A DNA stretch of 64,000 bases from Corynebacterium diphtheriae (lineage in GTDB: Bacteria; Actinomycetota; Actinomycetes; Mycobacteriales; Mycobacteriaceae). Of this stretch, positions 1 through 64,000 are shown in pieces; within the stretch, counting starts at the first letter, position 1; each line of letters starts with the position of its first letter. The notes beneath the pieces are model-generated. The model searched no databases. It had not been told where the DNA came from and worked only from the letters and a program-made list of their open reading frames with translations. The position numbers and the translations under genes are program-made. The stretch lies in contig NZ_LN831026.1 of assembly GCF_001457455.1 (NCBI RefSeq), positions 744,001 through 808,000 of the forward strand, written 5' to 3'.

Positions 1-469
1 CCTCAAGGCACCAAGTTCCAGCATCGGCAAAGACCGCAAGGTCGGATCCTTGTGCGGTACCAATCATTGACAACCACTCTTGCTTTGTGCGTGCAGTGGG
101 GCCCAGACGAGTGTGTTCGGCGACCAGACCCACGCTCGTAATCAGGTCAGATACTGGGGTGGTATCAACATGGCTTTCTCCGACGGTAAGCCATTTAATT
201 GGTGATGACGGAAGGGCGTCTCCGCGTCCGATTGCCCCTGTAAGTACCAGTTGCGCACCGCCTGTCATATCAGCGATTGCTTCGCTGTGTAGGACGTCGG
301 TGACGAGACGGGAAAACCATTCGACAAGTGCTTGTGGCCGTTCGCCGTGATCGATGGCATTGCGCACTAGATCTTGGCTTTCGGCGAGGACACCGCGAAC
401 AGTGGGGGTGTCTGAGCACTGAGGTGCGAGCTCGGCGAGCTCAGTTAAAGACTCATGCAACAAGGTCAC
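1..469 (-). CDS. DUF294-like putative nucleotidyltransferase, partial (3' end beyond window)
   Basis: Open frame read leftward from a GTG at 469 to the window edge, about 156 codons visible, so the C-terminus is missing. The start is supported by a GGAAGG ribosome binding site six bases upstream. Around residues 77-88 the protein has a G-x-x-G-R-G-D stretch like the glycine/aspartate loop of nucleotidyltransferase-fold proteins, and later a D-L-A-V-F-A-D-A-G segment of the sort seen in DUF294 proteins. In the family such proteins are predicted signalling or nucleotidyl-transferring enzymes, often next to CBS domains; no substrate can be inferred here. It lies downstream of the ribosomal-protein unit but is separated from it by a terminator-like hairpin, so it probably has its own promoter. 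Confidence 0.5.
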   Translation of the reverse strand, partial: MTLLHESLTELAELAPQCSDTPTVRGVLAESQDLVRNAIDHGERPQALVEWFSRLVTDVLHSEAIADMTGGAQLVLTGAIGRGDALPSSPIKWLTVGESHVDTTPVSDLITSVGLVAEHTRLGPTARTKQEWLSMIGTAQGSDLAVFADAGTWCLE

Positions 470-576
470 TTGCCTTCCCGTCAGGTGAAATATACAAGTA
501 CCTAAGCTACCAGCCGCGTGGCGCACGCGGTAAACGTGCCACTTACCAGCAGAAAAACTGTCCAGAATATGACGAA

Positions 577-605
577 GCACCCATCTCTTATACAAGAGTG
601 GGTGC
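577..605 (-). terminator. Hairpin terminator downstream of rpsR
   Basis: GCACCCA (577-583) pairs with TGGGTGC (599-605), and the inner CTCTT/AAGAG arms extend the stem with one bulged base around an ATAC loop. It lies about 60 bases past the rpsR stop on the minus strand. There is no long U run, so termination is inferred from stem strength and position. Confidence 0.6.
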
Positions 606-667
606 CTTGTGCTGTCATCGCACTTCGAAGTTAACTTTCGGAGGCGTTGTTTGTTCTCCCAGTCGAT

Positions 668-916
668 TTAGCGGCTGGTGAACGGCAGGAGAGCCATCTC
701 ACGGGCGTTCTTCACAGCGGTTGCAACCTGGCGCTGCTGCTGCGGCGTCAGGCCGGTTACGCGGCGAGAACGAATCTTGTGGCGATCGGAGATAAACTGA
801 CGAAGGGTGTTGATGTCCTTGTAGTCAACCTTCTCGATGCCTGCGGCCTTAAGAGGGTTCTTCTTGGGGCGGCGGGACTGCTCCATCCGCGCCTTCTTTA
901 TGTTATTGCGCTTCAT
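668..916 (-). CDS. rpsR: 30S ribosomal protein S18
   Basis: An 82-residue basic protein with the S18 core ([10 protein letters not shown] followed by R-R-V-T-G-L-T). It binds the platform of the 30S subunit next to S6. The N-terminus lacks the cysteine-containing zinc segment present in some actinobacterial S18 paralogues. It is the last gene of a leftward unit rpmB-rpmG-rpsN-rpsR with gaps of 3 to 14 bases, so it is almost certainly co-transcribed. The start ATG at 916 leaves a 14-base gap from rpsN. Confidence 0.95.
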
Positions 917-930
917 TGAAAACTCCCTGA

Positions 931-1236
931 TTACCAGCTGGACTTACGGACGCCCGGAAGCTCACCGCGGTGAGCCATCTCGCGCATGCGGACACGGGAA
1001 ACACCGAACTTACGCAGGAAGCCACGTGGGCGACCATCGCGGGAGTCACGGTTACGGACGCGAACTGGGGAAGCGTCACGAGGCTGGCGGTTCAATTCGA
1101 ACTGTGCATCGAGACGATCCTCATCAGAGGTGTTCGGGTTCTTGATGATTGCCTTGAGCTCGTTACGGCGCTCCGCAAAGCGGGCGACGACTTCCTTGCG
1201 CTGCTCATTCTTGGCGATCTTGGACTTCTTAGCCAT
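931..1236 (-). CDS. rpsN: 30S ribosomal protein S14, zinc-independent type
   Basis: 101 residues, the length of the long S14 form; the short zinc-binding form is about 61 residues with two CxxC pairs. No cysteine is present. The C-terminal [14 protein letters not shown] and [12 protein letters not shown] motifs are characteristic. It acts in the head of the 30S subunit. The gene starts three bases after the rpmG stop, within the rpmB-rpmG-rpsN-rpsR unit. In mycobacteria a similar set of cysteine-free paralogues is repressed by zinc through Zur; no convincing Zur site was seen here. Confidence 0.95.
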
Positions 1237-1239
1237 AGA

Positions 1240-1404
1240 TTAACGCTCCTCGCGGAATTCGACGTGCTTGCGGACTACCGGATCGTACTTCTTCAAAGAA
1301 ATACGGTCTGGGTTGTTGCGCTTGTTCTTACGGGTGACGTAGGTGTAACCGGTGCCAGCCGTAGACTTGAGCTTGATGATTGGGCGGATATCGTTACGTG
1401 CCAT
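1240..1404 (-). CDS. rpmG: 50S ribosomal protein L33, cysteine-free form
   Basis: A 54-codon gene starting [15 protein letters not shown]. The typical L33 sequence [14 protein letters not shown] follows. The two CxxC pairs of zinc-type L33 are absent, so this is the zinc-free form. It is a small protein of the E-site region of the large subunit. Three bases separate it from rpmB upstream and three from rpsN downstream. No second L33 copy lies in this window, so whether it is the only one in the genome cannot be told. Confidence 0.95.
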
Positions 1405-1407
1405 CTT

Positions 1408-1644
1408 TTAGATCTTCTCCCCACGTGCGCGAATCTTAGCCACAACGGACTCGATGCCGTCGCGGTCAATGACTTTCAGGCCCTTGGTGGATACGTTCAG
1501 GGTGATGGTACGGCCCTCAGAGGGCAGGTAGAACTTACGACGCTGCACGTTGGGGTTCCAACGGCGAGACGTGCGTCGGTGCGAGTGCGAGACAGACTTG
1601 CCGTAACCCGGCTGGCGTCCCGTAACCTGGCAAATAGCCGACAT
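1408..1644 (-). CDS. rpmB: 50S ribosomal protein L28
   Basis: 78 residues starting [15 protein letters not shown], followed by [15 protein letters not shown], a signature of L28. The ATG at 1644 has a good AGGAG-type site upstream; a longer in-frame extension is not supported. Only one cysteine remains of the zinc-binding set in some L28 proteins, so this is the zinc-independent type. It is the first gene of the leftward four-gene ribosomal unit, with a long untranslated region shared with the divergent rpmE-rpmF unit. Confidence 0.95.
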
Positions 1645-2113
1645 AGGTTTCTTTCTCCTAGCCGCCCACATTCAAACCTGCTGCTGCAGTAACAGGGCCA
1701 CAGTGTGTGGAACTGCCTGTGCTGCAAGTGCTGACGGGGCGATAAACGAACAATTTCGACAACAGCAAGAGACAACCATACCTGCGGTGGGGCGAAAATC
1801 CTAATCAATTCCGAAAAAATTTTAGATTTCTTGCGTGTGTTGTCAGAAAAAGTCGTGTCAGAAGGTATGTGTGCTGCTGAAATGTGATTAGACAGTTAGT
1901 GAAATACCTCTATATAAAAGTGTGGGTAGCCGGCTTTTTGTCGGGGTGGGGGAGGGCTGGATTTTCTCAAAGGAGTAGTTGGGTGTACACTTTGGCAGGT
2001 TGCTTACACTTGTATAGTGTCGGCGAGCATCGCGAAACCCAACTCGAGCACGATCTTCACCGTGATGTGGAGAACCGACTCGAAGTATCAATCCTGAGGG
2101 AAATCGAGAGAAT
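1645..2113. other. 469-base divergent intergenic region between rpmB and rpmE
   Basis: No plausible gene. It should hold promoters for both ribosomal-protein units. A sigma-70-like promoter for rpmE is listed separately. I looked for a Zur-type palindrome (TGATAATnATTATCA-like) and did not see one. An A/T-rich stretch lies around 1806-1835 and a TATATAA box around 1912-1918, which could belong to either strand. Nothing else stands out. Confidence 0.5.
1991..2018 (+). promoter_or_regulatory. Candidate sigma-70-type promoter of rpmE-rpmF
   Basis: TTTGGC (1991-1996) and TATAGT (2013-2018) are separated by 16 bases and would start a transcript about 90 bases before rpmE. The assignment rests on hexamer similarity only. 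Confidence 0.4.
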
Positions 2114-2380
2114 ATGAAGAAAGATATCCACCCTGATTACCACCCAGTGGTATTCCAGGATGCAGGCACTGGCCACCAGTTCCTGACCAAGTCAACCGCT
2201 ACCAGTGACCGCACGGTTGCATGGGAAGATGGCAACGAGTACCCATTGATCGTCGTTGACGTGACCAGTGAGTCTCACCCATTCTGGACCGGTGCGCAGC
2301 GTGTCATGGACACCGCAGGCCGTGTTGAGAAGTTCAACCAGCGTTACGGTGCACTCGCTCGCCGTAAGAAGAACAAGTAA
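2114..2380 (+). CDS. rpmE: 50S ribosomal protein L31 type B
   Basis: 88 residues beginning M-K-K-D-I-H-P-D-Y, with S-H-P-F-W-T-G and a basic C-terminus containing F-N-Q-R-Y-G. Length and absence of CxxC cysteines identify the zinc-independent type B (rpmE2-like) form. L31 bridges the two ribosomal subunits. It is followed 18 bases later by rpmF with a strong AAAGGAGGG site. In other bacteria the type B form is made under zinc limitation; whether that holds here depends on whether a zinc-type L31 exists elsewhere in the genome. Confidence 0.95.
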
Positions 2381-2398
2381 TAAAGGAGGGAAACAAAA

Positions 2399-2572
2399 AT
2401 GGCAGTTCCAAAGCGTCGTATGTCGCGTGCAAACACCCACGCACGTCGTTCCCAGTGGAAGGCAGATAACGTTGCCCTCCAAGAAGTGAAGATCAACGGT
2501 CAGACCGTTCGCATCCCACGTCGCCTGGTTAAGGCAGCTCAGCTTGGTCTCGTTGAGGTTGAGCAGTTCTAA
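2399..2572 (+). CDS. rpmF: 50S ribosomal protein L32, cysteine-free form
   Basis: 57 codons: starts [18 protein letters not shown], the standard L32 N-terminus. The CxxC zinc pair often present in the C-terminal half is missing. A very strong Shine-Dalgarno sequence (AAAGGAGGG) precedes the ATG. It is the second and last gene of the rpmE-rpmF unit, closed by the hairpin at 2599-2644. Confidence 0.95.
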
Positions 2573-2598
2573 GCTCTTGTGGATATAATTCCACTATC

Positions 2599-2644
2599 AA
2601 TGAAGGCTGATTTCGGTTAGATCGAAGTCAGCCTTTATTCATTT
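2599..2644 (+). terminator. Terminator after rpmF
   Basis: AATGAAGGCTGATTTCG pairs with CGAAGTCAGCCTTtATTCATT across a GTTAGAT loop (one G-T wobble), 27 bases past the rpmF stop. It contains T-rich sequence on the right arm. Confidence 0.65.
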
Positions 2645-2800
2645 GTAATTTAGAAGACTTCTTTCGGAGTGTGTGTCGGTTGGCTGCTATTGTCAACATT
2701 CAACGCACTATAAAATTGTTGCACTAAATGTAATTATTCATAGCTGACTCTGGGCGTTGCTTGAGGGTCGGTCTCGGCGGGACAAGGCAGAATAGACTGA

Positions 2801-3493
2801 ATGAAGATTGTGGTCGTAGATGATGAGCAGGCGGTGCGCGAGTCGCTTTGTCGTTCGTTGTCCTTTAACGGATATGAAGTGCATCTGGCTCAAGATGGAC
2901 TCGAGGCACTTGAAGTAATTGAACGTGAACAACCAGAGCTGGTCATCCTTGATGTGATGATGCCACGCATGGATGGTCTTGAGGTTTGCCGCACCTTGCG
3001 TGGTAGCGGTGACGACCGTCCGATTTTGGTTCTGACCGCTCGCGATGGTGTGTCTGATCGTGTTGCCGGCCTTGATGCTGGTGCAGACGACTACCTTCCT
3101 AAGCCATTCGCACTTGAGGAGCTACTAGCTCGTGTGCGTTCCCTGCTTCGCCGTGCCGCTGCAGAGTCCGTCGGCTCCGGCAGCCAAGGGGAGCTTTCCT
3201 TTGAGGATCTTCGCCTAAACCCCGATACGCGCGATGTCACCCGCGGTGGTCGCCCTATTAGCTTGACTCGCACTGAGTTTGCGCTGCTCCAGTTGCTGAT
3301 GGCGAATTCTCGTCGCGTACTTTCGCGTGCGTCGATCTTGGAAGAAGTGTGGGGATATGACTTCCCAACTTCTGGAAACGCACTGGAAGTCTATATTGGC
3401 TATTTGCGTCGCAAGACTGAATCAGAAGGGGAGCCACGTTTGATCCATACCGTTCGCGGTGTTGGCTACGTGCTGAGGGAAACTGCGCCGTGA
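2801..3493 (+). CDS. mprA: MprA-type response regulator (OmpR/PhoB family)
   Basis: 230 residues. Receiver domain 1-115 with acidic pair D7-D8, phospho-acceptor D51 in V-I-L-D-V-M-M-P, and the conserved lysine in L-P-K-P-F. The winged-helix DNA-binding domain occupies roughly 130-227 and ends R-G-V-G-Y-V-L-R. It overlaps the kinase gene by four bases and the next gene is a membrane HtrA protease, the order known for mycobacterial mprA-mprB-pepD, a cell-envelope stress system. The orthology call rests on this synteny and the sequence class; the name could be replaced by a strain-specific TCS label (cgtR2 in C. glutamicum). Confidence 0.85.
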
Positions 3494-5034
3494 TGCTGCG
3501 CCGTTTCCGCGAAAGCCTGCCGGGAGGGGCAGGCTTTTTAGGTATGTCTGGGGATGCCCGCACTTCGCACTTTTCGCGTGCGTCGCTTAAATCACGTATC
3601 TCTCTGCTTACTGCATCGATGGTGGCAATTGCTGTGGGCATGATGCTTATCGTGTCGTATTGGTCTGTTTCTGGCACGCTGCGTAGTTCGATGGACCGCG
3701 CTTTGAACGCCAAGGCAACGGCGTTGATTAGTCGGATGGATCAGCCTGATTTTTTCTTCCGTTCTCAGTACGAGATCGACAAGTTTCGTGAGTATAACGC
3801 GGATACCCGTATCTCGTTGCGAATGCCCGGCTGGAACTATTCTGTCGGCGACGATTTGCCGATGGTCAAGGGTGGCGGCGACGATGTCGAGGGGTATAGT
3901 GCTGCCACGATCAACGGTGAGCGAGTTTTAACTAAGGTGTCGGATTCCGGTGCCACCGTCATTTTGGCGCGCGGAATGGAAGCCACCCACAAGATGATTA
4001 CTAGCTTGGCAATTACACTGTTGCTGGTAGCAGGTCTTGGTGTGCTAATGGCGATCGCTACAGGTGTAGCTGTCGCATCTACGGTGCTTCGTCCTTTGCG
4101 GCGGTTGCGCAACCGGGTTCGTTATATTACGGAAACAGACGATCTCAAACCGATCCAAGTAGAAGGTAATGACGAGCTTTCGGAGCTTACGACTCGTTTC
4201 AACGAGATGCTTGAGGCGTTACGACGTTCGCGTCAGCGTCAAACCGAGCTTGTTGCCGATGCCGGCCATGAGCTGAAGACGCCTCTTACTTCTATGCGCA
4301 CCAACATTGAATTGTTGATGATGATGCATAACACGGACTCTGCTGCGATTAGTGAAGAAGATAAGCAGGCATTGCAGTCGGATGTTATTGCACAGATGGA
4401 GGAGCTTTCCACGCTGATCGGTGATCTCATCGATCTGGCACGCCAAGAAACCTCGGAGAAAACTTTAGAACCCATCGATTTGCTTGATGTGGTTAATTCT
4501 TCGGTCGAGCGCGTGCGGCGGCGTCGCCCCGATGTGCGCTTCGAAATCCAGGCGATTCCGTGGTACCTCGAAGGTGACAGCTTTGCCTTGGGGCGCGCAA
4601 TTTTGAACCTCCTTGATAACGCATCAAAGTGGTCACCTGCTGATGGTGTTGTTCGTTTCACCATGCAGGTCGTAGAGCGTGAAGACGGCGATCGCGTTTT
4701 GCATATGGACATTTCTGATTCTTGTCCAGGTATTCCGGTCGAAGATCGTGAAAAAGTTTTTGATCGCTTCTATAGATCGGTGAGCGCGCGTTCAACCCCA
4801 GGTTCTGGCTTGGGGCTTGCCATTGTGCATTCCACGATCGTTCGCCACGGGGGAACTGTCACAGCTGGGGAATCCGACGACGGAGGCGCGCGAATGCGTG
4901 TCGAGTTGCCAGGATCTGTTACGGATGAAGAACTCCATTCTTCATCAAAGACTCGTGTGGTTCAACCAAGCAGCACTGCTGAGCGCCTTGATCTGGCACG
5001 GCAACGTCGTGAGGAGCGTCGTAACGGCAAATAA
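3490..5034 (+). CDS. mprB: MprB-type sensor histidine kinase
   Basis: 514 residues from GTG 3490, which overlaps the mprA stop. A first membrane segment lies at about 38-58, an external sensor region at about 59-168, and a second segment at about 170-198. HAMP (about 199-250) follows, then HisKA with phospho-accepting H260 in A-G-H-E-L-K-T-P-L. The ATPase domain carries [10 protein letters not shown] and a G-S-G-L-G-L-A-I box. It should phosphorylate the upstream regulator in response to envelope stress. A later ATG at 3544 would shorten the cytoplasmic N-tail and cannot be excluded. Confidence 0.85.
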
Positions 5035-5044
5035 TACGTTCACA

Positions 5045-5087
5045 GGAACCTCCCAGCGATTCACGACGCTACCCGCAGTGAGGTTCC
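5045..5087. repeat. Inverted repeat between mprB and htrA
   Basis: GGAACCTC (5045-5052) is matched by GAGGTTCC (5080-5087), perfect over eight bases with a 27-base loop, located 11 bases past mprB and 37 before the protease start. There is no U run, so it is more likely an operator or mRNA structure than a terminator. Confidence 0.45.
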
Positions 5088-5123
5088 AGAACGTCACCAG
5101 TATGTGGTCCGATAGTATTTACT

Positions 5124-6410
5124 ATGACAAATCCACAGAACCATGATGACGCCCGCACTTCACCCACCGCCGATCAGACCGCAGCGTTTGATCGGGTGGA
5201 GAATCCTTACGGAAATGCTCACAACGTGCAAGAAGAACAACTAACTGAGCAATCGCAGCCGTTGGGAGCTCAGGAACCCCCTGTACCGCTGGAGCCGGAG
5301 ACGTCGAAACGCGAAAAGCGACGCGTCAGCATCGGCACCGCTGTTGCTATGACGCTGGTTGCTGCCATTGCCTCTGGCACGTTGACTGGGGTTTATTCCA
5401 CAAACCGTGCGGGTAATTCCGGCTCCACTACACGCACGCAGGTAGCGGAATCCTTGCGTCAGCCAGTATCTCAAGATCATCCAGCTCCCGTTGAGGGATC
5501 GGTTGAAGACGTCGCAGCAAAGGTATTGCCTTCTGTCGTATCGATTTTGGTGGCCACTCGAAACGGCTCCGCTGAAGGATCTGGCTCCATTATTTCCGAA
5601 GATGGCTACGTGATGACCAACAACCACGTGGTGGCAGGGGCTGAACAAGGGGCAGCGCGAATATCTGTGACCTTGAACGATGGCTCTGAGCATCCTGCTG
5701 AATTGATAGCTGGCGACCCAAACACAGACGTCGCAGTAATCAAGATCAAAGACGTCAGTGGCTTGCCTGTCATGAAGTTCGGTGATTCCAACAACCTCAC
5801 GGTTGGGCAACAAGTGGTTGCCGTGGGGTCGCCGCTGGGGCTTTCGGCTACGGTCACATCTGGCATCGTGTCAGCGCTGAACCGTCCGGTGCGTGCAGGC
5901 GGCTCCGAAACAGGACAATCGTCGCTTATCGACGCCGTCCAAACCGACGCAGCAATCAACCCAGGCAACTCCGGCGGCCCATTGGTTGATGCCAACGGAG
6001 CCCTCATCGGCATGAACTCCGTGATCGCCTCGCTCAGCGCAGGCGGCAAGTCTGAATCCGGATCCATCGGCCTAGGCTTTGCCATCCCTTCCAACTTTGC
6101 TCGTCGCGTAGCCAGCCAGCTCATTGAGAAGGGTTATGCCACCCAACCCATGATTGGTATTCAGCTCATTTCGAACGCGAACGCCAAAGGTGCTGTAATC
6201 GCCGATGTTCAGCCTGATGGTCCAGGCGCTCACGCCGGATTACGAGCAGGAGAAGTGATCACCAAAATTAATGACCGCCATGTTGATAGCGCCGATGCTT
6301 TGATCGCTGCGGTACGAAGCAGCGATTTTGGTCAAACAGTTAAGCTCACCGTCCGTGGGGAAAACGACCAAAACGAGCGACAGGTCGACGTAACCCTCAC
6401 AGGCGAATAG
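5124..6410 (+). CDS. htrA: Membrane-anchored HtrA-family serine protease with PDZ domain (PepD-like)
   Basis: 428 residues. A charged cytoplasmic tail of about 65 residues precedes one membrane segment (about 70-90), so the protease domain faces outside. The catalytic triad is visible: H168 in T-N-N-H-V-V, D202 in N-T-D-V-A-V, S283 in G-N-S-G-G-P-L. A PDZ domain occupies about 335-425. The family degrades or refolds damaged envelope proteins. Its place after mprAB matches mycobacterial pepD, where the protease is regulated by MprAB and modulates the stress response. One copy of the dispersed CCGTGGGGAA word sits near the 3' end (6353). Confidence 0.9.
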   Translation: MTNPQNHDDARTSPTADQTAAFDRVENPYGNAHNVQEEQLTEQSQPLGAQEPPVPLEPETSKREKRRVSIGTAVAMTLVAAIASGTLTGVYSTNRAGNSGSTTRTQVAESLRQPVSQDHPAPVEGSVEDVAAKVLPSVVSILVATRNGSAEGSGSIISEDGYVMTNNHVVAGAEQGAARISVTLNDGSEHPAELIAGDPNTDVAVIKIKDVSGLPVMKFGDSNNLTVGQQVVAVGSPLGLSATVTSGIVSALNRPVRAGGSETGQSSLIDAVQTDAAINPGNSGGPLVDANGALIGMNSVIASLSAGGKSESGSIGLGFAIPSNFARRVASQLIEKGYATQPMIGIQLISNANAKGAVIADVQPDGPGAHAGLRAGEVITKINDRHVDSADALIAAVRSSDFGQTVKLTVRGENDQNERQVDVTLTGE

Positions 6411-6448
6411 ACTGCTAGATCAAAGTATCTATTACGAGAAGAGACGCC

Positions 6449-7036
6449 ATGGAGATCACGGACATCACCCAAATGGACAACGTGTTCGATTACATCGAAC
6501 CGGATCCTGAGTTTTTCCGCGCTACTGAAGCCGAAGATAATAACTCGGTTCTGGGCGGTCCGCGTCGTGCCCTCGCAGTACTTATCCGAGATCATTCCGA
6601 AAATACTGCGGATAACACGGCGACAGTAGTGGCAGAGCTACTGGGCGAAGGCGGTTTTACCGTGGATGCGGTCGTTGATGTCCAAGCTGACCAGCATCTT
6701 ATTCGAAATGCTATTGAAACAGCTGTTGTAGGTGGCGTGGACTTAGTCCTCACCATAGGTGGCACGGGCGTGAGGCCGCGAGATCATGCACCAGAGGCAA
6801 CACGGGAGGTTCTTGATCAGGAGGTACCTGGTATTGCACAAGCTATCCGCGCATCCGGTTTAGCCTGTGGCTCGGTTGATGCCTGCACTTCTCGTGGAAT
6901 CTCCGGTGTATCCGCTTCCACCGTCGTGGTGAATATGGCAGCCTCACGTTCGGCGATTCGAGACGGCATGGCGACTATGACGCCGTTGGTGCACTACGTC
7001 ATCGATCAGCTGCGCGAATACAGCGTGAACGACTAA
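6449..7036 (+). CDS. moaB: MoaB/Mog-family molybdopterin-binding protein
   Basis: 195 residues. The MoCF-binding fold begins near residue 42 with a conserved G-G-T-G-V-R-P-R-D-H-A-P-E segment at about 109-122 and a T-S-R-G-I-S-G-V loop. Members adenylylate molybdopterin (Mog) or bind it (MoaB). The N-terminal 40 acidic residues are an extension beyond the fold. It follows htrA by 38 bases; the mprAB-pepD-mog order is conserved in mycobacteria, although the functional link between protease and cofactor synthesis is unknown. Confidence 0.8.
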   Translation: MEITDITQMDNVFDYIEPDPEFFRATEAEDNNSVLGGPRRALAVLIRDHSENTADNTATVVAELLGEGGFTVDAVVDVQADQHLIRNAIETAVVGGVDLVLTIGGTGVRPRDHAPEATREVLDQEVPGIAQAIRASGLACGSVDACTSRGISGVSASTVVVNMAASRSAIRDGMATMTPLVHYVIDQLREYSVND

Positions 7037-7065
7037 TTTTTAGGAGAAAGTGGAACAGTCGCAAG

Positions 7066-7251
7066 ATGAAAAAAGCACGTAGAAGGGTTGTGCGTCTATC
7101 AGACGCTGAAGACTACGATCGGAAAGCCGATACCGCGGAATTCGTCTCTGCTATTCCAGATGTTGCAGTTCCTTTGGAAGACGGCGAAGAAGATCAACTC
7201 CAAGGCCTAGCCTTTTGGAAAGACCAGATGCCGCCACATTACGGCTCCTGA
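7066..7251 (+). CDS. Small conserved-looking hypothetical protein, 61 aa
   Basis: Starts with a basic stretch (M-K-K-A-R-R-R-V-V-R-L-S) and turns acidic in the middle (D-G-E-E-D-Q), ending H-Y-G-S. No signal peptide, membrane segment or cysteine. It begins 29 bases after moaB and is followed directly by a bidirectional terminator, so it is probably the last gene of the htrA-moaB transcript. I do not recognise a family. Confidence 0.65.
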   Translation: MKKARRRVVRLSDAEDYDRKADTAEFVSAIPDVAVPLEDGEEDQLQGLAFWKDQMPPHYGS

Positions 7252-7257
7252 AAAATA

Positions 7258-7318
7258 CAACCGCCTTCTTTCCTTAAACTCACGCGCATGTCGGAGAGTT
7301 CGGGAAAGAAGGCGGTTG
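7258..7318. terminator. Bidirectional terminator between the moaB unit and mscL
   Basis: CAACCGCCTTCTTTCC (7258-7273) is perfectly complementary to GGAAAGAAGGCGGTTG (7303-7318). The loop itself contains a small AACTC/GAGTT pairing. It lies between convergent genes and can serve both. Confidence 0.8.
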
Positions 7319-7336
7319 AGATAGTCCGCAGAATAA

Positions 7337-7741
7337 TTACAGGTTGCGGTTTTTTAGCAGGTCGCGGATTTCTTCCAAGAGTTCTGCTTCGATGGAGGCT
7401 GGTGCTTCTTCTTCCTCAACAACACCCTTGCGGCGTGCTGCCATCTCATTGAGCTTGTTCATAGGTGCAACAAGGATAAAGTACACAACTGCTGCGATGA
7501 TCAGGAAGTTCAGTGCAGCGGTGATAACGGCACCGAAGTCCATGAAGGTAGCATCGTTGCCGGAGCGTAGATAAAAGCCTAGGCCGGAAACATCAGCACC
7601 GCCGAGGGTGGCGATCATTGGGTTAATTAGGTGCTCGGAAAATGCGGTCACGATAGCGGTGAAAGCAGTACCGATAACGACCGCGACGGCGAGTTCGACA
7701 ACGTTGCCGCGTAGGATAAAGTCTTTAAACCCTTTGAGCAT
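7337..7741 (-). CDS. mscL: Large-conductance mechanosensitive channel MscL
   Basis: 134 residues. The N-terminal amphipathic helix M-L-K-G-F-K-D-F-I-L-R-G-N-V-V-E is diagnostic, followed by TM1 (about 15-45) rich in A/V/G, an external loop, TM2 (about 68-92), and an acidic-basic cytoplasmic helix (E-E-E-E-A-P). It forms the homopentameric emergency valve opened by membrane tension on osmotic downshock. The window also carries a betaine uptake transporter of the betP type, so both arms of osmotic response are present, though not adjacent. Confidence 0.95.
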   Translation of the reverse strand: MLKGFKDFILRGNVVELAVAVVIGTAFTAIVTAFSEHLINPMIATLGGADVSGLGFYLRSGNDATFMDFGAVITAALNFLIIAAVVYFILVAPMNKLNEMAARRKGVVEEEEAPASIEAELLEEIRDLLKNRNL

Positions 7742-7847
7742 GGTTTACAACCTCTTTCTATAAATGTGCGCCAATTACGCTACCGGAATTATCTTTACAG
7801 TTCCAGTGCAAAACTATTTAGTTATGCTTTTTAACAGGGGTTTTGAT

Positions 7848-8531
7848 CTATTCCGTCTTAGGTGGACGCGCTCGTGCTCCAGCGATGACAACTGTGAGCG
7901 GAATAGCGAGAGATTGGGAAGCGACGATTCGTGCTTGATCGGCCGGCAGCGCGATAAGAACAGCGTCCGAACCATAGCTTGAGGTATTTTTCTCTGGCAC
8001 AGGGGCGAAAACTATGACGCCGCCGGCGGCGACAACATGCGGGTCATGAGCGTCGTTAGCTGCGATGACATCAACCACGTCTCCTGGTTGCACCACTCGC
8101 GAGACGGATTGTTCAGCAAGGCGAATGGGGACGATATTGATGGGTTGGTCTTCGCCGAAAGGCAACTGGTTCCCCACGGAGGAAAGCGTGTGACTGGAAT
8201 CGAGAAAATCAACCGCTGTGGCGATACTGCCGGCGGTGTGGGCAGAAATAGTGATGCGTTCGTTGGGGGCTGATGCTAAAAGATCGTCAGGGCGCAGTGC
8301 GTTTTCGGGTATTAAGTGCTGAGGGACATGGGCGGTGGTGAAATGTGTGCGGTTGACGGCGGTGCCAGCTTCGACGGCGGTGGCGTAGCGCAGCACTTCT
8401 GTTGTGGATTCGGTACGGGGAAAAACTGCGAGTGCTAGGGCAAGAATGACAAGGCTTAATGCCAGGCTTCGCCGGAGAAATGTTTCTCGGCGCCTTCCTG
8501 GAGTGCGCAGGATGGATTTAATGGAGGTCAC
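7848..8531 (-). CDS. SAF-domain protein (CpaB/RcpC-like), membrane-anchored
   Basis: 227 residues with an N-terminal basic patch, one membrane segment at about 22-40, then a SAF-like domain (V-E-A-G-T-A-V-N-R-T) and a C-terminal R-V-V-Q-P-G-D-V-V-D-V-I-A stretch typical of the RcpC/CpaB type. In Flp/tad pilus systems CpaB helps assemble the secretion channel, but no pilus gene is nearby. In related corynebacteria a gene of this kind also sits between mscL and fthC. It starts 15 bases after fthC and is probably co-transcribed with it. The role is unknown. Confidence 0.7.
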   Translation of the reverse strand: MTSIKSILRTPGRRRETFLRRSLALSLVILALALAVFPRTESTTEVLRYATAVEAGTAVNRTHFTTAHVPQHLIPENALRPDDLLASAPNERITISAHTAGSIATAVDFLDSSHTLSSVGNQLPFGEDQPINIVPIRLAEQSVSRVVQPGDVVDVIAANDAHDPHVVAAGGVIVFAPVPEKNTSSYGSDAVLIALPADQARIVASQSLAIPLTVVIAGARARPPKTE

Positions 8532-8546
8532 GTAAGTTTCGACGTA

Positions 8547-9137
8547 TTAAGTCACCTGTTTGGTTCCCTCGGGGGTGATGATCCAATCGCAGGTGGCGTC
8601 GTGAGGCTCGAAGGGGATAGTGGTGTTGACTTCGGAGTCGAAGAGTATTGCCACAGTCGGGGTAGCAACTCCGGCTAGTGCGCGGTCGTAGTAGCCGGCT
8701 CCTTGGCCGAGTCGTCGCCCGCTGGGGATTATGCCGAGGGCCGGAACGATGATGAGATCCACGTCATGGAGGATGTCACTGCTGCGGGATGGGGTGGTGG
8801 GTTCTAATATTCCGAAAGTGCCACGCTCAACTGAATCGCCGCCGGAGTAGTGTCCCCATACTAGTTGGCGGTTGGGGAGTGACTTGGGTATCCACAGTTC
8901 GGACAGAATTCCTGTGAGATTGTCGGCAAAATCAACCCCGCCAGGCTCTGTGACTTCGGGCATATAAGCGGCGGCGCGTGTGGCATTGATTGTGCGAATG
9001 AGGGCGGTCAACTGATTGAGGATGGCAGCGTTATCGGCATGTAAATCAGCTGTGCTGCGGGCTAATCGAGCAGCTCGTATGCGATTTCTGGCATTTTTTT
9101 TGGCGGCAGTGAGTGTTAAAGCGTCGGACATAGCCAC
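8547..9137 (-). CDS. fthC: 5-formyltetrahydrofolate cyclo-ligase
   Basis: 196 residues. The C-terminal signature G-R-R-L-G-Q-G-A-G-Y-Y-D-R-A-L is that of the family, as is V-D-L-I-I-V-P-A-L-G upstream. The enzyme converts 5-formyl-THF to 5,10-methenyl-THF with ATP in the cytosol. The second methionine (9131) is an equally possible start. It is divergent from galU across a 120-base gap that contains one copy of the dispersed TTCCCCACGG word at 9163. Confidence 0.9.
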   Translation of the reverse strand: MAMSDALTLTAAKKNARNRIRAARLARSTADLHADNAAILNQLTALIRTINATRAAAYMPEVTEPGGVDFADNLTGILSELWIPKSLPNRQLVWGHYSGGDSVERGTFGILEPTTPSRSSDILHDVDLIIVPALGIIPSGRRLGQGAGYYDRALAGVATPTVAILFDSEVNTTIPFEPHDATCDWIITPEGTKQVT

Positions 9138-9259
9138 CAGCTTAGAGGGTGTTTATGGTCGTTTCCCCACGGGGAGGGGGCTCAGAATGTGACTTTTAAT
9201 TTCGGTTTTCCTTGGTGCCGAAACCTATCTGGGGCATAGTTCGCGGTACTGTTTTCTTT

Positions 9260-10180
9260 ATGACTTCACCCAAGAGTGGTAATTCGTGTGCCGTCAGAAC
9301 CGTGATCGTCCCAGCTGCTGGTTTGGGTACACGGTTTCTCCCTGCCACAAAGACCGTCCCTAAGGAGCTCCTTCCTGTCGTCGATACGCCAGGTATCGAG
9401 CTGATTGCTGAGGAGGCCGCGCAGTTGGGGGCAACGCGTTTGGCTGTGATTACGGCGCCGAAAAAGCAGGAAGTGTTGGATCACTTCAACAGGTTCCCAG
9501 AGCTGGAAGCAACGTTGGAAAGTCGTGGCAAGAAGGATCAGCTGGCAAAGGTTGTGCGTGCTGCTGAACTGATTCAGCCGGTTTCTGTGGTTCAAGAGAC
9601 TCCGCTTGGTCTGGGGCATGCAGTGGGGTTGGCGGAAAGCGTGTTGGATGACGATGAAGACGTCGTAGCTGTCATGCTTCCGGATGACTTGGTGCTGCCC
9701 ATGGGCGTTGTGGAAAAGATGGTGGAGGTGCGTCGCCAGCTGGGAGGCTCTGTGCTGTGCGCTTTCGATGTTCCTCGTGAAGATGTGTATAACTACGGCG
9801 TCTTTGATATTGAGGAGTGCGATTACGACGGCCCTTACCAAGTCAAGAGTGTGAAAGGCATGGTGGAAAAGCCAGCCGTAGAAGACGCACCTTCGACGTT
9901 TGTTGCAACAGGTCGTTATCTTTTGGATCGTGCGATTTTTGATGCGCTTCGCCGTATCACCCCTGGTGCGGGCGGTGAGCTGCAGCTTACTGATGCTATT
10001 GCGTTGCTTATTAATGAGGGGCATCCAGTCCACATCTTGGTTCACGATGGAAAGCGCCATGATTTGGGAAATCCTGGTGGTTATATCCCAGCGGTGGTGG
10101 ATTTTGGTTTGTCGGATCCGACGTATGGCCCACATTTGAAGAAGGTCCTGCGTACCATTTTGGAAGAGCACGGCGCTTAA
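9260..10180 (+). CDS. galU: UTP--glucose-1-phosphate uridylyltransferase
   Basis: 306 residues from ATG 9260 (M-T-S-P-K-S-G). An in-frame TTG 48 bases upstream is less likely. The nucleotide-binding signature P-A-A-G-L-G-T-R-F-L-P-A-T-K sits near residue 17, and V-E-K-P (catalytic lysine region) is in the middle. It makes UDP-glucose for cell-wall and trehalose metabolism. It is followed 96 bases later by the gephyrin-like gene; the galU-moeA/glp-rimJ-glpR order is conserved in corynebacteria. Confidence 0.95.
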   Translation: MTSPKSGNSCAVRTVIVPAAGLGTRFLPATKTVPKELLPVVDTPGIELIAEEAAQLGATRLAVITAPKKQEVLDHFNRFPELEATLESRGKKDQLAKVVRAAELIQPVSVVQETPLGLGHAVGLAESVLDDDEDVVAVMLPDDLVLPMGVVEKMVEVRRQLGGSVLCAFDVPREDVYNYGVFDIEECDYDGPYQVKSVKGMVEKPAVEDAPSTFVATGRYLLDRAIFDALRRITPGAGGELQLTDAIALLINEGHPVHILVHDGKRHDLGNPGGYIPAVVDFGLSDPTYGPHLKKVLRTILEEHGA

Positions 10181-10276
10181 AAGTCACCCTTTGGGGTAAG
10201 CGCAGGTGTTGTGTGTTTTCGTGAGAAAGGGCACACTGCCTAGGAGAGAAGTTCACCAGTTTTAAAGGAGTCGGAC

Positions 10277-11542
10277 GTGCGCTCAGTGGAGCAGCAGCTA
10301 GCCCTTGTCACCCAATCTGCGGTAGCGCCAGAGCCTGTACGCATCGCTATCGCTGAGGCACTGGGGCTTATGTGTGCTGAGGAAGTGCAGGCATCGCGTG
10401 CACTTCCTGGTTTCGACCAAGCTGCGATTGACGGATATGCGGTCCGTGCGGTCGACGTTGGTGGTGAACGCGGCCTTGGCCGGCCTATCGACGCACCTAT
10501 TGGTCCGATCGAAACGTCGTTGCCAGTTGTCGGTGAGGTCCCTGCGGGATCGCAGCGCCCGTTGCGTCTGCAACCCAAACAAGCCGTGCGAGTGCATACG
10601 GGTGCGCCGTTGCCCACGCTTTCTGATGCTGTTATCCCACTGGAGTGGACAGATTGTGGTCGTAAACGAATGACTGCCCATCGGCCGGTGCGCTCTGGGG
10701 AGTTCGTGCGTCATGCTGGCGATGACATTCGTCCTGGTGATGTTGCGGTAAGCGACGGTGCGATTCTGAGTCCTGCTCACATTGGATTGTTGGCGGCTGT
10801 GGGGCGCTCCAAGGTGTTGGTGTATCCGCGTCCTCGCATGTCGGTGATCTCTGTAGGACATGAGTTAGTAGAAATCGACCGCGAGCCTAGTTTGGGACAA
10901 GTATTTGATGTGAACTCCTATGCGTTAGCGGCTGCTGGCCGTGATGCTGGTGCCGACGTACACCGTGTGGGCATTGCAGCCGGCGAGCCACGGCGCCTCC
11001 GCGAGATTGTGGAATCACAACTTTTGCGTAGCGAAATCATTGTTATCGCCGGAGCAGTTGGTGGTTCTGGATCTGAGGAGATTCGTCGTATTTTGTCGGA
11101 TCTGGGAGAAATCGATACCACACGCGTTGCTATGCACCCAGGTTCTGTCCAAGGTTTTGGGTTGCTGGGAGAAAACCAGACCCCCGTCTTCTTGCTTCCT
11201 AGTAACACTGTGTCGTCGTTGGTCATTTTTGAAATGTTCATCCGTCCAGTCGTGCGCATGAGTTTGGGCAAGAGATCATCGCAACGCCGTTTGGTGCGTG
11301 CGCGTGCGCTTAACCATGTGGGCTCGAAGGTGGGGCGGCGTGGTTACATTCGTGCTCGATTGATGCGTGACGCCCAGACGCAGGACTATCTGGTGGAAGG
11401 CTTAGGTGGTGCGAACGGTGCACCGGCCCACTTGTTGGCGGGCTTGGCTGAAGCGAATGCGATGATCAAAATCCCAGAAGACGTCAACGAGGTCCGTCCA
11501 GGAGACATCGTCGAAGTTCTGTTTATGTCCCAAGGACGCTAG
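10277..11542 (+). CDS. glp: Gephyrin-like MoeA homologue (Glp), probable cell-division scaffold
   Basis: 421 residues from GTG 10277 with AAAGGAG eight bases upstream. The MoeA architecture is complete, including A-I-D-G-Y-A-V near 50-56. However, the catalytic loop usually read G-G-x-S-x-G-x-x-D is A-G-A-V-G-G-S-G-S-E-E (about 258-268), and the usual L-P-G-N-P-V-S is L-P-S-N-T-V-S. This erosion and the position two genes before glpR match the C. glutamicum Glp protein, reported to bind FtsZ and its membrane receptor GlpR rather than make molybdenum cofactor. A plain MoeA role is the alternative. Confidence 0.75.
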   Translation: MRSVEQQLALVTQSAVAPEPVRIAIAEALGLMCAEEVQASRALPGFDQAAIDGYAVRAVDVGGERGLGRPIDAPIGPIETSLPVVGEVPAGSQRPLRLQPKQAVRVHTGAPLPTLSDAVIPLEWTDCGRKRMTAHRPVRSGEFVRHAGDDIRPGDVAVSDGAILSPAHIGLLAAVGRSKVLVYPRPRMSVISVGHELVEIDREPSLGQVFDVNSYALAAAGRDAGADVHRVGIAAGEPRRLREIVESQLLRSEIIVIAGAVGGSGSEEIRRILSDLGEIDTTRVAMHPGSVQGFGLLGENQTPVFLLPSNTVSSLVIFEMFIRPVVRMSLGKRSSQRRLVRARALNHVGSKVGRRGYIRARLMRDAQTQDYLVEGLGGANGAPAHLLAGLAEANAMIKIPEDVNEVRPGDIVEVLFMSQGR

Positions 11543-11547
11543 CGCGT

Positions 11548-12240
11548 ATGTCTCGCTTATTTTCTCGGGTCAAGCAGATGCGATCCGATCGCGCTGCTGT
11601 CCATCCCCGCCATCCTGGTTGGCCAGAGGCCACTCCCGCGGTGTTTACTCCCGCAAATATCCATGTTCGCCTCCGCCCGCTTGATAAGAACGACAAATCG
11701 GCATGGCGTATGATGCGGCTTTCTGACCAGCGATTTTTGGAGCCGGTAGAACCTACGGTTGAGGATACGTGGCAATCCGCGCATTCTTCTACTGCGTGGC
11801 GTTCTTATATTTTCTCGCTAAGACAAGCCGCGTTTGCGGGGTCCTTGGTCCCTATGAGCATTGAGGCCAATGGACGGTTTGTCGGTCAGTTGACAATCGG
11901 TTCAATCCAACATGGCATTAGCTCTGATGCATGGATCGGCTATTGGGTGCATAGTTCCGTTACGGGCCAAGGTATTGCCACGGCCGCATGCGCTTTAGGT
12001 GTAGATCATGCGTTTCGACGCGTTCGTGTGCACCGTCTGACGGCGACCTATTTGCCGCATAATATTGGCTCCCAGAAAGTTCTGGTGCGCTGCGGGTTTA
12101 GGCACGAAGGATATTTGGAACGAAACTTGCACATCAATGGAATGTGGCGGGATCATTACCTTATGGCGCAGACTAACGATGAGTTCACTTCACCGTGCGT
12201 TGATCGCTTGATCGCATCGAGATTTTTGCGGCGCGCCTGA
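11548..12240 (+). CDS. rimJ: RimJ/RimL-type GNAT acetyltransferase
   Basis: 230 residues. The N-terminal 35 residues are extra; the GNAT fold starts near H-V-R-L-R-P-L. The acetyl-CoA loop is H-S-S-V-T-G-Q-G-I-A-T-A-A (about 145-157), followed by the R-V-H-R-L-T-A-T-Y and N-I-G-S-Q-K-V-L motifs of the RimJ/RimL class. Family members acetylate N-terminal residues of ribosomal proteins; the real target here is unknown. It sits five bases after glp and before glpR, so it belongs to the same transcript. Confidence 0.85.
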   Translation: MSRLFSRVKQMRSDRAAVHPRHPGWPEATPAVFTPANIHVRLRPLDKNDKSAWRMMRLSDQRFLEPVEPTVEDTWQSAHSSTAWRSYIFSLRQAAFAGSLVPMSIEANGRFVGQLTIGSIQHGISSDAWIGYWVHSSVTGQGIATAACALGVDHAFRRVRVHRLTATYLPHNIGSQKVLVRCGFRHEGYLERNLHINGMWRDHYLMAQTNDEFTSPCVDRLIASRFLRRA

Positions 12241-12366
12241 CCCCATCCGTAACAGACGGGGGATAGCCTTAGAAAATTACAGTGTTTGACTCTTAGCTCA
12301 CTAGACGAGTTAAGTCTCAGTGCTTTACGCTCATCACAAGTACAACAACCCGGAAAGGCCTACAAC

Positions 12367-13503
12367 GTGTCCGGAACCGTCGTGATCGTCCTGATCGTCT
12401 TGGTGTGGCTCTTCGTGCTCGCACCATGGCTGCTGCGTGGCCAAAAGCCGATCCGTAAAGCCGGTGAGGGATTCGATGATACCCGCGTGGTGTACGAAGG
12501 TGGCAGCGAAGAGCTGCAACCACGGCACCACCCAAAGGTTGGCCCCCATGATGTACACACTGGATATGAGGCCGATTCGGCTGAACATGAGTTGGAATAC
12601 GCCGAAGTAACTGAGGTTATCGAACAATCTGCCGAAGTCGAGGAAGAAGACACTCAAGGACCGCTGATCGATCAAGATCCAGCAACCACGTTGGGTGATG
12701 TATTCGCACACGCAAAAGAAAAGATTGGGGCTAAACGCTCCCGTGGGGAAACTCCGAATGCGTCTGTGATGCCACAGGTTATTGAAGGTGAAATTGTTGC
12801 AGAGCTACCAGCGCCTGAGGTTGTAGCGGACGAAGACAGCGCTCACGACGAAGCAAGCCTTGATGCGGTTGACGATGGTGACGAGGTGGCACGTTACGAC
12901 TTCGATGATGCTTACGTTGGCCCCGATGATCTGATGTACCCCTCCGATAACGATGTGGTTACCTCTCTCGATCGCAGCGAGGCCACAGCGGAACCTGTGC
13001 TCGATGATGACTCTGATCTCACCGATGAGGAGCGTGCGTTTGCAGAGCGACGTAGCCATCGCGGTAGCTGGGATCCAGAATCTGAGGCGCAGGCGGTTGT
13101 AAGCCGTCAGCAGCGTCGTCAGCGGACCGTCATGGGGCTCGGTGCCGCAGTGATCGTCTCGTTGGTTGCAGCCGTGGTTTTCGGCGGTTGGGCTTGGGCG
13201 GGCGCAGGTGGTTGCGCAGGATTGCTGGCATTGTACCTGTGGGCATTGCGTCGCCAAGTTATTGCGGAGCAAGCGCTGCGCCGTCGTCGTATTCAGCAGT
13301 TGCGTCGTGCACGTTGGGGCGTGCGCAACTCGGCTGATGAGGAACTTGGTATCCCGAACCGGTTGCGTCGCCCAGGGGCAGTAGTGCTAGAGATCGACGA
13401 TGAGTCTCCTGATTTTGAATATCTTGACGTTGTGGCTGATTCCCGACGCGACGGGCAAACACCACACTTTGACGGTGCTGATCATCACCGCCGCGTGGGC
13501 TAA
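12367..13503 (+). CDS. glpR: GlpR/SepX-like membrane protein, receptor for Glp
   Basis: 378 residues from GTG 12367, chosen because GGAAAGG lies eight bases upstream; the longer frame from TTG 12286 lacks such a site. A membrane segment at once (V-I-V-L-I-V-L-V-W-L) is followed by a very acidic, low-complexity linker of about 230 residues. Two close membrane helices (about 260-300) and a basic C-terminal region come next. This layout and the locus match GlpR of C. glutamicum, the membrane receptor of Glp at the divisome, and SepX of Streptomyces. One copy of the dispersed CCGTGGGGAA word lies in the linker (12741). Confidence 0.75.
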   Translation: MSGTVVIVLIVLVWLFVLAPWLLRGQKPIRKAGEGFDDTRVVYEGGSEELQPRHHPKVGPHDVHTGYEADSAEHELEYAEVTEVIEQSAEVEEEDTQGPLIDQDPATTLGDVFAHAKEKIGAKRSRGETPNASVMPQVIEGEIVAELPAPEVVADEDSAHDEASLDAVDDGDEVARYDFDDAYVGPDDLMYPSDNDVVTSLDRSEATAEPVLDDDSDLTDEERAFAERRSHRGSWDPESEAQAVVSRQQRRQRTVMGLGAAVIVSLVAAVVFGGWAWAGAGGCAGLLALYLWALRRQVIAEQALRRRRIQQLRRARWGVRNSADEELGIPNRLRRPGAVVLEIDDESPDFEYLDVVADSRRDGQTPHFDGADHHRRVG

Positions 13504-13545
13504 GGTGTTGTTGTTTACTTCAACTGACAAGGGGAAGCGGGATTC

Positions 13546-13959
13546 ATGGATCAGCCCATAGTGCGTGATATTGCCCTGCTAGTTTTTCGTGCGGTGTTGG
13601 GCATTGTGTTTGTTGCCCACGGCTTCGAGCGGTTTTTTCGTACCGGGTTGGTAGAAACAACCGGACAATTTAGCGCTATGGGAGTGCCCCAGCCCAAGCT
13701 TTCTGCTTACCTCACTGCCACGGGAGAACTCCTCGGCGGTTCGTTACTTGTGGTGGGGATGCTGACCACCTTTGTTGCCGGCGCACTGGCTTTGTTAGTG
13801 GTGGCCGCAATCTACTTTGTTCACCTTGATCATGGCTTCTTTGTGGCCGATTCTGGAATGGAATATCCCTTGGTCATGGCGGTGGCGTTGTTGATGATCG
13901 TCGTTTTTGGTGCAGGACGCGCCAGCATAGATGGGGTGCTCAGCCGTGCTGACTTGTAG
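13546..13959 (+). CDS. DoxX-family membrane protein
   Basis: 137 residues with four predicted membrane helices and the DoxX features F-R-A-V-L-G-I-V-F-V-A-H-G and M-G-V-P-Q-P near residue 45. DoxX proteins are small quinone- or redox-related membrane proteins, in mycobacteria linked to oxidative-stress resistance; the substrate is not known. ATG 13546 has a GGGGAAGCGGG region upstream. It overlaps the following zinc-finger gene by 14 bases, suggesting translational coupling. Confidence 0.8.
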   Translation: MDQPIVRDIALLVFRAVLGIVFVAHGFERFFRTGLVETTGQFSAMGVPQPKLSAYLTATGELLGGSLLVVGMLTTFVAGALALLVVAAIYFVHLDHGFFVADSGMEYPLVMAVALLMIVVFGAGRASIDGVLSRADL

Positions 13960-14608
13960 CACAATCCAGGCCGCGCTTTCAGCGAGACTTGACGGGGAAA
14001 CACCAGGTATCGACGACGATGTCATTGATACACATCTGGATTCGTGTCCCGACTGCCAAGCATATTTTGATCAGGCCGTAGCTCTTAACCGATCGCTTGC
14101 GTTTAGAATTCCCGAGGCGGCCTATACCGAGGCACCTGATCTTATCGACGACATCCTCGCGAATGTAGAACCTCAGTGGCGCAAACAAGCCGCTACGCGA
14201 GCATGGAATACCGCATTGTCTCGAGTAAGCATTGTGGTCGCGGGGCTGTTGTGGCTCGCGTGGGCGATAAACCTTATTGCCATCACATCGACGGAAATAG
14301 ATCCGCTAGCAAACCGAGTTTCTATGGAGGCAGCATCTCTTCGGTTCGCTATAGCTTTTAGCCTCTTTTTCGCTGCTTGGCAGCCTCGTGTAGTAGGCGG
14401 CTTATTGCCTGTTGTCGCTGCTGTGTGGACTTTCGAAGTCGGCTTTGGAATTCGTGACATCTTCTTAGCCCCAGAAGCCGGCGACACCATGATCCAACTC
14501 GGGCTACTATTTCTTGCAGTAGTGACATTGTCGTGGCTGTGGATATCGGACAAAGGCTGGGTCATCGTACGTGAGATGGTGCGCAGCTTATCGTCCGATC
14601 CACGTTAA
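13946..14608 (+). CDS. Membrane protein with N-terminal zinc-finger (anti-sigma-like)
   Basis: 220 residues from GTG 13946; ATG 13931 is the alternative. The N-terminus carries the zf-HC2 motif H-L-D-S-C-P-D-C at about 29-36 (H, C, C), as in ZAS anti-sigma factors. Four or five hydrophobic segments follow (about 90-110, 125-150, 155-175, 180-205), more than the single helix of classical anti-sigma factors. No sigma gene is adjacent; the partner is DoxX, with which it overlaps. It may be a redox- or zinc-responsive regulator, but this is inference. Confidence 0.65.
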   Translation: MLTCSTIQAALSARLDGETPGIDDDVIDTHLDSCPDCQAYFDQAVALNRSLAFRIPEAAYTEAPDLIDDILANVEPQWRKQAATRAWNTALSRVSIVVAGLLWLAWAINLIAITSTEIDPLANRVSMEAASLRFAIAFSLFFAAWQPRVVGGLLPVVAAVWTFEVGFGIRDIFLAPEAGDTMIQLGLLFLAVVTLSWLWISDKGWVIVREMVRSLSSDPR

Positions 14609-14616
14609 GTTCCCCA

Positions 14617-16248
14617 TTAACGCCAGCTTGGTAGCCACATCATGGCGTTAAACCATGCGTCTGGAATAACAAATCCATACAGCAGTGGCGAGAAGTAAAA
14701 GAACATTGCGATCACGACGGCGAGATAGCAGATGGCAAGAATTCTCCCCGTGGGGAACACTCGGCCTTTCCAGAATGCGGCTGGGCGGAGGCGTCGATAC
14801 GCTCCTGCGTCCATGAGGTGGTTAAGCGTTATAGCCAGCATGACGATGGTGAACGGGACGAGCGCAGTCGCGTAGAAGAAGTACATTTGGCGGTCGTAAC
14901 TTGCTAGCCACGGCAAAAAACCAGCCATGAAGCTTACCCATGGGATGAGATATTCTGCGCGGCGGCGAATGATCATTTCCCACAGTGCCCAGCACACTAC
15001 AGGTACTGTGAGCCACCAAATCGCAGGAGTGCCAAAGAGGTAAATCATGCGTCGGCACGAGCCAAACGCACAAGAAATATCCGTGCTGGAGTAGTAGAGG
15101 ATCGGGCGGGTAGCGGCAAGCCAGGACCATGGTTTGGAATCCCACGGATGGCTGTGCCCCGAGGACGATGTCAATGAGGCGTGAAATTCTAAGACTTCAG
15201 CGTGATAGTAAAGCCAGCTTGCTACTGCGTCTGGGAATAGCCGAAGAATACTGTTGTCCGCTACATCTCCGGTGGCAACAGCATGTCTAAATACAGAGGT
15301 TTCTGAAGCAAACCATGCGCGCCAACTCCACGTATATACGGCCAGCGGAACGAGAACGAGGGAAGCAAAGGCGGGGAATGCATCCTTGAGTAGCATGCCC
15401 AGCGTGGCGTTACGAGCACCGAAAATACGACGTCGCCATGCGTCGAGGGCTACGGCTAGGATTCCGAAGAACATGATGTAGTACAGTCCGGACCATTTCA
15501 CGGATACCGCGCAGCCGAGGAGCACTCCCGTGGCGAAACGCCACCAACGAAAACCGATTCGAGGCCCCAGATCGGTGTCGAGTAGCTTCTGTGACCATGC
15601 GTTATACATGCGGGCATAGACTTGCTGGTGGTCGCGGCATAGCGTCCAAGCGGCGGTGACAATGAAGAGCACTTGGATGATGTCGAGCATTCCGAATCGG
15701 GATGTGACTAGGAGGACGCCGTCGAAAAGCGCGATGATACCGGCGAGGGTTGCTGCTCGTGAAGATAAAGTTAGGCGTCGGGTAAGCGCCATGATGGCCA
15801 CGATGGTCAGGGTGCCGCACAGAGCGGTCACCGCGCGCCAGCCAAGGGGGGTGTATCCAAATAGTGCTTCACCATAGGCGATGAGTTGCTTGGCGAGCGG
15901 GGGATGGACGACCAGCCCGTAGCCTGGGTTGGATTCGATGCCACCGGTAATGGGGTTGATCCATGATTCGACCATGTCCCAGGCTTGTGGCACATAGTGT
16001 TTCTCGTCGAACACGGGGGTATGCGCGGAGGTCGCTGAGGTAATTCCGATGGCGCGCATGAGAAATGCTGCGATGGTGATGATCGCGGTCGAGATGGTGT
16101 CGTATCGCGACCATTGCAGCGCGTGAGGTGCGTGCGGGTGGGCGGCGCTGGGGAAGCGGGGCGCGTATCGACGCCTCCTAGTCCATGCTGCTGTGAGGCG
16201 ACTGCGTGGTTGGTCCTTGGCGGTATCCGGAGCCGAATGAGAAGTCAC
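14617..16248 (-). CDS. pmt: Protein O-mannosyltransferase (dolichyl-phosphate-mannose type, PMT)
   Basis: 543 residues from GTG 16248 (V-T-S-H-S-A-P-D); an upstream in-frame ATG at 16326 would add 26 residues. About ten membrane helices. Early external loop contains F-D-E-K-H-Y-V-P-Q-A, whose acidic pair is the PMT/GT39 catalytic signature, then H-P-P-L-A-K. The enzyme transfers mannose from polyprenyl-phosphate-mannose to Ser/Thr of exported proteins. It is convergent with the zinc-finger gene (8-base gap) and adjacent to rsmI and betP regions as in C. glutamicum. Confidence 0.9.
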   Translation of the reverse strand: MTSHSAPDTAKDQPRSRLTAAWTRRRRYAPRFPSAAHPHAPHALQWSRYDTISTAIITIAAFLMRAIGITSATSAHTPVFDEKHYVPQAWDMVESWINPITGGIESNPGYGLVVHPPLAKQLIAYGEALFGYTPLGWRAVTALCGTLTIVAIMALTRRLTLSSRAATLAGIIALFDGVLLVTSRFGMLDIIQVLFIVTAAWTLCRDHQQVYARMYNAWSQKLLDTDLGPRIGFRWWRFATGVLLGCAVSVKWSGLYYIMFFGILAVALDAWRRRIFGARNATLGMLLKDAFPAFASLVLVPLAVYTWSWRAWFASETSVFRHAVATGDVADNSILRLFPDAVASWLYYHAEVLEFHASLTSSSGHSHPWDSKPWSWLAATRPILYYSSTDISCAFGSCRRMIYLFGTPAIWWLTVPVVCWALWEMIIRRRAEYLIPWVSFMAGFLPWLASYDRQMYFFYATALVPFTIVMLAITLNHLMDAGAYRRLRPAAFWKGRVFPTGRILAICYLAVVIAMFFYFSPLLYGFVIPDAWFNAMMWLPSWR

Positions 16249-16326
16249 GCGGTTTAGTCTACGAGGTTTGGGTGTCCAACGAAGACTCGGTTGGTGATGG
16301 AAGGGGGTGTTGGGGAGTTTCCCCAC

Positions 16327-16692
16327 GGAGGTGGAAGTACAGTTGCGGCAGGGGTGAAAACTTCTGTTTATGTGACGCCGGTTATAGGGCTTGCGCGCTT
16401 ATGCGCTGCAGGGATTTGTTGTTTGTCGGGGGGTCTGTGCGAGGCGGGTCGGGGGTGATGTGCATATGTGTTGGGCGACCGAAAGTGTGGGATTTTTTGC
16501 AGGAAATCGCTGAACAAGCTCCATTGACAGTCAATCGTTACGCATTTGTGACCATTGATTGGGCTTTTGTATAATTATGCAGGGGTTTTGCTATGTAACA
16601 AGCTGATAAAAATGTGAAGAAACTGACTGATAATCTTCTACTTTGAGCATCCCTGTCTTTATAAAGGTCTTTCTTATCGTCATGATAGATAT
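16327..16692. other. Intergenic region between pmt and betP
   Basis: 366 bases without a credible gene. It starts just past a copy of the dispersed word TTCCCCACGG (16319-16328). The left half is G-rich; the right half is A/T-rich and contains the betP promoter candidate. A G-rich run at 16427-16452 has no obvious pairing partner. Confidence 0.5.
16546..16575 (+). promoter_or_regulatory. Candidate promoter of betP with extended -10
   Basis: TTGTGA (16546-16551), an 18-base spacer and TATAAT (16570-16575) preceded by TG. The perfect -10 hexamer makes this the best candidate. In C. glutamicum betP is controlled by the osmotic MtrAB system; an MtrA site was not resolved here. The leader would be about 110 bases. 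Confidence 0.5.
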
Positions 16693-18606
16693 ATGACCGA
16701 TTCGCACAATAATCCCTCACGGGATGAGGAGCTTCGCAACAGTGAGGTCTCTCGTCCCGAGTTCAGTACGGATCCCTCGTCCGGATCCAGTGAGAGCACG
16801 GCACTGGAATCGACAACCTCGTCAGCACCTGTCGTCAGCGCAACGGCAGAGCTTGCCGCCATGATCGAGGGCGAAGGACTTATCGCTGAGGCAACCGCAG
16901 CACCGGAAAAAGAAATTACTTTCGAAGGTGAAGATGACAACGCAGGAGTGGACTGGAAAGTCACAGCCCCTGCCATGGTGATTGTTCTCGCTGTTGTCGC
17001 GTGGGGAATCCTCGGAACGACAAGCTTTGCCTCCTTTGCGGCATCCTCACTGGGTTACATTGTGGATAGCTTCGGCTGGGCATTTATTTTCTTTACTACT
17101 GTGTTCTTGATCTTCGCCATTGCTATTGCATTGAGCAACTTTGGCACAATCAAGCTCGGACGCAATGATGAAGCCCCTGAGTTTTCCACCACGTCGTGGA
17201 TCGCCATGATGTTTGCTGCCGGCATGGGCATTGGTTTGATGTTCTACGGAGCATCCGAACCACTGAGCAATTACCTCAACGGCGTTCCAGGACATGACCC
17301 ACGCTCCGTGGGGCATGCCATGAGCACCACCTTGCTGCACTGGACGCTGCACCCATGGGCAATTTATGGCATTTTTGGCCTTGCTATTGCATATAGCACG
17401 TTCCGCTTGGGACGTCGTCAGCTATTGAGCTCGGCGTTTATCCCACTGATCGGTGAACACGGAGCAAAAGGATGGATCGGCCGCATTGTCGATATTTTGG
17501 CGATTATTGCCACCATCTTCGGTACTGCTTGTTCACTGGGCGTCGGTGCTACCCAGATCAGCGCTGGTCTTGATGCCGCAGGTGTGGTGAAAGATCCAGG
17601 AATGAGCACGGTTTTGGCCATCGTGTCGGTATTAACCTTGGCCTTCTTGTTGTCGGCAATGTCTGGCGTAGGCAAAGGCATTCAGTACGTATCTAATGCC
17701 AACATGGTCCTTGCGGCACTCTTGGCAATTTTCGTATTCGTTTTGGGACCGACCGTCACCATCTTGAACCTGATCCCAGGCTCGCTGGGCGCATACCTAT
17801 CCAACTTCTTTGAGATGGTCGGCCGTACTGCAGAATCTGCCGATGGATCGGCAGGAGAGTGGCTGGGCAGCTGGACCATCTTCTACTGGGCATGGTGGAT
17901 CTCGTGGAGCCCATTTGTGGGCATGTTCTTAGCGCGTATTTCACGTGGCCGTACGATTCGTGAATTCCTGTTCGGCGTCATGCTTGTACCGGCAGCGGTG
18001 TCTGTTGTTTGGTTCGCCATCTTTGGTGGCACTGCTATTCACTTCGAACAAGAGGGTCGCTCTATCTACGGCGACGGCTCTGCTGAATACCAGCTCTTCG
18101 AACTGTTGCATGCACTGCCAGGTGGCAAGATTGCCGGTGTCGTTGCTGTGATTTTGTTGGCTACCTTCTTTATTACCTCTGCCGATTCGGCTTCCACGGT
18201 GATGGGATCCATGAGCCAAAATGGTCAAACAGATGCGAATAAATATGTGTCGGCTGCGTGGGGTCTGTTGGTTGCCTTGATCGGTATGACCATGTTGGTT
18301 TCTGGTGGCGACGATGTTTTGAGCAACCTGCAAAATATCACCATCATTGCTGCAAGTCCGTTCCTGGTGGTGATCGTCATTTTGATGTTTGCCGTGTTGA
18401 AAGACCTCAGAAACGATGAGATCTACTTGGATTACCGTGAGCAGCAGCGCTTTGCTTCACGTTTGGCTCGTGAACGTCGTATCCACTTGGAGCACGAGAA
18501 GCGGAAGAAGGCCCGTGAGAAGCGTCGTAACGCGAAGGAGCACAAAGAGCACAAGGTTCGCGTGCCACGTGCTGGAAAGGGTGACCACCTACGGCACCGT
18601 CGATAA
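16693..18606 (+). CDS. betP: Glycine betaine transporter BetP (BCCT family)
   Basis: 637 residues, twelve membrane helices after a negatively charged N-tail of about 80 residues. The helix with [12 protein letters not shown] and the stretch [17 protein letters not shown] match the C. glutamicum BetP substrate site nearly residue for residue. The C-terminal 60 residues are strongly Arg/Lys-rich (Y-R-E-Q-Q-R-F), the segment that senses K+ and membrane state in BetP. It is a Na+-coupled betaine importer used under hyperosmotic stress. Its tail is longer and more Lys/His-rich than the C. glutamicum one. Confidence 0.92.
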
Positions 18607-18684
18607 GCAAGCATCGTAAAGATGTCAGAGCACAATTAAACAAAAATTTCACACACGTATTTTGAAAGGTGAGCACCTTTAACC

Positions 18685-20148
18685 ATGCTCAAAAAAACAA
18701 TTACTATCGCGATGGCGTTCGTCGGAATTGTTATCGGCGCCGGCTTCGCCACCGGCCAAGAGGTACTCCAGTACTTCGTGTCCTTCGGAATGATGGGCAT
18801 TTTTGGCGCGGCGCTATCGGCAGTGATTATGACCGTTACCGGTATGGCATCTATCCAGCTGGGGTCGTACTTCCTAGCTAACGATCACGGCTCGGTGTTG
18901 CGTCGAATCTCGCACCCTATTGTGGCGCGTATTCTCGACGTCGCTGTTTTGACCACCCTATTTGCTACGGGCGTGGTTATGCTCGCAGGTTCTGGTTCGA
19001 ACCTCAACCAGCAGTTCGGTTGGCCGGCGTGGGCGGGCTCATTGCTCATGCTGGTGCTCGTGATGGTCGCGGGGCTTCTCGACGTAGACAAGCTCACTGC
19101 TGTTATCGGATCGATTACACCGCTTATCATTATCTTTGTCATCGTCGCGATTGTGTACGCTTTGAGCACCAGCAGCGCTGACATCGATACTCTTAACCAA
19201 GCTGCGGCAACGATTAACTCCGCGACCCCACACTGGGCGCTAGCATCTCTTAACTACGTTGGTTTGGCTCTTATGATGGGTGTCTCTATGGCGATCATCA
19301 TCGGTGGCAACAATGTTGACCCTCGTGCCGCTGGCCTAGGCGGACTTACCGGTGGCGTGATCTACGGTGTGATGCTGACCTTCACCGCGTTAGCTCTTTA
19401 CCGAGTTGCCGACAAGGTAGCTGCTGACGATGTGCCTATGCTGACCATCATTAACGAGATCCACCCAATTTTGGGCACCGTGATGTCGCTCGTTATCGTG
19501 GGCATGATTTTTAACACGGCGTTGGGCATGTTTTACGCCTTTGCTAAGCGTGCTACTTCCTCACGGAGGGCGCTGTTTTACCCTGTATATTTGATCGCTT
19601 CTGCGTTGGGCTTTGCGGCGTCATTCCTCGGCTTTAAAAAGCTGGTGGGCGTGGTTTACCCGGCACTGGGTTACCTCGGTATTTTGCTTGTTGTTGTGGT
19701 TGCTGTGGCATGGTTGCGTGGCTTTGCCAAGATTCGTGACGAGCGTGCTCGCCGCGACAAAATCCATAACCTCATCAAGCGTAAACTGGATCCTACGAAG
19801 CGTTTTAGCTCGAAACAGCAGCGTCAGCTTGATCGTTTGACGCGTGAATCTAACCTCAAGCCAAGTGAGCTGAAAGAAACGATCCGTGAGGAAGTCGTGG
19901 AAGAACTTGCAGGTGCTGCAGATGGTGATGATGTCGACGCAGTAATCGATGAGGCTGCCGGTATCACCACAACCTACGAGCCGATCGAGTTTGAAGATAC
20001 GACCGTCAGCGTGGAAGATACTTCGCTTGGTCTGCCATCGCATGCGCGTCCTATGTCGGAGCTCGAAGACCTCACTACTTTTGAAGAAGACATAGCTGAG
20101 GAGGCTGCTACTAACACACCAGCTGATAAACCGGCGGCGAAGCAGTAA
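18685..20148 (+). CDS. YkvI-like membrane transporter with acidic C-terminal tail
   Basis: 487 residues. About ten membrane helices up to residue 350, beginning with the G-I-V-I-G-A-G-F-A-T-G-Q-E motif, an unwound first helix typical of the LeuT-fold YkvI group. Then a basic, later strongly acidic cytoplasmic tail of about 130 residues (E-E-V-V-E-E-L-A-G-A). Substrate unknown; amino acids or related compounds would fit the fold. It follows betP by 78 bases, within reach of the same transcript, and a terminator follows its stop. The long tail is unusual for the family. Confidence 0.75.
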   Translation: MLKKTITIAMAFVGIVIGAGFATGQEVLQYFVSFGMMGIFGAALSAVIMTVTGMASIQLGSYFLANDHGSVLRRISHPIVARILDVAVLTTLFATGVVMLAGSGSNLNQQFGWPAWAGSLLMLVLVMVAGLLDVDKLTAVIGSITPLIIIFVIVAIVYALSTSSADIDTLNQAAATINSATPHWALASLNYVGLALMMGVSMAIIIGGNNVDPRAAGLGGLTGGVIYGVMLTFTALALYRVADKVAADDVPMLTIINEIHPILGTVMSLVIVGMIFNTALGMFYAFAKRATSSRRALFYPVYLIASALGFAASFLGFKKLVGVVYPALGYLGILLVVVVAVAWLRGFAKIRDERARRDKIHNLIKRKLDPTKRFSSKQQRQLDRLTRESNLKPSELKETIREEVVEELAGAADGDDVDAVIDEAAGITTTYEPIEFEDTTVSVEDTSLGLPSHARPMSELEDLTTFEEDIAEEAATNTPADKPAAKQ

Positions 20149-20163
20149 AAACTTTTTCACACC

Positions 20164-20225
20164 GACGCCCCCATCTCCCGCGAGTGCCCGCTGAGGCAGT
20201 AGCAGGGAGGAGAGGGCGTCGTTTT
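20164..20225 (+). terminator. Terminator after the YkvI-like gene
   Basis: GACGCCC (20164-20170) pairs with GGGCGTC (20214-20220), with inner CTCCC/GGGAG pairing, followed by GTTTTG. Confidence 0.7.
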
Positions 20226-20257
20226 GCTTATCTCTACAGTGTGAGAAACTGGAGAGT

Positions 20258-21133
20258 ATGACTGACCAGCCCATTATTGACTACCGCTTCCTAGAGCCCC
20301 TGCCGCGTGGCATTATTTTGGCGGCGACTCCGCTAGGAAATATTGGTGATGCCTCGCCACGCTTGGCTCAAGCATTAGCTCAAGCGCATGTGGTCGCAGC
20401 TGAGGACACTCGACGCACGCGTGCTCTCGCTCAGGCGTTGGGCGTGGAAATTACAGGTCAGGTGCTCAGCAACTTTGATCACAATGAGCAAGGTCGTGCG
20501 CAGCAACTTGTCGAGATGGCACGAACACACACCGTTGTTGTAGTGACTGATGCCGGTATGCCTATCGTGTCGGATCCTGGATTCCCGTTGGTGGAAGCAG
20601 CACATAAGGCAGGTGTTCCAGTGACATGTTTCCCCGGACCTTCTGCGGTGCCGACCGCTTTGGCGTTGTCGGGGCTTCATGTAGGAAAATTCGCCTTTGA
20701 TGGATTCGCGCCTCGTAAGCAGGGGCAGCGGCGTGCTTGGTTGGAATCTTTGCAACAAGAGCAACGTGCGGTGTGCTTTTTTGAATCGCCTCATCGGATT
20801 GCGGCAACGCTTGCCGACGCCGCCGAGGTGCTCGGTGCGAAGCGTCGTGCGGCCGTAGCGCGTGAGCTCACAAAAACCTTTGAGGAGGTTCGCCGCGGTG
20901 GGCTAGGAGAGCTTGCCGAGTGGGCGGCAATGGGAATAAAGGGGGAGATTAGCGTTGTGATCGAGGGAGTACAACATGTGCAGCATGAAGATGTACACTC
21001 CTTGGTTACAGTAGTGGAAGAGCGTGTTTTGGCAGGTGAAAGGCTAAAATCTGCGTGTGGTGAAGTTGCTGCCCACTATGGGGTGAGCAAGAAACAACTG
21101 TATGATGCCGTCCTCGAATCACGTGCTGAGTAG
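20258..21133 (+). CDS. rsmI: 16S rRNA (cytidine1402-2'-O)-methyltransferase
   Basis: 291 residues of the tetrapyrrole-methylase fold. A-T-P-L-G-N-I-G-D near residue 25 is the RsmI signature, followed by A-E-D-T-R-R-T, T-D-A-G-M-P-x-x-S-D-P-G and the P-G-P-S-A region. The enzyme uses SAM to methylate the decoding-centre cytidine of 16S rRNA. The next gene, metG, starts 23 bases later. The rsmI-metG-tatD-rpf-ksgA-ispE order is conserved across Corynebacteriales. Confidence 0.95.
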
Positions 21134-21156
21134 GAAATAAATTAAGGTATATAACC

Positions 21157-22989
21157 ATGAATAACCGTGTTCTCGTTTCTGTTGCTTGGCCTTATGCCAA
21201 CGGTCCGCGCCATATCGGCCATGTGGCGGGCTTTGGTGTTCCTTCTGATGTGTTCGCTCGCTACCAGCGAATGTCGGGCGCAGAGGTGCTGATGGTTTCA
21301 GGCACGGACGAGCACGGCACTCCATTGTTGGTACAGGCAGATAAAGAAGGCGTTTCAGTCAAGGAGCTTGCTGACCGCTACAACCGGCAGATCGTTGAAG
21401 ACCTCGCTGGTCTAGGGTTGTCCTACGATCTGTTCACCCGTACCACCACTCGTAATCACTACGCTGTCGTGCAGGACTTGTTCAAGGGCTTGTATGAAAA
21501 CGGCTACATGATCAAAGAGACAACGATGGGTGCAGTTTCGCCATCAACAGGTAGGACGTTGCCGGACCGCTACATTGAAGGAACCTGTCCTATTTGTGGG
21601 GCTTCAGGAGCTCGTGGCGATCAGTGCGATAACTGTGGTAACCAGCTTGATCCAGCGGATTTGATCAATCCTGTATCGAAGATCAACGGTGAAACACCAA
21701 AGTTCATTGAAACGGAGCATTTCCTTCTCGATCTTCCTGCTCTTGCGGATGCACTGGCTGCGTGGTTGAAGGATCGCAAAGACTGGCGCCCCAACGTTTT
21801 GAAGTTCTCGCTGAATCTGCTGGAGGACCTGCGTCCTCGTGCTATGAGCCGTGACATCGACTGGGGTATTCCGATTCCTGTCGAGGGCTGGCAGGACAAC
21901 GGAGCAAAGAAACTCTACGTGTGGTTTGACGCAGTGGTGGGTTACCTATCTGCTTCCATTGAGTGGGCTTATCGCACTGGCGATCCTGAGGCATGGAAGA
22001 AGTGGTGGAACGATCCGGAGTCCTCTGGTTACTACTTCATGGGCAAGGACAACATCACGTTCCACTCCCAAATTTGGCCTGCTGAGCTCTTGGGCTACCA
22101 AGGCAAGGGAGCTAAAGGTGGTTCGGTCCACAGCTTGGGTGAGCTGAACCTTCCCACAGAGGTTGTGTCTTCGGAGTTCCTGACGATGTCGGGCTCGAAA
22201 TTCTCCTCATCCAAGGGCATTGTCATTTACGTCAAGGACTTCCTCAAGGAATTCGGCGCTGATCCGCTGCGTTACTTCATCGCCGTTGCGGGACCGGAAA
22301 ACAACGACACGGACTTCACGTGGGATGAGTTTGTCCGCCGCGTGAACAACGAGCTTGCTAACGGTTGGGGCAACCTGGTTAACCGTACGGTTTCGATGGC
22401 GTATAAGAACTTCGGTGAGGTTCCAACACCTGGTGAGCTGACGGAATCAGATAAGAAGATTCTCGCTCAGGCCGAGGAAGCCTTTGGTGTTGTTGGTGAG
22501 GCGCTGGCACATTCTCGCTTTAAGCAGGGCATTACGCACGCTATGCATATTGTTGGCGAAGCGAATGCTTACATTGCGGAGCAAGAGCCATGGAAGCTTG
22601 CTAAGGATGAGTCGCAGCGTGAGCGTTTGGCTACAGTGCTGTGGACTGCTTTGCAGGTTGTGTCTGACTGCAACGTGCTTCTTACCCCGTACTTGCCTCA
22701 CATTGCCCAGCAGGTGCATGAGACGCTAGGACGCGATGGTGTGTGGGCTGCTAAGCCGCAGATCGTTGAGGTTACTGACGACATGCCCGTTGAACCTATT
22801 GGCGTGGGTATTCCAGAGGCTGGTCAGACCTACCCTGTGATTATGGGTGACTACGTAGCACAGCAGGCACGGTGGGCGCGTATCGACGTTCAACCTAGTA
22901 CTGCACTATCGAAGCCGAAGCCGCTCATTGCCAAGTTGGATCCAGAGCTTGGAGAAACCGGCCCTGAGTGGGCTCCAGTTAATCCGTAG
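21157..22989 (+). CDS. metG: Methionyl-tRNA synthetase
   Basis: 610 residues. Class I signature [11 protein letters not shown] at 12-22 (HIGH box), K-F-S-S-S-K-G as the KMSKS loop near 348-354, and a zinc knuckle C-P-I-C-G...C-D-N-C-G at about 148-163. The C-terminal dimerisation domain found in some enzymes is absent, as in other actinobacteria. It charges initiator and elongator tRNA-Met. tatD follows 21 bases later. Confidence 0.97.
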
Positions 22990-23010
22990 TTCTTTTCTAT
23001 ACTGGCTAGC

Positions 23011-23865
23011 ATGTCAAAAAAGAAGCCTCGTCCGATTCCTGTTCCAGCCGATACCATTCCAGGGCTTATCGACGCCCACACACACATCGCCTCGTGTGGT
23101 GCAACGGAACAGGATGAAGTAGATGCTTTCGTGCAACGAGCTCTTGCTGCCGGTGTTGAGCGAATCTGTACCGTAGGCGACGGTCTGGCGGAGGCTGAAT
23201 TTGCGCTTCAAGCAGCGCAGATGAATTCTCGTGTGTTTGCGGCATGCGCTATCCATCCAACACGCGCTCGTGAGCTTGATCAAGCAGCCCGTAACCGGTT
23301 GACTGAGATGGCCCATGATCCGCGCTGTGTTGCAATTGGAGAAACCGGTATTGATACCTACTGGATTACTCACGACCCCGACAACACCGCTGATCTTGAA
23401 ACTCAAGAAGAAGCTTTGCGATGGCACATTGATCTAGCCGTTGCCACTGGTAAAGCCTTGATGATTCACAATCGTGAGGGCGATGACCACCTCATGCGTA
23501 TTCTTGAGGATTCGCCTCAGCCGCCAGAAACTATCCTGCACTGTTTTTCCTCACCGATTGATGTGGCGAAGCAAGCCCTTGATCGTGGATATGTGTTGAG
23601 TTTTGCTGGCAACGTGACTTTCAAACGTAACGAGGAGCTACGTGAGGCTGCGCGGATAGCTCCTATTTCACAGTTGCTGATTGAAACTGACGCTCCTTAC
23701 ATGACTCCCGAGCCTTTTCGAGGTGCACGCAATGAGTCGGCATTGATTGGGCATACAGCGTTGTGCGTTGCTTCCTCCCGTGGGGAATCGGTGGCTGACT
23801 GCGTTGCGGGAATATCTGCGACATTTGATCGTGTGTATGGTGTGGGCACCTCATTTGGGGCCTGA
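23011..23865 (+). CDS. tatD: TatD-family metal-dependent hydrolase/DNase
   Basis: 284 residues. Metal ligands of the family: D-A-H-T-H near residue 20-24, G-E-T-G-I-D near 110, H in M-I-H-N-R, H in L-H-C-F-S and E-T-D-A-P-Y-M-T-P near 229-237. A 3'-5' exonuclease type activity on DNA/RNA is known for homologues. The ATG is preceded by a weak site. The gene is followed by a 144-base gap before rpf2. A copy of each dispersed word (TATCGACGCC at 23067, CCGTGGGGAA at 23778) lies inside the gene. Confidence 0.9.
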   Translation: MSKKKPRPIPVPADTIPGLIDAHTHIASCGATEQDEVDAFVQRALAAGVERICTVGDGLAEAEFALQAAQMNSRVFAACAIHPTRARELDQAARNRLTEMAHDPRCVAIGETGIDTYWITHDPDNTADLETQEEALRWHIDLAVATGKALMIHNREGDDHLMRILEDSPQPPETILHCFSSPIDVAKQALDRGYVLSFAGNVTFKRNEELREAARIAPISQLLIETDAPYMTPEPFRGARNESALIGHTALCVASSRGESVADCVAGISATFDRVYGVGTSFGA

Positions 23866-23949
23866 GTTAACAGCTGTGATTGGTGTGTTGAGCTCGAAGA
23901 GAAGGGCTCGACAATGCTGTGCTGTTATCGTATTGTTATTTTTTATTAA

Positions 23950-25167
<1,218 letters not shown>

Positions 25168-25218
25168 TTTCGCCCTCAACTACTGTCCCCATGCTTGCGC
25201 AGGGTAGATTTATTTCTC

Positions 25219-26106
25219 ATGGAAGATCAGGCATCTGCGCAGTTATTGGGACCGGTGGAAATTCGTCAGTTGGCGGAAAAGCTCGACGTTACTCCCACCA
25301 AAAAACTGGGACAAAACTTTGTCCACGATCCAAACACGGTCAGAATGATCGTTTCTGCAGCCGACCTTAACTCCGATGATCATGTCATCGAAGTGGGGCC
25401 AGGCCTTGGATCCTTAACTCTTGCCTTGCTCGATACGGCTCAAAAAGTCACCGCGGTCGAAATTGATCCCCGCCTTGCACAGCAGCTACCACTGACTGTC
25501 GCAGAACGCGCCGGCCAGTTTGCTGACCGACTCAATCTGATCCACAAAGACGCCCTTACTGTTGCGCCGGATGACATCGATCACCCGACAGCCCTAGTGG
25601 CAAACCTGCCCTATAACGTGTCGGTGCCGGTGCTGCTTCACCTATTGCAGATTTTCCCTACCATTCGCCGCGTGCTGGTGATGGTGCAAGCGGAAGTGGC
25701 AGATCGTCTTGCCGCAGACCCCGGCAACAAGGTTTATGGCGTTCCGAGCGTAAAAGCCTCCTTCTACGGAAACGTCCGTCGCGCTGGTTCCATCGGAAAG
25801 AACGTCTTTTGGCCAGCACCCAAGATCGAATCCGGCCTAGTTCGCATCGATGTCTTTGATCCTGAACACCAACCGTGGCCAGTGACCGATGACATGCGTA
25901 AAGCTGTGTTCCCGCTGATCGACTCAGCCTTTGCACAACGACGCAAGACTCTTCGTGCAGCACTCAGCGGGCACTTTGGCTCAGGGCAGGCTGCAGAGGA
26001 AGCGCTGCGCGCCGCGGGAATCGACCCCATCCTCCGTGGGGAAAAACTCGATATTGCTGACTTCGTTCGTCTTGCCCGCGTCACCGCCGCCCAGGAGCAG
26101 GCATGA
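25219..26106 (+). CDS. ksgA: 16S rRNA dimethyladenosine transferase
   Basis: 295 residues from ATG 25219 (an in-frame TTG at 25195 is less likely). K-L-G-Q-N-F-V-H-D at the N-terminus, V-G-P-G-L-G-S-L-T as SAM-binding motif I, and N-L-P-Y-N-V-S as motif IV identify KsgA/RsmA. It dimethylates two adenines in helix 45 of 16S rRNA. Its stop overlaps the ispE start (ATGA), so the two are translationally coupled. Confidence 0.95.
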
Positions 26107-27038
26107 CAAGTTACGCCATCACAGCGGTCGCCTCGTCAAAAGTCAACCTTCATCTTGGAGTCGGCAACGCGCGTGACGACGGCTACCACGAACTCGTCAC
26201 CGTATTTCAATCACTGAGCCTGCACGACACCATCACGGTGACACCAGCCGCAGATGATATGCACGATGCCGAGGACCAAGGAATCGTCGCAACGCTGAGC
26301 GTGAGCGGCGACAGTGCCCAAGCCGTGCCTACCGACGCCACCAACCTCGCATGGCAGGCAGCCGAGAAAATGTATCAGGCACATCGTCGCAATGGTGGAG
26401 CCCCCGCCAAGCGCGTGCACATCGCCATCGACAAAGGGATTCCGGTCGCAGGCGGAATGGCCGGTGGATCGGCCGATGCCGCTGCCACGTTAGCAGCCAT
26501 GGCACAGTACTTGGGCAACACCGTCACCGAGCAAGAAATCTTGAGCATTGCAGCTCAGCTGGGCTCCGACGTGCCCTTTACCTACCTCGGTGATACTCGG
26601 CTAGGAACAGGCCGCGGTGAACAACTCGTCCCAGTCTTATCGCGGGGAACCTACCATTGGGCACTGGCGTTTTCTGCGCAAGGCCTATCTACACCCGAGG
26701 TATTCCGCAAAATCGATCAGATGGACCGCCAACCGCATCTCGATGTCACCGCGCTGAACGCAGCGCTGCTTACGGGAGATCCCCATAAAGTAGCAGCGCA
26801 TTTGCACAATGATCTCCAAGCAGCGGCGCTTTCACTACGCCCCGAATTACGCACCATCCTAGAACAAGGTCGTGCCGCTGGAGCACTGGCCGGAATCGTA
26901 TCGGGATCCGGACCCACCTGTGCCTTCCTTTGCGAAGATGCCGAAACTGCCCAAGCAGTAGCCGCGGAATTAAGCGTGCACTACCGAACCGCTGTCGCTA
27001 CCGGACCTGTCCGCGGCGCCCATGTGAAAGGACACTAG
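26103..27038 (+). CDS. ispE: 4-diphosphocytidyl-2-C-methyl-D-erythritol kinase
   Basis: 311 residues of the GHMP kinase family: S-S-K-V-N-L-H-L-G at the start, the ATP loop [15 protein letters not shown] (about 117-131) and the C-terminal G-S-G-P-T-C motif. It catalyses the ATP-dependent step of the MEP pathway to isoprenoids. Four-base overlap with ksgA upstream and one-base overlap (TAGTG) with the ABC-F gene downstream. Confidence 0.95.
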
Positions 27039-28846
27039 TGGCCAACCTCATCAACCTAGAAAACGTCTCCAAGTCTTTCGGCCTGACAACGCTTCTCGAC
27101 TCGGTGAGCTTAGGTGTTCAAACCGGCGACCGCATCGGCGTAGTAGGCCTCAATGGCGGCGGAAAAACCACACTGCTAGAAATCCTCACGGGGATTGAAC
27201 CACCAGACTCAGGGCGCGTAAGCCACAACACCGACCTACGCATGGCCGTGGTGACCCAACGCGCAGAACTCAACCCAGCCGACAGCGTGGCCGACGTTGT
27301 CCTGTCTCCACTGGGGCTGGAAACTTTCGAATGGGCTTCCAATGCAAAAGTTCGCGAAGTACTCGGCGGCCTCGGGATTGTCGACCTCGGGCTCGATACC
27401 GAAGTGGGGTCACTGTCTGGTGGAGAACGTCGCCGCGTTAACCTCGCCGCAGCGTTAGTCAAAGACCTTGACCTCATCGTGCTCGACGAGCCCACCAATC
27501 ACCTCGACGTTGAAGGTGTACAGTGGCTTGCCGACCACCTGCTTTCCCGCAAACTCGCCATCGTCGTTGTCACCCACGACCGCTGGTTCCTCGACACCAT
27601 TGCCACCCAAACATGGGAAGTTCACGACGGAACTGTCGACGCCTACGAAGGCGGCTACAACGACTGGACCTTCGCACGCGCAGAACGCGCACGCCAAGCA
27701 GACGCCGTCGAACAGCGCCGCCAAAACCTCGCCCGCAAAGAACTAGCATGGCTGCGTCGAGGTGCACCTGCACGAACCTCAAAGCCGCGCTACCGGATTG
27801 AAGCCGCAGAAGCACTAATTGCGGATGTGCCAGAACCACGCAACAAAATCGAACTGATGGCCTTTGCTAAACAGCGCCAAGGAAAAGTCGTCGTCGAGCT
27901 AGAAGACGCCACCATCGCCACCCCAGACGGACGCACATTGGTAGACAACCTCACGTGGCGCCTCGCGCCGGGTGAGCGCATCGGCCTAGTGGGAGTTAAC
28001 GGCTCCGGAAAGACCACGTTGCTGCGTACGATCGTAGGCGACCATGCGCTTACTGCGGGCAAGCGAATCGAAGGCCGAACTGTGCGCTTGGGATGGCTGC
28101 GTCAAGAGCTTGACGACCTCGACCCCACCATGCGTGTTCTCGATGCGGTAGAAGATGTCGCTTCCTACATCACACTAGGAAAGAAAGAAATTTCTGCTTC
28201 ACAGCTCGCCGAACGCCTCGGTTTTTCGGCAAAACGCCAACGCACTCCCGTGGGGGATCTCTCCGGTGGTGAGCGTCGTCGCCTCCAGCTCACGAGGGTT
28301 CTTATGAGCGAGCCGAACCTTTTGCTTCTCGACGAACCCACGAACGACCTTGACATCGACACCCTTCAGGAGCTCGAGTCGCTTCTCGACGGATGGGCCG
28401 GAACACTCATCGTGATCTCCCACGATCGCTACTTGATCGAAAGAATCGCAGATTCTACGTGGGCGCTTTTCGGCGATGGGCAACTAACAAACCTGCCAGG
28501 CGGAATCGACGAGTACCTCAAACGTCGTGAAGCACTGGCTGCCCAGAACCAATCTGGAGTAGTCAACCTTGGCGGCAACAATGAGGCAGCAAGCGCACCA
28601 GTGCCGGAGAAAAAGCTGAGCTCGCAGGAACAACGCGAGATTACCAAACAGATGAACGCCCTAGAACGCAAGATGGGCAAACTCGATCCCAAGATTGCCA
28701 AAATCAACGAGGAAATGGCGGCGGCTGCGCAACGCGTCGACACCGCTGAGCTCACACGACTCGATGCCGAGCTCAACGAGCTGACCGCACAACGCGAAGA
28801 GCTCGAAATGGAATGGATGGACCTAGGCGAACGCCTCGAATCCTAG
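27038..28846 (+). CDS. ABC-F family ATPase (Uup-like)
   Basis: 602 residues from GTG 27038. Two ABC domains without membrane segments: Walker A G-L-N-G-G-G-K-T-T with L-S-G-G-E-R-R-R, then G-V-N-G-S-G-K-T-T with L-S-G-G-E-R-R-R and the two L-D-E-P-T-N-x-L-D motifs typical of ABC-F. The C-terminal 80 residues form a charged coiled coil as in Uup. ABC-F proteins act on ribosomes or, for Uup, bind DNA; the exact role is not visible. It is the last gene of the ksgA-ispE run. Confidence 0.9.
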   Translation: MANLINLENVSKSFGLTTLLDSVSLGVQTGDRIGVVGLNGGGKTTLLEILTGIEPPDSGRVSHNTDLRMAVVTQRAELNPADSVADVVLSPLGLETFEWASNAKVREVLGGLGIVDLGLDTEVGSLSGGERRRVNLAAALVKDLDLIVLDEPTNHLDVEGVQWLADHLLSRKLAIVVVTHDRWFLDTIATQTWEVHDGTVDAYEGGYNDWTFARAERARQADAVEQRRQNLARKELAWLRRGAPARTSKPRYRIEAAEALIADVPEPRNKIELMAFAKQRQGKVVVELEDATIATPDGRTLVDNLTWRLAPGERIGLVGVNGSGKTTLLRTIVGDHALTAGKRIEGRTVRLGWLRQELDDLDPTMRVLDAVEDVASYITLGKKEISASQLAERLGFSAKRQRTPVGDLSGGERRRLQLTRVLMSEPNLLLLDEPTNDLDIDTLQELESLLDGWAGTLIVISHDRYLIERIADSTWALFGDGQLTNLPGGIDEYLKRREALAAQNQSGVVNLGGNNEAASAPVPEKKLSSQEQREITKQMNALERKMGKLDPKIAKINEEMAAAAQRVDTAELTRLDAELNELTAQREELEMEWMDLGERLES

Positions 28847-28864
28847 AAGTGTAGAGTGGGGCGC

Positions 28865-29188
28865 ATGATTTTGATCAACGTGAAATACCAAGTGCGCCCC
28901 GAATACGTCGATACCTTTCTTGATGAGGTGAAGTGGTTTACCGACGCTTGCCGCGCCGAAGAAGGCAACCTCTTTTTCGACTGGTTTAAAAACCCTGAAA
29001 AAGACAACGAATTTATCCTGGTTGAAGGCTTCAAAGACGGCAGCGATGTAGCACACGTACAGTCCGAGGCGTTCCAGCGTGCCTGCGAAGAAATTCCTCG
29101 CTACCTCCTAGAAACACCAAAGATTATTAACGTCTCCATCCCCGGCAAGTCCGAATGGGACACCATGGCTGAATTTGTTGTTGAGTAA
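28865..29188 (+). CDS. ABM-domain putative monooxygenase
   Basis: 107 residues from ATG 28865. The dimeric ferredoxin-like ABM fold is indicated by M-I-L-I-N-V-K-Y-Q-V at the start, E-E-G-N-L-F-F-D-W and E-G-F-K-D near the middle, and H-V-Q-S-E-A-F near residue 70. Homologues (YgiN type) act as quinol monooxygenases or bind aromatic compounds. It starts 18 bases after the ABC-F gene and is followed by a terminator. Confidence 0.75.
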   Translation: MILINVKYQVRPEYVDTFLDEVKWFTDACRAEEGNLFFDWFKNPEKDNEFILVEGFKDGSDVAHVQSEAFQRACEEIPRYLLETPKIINVSIPGKSEWDTMAEFVVE

Positions 29189-29201
29189 AAAAACTTTTTC
29201 G

Positions 29202-29228
29202 GGGTCGCTGTAATGGCGGCCCTTTTTT
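29202..29228 (+). terminator. Terminator after the ABM gene
   Basis: GGGTCGC (29202-29208) pairs with GCGGCCC (29216-29222, one wobble) around a short loop and is followed by six T residues. Confidence 0.75.
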
Positions 29229-29293
29229 ACGCACAAACAGTAGTGAAGAGCGAAAATTTCGCCTTTCGAATTCACTCACGTTAGGAGAACACC

Positions 29294-29683
29294 ATGATCA
29301 AAACAATCGCTCTCGCAGCCATCGGTGCCACCGCTGTTGCCGGAACTGCTGGCGGCGCATGGATATACCACAACTCCAACCAAATCTCCTCGACGTCACA
29401 GGTTGCACAAGTCCACATCGACGGCATGCTCAAGCCCAACAATGAGATCATGATTAGCTCGCCGTGCGCTCCCACCGACACTCATGCCAAGCTCACAACC
29501 AGCTTCGGTGCCACCGCCGACCTAACCCCAGCAGCTGATAGGGGAGAGCTCATTGGTTTTGTTACCGCCCCCAACAACATTGGCCCTGGGCCTGCTGACG
29601 GCTACCACACCGTAACTGTTACCTGCGACTCCGGACTTACCGGTACCGCCACCTTCCCATCCGCGGGAAACGGCGGCCAGTAA
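29294..29683 (+). CDS. Small exported hypothetical protein
   Basis: 129 residues. An N-terminal hydrophobic segment (about 4-25, A/G-rich) acts as signal or anchor; the rest is polar, with two cysteines (S-S-P-C-A-P and V-T-C-D-S-G) that could form a disulfide outside the cell. AGGAG precedes the ATG. It lies 24 bases before an ECF sigma gene and probably shares its transcript, so it may be a component or target of that regulatory cassette. No family recognised. Confidence 0.65.
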   Translation: MIKTIALAAIGATAVAGTAGGAWIYHNSNQISSTSQVAQVHIDGMLKPNNEIMISSPCAPTDTHAKLTTSFGATADLTPAADRGELIGFVTAPNNIGPGPADGYHTVTVTCDSGLTGTATFPSAGNGGQ

Positions 29684-29707
29684 CCTTCAACCAATAGAAA
29701 GTACCCA

Positions 29708-30247
29708 GTGGCACGACGCAACCCTCACGACCCGCGCGAGCACTTCCGCACCTGTTACGTAGCCAACTATCCCAAGATCTTGGCGTACGTTCGTCGACGC
29801 AGCGACACCGCAACCAGCGAAGACCTCACAGCGGAAGTATTCGCCCGTGCGTGGCGACATTGGGAAACACACACCGGCGACGACCTGCCATGGCTCTACG
29901 GCATCGCCCGCAACGTACTCCTCGAGCACTATCGCGCCCGCGACCATCAGACCAGCATCATCCAGGCCAGTGCTCAACAAGTAACCGATCGCACTCCCGA
30001 CCTCACCGAAGCAGTCGACACCAGCTTAAGTATCCATGCGGCCTTGCAACGCCTAAATGAATCCGATCGAGAAATCCTCCTCCTACACGCATGGGAAGGC
30101 CTCGACCCCGCAGAAATCGCCCAAGTTCTTGACATCAGCGCGAACAACGCGCGCGTCAAATTACATCGTGCTCGCACACATCTCGATCAGATTTTGTCCT
30201 CATCCACCACCGCTTCAGTGACCACACTTTCCCCACGGAGGGGGTAA
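29708..30247 (+). CDS. ECF-type RNA polymerase sigma factor
   Basis: 179 residues from GTG 29708. Sigma region 2 spans about 10-75 (D-L-T-A-E-V-F-A-R-A-W) and region 4 about 105-165 (L-H-A-W-E-G-L-D-P-A-E-I-A-Q-V-L), with no region 3, as in ECF factors. The helix-turn-helix ends N-N-A-R-V-K-L-H-R-A-R. It is next to a membrane protein that could hold it inactive. Its last codons (L-S-P-R-R-G) and the Shine-Dalgarno of the next gene are formed by a copy of the dispersed TTCCCCACGG word at 30229. Confidence 0.88.
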   Translation: MARRNPHDPREHFRTCYVANYPKILAYVRRRSDTATSEDLTAEVFARAWRHWETHTGDDLPWLYGIARNVLLEHYRARDHQTSIIQASAQQVTDRTPDLTEAVDTSLSIHAALQRLNESDREILLLHAWEGLDPAEIAQVLDISANNARVKLHRARTHLDQILSSSTTASVTTLSPRRG

Positions 30248-30255
30248 CAATCATC

Positions 30256-31431
30256 ATGTCCTCTCACCATCACCACTCTTCCGATCGCACACTCGATGCC
30301 CTCCGCGCGATCAATCCCGTCGCCGACGACACCCTCTCCCGTGAGGAAACGATGCGTCGCGACGCCTCCTTGGCAGCGATCCTCGATCAAGACACAGTGA
30401 CCCCACTGCGACGTCGTCGCGTATCCGCCCCTACGCAGTGGGCTGCTATCGCGGCATCCGTGGCTTTACTTGCAGGCGGCGGATTAATTCTTCCCAACGT
30501 GCTCGACACCAACCCGGCCGTCGCAACAGCCGAGGAAGTACTGACAACTACTGCCGATCGTGCAGGGCATAAAGCCCAAGCTAGTGACATCGCAGCTACC
30601 ACCTCCGACTTCTTGCGACGAAGTGATACCGATAGCACTGGCAAAGTCACCGTGGCCTATGAAGTCCGCGATGGGGCAGTAACGCACAGTGTGGATACTG
30701 ATGGCGAACTTTCCCCCGAGCTCGCACAGCGAGCACAGACTCCAGAACCGAAAATTTCCCCCGCCCAGCTCAATGCCGCAACGGATATGGCGGCCTTTAT
30801 CCGCGACCATGCGGCGTCGATAGGCGAAGGCTCGGAGGCGAAAACTGCCCTCCACCTCCTCTTAGTCCCAGGTGCAAGCCCCGCTGCACAAAAACAGCTC
30901 TACGCCTTCCTAGCACAACTGCCAGGAAACGAGCTGGCGCATGCACAACAGGCGCAGAACAACGGTGACGATGAGATCGTGTCAGTAATTCGTAACAACG
31001 ACCAGCTCAGCTTTGACATTCTGCCAGCAACTGGGCAACTTGTACGCGTAGTGGGGCTTATCCCCGGTGTTACTACCAGTATTGACACAGCAGGCATTGT
31101 CGATTGCGTGCGTTTGAATGGCACCCAAGGGCCAGAGTTTTTATCTCTTGCATGTGGGGATAACAATCACGTTATTTCTGATCTTACGTGGGGAAAATGG
31201 GGCGATGAAGCAGCGCATGCCCACGGCAAAGCATGGCTTAATGCTTGCGACCCGAACTGTGCCCAAGGACAGTGGAAGACCTATCCGGTGAAGGTGACGG
31301 CCACGAACAAACGCACGTGCGGCTACAACCTTGAGGTGTACACGAAAATCGATGTGGAATATGACTCAGACGAACAAGCACCGGCTGGAATACCCCTAAA
31401 GGAGACATACGAGCCGGTTTGTGTGCCTTAA
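30256..31431 (+). CDS. Membrane protein next to ECF sigma (CU044_5270-like, possible anti-sigma)
   Basis: 391 residues. Cytoplasmic N-terminus starts M-S-S-H-H-H-H-S-S-D; a run of four histidines could bind metal. One membrane helix at about 61-80 is followed by an external domain of about 300 residues with six cysteines near its end. This is the layout of the CU044_5270 family found beside ECF sigma genes. The gene starts 8 bases after the sigma gene. Anti-sigma function is inferred from position; no ZAS motif (HxxxCxxC) is present. Confidence 0.65.
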   Translation: MSSHHHHSSDRTLDALRAINPVADDTLSREETMRRDASLAAILDQDTVTPLRRRRVSAPTQWAAIAASVALLAGGGLILPNVLDTNPAVATAEEVLTTTADRAGHKAQASDIAATTSDFLRRSDTDSTGKVTVAYEVRDGAVTHSVDTDGELSPELAQRAQTPEPKISPAQLNAATDMAAFIRDHAASIGEGSEAKTALHLLLVPGASPAAQKQLYAFLAQLPGNELAHAQQAQNNGDDEIVSVIRNNDQLSFDILPATGQLVRVVGLIPGVTTSIDTAGIVDCVRLNGTQGPEFLSLACGDNNHVISDLTWGKWGDEAAHAHGKAWLNACDPNCAQGQWKTYPVKVTATNKRTCGYNLEVYTKIDVEYDSDEQAPAGIPLKETYEPVCVP

Positions 31432-31471
31432 TGCCCCCAGGCGGTAGGTGCGGTCGGTAGGGTTAGTGAAT

Positions 31472-32371
31472 ATGAGTGCACAAGGGAAGAAAGTCGCAGA
31501 ATCGACAAAGAGCACACGTCCAGCCAAGCTCGACAAGCAAGCCTATGAAGCAGAGCTAAAGCGCTTGCAGGCGGAGCTAGTCGATATGCAGCAGTGGGTT
31601 GTAGAAACAGGCGCCCGCGTGGTCATTATCATGGAAGGCCGCGACGCTGCAGGGAAAGGCTCTGCGATTAAGCGAATTACGCAGTACCTCAACCCAAGAA
31701 CATGCCGCATCGAAGCACTGCCTGCACCTAATTCACGGGAACAAGGTCAGTGGTACTTCCAGAGGTACGTCGAAAAGCTGCCCACCGCAGGTGAGATCGT
31801 GATCTTCGACCGTTCGTGGTACAACCGTGCCGGTGTCGAACGCGTGATGGGCTTTTGTACCTCGCAAGAGTATCGACGTTTCCTCCACCAAGCCCCAATT
31901 TTTGAACGCCTCCTAGTCGAAGACGGCATCATACTGCGCAAATACTGGTTCTCAGTCTCCGACGAAGAACAAATTGCGCGCTTTAAGTCGCGTCGCAACG
32001 ATCCGCTGCGTCGCTGGAAGCTTTCGCCCATGGACCTACAGTCGATCACTCGCTGGGAAGATTATTCTCGCGCCAAAGACGAGATGTTTGTGCACACAGA
32101 CATCCCCTCAGCACCGTGGTACACCGTGGAGTCGGAGGATAAAAAGCGTTCACGCATCAACGTCATTAGCCATTTGCTTTCGACGATCCCCTACGAGAAG
32201 ATCGATCGCCCGCTACCCGACATCCCTGAACGCCCAGCCCAAGACAAAGACTACGAGCGGCCACCACGTTCTGATTTCCGCTACGTTCCCGATGTCGCTG
32301 CCACATTTGAAAAAGGCGCAGGATCTGGCAAAAAGAAAAAGACACCAAAGTCAAAGAAGAACAAAAAGTAA
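31472..32371 (+). CDS. ppk2: Polyphosphate kinase 2
   Basis: 299 residues from ATG 31472. P-loop G-R-D-A-A-G-K-G-S near residue 58, lid and Walker B region I-V-I-F-D-R-S-W-Y-N-R-A-G-V-E, and W-K-L-S-P-M-D are hallmarks of PPK2 with one domain. PPK2 enzymes move phosphate between polyphosphate and nucleoside di- or monophosphates; the class cannot be fixed by eye. The C-terminus is a run of lysines. It is followed by a strong terminator. Confidence 0.92.
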   Translation: MSAQGKKVAESTKSTRPAKLDKQAYEAELKRLQAELVDMQQWVVETGARVVIIMEGRDAAGKGSAIKRITQYLNPRTCRIEALPAPNSREQGQWYFQRYVEKLPTAGEIVIFDRSWYNRAGVERVMGFCTSQEYRRFLHQAPIFERLLVEDGIILRKYWFSVSDEEQIARFKSRRNDPLRRWKLSPMDLQSITRWEDYSRAKDEMFVHTDIPSAPWYTVESEDKKRSRINVISHLLSTIPYEKIDRPLPDIPERPAQDKDYERPPRSDFRYVPDVAATFEKGAGSGKKKKTPKSKKNKK

Positions 32372-32388
32372 CTCATTGCACTCCTAGC

Positions 32389-32439
32389 AAAAACTCCCTT
32401 GGCACTCATGCGATCAACAGAGACCGAGGGAGTTTTTTC
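32389..32439 (+). terminator. Terminator after ppk2
   Basis: AAAAACTCCCT and AGGGAGTTTTTT form a stem around a 25-base loop, with A runs left and T runs right, so it may stop both ppk2 and the convergent pnuC transcript. Confidence 0.8.
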
Positions 32440-32447
32440 ATAGTGGT

Positions 32448-33161
32448 TTAGCGCGTAGTTTCCCCACGGGGGTGTTGGATACGCAGCCACACAAAAAATC
32501 CCCACAGCACAAACGCACCGTAGACCATGTACAGCACTGCGGAAGGATAGTAGCCGGCCATGAGAAGGAGGGGGACTCCCACGATGTCGACACCGATCCA
32601 GATGAGCCAGAATTCAGTCCAGCCGCGTGCCATTCCGTAGGTAGCCAGCATGGAGCCGGTGAAGATCCAGGCGTCAGCCCAGGGGCCCCATGAGCCGAGT
32701 GTTTGGAAGATCCAAGCGAATACGAGGGTGCCTATGATTGCGAAGGCGATGAGTCCGAATCGTTCATTACGGGTTGCCCAGCGTGGCTGGACGGCGCTTA
32801 ATTCTTCGGCTGGTTCGCTGACGATGGAGCGTGACGGGTCGAGGTCTTGGCATTCTTTCAGGCCCGTCTTGCGGGCCTGCGACCATTTCCACCATCCATA
32901 GGTGCTTACGACGAGGAACATGATTTGGCGACCAGCTTGGCCGTAGAGGTCGAGGTCTTGTGGGGTGTGGAAAACACCGCCGAGAAAGACTGTAAAGAGG
33001 AGGAGGTTGCCGATGATACCAACGGGCCATGCCCAAACCACTCGCTTCATTCCGCCATATGCGGATGCGAGGCCGAAGAGGTTTCCGATGATTTCTCGCC
33101 ACAGGATTGGAATTCCTCCGATGTAGAGGGTGGCGTTGAGGAGTTGATTGAGAATATTCAC
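32448..33161 (-). CDS. pnuC: Nicotinamide riboside transporter PnuC
   Basis: 237 residues, about seven membrane helices. W-x-x-W-type motifs (Y-G-W-W-K-W, W-P-V-G-I-I-G-N-L-L) and the F-W-L-I-W-I-G-V-D stretch near the C-terminus match PnuC. It imports NAD precursor by facilitated diffusion. A hydrophilic insert of about 45 residues between helices (about 95-135) is larger than I would expect. The last residues (H-P-R-G-E-T-T-R) come from a dispersed TTCCCCACGG word at 32460. It follows the HAD gene by 19 bases on the minus strand. Confidence 0.85.
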   Translation of the reverse strand: MNILNQLLNATLYIGGIPILWREIIGNLFGLASAYGGMKRVVWAWPVGIIGNLLLFTVFLGGVFHTPQDLDLYGQAGRQIMFLVVSTYGWWKWSQARKTGLKECQDLDPSRSIVSEPAEELSAVQPRWATRNERFGLIAFAIIGTLVFAWIFQTLGSWGPWADAWIFTGSMLATYGMARGWTEFWLIWIGVDIVGVPLLLMAGYYPSAVLYMVYGAFVLWGFFVWLRIQHPRGETTR

Positions 33162-33180
33162 GGTGATGGTGTCGAGGAGG

Positions 33181-33981
33181 TTACTTTGCTGCGGTCAGAA
33201 GGCTGTGGATTGTTGTGAGCACTGCTTCTTCATCGTTGGAACCGACGACGTGATCAGCAATGTCTTTAATATCAGGGTGTGCGTTGGACATGGCATAGGC
33301 GGTTCCGGCAGTTTGGAGCAGTTCGTAGTCGTTGAGGTAGTCGCCGAAGGCGGCGGTGTGCTCAATGGGAACTCCGAGGTTGTCTGCTAGTTGCTGGAGT
33401 GCGACGCCTTTGTTCGCGTGGGGACTCATGATGTCGATCCAATGCGCCCCAGAGATGGCGAGGGTATGGTCGCCCACGCTTTCGGCGAGAGCAGGGGCTG
33501 CTACTGTCTCAGCATCGGGGAAAGAATAGATGGCGAGTTTGATGACCTGATCGTTGACAACGCTGTGGAGGTCGTCAACCACATCAAGTTTTGCGTAGTA
33601 GCGCACGGTTTCGGTGAGGAACTCGACGTCGCCACGCGCAATGAACGCACCGTCGACACGGCAGACAACGACGCCCCAGTCGAGATCGCTGTGCGTCATG
33701 GTACGAATGACGCGGTGCGCTACCTCGGGGTCGATGGTGGTCACGGAAATGATCTCGCCCTCGTGATAGACCACGGTGCCATTTTCTGCGATCACACTTA
33801 AATCTTTTCCGGCCTGCGCAAATTGATCCAACAAAGTGTAGAGCTGGCGGCCACTTGCCGGAGCGAACACGATTCCTTGCTCGTGCATCTCGTCGAGAAG
33901 CGGCCAAAAGCGCGCCGGTATTTCGTGCTCGCTATTGAGTAAGGTGCCGTCCATATCTGTGACAATGATGCGTGGAGTCAT
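33181..33981 (-). CDS. HAD-superfamily hydrolase, Cof type
   Basis: 266 residues. Motif I D-M-D-G-T-L-L at 9-15 (nucleophile D9, acid D11), and C-terminal motif G-D-Y-L-N-D-Y (metal-binding aspartates) near 205-220, with a C2-type cap between. Such enzymes dephosphorylate sugar phosphates or FMN; the substrate is not predictable. It precedes pnuC, so a role in nucleotide or nicotinamide phosphate turnover is possible but speculative. Confidence 0.85.
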   Translation of the reverse strand: MTPRIIVTDMDGTLLNSEHEIPARFWPLLDEMHEQGIVFAPASGRQLYTLLDQFAQAGKDLSVIAENGTVVYHEGEIISVTTIDPEVAHRVIRTMTHSDLDWGVVVCRVDGAFIARGDVEFLTETVRYYAKLDVVDDLHSVVNDQVIKLAIYSFPDAETVAAPALAESVGDHTLAISGAHWIDIMSPHANKGVALQQLADNLGVPIEHTAAFGDYLNDYELLQTAGTAYAMSNAHPDIKDIADHVVGSNDEEAVLTTIHSLLTAAK

Positions 33982-34080
33982 AAGAAACCACTTTACCTAC
34001 CTGCGTGGGGACTCGAGCGTTCGCCGCCTAGTGTCGGAAACCACATGCACAATAGTGGGTGATGTGGAACACTGGCGGAC

Positions 34081-35133
34081 ATGAATAACAAAACCTCAGC
34101 AGCGCCCGTACGCGCCTACGTAGAAAACTCCACAGGAGTGTTAGAACTCAACCGCCCCCAAGCACTCAACTCGCTAACCCACGAGATGGTCAACATCATC
34201 GACCAAGCGCTCGATCAATGGTGGGACGACGACGCAGTCCACCGAGTGCTCGTTTATTCCAATTCGCCCAAAGCCTTTTGTGCAGGTGGCGACGTCCGCG
34301 CAGCTCGCGAAGCAATCCAAGCTGGCCGCGGTGGGGAAGCAGACCAGTTCTTCGTCGACGAATACGACATGAATAACAACATCTCCGAGTTCCCCAAGCC
34401 CTACATTTCGCTTATCGACGGCTTCGTCATGGGCGGTGGACTCGGACTTTCTGCCCACGGATCTCACCGAGTAATTAGCGAAAAAGTCAGTGCCGCCATG
34501 CCCGAAATGGCTATCGGATTTACCCCCGATGTCGGTATGGCCTACATGTTCCAACGAATGACCAACGCAACAGGAAGCCCCTCCCACGCACTCGCCGCCT
34601 TCCTCGTGACCACCGGATGGCGTATGACAGCCGCCGACATGATCTGGTCCGGACTAGCGACGGATATAGTCCCCAGCGCTGACCACGACCTCTTCCGCGA
34701 AACTGTCTACGCAGAATCTCTCGATGAAGCACTCGAACGCTACAGCGTAGACACTGTCGGCGACAGCGAACTCGCGACACTGCTACCGCACATCGAGAAA
34801 ACCTTCGGTTTTCCCACGTGGGCACAAATCAACGAAGCACTCGACACTTACCCAGACCGCGAGTTCGTCAACACCGTAACCGAGTTACTTAGCACTGCAA
34901 ACCCAGAATCACTCGTCGCAGCAGTAGAACTCATGGTTGCTTCTGCACGCAGTACCACCTTGCGCGAAGAACTCGATCACGAAGTCGTACTCGGGGAATA
35001 CATCCGCAGCCGACCCAACTTCGCTGAAGGAGTACGCGCAGTCCTCGTAGACAAAGACCGCAACGCCGACTTCACACCAGCAACCACTGGGGAAGTCGAC
35101 GTCACGCCCGTGAGGAAACTTCTCAAGAACTAG
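34081..35133 (+). CDS. 3-hydroxyisobutyryl-CoA hydrolase-like protein (crotonase family)
   Basis: 350 residues. Crotonase core with C-A-G-G-D-V-R (about 67-73), G-G-G-L-G-L-S oxyanion loop at about 118-124, and P-E-M-A-I-G-F-T-P-D-V-G in which E142 and D150 match the catalytic Glu/Asp of HIBCH rather than enoyl-CoA hydratase. Length also suits HIBCH. It would act in valine breakdown, though no other gene of that pathway is near. It is convergent with the next gene, overlapping by four bases. Confidence 0.82.
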   Translation: MNNKTSAAPVRAYVENSTGVLELNRPQALNSLTHEMVNIIDQALDQWWDDDAVHRVLVYSNSPKAFCAGGDVRAAREAIQAGRGGEADQFFVDEYDMNNNISEFPKPYISLIDGFVMGGGLGLSAHGSHRVISEKVSAAMPEMAIGFTPDVGMAYMFQRMTNATGSPSHALAAFLVTTGWRMTAADMIWSGLATDIVPSADHDLFRETVYAESLDEALERYSVDTVGDSELATLLPHIEKTFGFPTWAQINEALDTYPDREFVNTVTELLSTANPESLVAAVELMVASARSTTLREELDHEVVLGEYIRSRPNFAEGVRAVLVDKDRNADFTPATTGEVDVTPVRKLLKN

Positions 35134-36389
35134 ACGATGCTGCACACCCTGCCACATGCGTCCATCGATACCTGAATAGGTGCCGATGGCGCATGCACGC
35201 GCACCCTACGATAATCCACATCATCGATAGTGATACGACGGAACGCACCATAATAGGAAAGTGCGCGTCGAATATCCCTCCCGTGGGGAACCGTCTCATG
35301 CAAGGTTGCAAACACGGCCGCATGAGACGGCGGTGGTAATCGCAGCTCAGAGGCGTCAATGAGCATAATCGCGGTACTGCCATCACTAAGAGGTACGCGG
35401 ACATCAGTCCAAAAGCGAGACACAGGCTTGGCTGCATCGTAGAGCCGCTGGGAAAGAGCTGTCGCCGCATCTACCTGGCCCAACAACATGCCGAGGCCAT
35501 TGTCGATGGCAAAATTCTTTACCCCTAGCGCCGCTTTCGCGCCGGGGAGATCACATACGGCCGGATCTGCCCAGGACCACTGCAGAGTTTCCCCACGGAG
35601 CGTGGCTATGAGTAATGCTCGTGCGCGCAGGGTTTGCCCTGTTGGAGTAGTAAGCGTAACCACGGAGCAGTCGTCGTTCGTTGTGGCGCGGGCGTCGGGG
35701 AATCTGCCATTGAGGAGGAGCTGGTGTTCAGCGGCGACAAAGGTAGCGTCTGCTAGCACATCAGTCAGGCGTAATTGGGGAGTTGTGGATTGCAGATCGC
35801 GGACTTTGAGTCGGGCAATATCCACGTGAGCCTGTTCGCCGTTGTCGGAGCGAACGCACAGAATGAGGCCGTCTTCTGCGACTGAATAATCATTTTGGGC
35901 GGCAAACGCGATGATGGCCCGCCGGATTTCGTCGTCAGTGAGGTTGTTGTTGCGGGCCTGTCCTAATCCCAACGTCAGGGCGTGAGCGAGGGGGAGCTGC
36001 GGAAATGACGGAGTTGCCACGATGACATCAGTGTGTCCGTCTTCAGTGGGGACCAAGTAGGCAGGCCCATTACCGTTTAATGTGCGGGCTGCGGTTAACA
36101 GCTCTTCGCTACTGTGGTGTGGACCTTCGGCTAACTCGGGGATAGCGAACGCAAATTGCTGATGCCAGTACCACTGGTCGTCGGGATCAATATGGGCTGC
36201 TACTACGGCGTCGAGGATATAGACCCCTTTGGGGGTGTTCCATCGGACTTGGTATCCCTGTGGCGTCCGGTTGAAGGCGTATTCGTAAGGATGACCAAAG
36301 TCTTTGATAAGGGCTTCATCGGTGGCAACTTGCGGGATGGTGCCGTCGATAAGCACGTGGCGTAGCGTTGTTGGTTCAGGCAGCAGCAC
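35130..36389 (-). CDS. Hypothetical protein, 419 aa, possibly two related halves
   Basis: Start GTG 36389 has AAAGGA upstream. The protein is soluble: no signal peptide or membrane segment. Two stretches look alike in plan: W-Y-W-H-Q-Q-F-A-F-A (about 73-82) and L-Q-W-S-W-A-D-P (about 268-275), each followed by a long helical region; duplicates of one domain are possible. It ends with an R-V-R-V-H-A-P-S-A-P strand. It lies downstream of the TetR gene on the same strand (35 bases), so may be regulated with it. No family recognised with confidence. Two dispersed words lie inside (35281, 35589). Confidence 0.6.
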   Translation of the reverse strand: MLLPEPTTLRHVLIDGTIPQVATDEALIKDFGHPYEYAFNRTPQGYQVRWNTPKGVYILDAVVAAHIDPDDQWYWHQQFAFAIPELAEGPHHSSEELLTAARTLNGNGPAYLVPTEDGHTDVIVATPSFPQLPLAHALTLGLGQARNNNLTDDEIRRAIIAFAAQNDYSVAEDGLILCVRSDNGEQAHVDIARLKVRDLQSTTPQLRLTDVLADATFVAAEHQLLLNGRFPDARATTNDDCSVVTLTTPTGQTLRARALLIATLRGETLQWSWADPAVCDLPGAKAALGVKNFAIDNGLGMLLGQVDAATALSQRLYDAAKPVSRFWTDVRVPLSDGSTAIMLIDASELRLPPPSHAAVFATLHETVPHGRDIRRALSYYGAFRRITIDDVDYRRVRVHAPSAPIQVSMDACGRVCSIV

Positions 36390-36424
36390 TGCGGATGGGT
36401 CCTTTTCGTCGCGGAAACGGTTGA

Positions 36425-37024
36425 TTAAACGTCCATCGTACGCAGTTGGTCAAAGGCTGTGGTGACTAGTTTTTTCGCTGCCTCTGGATTCGTGAAGTTA
36501 TTCACGCCGTGCTGCTCAAAATAAGCCTTCAACGCGGTAGAGGCGACTGCACTAGCGATGGCCAGTTGTACTCTAAGCGTAAACGGATCAAGATCTGGGA
36601 AAATCTTTGCCACAAGCTCATTGATGTGGTGCCGATTCTCGTTCATCATAGCCAGCTCAGCTTGGGTCGCGTGGGCGTGCAGGTGTTCGCTGAGCGTAGA
36701 AATTGAATAGAGAGACACGGGGTCTGCTTCATCTTTTTCCAGGTGCTTGAGCACAACCGCTTCGGTTTTGCGATACAGCGACCAATCGTCGGGGAGCAGC
36801 GTCATGTCGTCGATGAGTGCGGTGATGCATTCGAAGGTAAAAGTAACCAGCGCTTCCTCACGGGAATTGAAGTAGTTGTGAAAGGTGCGTTGAGAAACTC
36901 CAGCGCGTTGGGCGATAGCGGATACGGTCGCAGCGTCGAGGCCTGCTTCAACGACTAAGGAAGCGGTGGCATGGGCAAGGGCTTTTTTGGTTGCGATCTT
37001 TTTTGTTTCTCTTAAGCTCGCCAT
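36425..37024 (-). CDS. TetR-family transcriptional regulator
   Basis: 199 residues from ATG 37024; the ATG at 37030 leaves too little room for the GGAAAG site. N-terminal helix-turn-helix A-T-V-S-A-I-A-Q-R-A-G-V-S-Q-R-T-F-H-N-Y-F (about 32-52) is typical of TetR. The ligand-binding domain is unassigned. It is transcribed divergently from the cobalamin-riboswitch transcript and precedes the 419-aa gene. Its ribosome site is part of a dispersed word (37036). Confidence 0.88.
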   Translation of the reverse strand: MASLRETKKIATKKALAHATASLVVEAGLDAATVSAIAQRAGVSQRTFHNYFNSREEALVTFTFECITALIDDMTLLPDDWSLYRKTEAVVLKHLEKDEADPVSLYSISTLSEHLHAHATQAELAMMNENRHHINELVAKIFPDLDPFTLRVQLAIASAVASTALKAYFEQHGVNNFTNPEAAKKLVTTAFDQLRTMDV

Positions 37025-37030
37025 AGTCAT

Positions 37031-37366
37031 TCTTTCCGTGGGGAAACGCGGAGTTTCCGGTGTGTGGCGGCGACACCGTGATTGATGGGGCGCTATGCGC
37101 TGGGGGTGTCGTCTTGTCGTAAAGGATCATAAATCACTTAATCGGAAATCATGTTGCTTAATTGCACTCAGGTGGCATAATTCGCGTATCGACGCCCCCA
37201 TGATCTTCCTATTTTCTAAGGTCAGAATAATAATATGTATGACCAAAGAAAGAATGTGAGTGTGATCACCTAGGCACTGCCGTTTGCGGGGGTGTTAAAG
37301 CTGTGATTTAAATCGCATTTATGGGTGAGATCTGTACAAATCGCACCAAGGTGTTAGTGTTGGGTG
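37031..37366. promoter_or_regulatory. Upstream region of the TetR gene and of the riboswitch, with a GlxR-like site
   Basis: No gene. TGTGATTTAAATCGCA (37302-37317) has one mismatch to the TGTGA-n6-TCACA consensus of the CRP-type regulator GlxR. Copies of both dispersed words are present (37036 and 37197). A promoter for the riboswitch must lie between about 37260 and 37340; I could not fix its hexamers. Confidence 0.4.
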
Positions 37367-37520
37367 TGTTGAAGTGATCGGGAATGCCAGTGCAATTCTG
37401 GCAGCGGACCCCGCCACTGTAACCGCAAATTATGCCCATTTCTAGCCACTGCAGTCCTGCGGGAAGGGTAGAAAGACACACTTTTTACTGGGCGCGGTAG
37501 CCAGGAGACCGGCTTCAACA
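37367..37520 (+). ncRNA. Cobalamin (B12) riboswitch
   Basis: Closing helix P1 is perfect: TGTTGAAG (37367-37374) with CTTCAACA (37513-37520). Between them lie the class hallmarks: GCCAGTGCAATTCTGGC hairpin, GACCCCGCCACTGTAACCG core, and AGCCAGGAGACCGGC near the 3' side, the binding-pocket box. After P1, GGCTTC can instead pair with GAAGCC at 37532-37537, giving an alternative helix, so this is an expression platform. A GGAAGAAAG site at 37556 lies just downstream, suggesting translational or mixed control. No full-length gene follows. Confidence 0.92.
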
Positions 37521-37574
37521 TTTTATACGTAGAAGCCTGCGGGGATTCGGGCTCCGGAAGAAAGTGGTTGAACC

Positions 37575-37646
37575 ATGGCTGTGTGCACTGCATTAAATGT
37601 GCAATCTTTACATACTTGTCGGACCGTGTCCTTAGGCTGCCGATAA
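37575..37646 (+). CDS. Candidate 23-aa ORF directly after the riboswitch
   Basis: ATG 37575 is 10 bases after GGAAGAAAG, the first good start behind the riboswitch. It encodes M-A-V-C-T-A-L-N-V-Q-S-L-H-T-C-R-T-V-S-L then four more residues. It contains three cysteines. It may be a leader peptide, the stump of a decayed gene or meaningless. In another frame the same DNA reads a hydrophobic L-P-I-I-T-T-V-I-C-S-S-L-G-V-F-L stretch like a signal peptide, ending at a stop at about 37700, which hints at gene decay. Confidence 0.25.
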   Translation: MAVCTALNVQSLHTCRTVSLGCR

Positions 37647-37739
37647 TCACAACGGTGATTTGCTCTTCGTTAGGCGTTTTCCTTTCCCACGCCTACGGAT
37701 AAGTTGTGCATTTTCGCGCTAAGCGAACGAGGCTCTGCG

Positions 37740-37886
37740 ATGATCGGAATGTGGAGATGTCAGCTCCCTGTGGCAGCTGGTCATTGCAGAATCGGGCTCT
37801 CGCCTCGTTGTTTTGCGACTTGTCAATGTTGTGATGTGGCCGTGGCAGTCCGTATTACGATATGGGGAGCAAACATCGATAATTGA
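37740..37886 (+). CDS. Candidate 48-aa Cys-rich ORF before the terminator
   Basis: ATG 37740 with GAGG seven bases upstream; the stop at 37884-37886 lies four bases before a strong terminator stem, the normal spacing for a last gene. The product has six cysteines, three of them in C-Q-C-C at about 29-32. A metal-binding peptide is possible. The region also looks like a decaying gene, so this is a low-confidence call; conservation across strains would decide. Confidence 0.3.
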   Translation: MIGMWRCQLPVAAGHCRIGLSPRCFATCQCCDVAVAVRITIWGANIDN

Positions 37887-37889
37887 ACA

Positions 37890-37945
37890 AGAGCGTATTT
37901 TCTTCAACCGTTGTGGCAGGCGGTTAAAGAAAATACGCTCTTTCT
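37890..37945 (+). terminator. Strong hairpin ending the riboswitch transcript
   Basis: AGAGCGTATTTTCTT (37890-37904) is perfectly complementary to 37927-37941, with an inner AACCG/CGGTT extension. The 3' side is followed only by TTTC, but the stem is long. It marks the end of a plus-strand transcript running from the riboswitch. Confidence 0.7.
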
Positions 37946-38010
37946 AAAAAACACTGAAGCCTTCTTTTCGTTGTGATCCTTGTCATGACGAAAAGAAGGC
38001 TTCAGTGTTA
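37946..38010 (-). terminator. Terminator of gapX
   Basis: A 21-base perfect inverted repeat: 37950-37970 with 37989-38009, loop of 18. On the minus strand the stem is followed by a run of six U residues (forward AAAAAA ending at 37951), a classic intrinsic terminator 15 bases past the gapX stop. Confidence 0.9.
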
Positions 38011-38024
38011 CTTACTTAATGCTG

Positions 38025-39455
38025 TTACAGCTCTGCAGAAGCGATACGCTCGGGCAGTACTGTTGGGCGCGCGCCCGCAACATGCTCGACGATGCGGATA
38101 ACCTGGTTGGAATAGCCGAACTCGTTGTCGTACCACACGTAGAGAACCAAGTGCTTGCCGTTAGCAATGGTGGCGAGGCCGTCGACAATGCCTGCGTGCG
38201 TCGTGCCAACGAAATCGGAGGAAACAACCTCGGGCGACTGAATGTAGGAAATCTGCTGGCGCAGGTCGGAGTGTAGTGCCACCTTATCCATGAGAGTATT
38301 TACTTCCTCACGGGTGACTTCCTTTTCAAGCGTCAGGTTCAAAACAGCCATCGACACATCAGGGGTAGGGACGCGAATGGCATTGCCGGTGAGTTTTCCT
38401 TCGAGCTCCGGAAGTGCCTTGGACACTGCCTTTGCAGCACCTGTTTCCGTGAGAACCATGTTCAGGCCGGCGGCGCGACCACGACGAGCACCCTTGTGGA
38501 AGTTGTCGATCAAGTTCTGGTCATTAGTAAAGGAGTGGACGGTTTCAACGTGACCGTACTCGATACCGTAGTGATCGTTGATGACCTTCAGCGTTGGGGT
38601 AATGCCGTTGGTGGTGCAGGATGCCGCAGTGACGATGCTATCAGCATCGGTAATATCGCCGTGGTTGATGCCGTAGACGATGTTCTTCAAATCGCCCTTG
38701 CCTGGAGCAGTGAGGACAACACGCTTGACGCCCTTAGACTTCAAGTGCTGGGAAAGTCCCTCACGATCGCGCCAGCGGCCGGTGTTGTCCACCACGATGG
38801 CGTCGTTAATGCCGTATTCGGTGTAATCGACGGTGGCAGGGTCATTGGAATAAATAATCTGAATCTTGGTGCCATTTGCCCAAATGATGTTATTTTCCTC
38901 GTCGACGGTGATCGTGCCGTTAAAAGCACCATGTACCGAGTCGCGGCGCAGCAACGACGCACGCTTTTGTAGGTCTTGGTCACCGTTCTTGCGGACGACG
39001 ACGGCGCGAAGGCGCACGCCACCATACGCAGCCTCGCGGGCGATCAGGATGCGGGCGAGCAAGCGGCCGATTCGGCCAAACCCATAAAGAACGACGTCTG
39101 CTGGGTTTTCGGCAGGACGCGTATCAATCACACTACTCAGCTCCTCCGTGAGAAACTGTGTAAGGTTGCCGCCCTTGCTGCGGTGTAGCTCTACCAAACG
39201 GCCCAAGTCGATAGAGGCTGGGCCAACATTAATAGAGTGAAGTGCCTCGAGTACTGGGAGAGTATCGGCAGGGGACAGTTCGGTTTCCGTGGCTAAGCGG
39301 GAGTAGCGGTGCGCCTTCACAATGTCGATATCGGTGACATTGATAAGCAAACGGCCGAAAACAGACACCACAACATTGTTGTTGTTGTGAAGCTGTGCAA
39401 TCAGGGGGAGCATCTTTTGAGCGGATTCGATCTTGTCGTTCCAGTCCTGAGCCAT
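38025..39455 (-). CDS. gapX: Glyceraldehyde-3-phosphate dehydrogenase, long form (GapX/GapB)
   Basis: 476 residues, longer than the usual 335. An N-terminal extension of about 120 residues precedes the Rossmann motif G-F-G-R-I-G-R. The catalytic cysteine is in A-S-C-T-T-N and the R-G-R-A-A-G-L-N-M motif follows. C. glutamicum has a comparable second enzyme (gapX/gapB) of similar length, used in gluconeogenesis with NADP(H). Residues deciding coenzyme choice were not worked out. It stands alone on the minus strand with its own terminator. Confidence 0.9.
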   Translation of the reverse strand: MAQDWNDKIESAQKMLPLIAQLHNNNNVVVSVFGRLLINVTDIDIVKAHRYSRLATETELSPADTLPVLEALHSINVGPASIDLGRLVELHRSKGGNLTQFLTEELSSVIDTRPAENPADVVLYGFGRIGRLLARILIAREAAYGGVRLRAVVVRKNGDQDLQKRASLLRRDSVHGAFNGTITVDEENNIIWANGTKIQIIYSNDPATVDYTEYGINDAIVVDNTGRWRDREGLSQHLKSKGVKRVVLTAPGKGDLKNIVYGINHGDITDADSIVTAASCTTNGITPTLKVINDHYGIEYGHVETVHSFTNDQNLIDNFHKGARRGRAAGLNMVLTETGAAKAVSKALPELEGKLTGNAIRVPTPDVSMAVLNLTLEKEVTREEVNTLMDKVALHSDLRQQISYIQSPEVVSSDFVGTTHAGIVDGLATIANGKHLVLYVWYDNEFGYSNQVIRIVEHVAGARPTVLPERIASAEL

Positions 39456-39718
39456 GAGAATCGTGTGTTCCTTATGTCGGTTTTACAAAGGGGGAGTACA
39501 TCGAAGCATGCGTAGGGCAGTAGTACGCGCTTACATACCCCCACAATGCTAGTGAGTTTCCATCCAAAACGTGCATTATCTCAAGAATGGGTTAATAAAA
39601 TGAGGGTAGAAGTCGATTTTTCTTACCCCCGCAGCTGCGGCGGTGGCAGCTGTCGCCTTCAACGAGCTCTCAGTTATCCATTCCCCACGGAGGGGAGGTG
39701 GCTTGTAGACTCTCTTAA

Positions 39719-40372
39719 ATGTTCTACGCCGCAAGATTCGCACTATTGGACTCCGTCAACGTCCTCCTCATCGGCGTTATTGTGGCGGTGGCCGTCATGG
39801 TTTCCCCACGGGGGAAATATCGTGGCATCGTTGGTCGCCTGATCCTCGGTGACTGGCTCGGCGTATTTGTCACGGCAATCCCGACGCTGGCGCTTTTCCA
39901 TTTGGTCAAAGAGAAGGTGGAGGCACTTCTTGCTTCGCCGGTTTTGGGAATCATTTTGATCCTGACCGGCGTATTTGGCGTGATCATGACGCTGCGAGGC
40001 GGGGATAACTCCGCCTTAGTGGACAAGATCCTCGTTCCATTGAAACAGCCCAGTATCAAAACCGTCACGACTGGGTTTATGCTGGGCGCGATTCAGTCTC
40101 TGACGTCGGTTCCATTTTTTACCGGCCTTGCCTATCTTTCAGTCTCCGGTTTTTCGCCGTTGGTTAATTACGCGGCCTTATTTCTCTATGCCAGCTTGGC
40201 ATTAAGCTTGCCGACGGCCGTGGCGGTGGTGATGGCGGTGGTGCGTGCGAATCCCACTTCCCCCGTGGGGAAATGGTTCACTGTGGCCCGAGCGAACTCG
40301 CAGCGCGTTTCGACGTACGCAGCTTATGCCGTCTCGATCATTTTGGTGTTGATCGGCGGACTTCACCTTTAG
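39719..40372 (+). CDS. Integral membrane protein, Sap/GAP or LysE-like
   Basis: 217 residues with six predicted helices at about 6-26, 38-60, 72-93, 108-130, 140-165 and 195-215. The order and the D-S-V-N near residue 11 resemble the GAP (Sap, sulfolipid-addressing) family of small exporters. Two copies of the dispersed word code for M-V-S-P-R-G-K and T-S-P-V-G-K in its cytoplasmic loops (39802, 40263), and a third lies in its leader (39681). Substrate unknown. Confidence 0.6.
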   Translation: MFYAARFALLDSVNVLLIGVIVAVAVMVSPRGKYRGIVGRLILGDWLGVFVTAIPTLALFHLVKEKVEALLASPVLGIILILTGVFGVIMTLRGGDNSALVDKILVPLKQPSIKTVTTGFMLGAIQSLTSVPFFTGLAYLSVSGFSPLVNYAALFLYASLALSLPTAVAVVMAVVRANPTSPVGKWFTVARANSQRVSTYAAYAVSIILVLIGGLHL

Positions 40373-40399
40373 CACTAGGATTGCCTACACTTACTAAGT

Positions 40400-40603
40400 A
40401 TGGGATCGAAGAAGGCTAAGAAAAAGAGCGCCGTGAAGGTGACCCATAATCCCCTCGGACTCAAGATCAAATCGACGTGCTGCCGGAACAACCCTCGCTG
40501 TATCAATTGTCCCGTGGTGTATCAGCGCTTAGAAAAATCGGGGGCATGGGCGCGTGATGATATGAATTTGCCGCGCGAACTCAAGCTCGCGCGGCGGTGG
40601 TGA
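40400..40603 (+). CDS. Small Cys-rich basic protein (paralogue of 45104-45283)
   Basis: 67 residues. A lysine-rich start is followed by C-C-R-N-N-P-R-C-I-N-C-P-V-V-Y-Q-R-L-E-K, a four-cysteine cluster likely to bind zinc, and the end A-R-R-W. The protein at 45104 shares the plan: C-C-K-S-N-P-R-C-K-T-C-P-V-V-L-H-R-L-K-K and ending A-R-K-W. The gene starts 27 bases after the membrane protein and is convergent with prfC. The family seems to be an unnamed actinobacterial one; function unknown. Confidence 0.75.
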   Translation: MGSKKAKKKSAVKVTHNPLGLKIKSTCCRNNPRCINCPVVYQRLEKSGAWARDDMNLPRELKLARRW

Positions 40604-40616
40604 AGCTTACTGGCTG

Positions 40617-42251
40617 TTAATCAGCAACCATGGGGAGCAGCTCAAATTCGGGGTGCTCTTTTTCGATGAAGGCGAGTTTCCACTTGTCGCCAAACAGTGC
40701 AACCAGTTCGCCGTCGGTACGCGTGAAGATCTCCACGCCGCGTTGTTTTGCCAGCTCTGTAGCTGTTTCTGGGGTGGTGCGACGAGCAACAGAGTATGGG
40801 ATGGGATCGGCAACGGTTTCTACGTTGTACTCGTTTTGCATACGAGCCATCATGACCTCGAACTGCATGGGGCCAACAGCAGCCATGACGGGGGCGGCGT
40901 CGCCACGCGCATCATTTTTCAGGATCTGAACAACGCCTTCAGCTGCCAACTGATCCAATGCCTTACGGAACTGTTTGTATTTTCCTAGCGACTTTGCGCG
41001 CAGTGTGCGGAAGTGCTCTGGAGCGAACTGTGGCATCGGAGGATACTGAACCTTACGACCAGCAAAGATAGTGTCGCCAGGAGCCAACGATCCCGCGTTA
41101 ACAAGACCCACGATATCGCCAGGAAACGCCGATTCCACAGTCGAACGGGTACGGCCGAACACAGTCAGGGCGTACTTCGTGGAAAAACTACGCCCAGATT
41201 GTGCATGCGTTACCTGCATGCCACGGTCGAACTCGCCAGAAACCACACGCATAAACGCCAAGGAGTCGCGGTGATTTTTGTCCATACCAGCCTGGACTTT
41301 AAACACAACGCCAGAGAACTCGTCAGTAACTTCCCGTGAGGAATCAAAAGCACCAGTTGCGGCCTCTACGGCACGCTCATCTGATTCTCGGCCATGCGGC
41401 TGCGGTGCGAGCTCGCAGAGAGTATCCAAAATCTGATGCACACCGAAGTTCAACATGGCAGAGGCAAAGATCAGCGGTGAGGTGGTGCACTCCAAGAAGA
41501 GCTCTTGATTATGCACAGCCCCATCCGCCGCCAGTAATTCGACTTCTTCAGCAGCAGTGTCCCATGCCGTTTCCTCACGGGAGGAGGCTTCCTCCGGCGT
41601 GTAGTGCTCCTCTGGGGCAATGGTGGATCCACCAGCGGTGCGCAGGAATCGAATGTATTCTTCTGCTTCACCATCGGGGTTAATGCGTGCAAGACCGCGG
41701 AAATCACCGGCGTCGCCAACCGGCCAAAACAGGGGAGTAGGTTGGAGATCGATTTCGGTGACGATTTCGTCGACAAGCTCGAGCGGAGTACGGCCAGGGC
41801 GGTCCCACTTGTTGATCACAGTAATGATCGGCAAACCGCGGGCCTTACATACACGGAAAAGTTTGAGAGTTTGCGGCTCGAGACCTTTGGCTGCGTCGAT
41901 AAGCATGACTGCCGCATCAACTGCGGTCAGCACACGGTACGTATCCTCAGAGAAATCAGCGTGACCGGGGGTATCCACCAAGTTGATCATGAACGGTTCG
42001 CCAGAATGGCCCTCGGGGGCATACTCAAACTGCAGCGCAGACGAAGCGATCGAAATACCACGATCCTTTTCCATCTCCATCCAGTCAGAGACAGTCGCCT
42101 TACGATTACCCTTGCCGTGCACCGCGCCAGCTTCGCTGATCACATGCGCATGCAACGCCAACGCCTCCGTCAGCGTTGACTTACCAGCATCAGGGTGAGC
42201 GATAACAGCAAATGTACGACGGCGATGGGCTTCTTGCGCAACAGAACTCAT
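40617..42251 (-). CDS. prfC: Peptide chain release factor 3
   Basis: 544 residues. GTPase motifs A-H-P-D-A-G-K-S-T (G1), D-W-M-E-M-E-K-D-R-G-I-S-I (G2/RF3 signature), D-T-P-G-H-A-D-F (G3) and N-K-W-D (G4) are present, followed by the RF3-specific domains. RF3 recycles RF1/RF2 from the ribosome after termination. The gene is divergent from nothing; the SDR gene upstream on the same strand ends 11 bases before it. One T-variant of the dispersed word lies at 41334 and another at 41571. Confidence 0.95.
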   Translation of the reverse strand: MSSVAQEAHRRRTFAVIAHPDAGKSTLTEALALHAHVISEAGAVHGKGNRKATVSDWMEMEKDRGISIASSALQFEYAPEGHSGEPFMINLVDTPGHADFSEDTYRVLTAVDAAVMLIDAAKGLEPQTLKLFRVCKARGLPIITVINKWDRPGRTPLELVDEIVTEIDLQPTPLFWPVGDAGDFRGLARINPDGEAEEYIRFLRTAGGSTIAPEEHYTPEEASSREETAWDTAAEEVELLAADGAVHNQELFLECTTSPLIFASAMLNFGVHQILDTLCELAPQPHGRESDERAVEAATGAFDSSREVTDEFSGVVFKVQAGMDKNHRDSLAFMRVVSGEFDRGMQVTHAQSGRSFSTKYALTVFGRTRSTVESAFPGDIVGLVNAGSLAPGDTIFAGRKVQYPPMPQFAPEHFRTLRAKSLGKYKQFRKALDQLAAEGVVQILKNDARGDAAPVMAAVGPMQFEVMMARMQNEYNVETVADPIPYSVARRTTPETATELAKQRGVEIFTRTDGELVALFGDKWKLAFIEKEHPEFELLPMVAD

Positions 42252-42262
42252 GAGGAAATATC

Positions 42263-43072
42263 TTAGCCCCAGCTCACCCCAAGCTGCGAACTCAGATCAT
42301 CGAAAACACGAGAAGCAACCTTGGGATTTCGCGCAATCGGACGCTGCCAGCCTGCCGAAAGTTTGTTGTTGTAATACATCCCCGACTCCACCTCCTCCGT
42401 GAGGAAACGAACCAACAATCGGCCACCAGCATCAGGAGAATCAAACCGCTTTCCGATCGCGCCCGAATACAACCGCCCCAATACCCCCGACGTTCCCTGC
42501 GCAAAACCCGTAGCCAGAACACCAGGGTGGAATGCCACCGAACGCAGACCATGCGCATGGAAATAACGAGTCATCAAAATATCGCCCAGTTTTGCATTGC
42601 CGTAGGCCCTCTCAGACGAAAACCCCCGTGAGGAATCAGGATCATCCGGACGAAACCACGACATCAACATATTAGCTATCGACGCCGTCTGAACCACCGT
42701 TGCAGCCTCCAATTGCGGACGCAATAACGACGTCAACAAAAACGGTGCCACCACATTGACCTGCCATGTCCGCTCCCACCCGTCACGAGTGAAAACGGGG
42801 CCGTCGAAAAGCCCGCCCGCATTATTCGCCAACCCATCAATACGCGGCAGATCACCAAGCTCCGCAGCCAACCGGCTCACCTGACCCAAATCCTCAAAAT
42901 CCGCCACATGAAAACGCACCCCGCACTCACGCGCAACAGCCTGTGTCTTTACCGGATTACGACCAACAATGATCACACGATCACCAGGAAATTGACGACG
43001 CAGCCGCCGTACCGCAGCAGCCCCAATCCCATCCGAAGCGCCAGTAACAATAAAGGTGCGTTCACTCATCAT
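42263..43072 (-). CDS. Short-chain dehydrogenase/reductase
   Basis: 269 residues (or 268 from the second Met). N-terminal T-G-A-S-D-G-I-G cofactor loop, N-N-A-G-G near 83-87, and the catalytic Y-G-N-A-K about 90 residues later. Most similar in plan to retinol-dehydrogenase-like SDRs. Substrate unknown. It lies between pth2 and prfC on the minus strand and may be read with them. T-variants of the dispersed word at 42397 and 42626 lie within it. Confidence 0.85.
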   Translation of the reverse strand: MMSERTFIVTGASDGIGAAAVRRLRRQFPGDRVIIVGRNPVKTQAVARECGVRFHVADFEDLGQVSRLAAELGDLPRIDGLANNAGGLFDGPVFTRDGWERTWQVNVVAPFLLTSLLRPQLEAATVVQTASIANMLMSWFRPDDPDSSRGFSSERAYGNAKLGDILMTRYFHAHGLRSVAFHPGVLATGFAQGTSGVLGRLYSGAIGKRFDSPDAGGRLLVRFLTEEVESGMYYNNKLSAGWQRPIARNPKVASRVFDDLSSQLGVSWG

Positions 43073-43103
43073 GGAAGCGATTCTAACCTCATCCGCCTCT
43101 TAA

Positions 43104-43733
43104 TCAACGACGATGAATCTCATTCTGAGCCACACTCACACCCCGCTCAACCACAAGACGAACCGCATCCGCCCCACAACGAACCGCGGCATCAAAATCT
43201 GCACCAGAATCCAACGCACCAAGCACATAATCCGGCACAGTTTCCCCACGGGGAGGACGGCCAATCCCCACACGAATCCGCACATAATCACGAGTGCCCA
43301 ACCATTGCGACACCGACTTCAACCCATTGTGGCCATTCTCATTACCACCCACCTTCACACGAACCTTATGCGCCGGCAGATCCAATTCATCATGAACCAC
43401 AACAACATGATCCGGCGACACCCCATACTCTTGGACAATTGGCCCCACAGCCTCACCGGACGTGTTCATAAACGTCGACGATCGCACCACCAACACGCGG
43501 CGACCCCCAACCTCAATGACAGCACCAGACGCCTTAAACCCCCGCAGCGGCAACAACCCAACAGCCCCCAACAATTCATCAATCACCATATAACCCACGT
43601 TATGGCGTGTCGACGCATACCGAACCCCAGGATTACCCAATCCCACAACAACCCAATCCACAGGCTCGGCCCCCGACAAACCCGATTGGCCAACACCACG
43701 AATACGAGCGACAACATCACTAAAAAATCCCAT
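43104..43733 (-). CDS. pth2: Peptidyl-tRNA hydrolase, second copy
   Basis: 209 residues. V-G-L-G-N-P-G-V-R-Y-A-S-T-R-H-N-V-G-Y contains the catalytic histidine; V-H-D-E-L-D-L-P the catalytic aspartate; and G-G-N-E-N-G-H-N-G-L-K the substrate-binding loop. The first 25 residues are an extra N-tail missing in the other copy at 45264. Both are bacterial Pth type (not the archaeal Pth2 family). They free tRNA from dropped-off peptidyl-tRNA. Two Pth genes within 2 kb also occur in related corynebacteria; their division of labour is unclear. Confidence 0.92.
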   Translation of the reverse strand: MGFFSDVVARIRGVGQSGLSGAEPVDWVVVGLGNPGVRYASTRHNVGYMVIDELLGAVGLLPLRGFKASGAVIEVGGRRVLVVRSSTFMNTSGEAVGPIVQEYGVSPDHVVVVHDELDLPAHKVRVKVGGNENGHNGLKSVSQWLGTRDYVRIRVGIGRPPRGETVPDYVLGALDSGADFDAAVRCGADAVRLVVERGVSVAQNEIHRR

Positions 43734-43755
43734 GGCCTAAGTCTGGCACACCTCC

Positions 43756-43859
43756 CCGTGGGGAAAAGAAAGGCATCCATTATCCCAGAAATGGGCAGCC
43801 CGTGGGGAACAAAAAAGGGGGAAGAGCCGTAAGTGTGAATAACTCTCCCCCGTGGGGAA
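43756..43859 (+). repeat. Triple cluster of the dispersed word CCGTGGGGAA
   Basis: Exact copies at 43756-43765, 43800-43809 and 43850-43859, same orientation, spaced 44 and 50 bases, in the intergenic gap between pth2 and the HNH gene. Each is preceded by C or CC and the outer two by T-C-C-C-C. This is the densest cluster seen in the window. Confidence 0.9.
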
Positions 43860-43926
43860 ACGTCGAAAGGCGGGATGTGGAATTTTTCTGCTGAACAAAT
43901 TCTGAAAAACGTTACAGTCCGAGCCT

Positions 43927-45090
43927 ATGAGCATTACCGCACAGCTGGCTGCGCTCGCGGGCCATGGGATCGAATTAGCGAAGGAAATCTTCGCTCACGG
44001 GACGAGTCTGAAATCCAAAGAGGACCTTGCCGCTGTTTTGGGCTTCGATCCGACTCGCGTGGGGCGCTATCAGAAAACAGCGAAAGCGCTTTTTGGTCCC
44101 ACGGACCAGCCACAGCTGCGAGCTCAGGCTATTGACATCGCTCAAAAGAACAATTTCAGCATTGATGTGTTGGCACTGATTAACTGCAAAGTAGGGCGGC
44201 TTGCTGACGCCCCTCTCCGTGAGGAATTTCGCCTCGAACTTCACCGGTTTGCTGTTGATAATGGGTATACAGCGATCAAACAATTCGCCAACGATCAACT
44301 CGAAAAGCGTAATGGCCCTAATCCTGCGCGTCAGCATTCTCTACGGTATGCGAGGTTTTCCCATCACCCCGATGCCAATGGCATGCGATACCTCATTACG
44401 AGCTTGCCTGATGAAACGATGACGGCGATCGAAGCGAAACTCGTCGATAAGGCAAAAACCCGCAAAAGCGACACAATCTCCATGCAACAAGCGCTTGCCG
44501 ACGCACTTTCCGATGCATTGCTTGGCGATTTTCCGGTGTCCCAGTCATCGCGTCCTCTCCGTGAGGGACTCATCATGATTCCCGCCGATGGCTGGCGTCA
44601 CGTGGGGGATCAGTGGCTAGTTTCTACGGATGGGGCGAAGATTCACGCTTCTGAGCTTGCTGATCATTTACTTGCGGATTTCGGATATGCCATCGTCTAC
44701 GACGAAATGGCAGAGCCTGTGGATCTTTATCGAACGCAGCGCTTTGCTAATGACAAACAGCGTTTGATTCTTACAGCTGATCAACTGTTGTGCGCGGATC
44801 CGCAGTGTACCCGTGCTGCGTATCGCGGCCAGGCTCATCACATCGAGGCTTGGAAAAACGGTGGCGACACGAATCTGAAGAATCTTTGTCTAACATGCGG
44901 TCCACATAATGCACTCAACGATGACGACCATGCCAAAGGGAAGCACAAAAACGGCCACTACGTGAGGGATAAACACAACGGCCGGATTGGATGGCAGCCC
45001 CCAGATCCTACGAAATCGATTCGTTTCAACAATCACGTGTTGGCCCAGAAGTCTGCACGCTCGTGGGCAATCAGGCATTTCGGGCTGTGA
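43927..45090 (+). CDS. HNH endonuclease domain protein (13E12/DUF222-like)
   Basis: 387 residues. Helical N-terminal region of about 270 residues, then an HNH domain: C-A-D-P-Q-C-T (first Cys pair), A-H-H-I-E-A-W (H-H), N-L-K-N-L-C-L-T-C (second Cys pair) and H-N-A-L-N-D-D-D. This is the layout of the REP13E12-related HNH proteins scattered in actinobacterial genomes, whose role is unknown. Base composition is more A-rich than its neighbours and it sits between the two pth genes, so it may be an insertion, but no repeats or target-site duplications were seen. Confidence 0.85.
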   Translation: MSITAQLAALAGHGIELAKEIFAHGTSLKSKEDLAAVLGFDPTRVGRYQKTAKALFGPTDQPQLRAQAIDIAQKNNFSIDVLALINCKVGRLADAPLREEFRLELHRFAVDNGYTAIKQFANDQLEKRNGPNPARQHSLRYARFSHHPDANGMRYLITSLPDETMTAIEAKLVDKAKTRKSDTISMQQALADALSDALLGDFPVSQSSRPLREGLIMIPADGWRHVGDQWLVSTDGAKIHASELADHLLADFGYAIVYDEMAEPVDLYRTQRFANDKQRLILTADQLLCADPQCTRAAYRGQAHHIEAWKNGGDTNLKNLCLTCGPHNALNDDDHAKGKHKNGHYVRDKHNGRIGWQPPDPTKSIRFNNHVLAQKSARSWAIRHFGL

Positions 45091-45103
45091 TATCTTTTCG
45101 CCT

Positions 45104-45283
45104 ATGGACTTAGCGAAATTGCGATCAAAAGCCGCCAAAGGCAAGCACAAAAAGAAATGCTGCAAGTCCAATCCGCGTTGCAAAACTTGCCCAGTTGTAC
45201 TGCACCGACTCAAAAAATCCGGCGCCCTCAAGCTTGACGACGCCGCCCTCAAACAAGCTTTAACTAAAGCTCGGAAGTGGTAA
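45104..45283 (+). CDS. Small Cys-rich basic protein (paralogue of 40400-40603)
   Basis: 59 residues from ATG 45104, 13 bases after the HNH stop. Basic start, C-C-K-S-N-P-R-C-K-T-C-P-V-V cluster with four cysteines, and end A-L-T-K-A-R-K-W. The paralogue 4.7 kb away has the same core. The last 20 bases overlap the convergent pth. One copy lies near prfC, the other beside pth, both translation-rescue genes, which may be chance. Likely a small zinc protein; function unknown. Confidence 0.75.
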   Translation: MDLAKLRSKAAKGKHKKKCCKSNPRCKTCPVVLHRLKKSGALKLDDAALKQALTKARKW

Positions 45284-45818
45284 TCCTCTCCACCTCGTCT
45301 GCCGCATCTGCGCACACAATTGGCAATTCAGACTGCTCAATTTTAGAAAAAGGCTTCAGTACAAAACTTTTCGGAGCCATCCGCCCTGGTGGACGACCGA
45401 TTCCTATTCCGCCACGGATATAATCCTTTGTTCCCAAAGCCTGCGTGATTGACTTCAACCCGTTGTGCCCGTGGTCCCCACCCCCGTGGCGAAACTTGAT
45501 GGCACCGAACTCCAAGTCTAAGTCGTCGTATAAGACAACGATGCGATCTCTATCTACCGTAAAGAAATCCGCGAGTTTCCTCACGGAAGGGCCCGTAAGA
45601 TTCATAAACGCGCGCGGCTTTGCGACGATAACCTTCTGCGTTCCCAACCGAGTTTCTGCCACTAGCGTGTTGGTCTTTTTATGCACGGTAAGCGTGGCTG
45701 GCATGGGACTGGTTCTCGTGAGGAGTTCGTCGATAGCCATGTAACCGATGTTATGGCGTGTTTTTGTGTATTCCGGTCCTGGGTTTCCAAGGCCGACGAT
45801 CAGATATGGCGAAGTCAC
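45264..45818 (-). CDS. pth: Peptidyl-tRNA hydrolase, first copy
   Basis: 184 residues from GTG 45818, fixed because everything upstream in frame is a shadow of rplY. V-G-L-G-N-P-G-P-E-Y-T-K-T-R-H-N-I-G-Y (catalytic His), L-Y-D-D-L-D-L (Asp) and G-G-G-D-H-G-H-N-G-L-K (substrate loop) are intact. About the length of E. coli Pth, without the N-tail of the other copy. It follows rplY, the order common in bacteria. It hydrolyses peptidyl-tRNA in the cytosol. Confidence 0.95.
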   Translation of the reverse strand: MTSPYLIVGLGNPGPEYTKTRHNIGYMAIDELLTRTSPMPATLTVHKKTNTLVAETRLGTQKVIVAKPRAFMNLTGPSVRKLADFFTVDRDRIVVLYDDLDLEFGAIKFRHGGGDHGHNGLKSITQALGTKDYIRGGIGIGRPPGRMAPKSFVLKPFSKIEQSELPIVCADAADEVERITTSEL

Positions 45819-45837
45819 AAAGGTATTGTGGCAGCAA

Positions 45838-45868
45838 AAAGCCGGCCTGTACAAAACAGGCCGGCTTC
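45838..45868 (-). terminator. Hairpin between rplY and pth
   Basis: AAGCCGGCCTG (45839-45849) and CAGGCCGGCTT (45857-45867) form an 11-bp stem with a seven-base loop. On the minus strand the stem is followed by TTTTTGC, so part of the rplY transcript should end here. Confidence 0.85.
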
Positions 45869-45876
45869 GAGAGTTT

Positions 45877-46494
45877 TTACTCTTCGCCTTCTGCAGCTGG
45901 AGCTTCTTCGGCGTCTTCGCCTTCAGTCTCTTCTGCTTCTTCAGCAACTTCTTCATGGTTGACGGAAGCAATAACGGTTTCAGCGTCTGCAACCAAGGAG
46001 GTGTTGGCTGGCATTGCGAGGTCGCCTGCGAGAACCTTGGAATCTACGTCGAGGCCCTCGACGGAGAAGGTGATCTCTTCTGGGATGGAGAGAACGTCTG
46101 CCTCAACGAGGACAACGTCAGCATCCTGAACCAAGGTGGTGCCTGGTGCGGTCTCACCGGTGAGAACCACAGGAACCTCGACCTCAACCTTTTCGCCGCG
46201 TTTGATGGCGAGGAGGTCAACGTGGTCAGCGTTGAGGGTCAAGACGTTCTGATCAACGTGCTTGATCATGGTGAGGTGCTTCTCGCCCTCGATGTCGAGC
46301 TCGATGATGGCGTTAACGCCGTGCGCGCGGAGAACAGCGTGCAGCTCGAGACGGTTGATGGAGAAGTGGATTGGAGCCTCAACGTCTACGCCGTAGATGA
46401 CGCCAGGAACCTGACCTGCAACGCGGAGACGACGAGCGAAGCCCTTGCCGAATTCGTTACGGGGTTGTGCAGCAATGGTGGTGTAATCAGCCAT
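45877..46494 (-). CDS. rplY: 50S ribosomal protein L25, CTC type with acidic tail
   Basis: 205 residues. N-terminal 5S-rRNA-binding L25 domain (R-N-E-F-G-K-G-F-A-R-R-L-R, then P-G-V-I-Y-G) and a C-terminal TL5/CTC beta domain, ending in a run of glutamate and alanine (E-E-A-E-E-T-E-G). The tail is a low-complexity acidic segment, common in actinobacterial CTC proteins. It binds 5S rRNA. The upstream 220-base gap to the pullulanase gene has no gene and probably holds its promoter. Confidence 0.93.
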   Translation of the reverse strand: MADYTTIAAQPRNEFGKGFARRLRVAGQVPGVIYGVDVEAPIHFSINRLELHAVLRAHGVNAIIELDIEGEKHLTMIKHVDQNVLTLNADHVDLLAIKRGEKVEVEVPVVLTGETAPGTTLVQDADVVLVEADVLSIPEEITFSVEGLDVDSKVLAGDLAMPANTSLVADAETVIASVNHEEVAEEAEETEGEDAEEAPAAEGEE

Positions 46495-46715
46495 GTGATA
46501 ACTCCTTGTCGTTGGTATTTTTCGACCGCAGTATCACGCCTAAAGTGCACGAGGAATGATAAAGCCTGCGGTCAACTCGAAAATGTCGTCGTCGAGTCTT
46601 CGCAGGCAAACAAAGCTTTTGAATACTATCGCGTCGATAACGGCTTTGATGTTTCAGAGAAATTCGCAGCCCTCGCCGAGACGGACGAAACAATACCACA
46701 ACGTGCGGTTTTCTA

Positions 46716-48530
46716 TCAACTAACTTGCTGGAGGATGCTTACGGAGAGAGGAGCGACCGTCCACGAGTTCGTTTCAATCTGTTTGTCCGTGGGGAACACA
46801 TGGTCGTCGAGAAGCACTGCGAAGTATCCCTCCGTGGGGATCGAGCGTGGTTGCGTTGAAAAGTTAATGGCGACTGTTGTTTGTTTCCCCACGGAGTAGG
46901 TGAGGAAGTCACCGCTCACGAGCGTTGCTTCGTAGAGCTCGTTGATGTCGTCGTATTCGGTGGGGAACAGCTCGGTGTGTGTTTTTCTGAAGTTGTTGAG
47001 GTCGCGAAGGAGTTGGACGCTGTGGGGGTGTTGTGCGGCGCGGTCGTAGTCGATGGCGTTGATGTGGTCGGGTGAGTTGTAGGAGTTTTCGGTGTTGTTT
47101 TTTGTGCGGGCGAATTCTTGTCCTGCGTGGATGAAGGTGATTCCGCAGGCGAGGTATTGGATGGTGGTGGCGAGTTGGCAGCGTCGGATGAGCTCGTCGT
47201 GAGGCGTGTTGGGTAGGAGGAGGTGGAGGCGGTCGTAGAGGGTGTGGTTGTCGTGGGCTTCGATGTAGTTGACGGTGTGATTGGCGCTGGTGAAGTTGAG
47301 TCCTGGGAGGTGTTGGGCGCCTTTGATGTTGTTGAAGAGGGTCCACATGTGTTTGGGGTTGTGGTCGCCGGTGAGTAGTCCGCGGGAGTTGGAGTGGAAT
47401 GTGCTTCCTTTGAGGGTGTCGCGGAGGGAGTCGTTGAAGTGGGCGATGCGTGGCATGTGGGCGGCGTTGTGTTGGTTGGCTGGGAGGATGTGTGGTGGGT
47501 GGTTGCCGAGGTTCCAGCCTTCGCCGAGGATGATGATGGAGGGGTCGATGGCGTCGAGGGCTGTGCGGATGGCGTTCATGGTGTCGACGTCGTGGATGCC
47601 CATGAGGTCGAATCGGAAGCCGTCGAGGCCGTATTCGGTGGCCCAGTGGGTGACGGAGTCGATGATGAATTTGCGCATCATGGGGTTTTCGGAGGCGGTT
47701 TCGTTGCCGCAGAAGGTGCCGTCGTGGAAGGCGCCGTCGTCGGTCATGCGGAAGTAGTGACCGGGGGCGGTGCGTTCGAGTGGGGAGGTGGTGGTGTCGT
47801 AGACGTGGTTGTAGACGACGTCCATGATGACGCGCAGGCCTGCGTCGTGAAGCGTGCGGATGGTGTGTTTGAGTTCGTCGATGCGCGTGAAGGGGTCGTT
47901 GGAGTTGCTGGAGTAGGAGCCTTCGGGCGCGTTGTAATTCATGGGGTCGTAGCCCCAGTTGTATTGGGCGTTGTAGCTAAGGTCGCCGGTTTCGTCGACG
48001 GAGCCGAAGTCGAAGATGGGCAGGAGCTGGATGTGGGTGACCCCGAGGCTCAGGATGTAGTCGAGGCCGCTGGGGTTGCCAGCGGTGGTGTGGGTGTCGC
48101 GTTCGGTGAGTCCTAGGAAGCGGCCTTTGTTGTGGATTCCGCTGTTGGGAGCGATGCTGAGGTCGCGTACGTGTGCTTCATAAATGATGGCGTCGGTGGG
48201 TTCGCTAAAGGACGGCATGCGGGGCACGGGATGAGATTGCGTGACGACGACCCCATGCGTTCCGTTCGCCGTGACCGCCCGAGCATAGGGGTCTACTGAT
48301 TCTATCGTTTCCCCACGGAGGGAAAGACGGTAACTATACCGTTGACCGTGGCGATCGCCCTTTAGTTTCGCCTCCCATGCCCCATCGCCGATGGGGTGCA
48401 TGCTCACGGTGTGGTTTTCGATGAGGAGGTCAGCGGTTGCGGCGTCGGGAGACCAGACTCGAAAACAGGTGTCCCCGTGGGGAGTGAGGAAGGCGCCGAG
48501 TTGGCCGGTGTAGGAGTTGGTTGTGGTCAT
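46716..48530 (-). CDS. pulA: Type I pullulanase (GH13), cytoplasmic
   Basis: 604 residues, no signal peptide. N-terminal CBM48-like domain (about 10-95), then the GH13 barrel with Y-N-W-G-Y-D-P, the type I pullulanase signature; nucleophile in D-G-F-R-F-D, acid in I-L-G-E-G-W, and I-E-A-H-D-N. It would debranch alpha-1,6 links in glycogen. Codon third positions are much richer in C than in neighbours, which leaves long antisense frames. Four dispersed words lie in or just before it, one forming its ribosome site (48547). Confidence 0.88.
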   Translation of the reverse strand: MTTTNSYTGQLGAFLTPHGDTCFRVWSPDAATADLLIENHTVSMHPIGDGAWEAKLKGDRHGQRYSYRLSLRGETIESVDPYARAVTANGTHGVVVTQSHPVPRMPSFSEPTDAIIYEAHVRDLSIAPNSGIHNKGRFLGLTERDTHTTAGNPSGLDYILSLGVTHIQLLPIFDFGSVDETGDLSYNAQYNWGYDPMNYNAPEGSYSSNSNDPFTRIDELKHTIRTLHDAGLRVIMDVVYNHVYDTTTSPLERTAPGHYFRMTDDGAFHDGTFCGNETASENPMMRKFIIDSVTHWATEYGLDGFRFDLMGIHDVDTMNAIRTALDAIDPSIIILGEGWNLGNHPPHILPANQHNAAHMPRIAHFNDSLRDTLKGSTFHSNSRGLLTGDHNPKHMWTLFNNIKGAQHLPGLNFTSANHTVNYIEAHDNHTLYDRLHLLLPNTPHDELIRRCQLATTIQYLACGITFIHAGQEFARTKNNTENSYNSPDHINAIDYDRAAQHPHSVQLLRDLNNFRKTHTELFPTEYDDINELYEATLVSGDFLTYSVGKQTTVAINFSTQPRSIPTEGYFAVLLDDHVFPTDKQIETNSWTVAPLSVSILQQVS

Positions 48531-48600
48531 GGTGGGGTTCTCCTTCCCGTGGGGAAACTGTGCAGTTGTTTATTGTCTCATGATGGGTGGGTAGAGTGAG

Positions 48601-48636
48601 AAAAATCCCGCGTGCGAGGTACTCGCGCGCGGGATT
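48601..48636 (-). terminator. Terminator of prs
   Basis: AATCCCGCG (48604-48612) pairs with CGCGGGATT (48628-48636); on the minus strand it is followed by UUUUU. It lies 18 bases past the prs stop. Confidence 0.85.
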
Positions 48637-48653
48637 GTGTGTTCCGTGAGAGG

Positions 48654-49634
48654 TTAAGCTTGGCCCTCGAAGAGGGTGGTCACAGAGCCGTTTTCGAAAA
48701 TTTCGTGGATGGTCTTTGCCAGCAGTGGTGCGATGGACAAGACGGTGAGGTTGTCCCAGCCTTCGGTGGACTGTGGCAGGGTGTCGGTGGTGATGACTTC
48801 CTTGGCGCCGCACTGGGAGAGGCGTTCGCGGGCTGGGCCGGAGAATACGCCGTGGGTGCAGGCGATGATGACGTCTTCGGCACCGGCGTCGCGAAGGACT
48901 CCGACTGCGCCGGCGATGGTTCCGCCGGTGTCGATCATGTCGTCGAGGAGGATGGCGGTCTTGCCGGCTACGTCGCCGACAACGCGGTTGGCGACGACTT
49001 CGTTGGCTACGTCGACGGAGCGGGTCTTGTGGACGAATGCCATGGGGGCATCGCCAAGGGTGTTAGCCCATTTTTCGGCGACCTTAACACGGCCTGCGTC
49101 TGGGGAGACGACAACGACGTTGTCGAGATCGTACTTGCCCTTGATATAGTCCGTGAGGATTGGCATCGCGTGCATGTGGTCGACTGGACCGTCGAAGAAG
49201 CCTTGGATCTGGTCAGTGTGCAGGTCGACGGAGACGATGCGGTCAGCGCCGGCGGTGCGGAGCAAATCTGCGACGAGGCGAGCGGAGATGGGCTCGCGGC
49301 CGCGGTGCTTCTTGTCCTGACGTGCGTAAGGGTAGAACGGCAGGATTGCGGTGATGCGCTTGGCGGATCCACGCTTGAGGGCGTCGATCATGATGAGCTG
49401 CTCCATCAGCCACTTGTTGAGTGGCTGGGTGTGTGACTGGAGGACGAATGCGTCGCAGCCACGGACGGACTCTTCGAAGCGGACGAAGATTTCACCGTTG
49501 GCAAAGTCGCGTGCGGTGGTGGGGGTGATTTCTACGCCCAGTTCCTTTGCGACGGCGTCGGCAAGCTCTGGGTGGGCGCGACCAGTTAATACCATCAAAT
49601 TCTTCTGGTTCGCGGTCCAGTTGTGCGAAGTCAT
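48654..49634 (-). CDS. prs: Ribose-phosphate pyrophosphokinase
   Basis: 326 residues. F-A-N-G-E-I-F-V-R-F near 43-52, Y-A-R-Q-D-K-K-H-R-G-R-E-P-I-S near 103-117, and the PRPP loop L-D-D-M-I-D-T-G-G-T near 220 are the class I PRPP synthetase signatures. It makes PRPP from ribose-5-phosphate and ATP. It follows glmU by eight bases; the glmU-prs pair is conserved in actinobacteria. Confidence 0.96.
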   Translation of the reverse strand: MTSHNWTANQKNLMVLTGRAHPELADAVAKELGVEITPTTARDFANGEIFVRFEESVRGCDAFVLQSHTQPLNKWLMEQLIMIDALKRGSAKRITAILPFYPYARQDKKHRGREPISARLVADLLRTAGADRIVSVDLHTDQIQGFFDGPVDHMHAMPILTDYIKGKYDLDNVVVVSPDAGRVKVAEKWANTLGDAPMAFVHKTRSVDVANEVVANRVVGDVAGKTAILLDDMIDTGGTIAGAVGVLRDAGAEDVIIACTHGVFSGPARERLSQCGAKEVITTDTLPQSTEGWDNLTVLSIAPLLAKTIHEIFENGSVTTLFEGQA

Positions 49635-49642
49635 GTTTTCGC

Positions 49643-51097
49643 TTAACCTTCCTTGGTTTCGTGGGCATGTGCCTGACGGGCGGCATCGGCAGCTGGAGTG
49701 CCGGGGCGGTTTTTTTCCACCCAGCCTTCAATGTTGCGTTGTTTGCCGCCGGAGACGACGAGTGCTCCCGCGGGAACATCCTCTTTAATTACTGTACCTG
49801 CTCCAGAGTATGCGCCGTCGCCCACGGTGACTGGAGCGATAAACATGGTGTCGGAGCCGGTGCGTACATGGGAGCCAATCGTGGTGTGATGCTTGTTCAC
49901 ACCGTCGTAGTTTACGAAGACGCTGGAGGCACCAATGTTGGACTCTTCACCTACCGTGGCATCGCCAATGTAGGTCAGGTGTGGCACTTTGGAACCGCGT
50001 CCAATCTGGGCATTCTTGGCTTCGACGAAGCCACCGAGTTTGCCGTTTTCGCCCACAACGGTCCCAGGACGGATGTAGGTGAAGGGGCCAATGTTGGCGT
50101 GGGCGCCGATGCGTGAATCGAATCCGTGGGTGCGAATCACATGTGCGTCTTCGTCAATGACCATGTTGGTCAAGGTGGTGTCGGGGCCAAGCACACAGTT
50201 ATCCGCGATGCTGGTATTCCCCAAAAGTTGGGTCCCCGGATGGATGATAACGTCGCGTCCGATGGTGACTTCGGAGTCGATCCACGTGGTGTCGGGATCG
50301 ACGATGGTGGCACCGTTACGCATGGCATCTTCGACGAGACGCTGATTCAGGATTTTTCCTGCTTGGGCGAGCTGAACGCGATCGTTGACTCCGGCGAGTT
50401 CACGGTGATCGTGTGCGCGGTATGCGCGAACGGGGTGGCCTTCGGTGCGTGCGATGCTTAAAACATCGGTGAGGTAGAGCTCGCCTTGGGCGTTGTTGGA
50501 ATCCAGTTTGCCGAGGCTGGATCGCAAAATGGCGGCATCGAAAGCAAAAACACCAGAGTTGACTTCGGTGATCTTGAGGGTTTCTTCATCACCGTCTTTT
50601 TGCTCAACAATGGCGGTGACTTCTCCTTCTTCGTTGCGTACGATGCGGCCATAGCCGGTGGGATCGCTCAGCGACATGGTGAGCACGGTGACGGCCGTGG
50701 GGACGGCGGTGTGGGCGTCGACAAGCGAGCGAAGCGTTTCTGATCGCAACAATGGAACATCGCCGTTAGTGACCACGACAGTGCCTTCGAAGCCTTCGAG
50801 TTCGTGCATCGCGCATTGAACCGCATGGCCAGTGCCGTTTTGTTGCTCTTGGACCGCTACGGAGATTTCGCAGCCCACGGTGGCGGCAACGGCCTCGACC
50901 TCGGGGCGGACTTGCTCACGACGATGTCCGATAACTGCCACGATGCGCTGTGGGCTTAATCCTGCTGCTGCGTGCAGGGAATGCGCCAGCAGCGAACGGC
51001 CACCGATCGAGTGCAAAGTTTTTTGTTTTGCGGATTTCATTCGGGTGCCAGCTCCGGCCGCTAACACGATCACTGCGCTGGAATGAGGATTGCTCAC
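49643..51097 (-). CDS. glmU: Bifunctional GlmU (GlcNAc-1-P uridyltransferase / GlcN-1-P acetyltransferase)
   Basis: 484 residues from GTG 51097, which has AAGGAG ten bases upstream; ATG 51106 is too close to the site. Uridyltransferase domain starts V-L-A-A-G-A-G-T-R-M-K-S; the left-handed helix domain has many hexapeptide repeats (I-G-x-x-x-x). C-terminal G-A-L-V-V-S-G-G-K-Q-R. It makes UDP-GlcNAc for peptidoglycan. Ends with an acidic/basic tail. Confidence 0.95.
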   Translation of the reverse strand: MSNPHSSAVIVLAAGAGTRMKSAKQKTLHSIGGRSLLAHSLHAAAGLSPQRIVAVIGHRREQVRPEVEAVAATVGCEISVAVQEQQNGTGHAVQCAMHELEGFEGTVVVTNGDVPLLRSETLRSLVDAHTAVPTAVTVLTMSLSDPTGYGRIVRNEEGEVTAIVEQKDGDEETLKITEVNSGVFAFDAAILRSSLGKLDSNNAQGELYLTDVLSIARTEGHPVRAYRAHDHRELAGVNDRVQLAQAGKILNQRLVEDAMRNGATIVDPDTTWIDSEVTIGRDVIIHPGTQLLGNTSIADNCVLGPDTTLTNMVIDEDAHVIRTHGFDSRIGAHANIGPFTYIRPGTVVGENGKLGGFVEAKNAQIGRGSKVPHLTYIGDATVGEESNIGASSVFVNYDGVNKHHTTIGSHVRTGSDTMFIAPVTVGDGAYSGAGTVIKEDVPAGALVVSGGKQRNIEGWVEKNRPGTPAADAARQAHAHETKEG

Positions 51098-51182
51098 AGG
51101 TGACATACTCCTTGGAGAGGCAAAGTCTGGTGGCTGTCTATTCCATCGCCACCGCGTCTGATAATTAGTGTGCCGTACTAGC

Positions 51183-52079
51183 TTATAGCGATGACTCAGT
51201 GCACGAAAGCTCACGCGCCACTGCAACCAATTGTGCGGCAGTAGGAGGAAGGGCTCGTGGCCCTGACCACACAGCAGTCAGGGGACGGGTGAGGTCGATT
51301 CCCTCCGTGGGGATTCGTTTAAGTGATCCTGCAGCTAGATCGTCTTTGACTACCGTATGCGATAAAACTGTTGGAGCTGATCCGGAAAGGACAGCGGATC
51401 GAACCGCAGCATTTGATGACACTTCTAATTTGATCAGCGGCGGTTGTCCCAAGGCGCGTTCGAGACAGATGCGTGTACCTGATCCTTTTTCGCGGGTGAT
51501 GAGTGCGGTGGTAGATAGATCGGTGATGGTGACGTGGTCGAGCTGTGTCATGGGGTGATCGGGTGTGCACACCACGATGAGCTCGTCGTGGGCAACCACA
51601 CTGTGATGGATTCCGGCGCTAAATTCTGGGGCTTCGATAAATCCGAGGTCCCATTGGCGGCGGTGGATGCCAGCGACTACTTCTGAACTATTGGTGGTGG
51701 TTAGTGCTAGTACTGAGCCTTCCCAAACATGAAGCCAGTGTGGGAGTAGGTGATCGGCGATGGTGTTGCTGGCAGCGATTCGTAGCCCCACGGGGGAGTC
51801 ACCGAGGTTTCGAGAGGCGGCTTCGAGGTCGTGGTAGCCGCGGATGATGGTGCGTGCGTGTTGGACCACGATTTGTCCGGCTGCGTTGAGGGTGGTGCCT
51901 TGGGGGCCGCGGTCGAGGAGTTGGGCTCCGAGGCGATGTTCGGCACGGCTGAGGGATCGGCTGGCATTTGCTTGCGACGTGCCCACGATGTCCGCAGCGG
52001 CGCTCACGCTGCCGTATTCGTCGACTGCGATGAGTAGTGCGAGAGCTGTGGGCTCGACAAAAGTTTTCACATTGGCCAC
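51183..52079 (-). CDS. LysR-family transcriptional regulator
   Basis: 298 residues. N-terminal winged helix G-S-V-S-A-A-A-D-I-V-G-T-S-Q-A-N-A-S-R (about 24-42), then a periplasmic-binding-protein-like effector domain. It is divergent from the TDT transporter gene across 87 bases, the normal layout of a LysR regulator and its target. The effector is unknown; regulators next to TDT genes often respond to sulfite or organic acids. Confidence 0.9.
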   Translation of the reverse strand: MANVKTFVEPTALALLIAVDEYGSVSAAADIVGTSQANASRSLSRAEHRLGAQLLDRGPQGTTLNAAGQIVVQHARTIIRGYHDLEAASRNLGDSPVGLRIAASNTIADHLLPHWLHVWEGSVLALTTTNSSEVVAGIHRRQWDLGFIEAPEFSAGIHHSVVAHDELIVVCTPDHPMTQLDHVTITDLSTTALITREKGSGTRICLERALGQPPLIKLEVSSNAAVRSAVLSGSAPTVLSHTVVKDDLAAGSLKRIPTEGIDLTRPLTAVWSGPRALPPTAAQLVAVARELSCTESSL

Positions 52080-52127
52080 TCTACCAATGGCTATATCCGG
52101 TGCACATGGGGGAGTGAATAACGTGTG

Positions 52128-52160
52128 TTACCACTGTCGTATCAATGCGTGCCACAGTAA
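52128..52160. promoter_or_regulatory. Candidate LysR operator
   Basis: TTACCACTGT (52128-52137) and ACAGTAA (52154-52160) form an interrupted dyad in the LysR/TDT intergenic gap, just before the transporter start. Imperfect, by eye. Confidence 0.35.
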
Positions 52161-52166
52161 TGATTC

Positions 52167-53243
52167 GTGAATAATAACCCGCTTGATTCTTCTTCTCAGC
52201 CACAACATCTTCCACTGCCTGGGCCTGGTCCCGTGTGGTTCCCCTCGGTGATGGGTACGGGCATTTTGGCGAACTTGTTGCAGATTCACGCTGAACGTCT
52301 GCCTGGTGCACATGATCTGGCTTTGGCAATCCTCATCGTGGCGTGGGCATTGCTGTTATTTTTAAGCGTTGGTTTTATTGTTCGTGTGATGCGGGATCCG
52401 CAGGTTTTTACGGCTTCGGTTCGTGCGATGACGGCGCTACCGTTTTGGTCCACAGTGTCGATGGGCTATTTGTCTGTGGGGTCGGCGTCCACAGTGGTCA
52501 TTCCGTCATATTTGCCGCAGTGGCACGATTCGATTTGGGTAGTAAATACGTGGATGTGGGTGTTTGGAACTGTCGTCGGCGTATCTACGGCGCTAGTTTT
52601 TGCGTTCCGACTTATTGGAGTAGATCGTGGTGATCCCACGACTGTGTGGGGGCTGGCAGTAGTGGCGCCGATGGTGTCGTCGACTACTGGCGCTAATTTG
52701 GCTGCGCACGTTCCCCACGGGGTGGTGTTGTGGCTGCAGGTGGCCTCGGCGGCGTGTTTCTTCTTGTCGTTTTATGCGGGTGCTGTGATTTTCTCGTGTG
52801 TGTATCACCACTTTTGGCGAGTTGCTACGATCCCTGTTGCTGCTTCGGCATCAGCATGGATTCCGCTGGGCATGGTAGGCCAGTCGACTGCGGCTGCTCA
52901 GGCGATGGCGTTGCAAGCAGAACACGTCCTTGTTCAGGGGTTTGGGCAGTCGGTTCATCAGATTGCGCACACCTATGGCTGGATTATGGTTGTCGTAGGT
53001 ATTCCCATGGTGGCGTGGGCGTGTGCGATTACGCTTCGCGGTTTTCGTAAGCGTATGCCGTTTAGCCCTGGTTGGTGGGCGTTGACGTTCCCCATCGGTA
53101 CTTTGGCGTTGGGGGCTACGTTGCTTGGTGCGGGTACTCAGATTCAACCCTTGGTGTGGCTGGGTGCGGTGGGGACGTTGTGCCTTGTGGGGACGGTGAC
53201 GTTGTGCTTGGTGGCGTCGGCACGCGCGGTGCTGCGTGGGTAG
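52167..53243 (+). CDS. TDT-family transporter (TehA/Ssu1-like)
   Basis: 358 residues from GTG 52167, ten predicted helices. G-P-G-P-V-W-F-P-S-V-M-G-T-G-I-L-A-N near residue 20 is a TDT landmark, and the internal repeat of helix pairs is visible. Family members export sulfite, malate or tellurite. The divergent LysR gene is its likely regulator. The next gene (2-hydroxyacid dehydrogenase) starts 24 bases after it, suggesting a shared transcript and an organic-acid theme, but that is inference. Confidence 0.82.
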   Translation: MNNNPLDSSSQPQHLPLPGPGPVWFPSVMGTGILANLLQIHAERLPGAHDLALAILIVAWALLLFLSVGFIVRVMRDPQVFTASVRAMTALPFWSTVSMGYLSVGSASTVVIPSYLPQWHDSIWVVNTWMWVFGTVVGVSTALVFAFRLIGVDRGDPTTVWGLAVVAPMVSSTTGANLAAHVPHGVVLWLQVASAACFFLSFYAGAVIFSCVYHHFWRVATIPVAASASAWIPLGMVGQSTAAAQAMALQAEHVLVQGFGQSVHQIAHTYGWIMVVVGIPMVAWACAITLRGFRKRMPFSPGWWALTFPIGTLALGATLLGAGTQIQPLVWLGAVGTLCLVGTVTLCLVASARAVLRG

Positions 53244-53267
53244 CTGATCTCCGTATGATGGGGGCTT

Positions 53268-54197
53268 GTGAAGTACTTTATGGGTCCACATGTATGGCAG
53301 CGCACGATTGCTGATCTTGAAGCGCTGGGGCATCAGCGCGTCGATACGCTTGAGCATGCTGAGGCTTACATCAATACGGAGTCGCGTCCGCTGCGGATCC
53401 CTACAATCCCAGATTCAGTTAGTTTTGTGCAGCATTGTTTTACAGGCGTTAATCAGCTTATCGACGCCCATGTGATCACCGATACTGGGGTTCGCTGGGC
53501 AAATATGGCTGGTGGCTTTGCACAACCGGTTGCTGAATCCGCCTTGGGGCTTATGCTTTCGCAGGCACATCACCATAAGGCTTTTGCGCTTGCAGGAACG
53601 TGGCGGGTAGCCCGCGATCTTGATCGAAGCCAGCAGTGGCTACATTCGGTAGGGGAGCCGCGTTGCGTGGTGATCTTTGGTGCGGGCGGAATCGCTAAAG
53701 AACTGATCCGTCTCTTAGAACCTTTTGGCATGCATGTGATTGCGGTGAACCGTTCTGGTCGCAGCGTGGCGGGTGCTGATGAAACCTTCGCTATGAAAGA
53801 TGCGCATGCGCTCTGGTCGCGTGGGGATTTTATTGTCAATATTTTGCCGCTTACCCAAGAAACCAAAGGGCTAGTTGATCGCGATGTGTTTGCACAGATG
53901 AAGCCTTCTGCGATCTTTATCAACGTAGGCCGTGGTGCCACTGTTGTAACCGACGACCTTGTCGATGCCCTCCAACGAGGCGTTATCGCTGGTGCTGGCT
54001 TAGAAGTGGTCGACCCCGAGCCGTTACCAGATTCTCACGCGTTACACAGCATGCCGAACTGTACGATCACTCCGCATATGGCAGCTTCTGATCATGTAGC
54101 CGAACTTCATGTGGCGCGGATTTTTGATGCGAATGCCCAAGCTTTTACCCGTGGGGAAACGATGCCAACGGAGGTGAATCCGCACTTAGGTTATTAG
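53268..54197 (+). CDS. D-isomer-specific 2-hydroxyacid dehydrogenase family protein
   Basis: 309 residues from GTG 53268. NAD-binding G-A-G-G-I-A-K-E in the middle (about 134-141), then N-V-G-R-G-A (catalytic Arg) and T-P-H-M-A-A-S (catalytic His) near the C-terminus. The N-terminal catalytic half is short. Substrate unknown; placement after the TDT transporter may point to a hydroxy- or keto-acid. One dispersed word near the 3' end (54149) codes T-R-G-E-T. Confidence 0.85.
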   Translation: MKYFMGPHVWQRTIADLEALGHQRVDTLEHAEAYINTESRPLRIPTIPDSVSFVQHCFTGVNQLIDAHVITDTGVRWANMAGGFAQPVAESALGLMLSQAHHHKAFALAGTWRVARDLDRSQQWLHSVGEPRCVVIFGAGGIAKELIRLLEPFGMHVIAVNRSGRSVAGADETFAMKDAHALWSRGDFIVNILPLTQETKGLVDRDVFAQMKPSAIFINVGRGATVVTDDLVDALQRGVIAGAGLEVVDPEPLPDSHALHSMPNCTITPHMAASDHVAELHVARIFDANAQAFTRGETMPTEVNPHLGY

Positions 54198-54222
54198 GCG
54201 CAGGTGTGTACGGTTAACTCTT

Positions 54223-55833
54223 ATGCAATGGCGTCTTTTTACTCGGCCGAATCAGGTTCCTCCACGCATGGTGACGTGGTCGTGGCTTGCGCCGGCCACT
54301 CCCTCGGTTAGTCGTGACTGTTTGCCACCTCGTGGATGGGGTTCGGGGCCGAAGGCAGCATGGTCAATATTGTGGATGTACCCGTGGGTGAGTATCTACA
54401 CGGTTGCAGTGATGATCGCTTCATCGCTGGCGTCGGTGGGAGTGTCGGCGGTGATAGGCCGCGCGGTTGACGGCACGCTAGGCAGTGGAACGCTTGCCGA
54501 CGCTCTAGCTCCGATGGCTGGTGTCGCAGCATTTTTATGGATGGTGTACCTGTGTCAGTCCACCGCTGATGCAGTGACTGAGATCGCTATTCAGCGCGGT
54601 GTTCACCATGTGCGTTTCGCGCTGGTGCGACGTCTTTCTACCTCTCATCCGAGCGATCTCACCCCAGGTCAGCTGTTAAATACCGTGGACGAGGATGTCC
54701 AACAGTTGGTCAGCGTGAAGCAGAATTTCAGTTTTCCCGTGGCCATGTTTGCCTATCTTTTGGGCACCGTGGTGGCCATTGCGCAGTTTTCGCTTCCACT
54801 GGGCGCGGCCGTGCTAGGAGGTGGCGTGGCCACGGCGGCAGTGTCTTATTTCACGGGTAAGGCGATTACAAAAGTTTCTGGTCAGCGGCGCAATATGGAG
54901 TCCGAGTCGGTGTCGTTGGCTACAGATTTAGCCCAAGGTGGGCGCGTGGTTCGAGGTCTGGGCGCGGTCGATGCTAGTGAACAGCGTTTCGACGCTGCCA
55001 CTGCGGCCGCGTTGGCGGTCATGCTTCAAGACGCGAAGGTGTCTTCCATTACCACCTTGATTCGCCAAATGATCCCGATGATTTTTACTCTCGCGGTGCT
55101 GTCCTACGGCGGATGGCTCACGATGCATGGGGACATTTCTTCGGGACAGTTCCTCACAGTAACGCTGCTTGCCGTTCCAGCACTTTCGATTACGGGATAT
55201 TCGTTGGGATTTCTTACCGACTTCTGGGCACGCGCGGTTGCCAGCGGACGTCGTATTAACAAGCTGTCGGAGCAACTGGCCCAACCTCGCCACGGGGAAG
55301 CACAGCGCAGTATCCACGTTGACTCTGGACTCACAGTTTGGGCGCCTACGACTCCTCGTGCACGAGAAACAGTGCACGAACTTACGGAACACCTCGTCCA
55401 GCACCGTGGAGCTATTGCTGCACCGCACGCTGTCAGTGTTTTCCAAGGCACGCTTACCGACAACATCGATCCGTTACAGCAGCTTTCGTCTGAAGAAATA
55501 GAGCAGGTGATTGAGGCTAGTTGTAGTACCGATGTAGTGAAACGCCTTGGTGGCGTTCCCCACGGGGGAGTGCCGAGTGCCCTTATCGGAGAATCCGGCC
55601 TCAACTTGTCTGGCGGCCAACGCCAACGTGTCGCCCTAGCGCGGGTATTGGGGATGAATCCAGAGATTTTGATTCTGGATGAGCCCACAACGGGGCTCGA
55701 TGCTGTGACTCTTGATCGCGTGACGGCACATGTGAAGGAGTTTCGTCAAGGAAAGACCACGATTGTGATTACGACTTCGCGGGCGTGGGCAGCGGTGGCT
55801 GACACGGTTATTGATGATAAGGAGCTGGCATAA
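54223..55833 (+). CDS. ABC exporter subunit with degenerate ATPase domain lacking Walker A
   Basis: 536 residues. Six membrane helices (about 50-345), then a shortened nucleotide-binding domain. From the first strand (L-T-V-W-A-P, 370) to the Q-loop (V-S-V-F-Q-G-T, 404-410) is about 35 residues instead of some 75, and no G-x-x-G-x-G-K is found. L-S-G-G-Q (462-466) and L-D-E-P-T (485-489) are intact, but the H-loop is T-T-S-R. It directly abuts the partner gene, so a heterodimer is expected. No frameshift is visible: the frame is open end to end, so the shortening looks evolved. Confidence 0.85.
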   Translation: MQWRLFTRPNQVPPRMVTWSWLAPATPSVSRDCLPPRGWGSGPKAAWSILWMYPWVSIYTVAVMIASSLASVGVSAVIGRAVDGTLGSGTLADALAPMAGVAAFLWMVYLCQSTADAVTEIAIQRGVHHVRFALVRRLSTSHPSDLTPGQLLNTVDEDVQQLVSVKQNFSFPVAMFAYLLGTVVAIAQFSLPLGAAVLGGGVATAAVSYFTGKAITKVSGQRRNMESESVSLATDLAQGGRVVRGLGAVDASEQRFDAATAAALAVMLQDAKVSSITTLIRQMIPMIFTLAVLSYGGWLTMHGDISSGQFLTVTLLAVPALSITGYSLGFLTDFWARAVASGRRINKLSEQLAQPRHGEAQRSIHVDSGLTVWAPTTPRARETVHELTEHLVQHRGAIAAPHAVSVFQGTLTDNIDPLQQLSSEEIEQVIEASCSTDVVKRLGGVPHGGVPSALIGESGLNLSGGQRQRVALARVLGMNPEILILDEPTTGLDAVTLDRVTAHVKEFRQGKTTIVITTSRAWAAVADTVIDDKELA

Positions 55834-57621
55834 ATGGCTACGGGTACTGAGTCTGCGCTGCTGCAGCCGGCGTCGATACGCGAAATCGGTGCCTTTTTGG
55901 CTACCTTGCCGTCTCGTCCGAGGTTGACATGGTGGGCGTTGCTTATAGGTAATTTTGCGGTAGCGCTAACGGCCATGGTGGTGACGTCGTCTGCTATCGG
56001 TGCGCTTGTCGACATCATCAATGGGATTGAACGTTTCCCATTCGGAACAGGGCAGCGCGCCTTTTGGCTGATGATAGTCGTTATCGCTACGGGATTGTTC
56101 CTCGATACGGTCGGTCGTGCTTATGGCCAATATATCGTGAGCTCGCGAGCCCGACTGTTGAGCGTAGATGTTCGTCGCTCATGCTTGGTATCGGCTCTGC
56201 GCGCGCCTATCCCCGACATTGTCGCGCTGGGAACCGGAAACGTGATTACTCGGTTGACCAAAGACATTGACGAGGCAGTGCGTATCGCAAATATGATCGG
56301 CGTGCGCCTTATTATCACCTGCCTTATGTTCCCTTTTACGTTTGTGGCGTTAGGGCTCATCCACTGGGGCTTTGTGGTGGCATTCATCGTTGTCATGCTG
56401 GCGATCTACCCCTTCGCCAAAGCAAACCTCGCGCTTCTTCCTACAGCAACCAACAGCTTTTCTGATGCTGAGGCGCAACGCAACAACTTGCTTTTAGACA
56501 CCATCAAAGGGCTCCCCACGCTGCGTGCGTTGGGACTACGCGACTGGGCTACACGGCGTTTAGAACACACCTCGTGGCAAACAGTAATCAAAGCTGCTGA
56601 CCGCATGCCGCTAGTAACACGATTGCTACGACACGGCACTATCGCCTATACCTCGATTGTGGTGGTGTGCTTTTGCATCGCAACGTGGCTAACCCACAAT
56701 GGCCACATCACCTTTGGTCAAGCAACCGCGGCCATCACATTGGTGTCACGCATGGAAATGCACGTGTTTAACGTGATGTTTTTCTCCGGTGACATTCAAA
56801 ACGCTTTGACCAGCCTCGGTCGTGCGGTCCGCCTTGCTACCTTGAACCAACAACACACCAAACCCACCCCAGCGGATCTTCGCACCCCGCCGACGGTAAG
56901 CGTTCGTGATCTCACCTTTGCATACCCCAGTGGTGCGACCGTGTTTAATTCCATCAACCTCACCTTGGCTGCCGGAACGACCACGGCACTCGTTGGGGCA
57001 TCTGGTGCCGGAAAATCCACACTAGCTGGAATTATCGCAGGGCTTCAGCGTCCCACTAGTGGGCACGTCTATATCGGCGATCACGCAACCGACACTATCG
57101 ACGACGCCTGGACCTCGCGACACGTGGCACTTATTAGTCAAGAAGTACATATCTTCGCCGGTACGCTTCGCGACGACCTCTCGATGGCCAAACCCGAAGC
57201 AAGTGATGCAGACATCCTCGATGCTCTCGCCGAAGTCGGATTGCATCCGCAATCAGCCATGTGGCAACGCTGGCTCCCACATGGCCTCGACACCATGGTC
57301 GGCGCAGGAGCTGCAGAGCTTGCACCTGAAATCCAACAACAGATTAGTCTGGCCCGCATCATTTTGTTGCAACCTCCGGTGCTCATCATGGATGAAGCTA
57401 CCGCCGAAGCAGGCAGCGAAAATGCACGGCAGCTTGAAGCCGCAGCAACAGCGGTCGCCCGAGGGCGTACCTCGCTGATCGTTGCTCACCGGTTGGACCA
57501 AGCACAGTTGGCTGATCGCATCATCGTGATGGATAACGGTGAGATTGTGGAGGACGGCACACACGACTTCCTTCTAGAGGCTGGGGGCCGTTATGCAGAG
57601 CTGTTTAAAAAATGGCAATAG
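55834..57621 (+). CDS. ABC exporter subunit with intact Walker A but lost signature motif
   Basis: 595 residues. Six membrane helices (about 30-320), then an ATPase domain with Walker A G-A-S-G-A-G-K-S-T (388-396), V-L-I-M-D-E-A-T (D520, E521) and H-loop H552, but L-A-P-E-I-Q (496-501) instead of L-S-G-G-Q. Together with the upstream subunit this leaves one complete composite ATP site and one fully dead one. Cargo unknown: lipid, peptide or siderophore exporters share this fold. Starts immediately after the upstream stop. Confidence 0.88.
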   Translation: MATGTESALLQPASIREIGAFLATLPSRPRLTWWALLIGNFAVALTAMVVTSSAIGALVDIINGIERFPFGTGQRAFWLMIVVIATGLFLDTVGRAYGQYIVSSRARLLSVDVRRSCLVSALRAPIPDIVALGTGNVITRLTKDIDEAVRIANMIGVRLIITCLMFPFTFVALGLIHWGFVVAFIVVMLAIYPFAKANLALLPTATNSFSDAEAQRNNLLLDTIKGLPTLRALGLRDWATRRLEHTSWQTVIKAADRMPLVTRLLRHGTIAYTSIVVVCFCIATWLTHNGHITFGQATAAITLVSRMEMHVFNVMFFSGDIQNALTSLGRAVRLATLNQQHTKPTPADLRTPPTVSVRDLTFAYPSGATVFNSINLTLAAGTTTALVGASGAGKSTLAGIIAGLQRPTSGHVYIGDHATDTIDDAWTSRHVALISQEVHIFAGTLRDDLSMAKPEASDADILDALAEVGLHPQSAMWQRWLPHGLDTMVGAGAAELAPEIQQQISLARIILLQPPVLIMDEATAEAGSENARQLEAAATAVARGRTSLIVAHRLDQAQLADRIIVMDNGEIVEDGTHDFLLEAGGRYAELFKKWQ

Positions 57622-57723
57622 GAGATGGGCGTAATTTTGCTGTTAGTGGGGCAGATTTCCCATGAGAACAAAAAGTATGTAGGATACCTTTCCGGAAGTA
57701 GTCAGCACTCCTGGATACTACCT

Positions 57724-57795
57724 TTCCCCATGGTGTAATCGGCAACACTACGGTTTTTGGTACCGTCATTCTAGGTTCGAGTCCTGGTGGGGAAG
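57724..57795 (+). tRNA. tRNA-Gln (anticodon TTG)
   Basis: Cloverleaf drawn by hand: acceptor TTCCCCA with TGGGGAA, anticodon stem ACGGT/ACCGT with loop TTTTGGT, T-arm CTAGG-TTCGAGT-CCTGG, G discriminator. The 3' CCA is not encoded (CAT follows). 72 bases. In C. glutamicum a Gln tRNA also lies in this neighbourhood. Confidence 0.93.
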
Positions 57796-57893
57796 CATTT
57801 CGATCCCATCGAATCGTGTAGATTCGGTGGGATTTTTGCATGGCGCATAGGTCTGCAGTGTCCGTGCTCCTCTAGGAGGTAGGCTGAATAATT

Positions 57894-58541
57894 ATGGTTC
57901 GACAGCGGATGAGTGGCATTCAGCGCCGTGAGCAATTGATCGCGATTGGTCGCGAGGTATTTGCTGAGCGTGGTTTTGATGGTGCAAGCATGGAGGAAAT
58001 CGCAGCTCGCGCTGGGGTATCCAAGCCTGTGGTGTACGAGCACTTTGGCGGCAAAGAGGGTTTATATGCCGTGATTGTGGATCGTGAGATGGTGAAACTC
58101 CAATCGGTCATCACCGATTCCATGCAGACGGGGCGTTCACGTGCTCGCATTGAGCAAGCGGTGGTCGCGTTGTTGACGTATGTTGAGGAAGAAACGGATG
58201 CGTTTCAGATCTTGGTGCGGGACATGAAAGCAGGTCAAGATCATAGCTATTCCACCTTGCTTAACGACGCAGTCGAGCAGGTTTCTCATATCCTCGGTCA
58301 AGCATTTGAGCGTTCTGGATTAAATCCGAAGAATGCGACGTTGTATGCCCAAGCGCTGGTGGGCATGGTTTCTATGACTGCGCAGTGGTGGTTGGACCGT
58401 CGTAAAGAACCCAATGCGGCGACGAAAGAGCAGGTCGCTGCTCACATCGTAAATCTGTGCTGGAACGGGCTTGCCGGAATGGAAGCAAACCCGCAGTTGT
58501 CTAACATTGATAGTCCTCCAGAGACGTTGGGCGCCCACTAA
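57894..58541 (+). CDS. TetR-family regulator upstream of mfd
   Basis: 215 residues. Helix-turn-helix M-E-E-I-A-A-R-A-G-V-S-K-P-V-V-Y-E-H-F (about 33-51). A TetR gene directly before mfd is conserved in mycobacteria (Rv1019 position), so this is probably its orthologue. Ligand and regulon unknown. AGGAGG precedes the ATG. The next start, mfd, is 43 bases after its stop. Confidence 0.9.
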   Translation: MVRQRMSGIQRREQLIAIGREVFAERGFDGASMEEIAARAGVSKPVVYEHFGGKEGLYAVIVDREMVKLQSVITDSMQTGRSRARIEQAVVALLTYVEEETDAFQILVRDMKAGQDHSYSTLLNDAVEQVSHILGQAFERSGLNPKNATLYAQALVGMVSMTAQWWLDRRKEPNAATKEQVAAHIVNLCWNGLAGMEANPQLSNIDSPPETLGAH

Positions 58542-58584
58542 TACTCGCTAGACTCACTGAATCGTTTCCTCACGAAGGGAGGGC

Positions 58585-61500
58585 ATGTTCGTGCCTGATA
58601 AATCCGTGCCTGCGGCACAACCACCAATGCTTGCTGGTTTGCTCAAAGTTGCTGCCACCGATCCAAAAATCAAGGGACTGCTTCAGCATGTAGGCGAACC
58701 CCATCTGCATATCACAGGCATCGATCAGGCACGGCCGTGGGCGATTGCTGCGTTGGCACACCGCGCCCCAGTGCTTGTGGTGACGGCTACGGGGCGTGAG
58801 GCAGAGGACTTATCTGCTGAGCTGCGTGCCATGTTGGGGGAAAAGGTGACGTGGTTTCCGGCATGGGAGACGTTGCCGCATGAACGCTTGAGCCCAGGTG
58901 CTGATATTGCTGGTCAGCGAGCACGTATCTTGTCGCATATTGCAGACTATTCAGTGGTGGTGACGGCTGCGCGTGGCTTCAGCCAGCCGATTGTTTCACA
59001 GGTTGCTGGTCGAGATCCTTTGGTGTTGGAAGTTGATTCCGAATGCAGTTTGGAAGAAGCAACACAGCAGTTGGTGTTTCGGGCTTATCACCATGTGGAT
59101 TTGGTGGCTAAGCGTGGTGAATTTGCGACGCGCGGCGGCATTTTGGATGTGTTTCCCACAACGGCTCAGCATCCAGTACGCGTGGAATTTTGGGGCGATG
59201 AGGTTTCAGAAATCCGTGGATTCCAGGTTGCTGATCAGCGTGCGATTCCTGATTCGGATGTGTCGCGGGTAGAGGTTTTCCCAGCGAGAGAACTGCCTAT
59301 TACCCAAGAAATTGCGCAACGTGCAGCTGAGCTCGCTGTGAAGTTTCAAGGAAACCCAACGTTGCAGGAGCTACTGGCTAAAATTTCTGACTCTATCCCG
59401 TCAGATGGCATGGAGGCCTTGATCCCAGCGTTGGTTGATCAACCCATGGTTACCCTTGCTGAGCTTATGCCCGAAAACACCCATATTGTGGTGGTCGGTC
59501 CCGAAAAGATTCGTACTCGTGTAGCAGATCTTCAAGCTACGGATGCCGAGTTTTTGGCGGCTGGTTGGGAGGCTGCTGCTATGGGCGCTGATGCTCCCGT
59601 GGCAACGCGTGGCCTCGATCTTGATGCCAGCTCGTATCGCTCCTATGAATCGCTGGAAAAGACAGCACAGAAGCACACCATGCCATGGTGGACTTTTGCG
59701 CCACCTGGCATGTTTGAAACCTCAGACGGCGACACCCTCCCGTTGGAATTTGAGCCGGGACCTACGCCGCGTGGCGATCTCGAACAGATCGATCAGATGA
59801 TGGCTCTGCTACTTGCACATACGCGCGACGGCGGTGCGGCAGCCTTTATTGCTCCTGCTCAAGGCGCTATTAAGCGCATGGTGGAACGCTTTAAGGAACA
59901 AGGAATCCCCACGAAGGTGGCAACACCTGGCTGGCAGCCAACCTTGGGTGAAGTGACACTGTATCAGGCGATGAGCCATGCAGGTTTGGTATTTCCCAAG
60001 GTACGAAAGCAACCTGGGAAGCCTGCATTGCCGCTGGTGGTGATCACAGAAACTGACCTTACCGGTAACCGAGTTGGTGACATTGCTGGTGCGAAGCGTC
60101 GCCCAGCCAAGCGCCGCCACCGTGTGGACCCGCTTGCTTTGAAAACCGGCGACTATGTGGTCCATGAAACCCATGGCATCGGTCGGTTCCTCAAGATGAC
60201 CGAGCGTGTGATTCAGTCCGGTGATGAGACTTCGCGGCGCGAATACATCGTGTTGGAATACGCGGCGTCGAAACGCGGGCAGCCAGCAGATCAACTGTAT
60301 GTGCCTATGGATTCCCTCGACATGCTGAGTAAATATGTCGGCGGTGAAAAACCTACCCTTTCTAAAATGGGTGGCTCGGACTGGAAGAACACCAAAAGGA
60401 AAGCTCGCGCAGCGGTGCGAGAAATCGCTGGTGAACTAGTCGAGCTGTATGCCAAGCGGCAATCCGCGCCGGGGCATGCGTTTGCACCTGATTCCCCGTG
60501 GCAGCACGAGATGGAAGATAACTTCCCCTATGTGGAAACCGAAGATCAGATGCTTGCTATTGACGCGGTGAAAGCGGACATGGAGAAGCCTTCGCCAATG
60601 GACCGCGTGGTGGTCGGTGACGTAGGTTATGGCAAAACCGAAGTTGCTGTGCGTGCGGCATTCAAGGCGGTACAAGATGGTCGTCAAGTCGTGGTGCTTG
60701 TTCCTACAACCTTGCTGGCCCAACAGCATTTGAGCACCTTTGAAGAACGCATGGCAGGATTCCCCGTGACGATCAAGGGGCTGAGCCGTTTTACCTCTCC
60801 TAGTGAATCAAAGGAGATCCTTAAAGGGCTTGCCGACGGCTCCGTTGACATTGTGATCGGTACGCACCGCCTGCTGCAAACAGGTGTGCAGTGGAAAAAT
60901 CTGGGCCTTGTCATCGTGGACGAGGAGCAGCGTTTTGGTGTTGAACACAAGGAACACATCAAAGCATTGCGTACCCATGTGGACGTGCTCACGATGTCGG
61001 CAACTCCGATCCCGCGCACTTTGGAGATGTCGATGGCGGGTATCCGTGAGATGTCGACCATTTTGACCCCGCCAGAAGATCGACACCCAATTTTGACCTA
61101 CGTGGGCGCCCAAGAAGATAAACAAGTAGCGGCAGCCATTAGGCGTGAGCTGCTTCGTGATGGCCAAGTTTTCTATGTGCATAACAAAGTCTCTGACATC
61201 GAGAAAAAGGCTCGGGAACTGCGTGAACTCGTATCGGAAGCACGCATTGTGGTGGCGCATGGGCAAATGAGCGAAGAGTTACTAGAGCAAACTGTTCAGG
61301 GATTCTGGGATCGTGAATACGATGTTCTGGTCTGTACCACGATTGTTGAAACCGGTCTCGACATCGCGAACGCCAACACGCTTATCGTGGAAAATGCTCA
61401 CCACATGGGTCTGTCGCAGCTGCACCAGTTGCGTGGGCGCGTAGGGCGTTCCCGCGAGCGGGGTTACGCTTACTTCTTGTATCCCAAGGGTGCCACGTTG

Positions 61501-62385
61501 ACGGAAAACTCCTATGACCGTCTTGCTACGATCGCGCAAAACAACGATCTTGGTGCTGGTATGGCGGTGGCCATGAAAGACTTGGAAATGCGCGGTGCCG
61601 GCAATGTGTTGGGCGCGCAACAGTCTGGTCATATCGCCGGAGTGGGCTTTGACCTGTATGTTCGTTTGGTGGGAGAAGCGGTCGAGGCATACCGTGCGCT
61701 AGCAGATGGCAAGGTTGCCGATGCCACGGAGCAGGGGCCGAAGGAGATCCGCATCGATTTGCCTGTCGACGCCCACATCCCCGAGGACTACATCAACTCA
61801 GAACGATTGCGCCTTGAGGTCTATCGTAAACTTGCCGCCTCGGCCAATGATAAGGACTTGGCGCTTGTGGTTGAGGAAATGAAAGACCGCTTCGGTCCCG
61901 TTCCCCACGAGGTAAGGCGGCTGCTGGCGGTGTCGCGCCTGCGTCACTTAGCACGCGCGACAGGGCTAAGCGATATTGGTGTGCAGGGCACACGCATCAA
62001 GCTGCACCCAGTGGAATTGACTGATTCTAAGCAGGTGCGTCTCAAGCGTCTGGCACCGTCTGCTACATATCGCGCTGCTGCTAAGGCCATCCAGGTGCCA
62101 TTTCCTAAAGAAGGCGCGAAGGTAACGGACAAACAGCTTCGCGATGTTGAACTATTGCAGTGGGTTGCTGACTTTATAGCGGAGATGTTTGAACACGATC
62201 GTGTATCTGTGACAGGGGAGAAGCTGCCGGATAAAGTGATCTCGGTGGCGCAGCCCATGAGCCCTGCTGCGGCGCGTGCGGAGCGCGTAGCGCAACGGGC
62301 AGCGGCGCGCAGACAAGCGCGAAATGACGATGAGGACTACGAAGATCGTAGAGAAGCGCGACGTAGGAAATACCGTATGCGTTAA
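58585..62385 (+). CDS. mfd: Transcription-repair coupling factor
   Basis: 1266 residues. UvrB-homology region in the first third, RNA-polymerase-interaction domain near 500-580 ([13 protein letters not shown]), then RecG-like helicase motifs: G-D-V-G-Y-G-K-T-E (Walker A, about 675-683), D-E-E-Q-R-F-G-V (DEEQ) and Q-L-R-G-R-V-G-R (motif VI). It removes stalled RNA polymerase and recruits UvrA. Start has GAAGGGAGGG; a variant of the dispersed word (TTCCTCACGA, 58566) lies in the leader. C-terminus has a basic tail. Confidence 0.96.
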
Positions 62386-62409
62386 TCGTTGAGCTACCCC
62401 CTCCATTGA

Positions 62410-62439
62410 CACCCAGTGTTATGTAGAACACACTGGGTG
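62410..62439 (+). repeat. Hairpin between mfd and the first YbjN-like gene
   Basis: CACCCAGTGT (62409-62418) and ACACTGGGTG (62430-62439) form a ten-bp stem with a short loop. The right arm ends two bases before the GTG start at 62442 and would bury its ribosome site, so translational control is as likely as termination. Confidence 0.55.
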
Positions 62440-62441
62440 GT

Positions 62442-62867
62442 GTGGACACCTACATCACCCGCGAATCGCTGCAAGCGATACTCAACAAGCTCGATATTGA
62501 TTCCGCCATCGACGACGATGGCCTCGTCGGTGCTGGATTCCCCTCCGGAGAAACCGTCTTCATTATCGACGACACCCTAGTTACCGCCCGCACAAACTGG
62601 TACGGGATTATTCCCGACCACAAGCAGCAAGAAATCGAAGAGCTCATAAACTCCACTAACGCTCGTGTCCCCGTGGGGAAACTCATCCCCGTCGTGATGG
62701 GCGATGGCACCAAAACATTGGAGTTTCGGCTGCACCTTCATCAATCGCATCCGCTGTCTGACACGCAGCTATGCCAAATTCTTGATGCCTACTTCCAGCT
62801 CGCCTTCCACTGCTTTGACGCAGCGCTCATGGTGACTACTGGTGCGGACTTAGAACAGGAGCAATAA
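62442..62867 (+). CDS. YbjN-domain protein 1
   Basis: 141 residues from GTG 62442. YbjN-like alpha/beta fold: an N-terminal helix followed by I-D-D-D-G-L-V-G-A-G-F, W-Y-G-I-I-P-D, and a C-terminal helix ending H-C-F-D-A-A-L. Proteins of this type are type III secretion chaperone-like or sensory. The gene is immediately upstream of a second YbjN-like gene (two-base gap). One dispersed word (62671) is inside. Confidence 0.7.
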   Translation: MDTYITRESLQAILNKLDIDSAIDDDGLVGAGFPSGETVFIIDDTLVTARTNWYGIIPDHKQQEIEELINSTNARVPVGKLIPVVMGDGTKTLEFRLHLHQSHPLSDTQLCQILDAYFQLAFHCFDAALMVTTGADLEQEQ

Positions 62868-62869
62868 CA

Positions 62870-63352
62870 ATGGCGTGGTTTTTTAACAAAAAAGAACGCC
62901 CAACCGCAGGGCCGCAGCTCTACCCTGTAACCTGCGAGGCGGTAGTATCTGCGATCCGTGCCAAGGGCGGTGACGTACATATCGACGATGCTGGTTTTGC
63001 CACTACGGATGTCGATGGAATCTCGGTCATTATTGCCGATTCTGACAATTGTGTGGTGCTTAGTGTGCTCACAACCGCCGATGCGCGTATCGACGATTCC
63101 CCCTGTGACGCCGATCGTTGGGTTACTGCATTTAACGTCAACTGCATAGGGCCCGTGATGTTTACAACCACGCAGCCTATCGACGGGAACAACGCCACGA
63201 TTGTGCACGCCGACTATCGCATTTTGGGTAGCCCCTTCGCACTGACTAAAGAACAGCTCACGGCTGAAGTTGTTTTTGGAGTCAACGCGGTAACTGAGGC
63301 GATTCGTGGCTATATTGAGGGCTTTGATGTTGGCCAAAGCCCTTGGGATTAA
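62870..63352 (+). CDS. YbjN-domain protein 2
   Basis: 160 residues with the same plan as the upstream gene: alternating strands and helices, D-D-A-G-F-A-T-T-D-V-D, F-N-V-N-C-I-G-P-V and a C-terminal helix V-N-A-V-T-E-A-I-R-G-Y-I-E-G. The start (ATG 62870, overlapping the last bases of gene 1's region) is close to a GGAGCAATAACA site. The pair probably acts together; function unknown. The downstream antiporter gene is convergent, with an 10-base gap. Confidence 0.7.
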   Translation: MAWFFNKKERPTAGPQLYPVTCEAVVSAIRAKGGDVHIDDAGFATTDVDGISVIIADSDNCVVLSVLTTADARIDDSPCDADRWVTAFNVNCIGPVMFTTTQPIDGNNATIVHADYRILGSPFALTKEQLTAEVVFGVNAVTEAIRGYIEGFDVGQSPWD

Positions 63353-63362
63353 GGCGTCGGGG

Positions 63363-64000
63363 TTATAGCGACATTGATCCTGTCATGATCCCCGAAAGAC
63401 CAAAGCCTGCTGCGATGATAATGAGTGCAACAACAAACCATTCGAAGGCGTTGAACACTCGTTCTTTTGTGTACAGGCGAGTCCACACGTAGGGGATCAA
63501 TCCTGGCAGAACTGCGAGCGCGCCGAAGAGCACGTATTTCAAGTCGGCTGCGTAAAACAGCCACAGGGAGTAAATGAATGCGACTGCACCGACAAAGAGG
63601 TGTCGGCGGTTGTCGGCTGCGCTGACGTCGGGGCCGGAGTCGTCGAAACGCGTGCCTGCGGCAGGGTGAGAGATTCCTTTGCCGCGGGTAGCCAACAAAA
63701 TGAGGTAGAGCGAGGAGAACACATAGGGCAGCAGGTAGAGAACTGTTGCTAATTGCACCATGGAGATATAGGTCGTTTCGTTGAGGAAGAACACGAAGAC
63801 CCATAGTTGGATCACAATGGTGGAAATCAGCTGTGCGATAACAGGGGAGCCTGTGGCATTAATGGTGCCGAGTTTGCGGGGCAAAAGGCCGTCGAAAGCC
63901 ATCATGGCAACAGGCTCTGCGCACAACATCTGCCATGACACATAGGCGCCCAGCACGCTCAAGCATAGGCCGATGGATACTAGTGCTGCTCCCCATGGGC
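63363..64000 (-). CDS. Arginine/ornithine-type antiporter (APC family), partial (5' end beyond window)
   Basis: C-terminal part of at least 212 residues; the frame is open to the window edge through P-W-G-A-A-L-V-S-I-G-L, so the N-terminus is missing. Membrane helices include S-V-L-G-A-Y-V-S-W and the segment L-C-A-E-P-V-A, features of the ArcD-type basic amino-acid/polyamine antiporters. It would exchange arginine for ornithine or a related pair across the membrane. Confidence 0.8.
   Translation of the reverse strand, partial: PWGAALVSIGLCLSVLGAYVSWQMLCAEPVAMMAFDGLLPRKLGTINATGSPVIAQLISTIVIQLWVFVFFLNETTYISMVQLATVLYLLPYVFSSLYLILLATRGKGISHPAAGTRFDDSGPDVSAADNRRHLFVGAVAFIYSLWLFYAADLKYVLFGALAVLPGLIPYVWTRLYTKERVFNAFEWFVVALIIIAAGFGLSGIMTGSMSL

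Follow-up and report, generated by a model that had tools for sequence, protein, structure and literature searches.

Chi, KOPS and DNA-uptake words are genome-wide or strand-polar, and the matS sites read by MatP, tens of them over hundreds of kilobases, define the terminus. The targets of homing enzymes are one or few sites in alleles without the enzyme gene; the allele carrying a homing endonuclease gene has no cleavable site, which is present only in empty alleles. The AIMS are described as genome-wide or strand-polar octamers (PMC3164646). ParB and Noc sites are reported to contain the half-site TTTCAC or TTTCCC, the Noc site being TATTTCCC-GGGAAATA (PMC7383237). According to the reports on these systems, parS sites lie near the origin, with as many as 20-23 of them in certain species (PMC7333895), and about 70 NBS are distributed across most of the chromosome (PMC4331003). 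Phage HNH homing endonucleases (Mob, I-HmuI), free-standing as well as intron-borne, are described as biasing the inheritance of flanking DNA (PMC2988022).

The window, that is, the whole 64-kb stretch of DNA analysed here, contains 28 exact copies of the word TTCCCCACGG at positions 6353-62680, with 0.14 expected and none of 100 dinucleotide shuffles reaching 28; an order-3 Markov model gives an expectation of 0.28. The excess reported in the original prediction is thus real. The single-change form TTCCTCACGG, for which eleven copies had been claimed, occurs 12 times per 64 kb on recounting. Exact copies fall on both strands (13 plus and 15 minus, in agreement with the mixed orientation described before) and in several reading frames, with no consistent signal of regular spacing. 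Eight of them precede 30 kb and 20 occupy the remainder of the window; this increase, correctly noticed earlier, reflects the approach to the centre of a word cloud, whose density within the window peaks at about 42-45 kb, mid-replichore. Near-dyads had been predicted at 39802 and 40263 and are present (TTTCCCCACGGGGGAAA and TTTCCCCACGGGGGAAG). The copies and variants, including those at the nuclease gene described below, are:

6353..6362, minus strand, word copy
8170..8179, plus strand, word copy
9163..9172, plus strand, word copy
12741..12750, minus strand, word copy
14748..14757, minus strand, word copy
16319..16328, plus strand, word copy
19557..19566, plus strand, variant TTCCTCACGG
19884..19893, minus strand, variant TTCCTCACGG
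23778..23787, minus strand, word copy
26034..26043, minus strand, word copy
30229..30238, plus strand, word copy
30339..30348, minus strand, variant TTCCTCACGG
32460..32469, plus strand, word copy
35108..35117, minus strand, variant TTCCTCACGG
35281..35290, minus strand, word copy
35589..35598, plus strand, word copy
36854..36863, plus strand, variant TTCCTCACGG
37036..37045, minus strand, word copy
38304..38313, plus strand, variant TTCCTCACGG
39681..39690, plus strand, word copy
39801..39817, plus strand, full dyad TTTCCCC-ACG-GGGGAAA, holding word copy 39802..39811 (plus)
40257..40273, minus strand, near-dyad holding word copy 40263..40272 (minus)
41334..41343, minus strand, variant TTCCTCACGG
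41571..41580, plus strand, variant TTCCTCACGG
42397..42406, minus strand, variant TTCCTCACGG
42626..42635, minus strand, variant TTCCTCACGG
43242..43251, plus strand, word copy
43756..43765, minus strand, word TTCCCCACGG upstream of nuclease gene
43800..43809, minus strand, word TTCCCCACGG upstream of nuclease gene
43850..43859, minus strand, word TTCCCCACGG upstream of nuclease gene
44217..44226, minus strand, variant TTCCTCACGG, within nuclease gene
45577..45586, plus strand, variant TTCCTCACGG
46787..46796, minus strand, word copy
46885..46894, plus strand, word copy
48309..48318, plus strand, word copy
48547..48556, minus strand, word copy
52711..52720, plus strand, word copy
54149..54158, minus strand, word copy
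55556..55565, plus strand, word copy
62671..62680, minus strand, word copy

Fifty of the 58 exact copies in the genome (2,463,666 bp) are located at 600-1000 kb. The remaining ~2.06 Mb contain the other eight, which is a background level (18 genomes of the same genus average 7.6 copies each) and fits a benefit requiring linkage; the rest of the genome shows no avoidance of the word. The sequence TTTCCCCACGG has only 0-6 copies in 147 of 151 genomes of the genus. Another over-represented word, CGTCGATA, is spread over the whole genome and was left out of consideration. The concentration of copies within 400 kb rules out a genome-wide word, and the mid-replichore map position rules out a terminus or origin word: the cloud lies at 0.79 Mb, the dnaA domain at 0.6 kb, and the sign of the GC skew switches between 1.2 and 1.3 Mb. 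At the mirror position on the other arm, no exact copy was found within 140 kb. A strand-polar word is ruled out on each side of the nuclease gene, TTCCYCACGG being present in 23 plus and 23 minus copies to the left and in 10 plus and 16 minus copies to the right, and the earlier statement that the word is not KOPS- or Chi-like in polarity therefore holds. The proposal that the word serves chromosome-wide architecture, methylation or recombination in general did not find support, since the cloud is confined around one gene, the word is at background outside it, and the orthologous 20 kb of two relatives whose nuclease lies elsewhere contain one exact copy (G080) and none (G124). The counts in these two relatives also rule out a chromosome-region effect.

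Between two species 18 of 19 words are kept, versus 18% of neighbouring 10-mers. Words are kept above neighbouring DNA in every alignable cloud pair compared, weakly for ACATCCGG; one series of these comparisons comprises four. The separately kept sites number dozens and extend out to 70 kb from the gene. The alignments show this conservation, and sequence comparison also shows that word density falls off with distance; the cloud, which reaches about 100 kb to either side of the gene, is accordingly read as maintained by purifying selection, and we infer a benefit behind it. The predicted selection on the DNA word itself is borne out by its occurrence on both strands and in different frames and by its retention between species far above neighbouring DNA.

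The centre of word density, fitted without gene information, falls within 1.5 kb of 43927-45090, where the plus strand encodes a likely candidate for the matching DNA-binding protein that the original prediction proposed to seek:

43927..45090, plus strand, nuclease gene N1 (387 aa, protein P0001), putative ParB/Noc-like DNA-binding domain and HNH motif, cloud centre
43927..44325, plus strand, N-terminal DNA-binding domain, residues 1-133, eight predicted helices
44008..44094, plus strand, predicted helix-turn-helix, residues 28-56, second helix 42-56
44782..44925, plus strand, HNH nuclease motif, residues ~286-333 (C289, C294, H304, H305, N319, H327)

In four clouds, the distance between the nuclease gene and the density centre from such gene-blind fits is 0.4-1.4 kb, the stretches fitted for G080 and G055 having already been cut with the nuclease gene in the middle. 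The N-terminal domain of P0001, with which the protein directly starts, appears to resemble the DNA-binding domains of Noc and ParB in predicted fold. No Pfam match to the ParB N-terminal/CTPase domain was found in P0001 at E up to 10, under HMMER filters that drop most weak matches. The six listed HNH residues are invariant in 52 sequences, and the P0001 family has the HNH motif with its zinc cysteines. With the Pfam HNH profile (cut-off 21.4 bits), P0001 scores 16.6, under the cut-off; two of eight relatives exceed it (23.9 and 23.1) and six remain below (17.6-21.2). The full-length model is poor (pLDDT 63.8) and a fold search with it gave no match; the viral structure library yielded no significant match, and three nucleases from clouds, searched at E up to 1, had no match among the PADLOC anti-phage defence models. 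Carriage of the nuclease by phages or plasmids was rejected, with no phage record and three weak matches to Tsukamurella plasmids, mainly in the HNH part.

At least 216 of the 242 genomes of the genus encode a homologue of the nuclease (E up to 0.001), and homologues at other loci and in other species have clouds as well, made of this word or of another one. Forty-two loci were compared: the two of this genome and 40 homologue loci hand-picked among the matches listed (mostly the nearest to P0001 in sequence, together with two of G145). For each locus the best 8-10-mer was taken after dropping a genome-wide family (CGTCGAT and variants), two variants of which slipped through the filter in the controls. 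An own word at log10P < -10 was found in 21 of the 42 nuclease-centred 20-kb stretches and in two of 40 controls (L132 and L026), which represent a CRISPR-like array and a genome-wide word; at log10P -9 a third control (L138) passes, with no extra nuclease locus. The word-by-locus table, which displays 29 of these 42, is almost diagonal. This genome has two nuclease paralogues, each with a cloud of its own (788 and 868 kb), and in relatives with the gene elsewhere the cloud location tracks the nuclease gene and not the orthologous region. Over 12 loci, more similar nucleases have more similar words (Mantel p 0.002, protein outside the helix-turn-helix); the consensus words were aligned manually, and one word is common to three of the loci. 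The helix-turn-helix was not singled out by this test as the sole specificity region. Suggestive patterns seen in it are GRY/GRW with CGTGGGGAA and W-GS with TAGGAG. The nuclease of L080 was omitted from the nuclease tree because its gene is broken.

Words are also accumulated ahead of the nuclease: in 20 clouds, some of them mutually orthologous and with starts taken as the first possible start codon, 29 words are located within 400 bp upstream versus 9 downstream, flat density predicting 9.1. The N1 protein probably binds the words ahead of its own gene, which could provide self-regulation.

The centring of the clouds, the near-diagonal table, the conservation and the movement of clouds with the gene indicate that the scattered word is very probably the cognate DNA site of the nuclease at 43927-45090, kept by gene-tied selection. 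This site would comprise the core TTCCYCACGGR with the half-site TTTCCC. Taken as the whole explanation, a nuclease with a word cloud under selection is highly probable, the drive step being graded apart. We tentatively regard selfish linked-site drive as the most likely mechanism of the cloud. A chromosome piece carrying the nuclease gene would enter a related cell without the gene, and the newly made nuclease could act at the words on the same piece by nicking, cutting or blocking degradation, thus raising the chance of the piece being recombined in. Because the nuclease would act on its own incoming piece, only words physically linked to the gene would be rewarded. For the cloud we favour a presumed selfish function, helping the linked gene to be transmitted or retained. 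It is quite possible, if short of probable, that selfish genes of a new kind are at work here: a nuclease whose DNA reader is ParB-like would, in the course of evolution, stamp its own word over 100-200 kb of surrounding chromosome, change the word as the reader changes and bias its own inheritance via linked words, with several such territories, one per gene of this kind, on bacterial chromosomes.

The protein bound to words on the resident chromosome could instead block or abort strand exchange, so that incoming DNA without the gene cannot replace it. Such a shield would likewise be selfish and linkage-dependent, yet protective instead of invasive; it accounts for the locality, the absent orientation and frame preference and selection in cis, and it needs binding only and not cutting, consistent with the lack of avoidance of the word elsewhere. 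It leaves the conserved HNH residues without a role, however, and we consider it unlikely. Still less likely is a host domain of chromosome organisation, in which the protein, in the manner of ParB, Noc or MatP, coats the region and so serves its organisation or segregation. The predicted ParB/Noc-like fold, the NBS-like half-site and the many sites within one region agree with it, but the mid-replichore position of the cloud relative to the skew change, the clouds of relatives at non-orthologous places following the gene, the rarity of TTTCCCCACGG in the genus, the second cloud formed by a paralogue with another word, the empty mirror position and the absence of a Pfam match to the ParB N-terminal domain do not.

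Bacterial proteins are made near their gene, and words close to N1 might therefore trap the new nuclease first, tuning its level and lowering its toxicity. The accumulation of words ahead of the gene is in line with such a decoy or autoregulatory role, to which we assign a similarly low likelihood: dozens of kept sites out to 70 kb would be a costly way of tuning where promoter changes suffice. Nicking by the nuclease near its own gene, with error-prone repair writing the word, would explain the locality and the mixed orientation; the conservation of words between species far above neighbouring sequence requires selection and not mutation alone, and makes this imprint very unlikely. An ordinary word, due to regional composition, promoters, restriction, uptake, Chi, KOPS or chance, has nothing in its favour beyond the raw count and is extremely improbable given the 0.14-0.28 copies expected, the regional distribution, the lack of polarity on either side of the gene, a Pfam scan of 19 other window proteins around the gene that gave no methyltransferase, and the four clouds centred on a nuclease.

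The cloud pattern ties a corynebacterial gene family of unassigned role to probable DNA targets without experiment, and a binding word is predicted for about ten nuclease subgroups. The data indicate that housekeeping genes lying tens of kilobases from a single gene can be under sequence constraint that goes with that gene and depends on position. If linked drive is true, bacteria would have their own counterpart of meiotic drive, with a distance scale built in; if the architecture reading is true, the finding would amount to a mobile, centromere-like system of a new type. In both cases the clouds offer a natural series for the joint change of DNA-reading specificity and its targets.

In the open-access literature searched, no earlier description of a nuclease-centred word cloud was found, nor was the pattern of related nucleases each inside a cloud of a different preserved word. 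Like Chi, KOPS, uptake words and AIMS, TTCCCCACGG is a short over-represented DNA word; unlike them it forms a cloud around one gene, with no polarity and with 50 of 58 copies within 400 kb, and the AIMS octamers differ from it. In contrast to matS, the cloud lies away from the terminus (0.79 Mb, the skew change being at 1.2-1.3 Mb) and tracks a gene that changes place. Restriction-modification systems have a linked methyltransferase, for which the same 19 proteins gave no candidate. To our knowledge, no function is established for DUF222 proteins. The 13E12/DUF222 HNH proteins of actinobacteria are distant sequence relatives of N1 by a profile search that is partly circular, two DUF222 proteins being in the query alignment; P0001 scores 14.7 bits with the DUF222 profile, below the cut-off of 24.4. 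Unlike the N1 family, the 20 DUF222 loci compared from 14 genomes of other genera have no convincing word clouds, only L158 passing log10P -10 (CGCCGTTGCC, -10.6) and L169 passing -9 (CCCTGCAGGG, -9.2). Homing endonucleases differ in that the chromosome carrying N1 itself has dozens of conserved words surrounding the gene. ParB-parS and Noc-NBS are alike in the multitude of sites and apparently in predicted DNA-binding fold, and the half-site TTTCCC is common to the cloud word and the Noc site as reported. N1, unlike ParB and Noc, has an HNH motif and no detected ParB N-terminal domain, its paralogues differ in word, its sites are asymmetric and degenerate, and its cloud follows the gene and not the origin, with two clouds on this chromosome.

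The window contains 28 copies of the 10-mer TTCCCCACGG (13 on the + strand, 15 on the -) against 0.14 expected, and 12 of the variant TTCCTCACGG. The recount reproduces the original prediction in all but the variant copies, of which 11 had been claimed. Counted over the whole genome (2,463,666 bp), the word is enriched, but regionally: 50 of 58 exact copies lie within 600-1000 kb. The 8 others, in ~2.06 Mb, compare with a mean of 7.6 per genome (137 in 18 genus genomes), indicating neither avoidance nor enrichment beyond this region. A refined profile finds 99 sites above 12 bits across 600-1000 kb, with 29 in the 780-800 kb bin, 17 and 6 in the flanking bins, 0-3 per bin at 600-660 kb and 0-1 at 940-1000 kb. 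This peak coincides with neither origin nor terminus, and a role as a feature of either is ruled out, since a dnaA domain is located at 0.6 kb and, at a sampling step of 100 kb, the sign of the GC skew switches between 1.2 and 1.3 Mb.

A peaked density fitted to word positions, genes not being used, places the centre of this regional cluster, or cloud, at 786.5 kb (bootstrap 781-788); a nuclease gene is located at 787.9-789.1 kb.

Features of the window
43927-45090 (+), nuclease with a predicted ParB/Noc-like DNA-binding domain and an HNH motif
43104-43733 and 45264-45992, two peptidyl-tRNA hydrolase genes flanking it
9379, 14792 and 18598, examples of a second over-represented word, CGTCGATA

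Pfam gave only HNH and DUF222 matches for this nuclease, both sub-threshold; the HNH residues are present at its C terminus and invariant across 52 aligned relatives. Its neighbours include the housekeeping genes prfC, pth, prs and glmU (named from Pfam matches), and the paired peptidyl-tRNA hydrolase genes may be a clue to its arrival. The cloud of a second paralogue in this genome is centred at 867.5 kb (865-870.5), the gene lying at 868.1-869.3 kb, seven genes ahead of a folP-like gene when only long frames that do not overlap are counted. The same spacing separates, by locus tags in PMC8857904, HNH endonuclease ERS451417_00880 and folP2 ERS451417_00887.

Every cloud nuclease has a word of its own. 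At a cut-off of log10 P < -10, a word was found in 21 of 42 nuclease-centred 20-kb stretches and in 2 of 40 controls, a third control passing -9. These three comprise two stretches with forms of a genome-wide word and one CRISPR-like array of 61-bp period (G080:C1:1500001-1520000, 7824-8739, a 10-mer repeated 16 times).

Words of nuclease loci
CCGTGGGGAA, window nuclease gene and relatives
CTAGGAGG, second paralogue of this genome, 43 copies in 20 kb
CTAGGAGA, AGTTAGGAG, CTTCAGGAA, CCCTTGAAG, ATATCTAG, TGTGCAGAA and ACTCCCGGA, further clouds
ACATCCGG, weaker and below the cut-off, yet present 13 and 11 times at a pair of orthologous loci

Across 10 words and 29 loci, cloud loci contain 6-43 copies of their own word and 0-5 of those of other systems, except for the similar pair CTAGGAGG and CTAGGAGA, which overlap (8-10). 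The mean in controls is at most 0.42 copies, with a maximum of 3. When the words are set in a common orientation, most profiles (lax threshold) terminate in GGA or GAA-like purine runs. Word similarity tracks nuclease similarity (Mantel p 0.002, 12 loci), and in a tree of 41 nucleases cloud presence switches 5 times, a number that none of 500 shuffles matched or undercut. No clear cloud surrounds half of the homologue loci covered; at the sensitivity used, members of the family that are more distant, and the 20 DUF222 loci from other genera, appear cloud-free.

The second word of the window, often inside GCTTATCGACG (29 in the window, 3.4 expected), is spread genome-wide, and its form varies with the species, GCTTTTCGAC and GCTTTACGAC being examples. 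The AIMS octamers G(A/T/C)GGGGGA and (T/C)GGGGGAG match 10 times on the + strand of the window and 2 on the -, in line with leading-strand bias.

Of 151 genomes of the genus, this one has 35 copies of TTTCCCCACGG, G055 has 38, G080 has 41 and G124 has 18; the other 147 have only 0-6 each. Each of these three relatives again has one main cluster (in G080, 65 of 74 places listed). Among the matches listed, the clusters of G055 and G080 contain the best homologue of the window nuclease (57% identical in both) and that of G124 the second-best (35%); the G055 nuclease is 99% identical to a protein named Corynebacterium pseudotuberculosis. In G145, TTTCCCCACGG read backwards, a control, occurs 9 times genome-wide on one strand, perhaps as another local word or repeat.

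The cloud goes with the gene. Between this genome and G080, the nuclease loci are non-orthologous: the counterpart of the G080 locus here (1.751-1.763 Mb) has no exact copies, and that of the window locus in G080 (2.289 Mb) has 1 exact copy and no TTCCTCACGG in 20 kb, compared with 15 and 8 in this genome at 780-800 kb. The G124 counterpart, also 20 kb, has no exact copy. Only four words of 760-820 kb are alignable to G080, which has 3-5 differences or a gap there.

Words are also conserved. G080 and G055 are 86% identical; within 10 kb, 18/19 G080 words are unchanged in G055 (reverse, 18/20), against 25% of random 10-mers and 20/112 neighbouring ones (28/120). Between G080 and G217, 18/19 are unchanged in either direction, against 46% and 51/114 (49/114).

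Words kept by distance (neighbouring 10-mers, 10-37%)
0-5, 5-10, 10-20, 20-40 and 40-70 kb, G080 to G055: 10/10, 8/9, 9/11, 8/10, 7/9 (beyond, 0/1)
Same bins, G055 to G080: 10/11, 8/9, 9/11, 8/10, 7/8

Words kept in other clouds (neighbours)
CTAGGAGA: 14/20 (35%), 18/20 (52%), 14/14 (28%)
AGTTAGGAG: 14/20 (16%), 10/14 (13%), 10/12 (45%)
CTTCAGGAA: 5/8 (15%), 4/8 (16%), 7/7 (46%)
CTCCCGGA: 13/22 (20%)
ATATCTAG: 5/10 (15%)
ACATCCGG: 11/11 (73%), 11/13 (72%), both weak

Predicted frames wholly contain 242 of the 287 words in 11 clouds, where coding density would give 260; the words occupy either strand and several reading frames. Selection thus acts on DNA itself, within unrelated genes, which upholds the proposal that selection or mutation bias acts on DNA.

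A nuclease simply cutting its own words on the carrier chromosome would erase them, because a cut copy would be repaired from an uncut one; the words would therefore have to benefit the DNA carrying them. Words beneficial anywhere in the carrier cell would be genome-wide, like uptake words; these are local, so their benefit should require linkage to the nuclease gene. This points to situations where a chromosome stretch with the gene competes against one without it. Tentatively, the words may drive the gene-bearing stretch into cells without the gene; that they shield this stretch from replacement is rather unlikely, and roles in host architecture or as a decoy are both improbable. In G217 the nuclease homologue is fragmented by in-frame TGA stops (G217:C1:200175-220174, ~9400-10650) despite an intact cloud, which implies recent loss or another use of the cloud. 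Words beneficial anywhere in the carrier cell would be genome-wide, like uptake words; these are local, so their benefit should require linkage to the nuclease gene.
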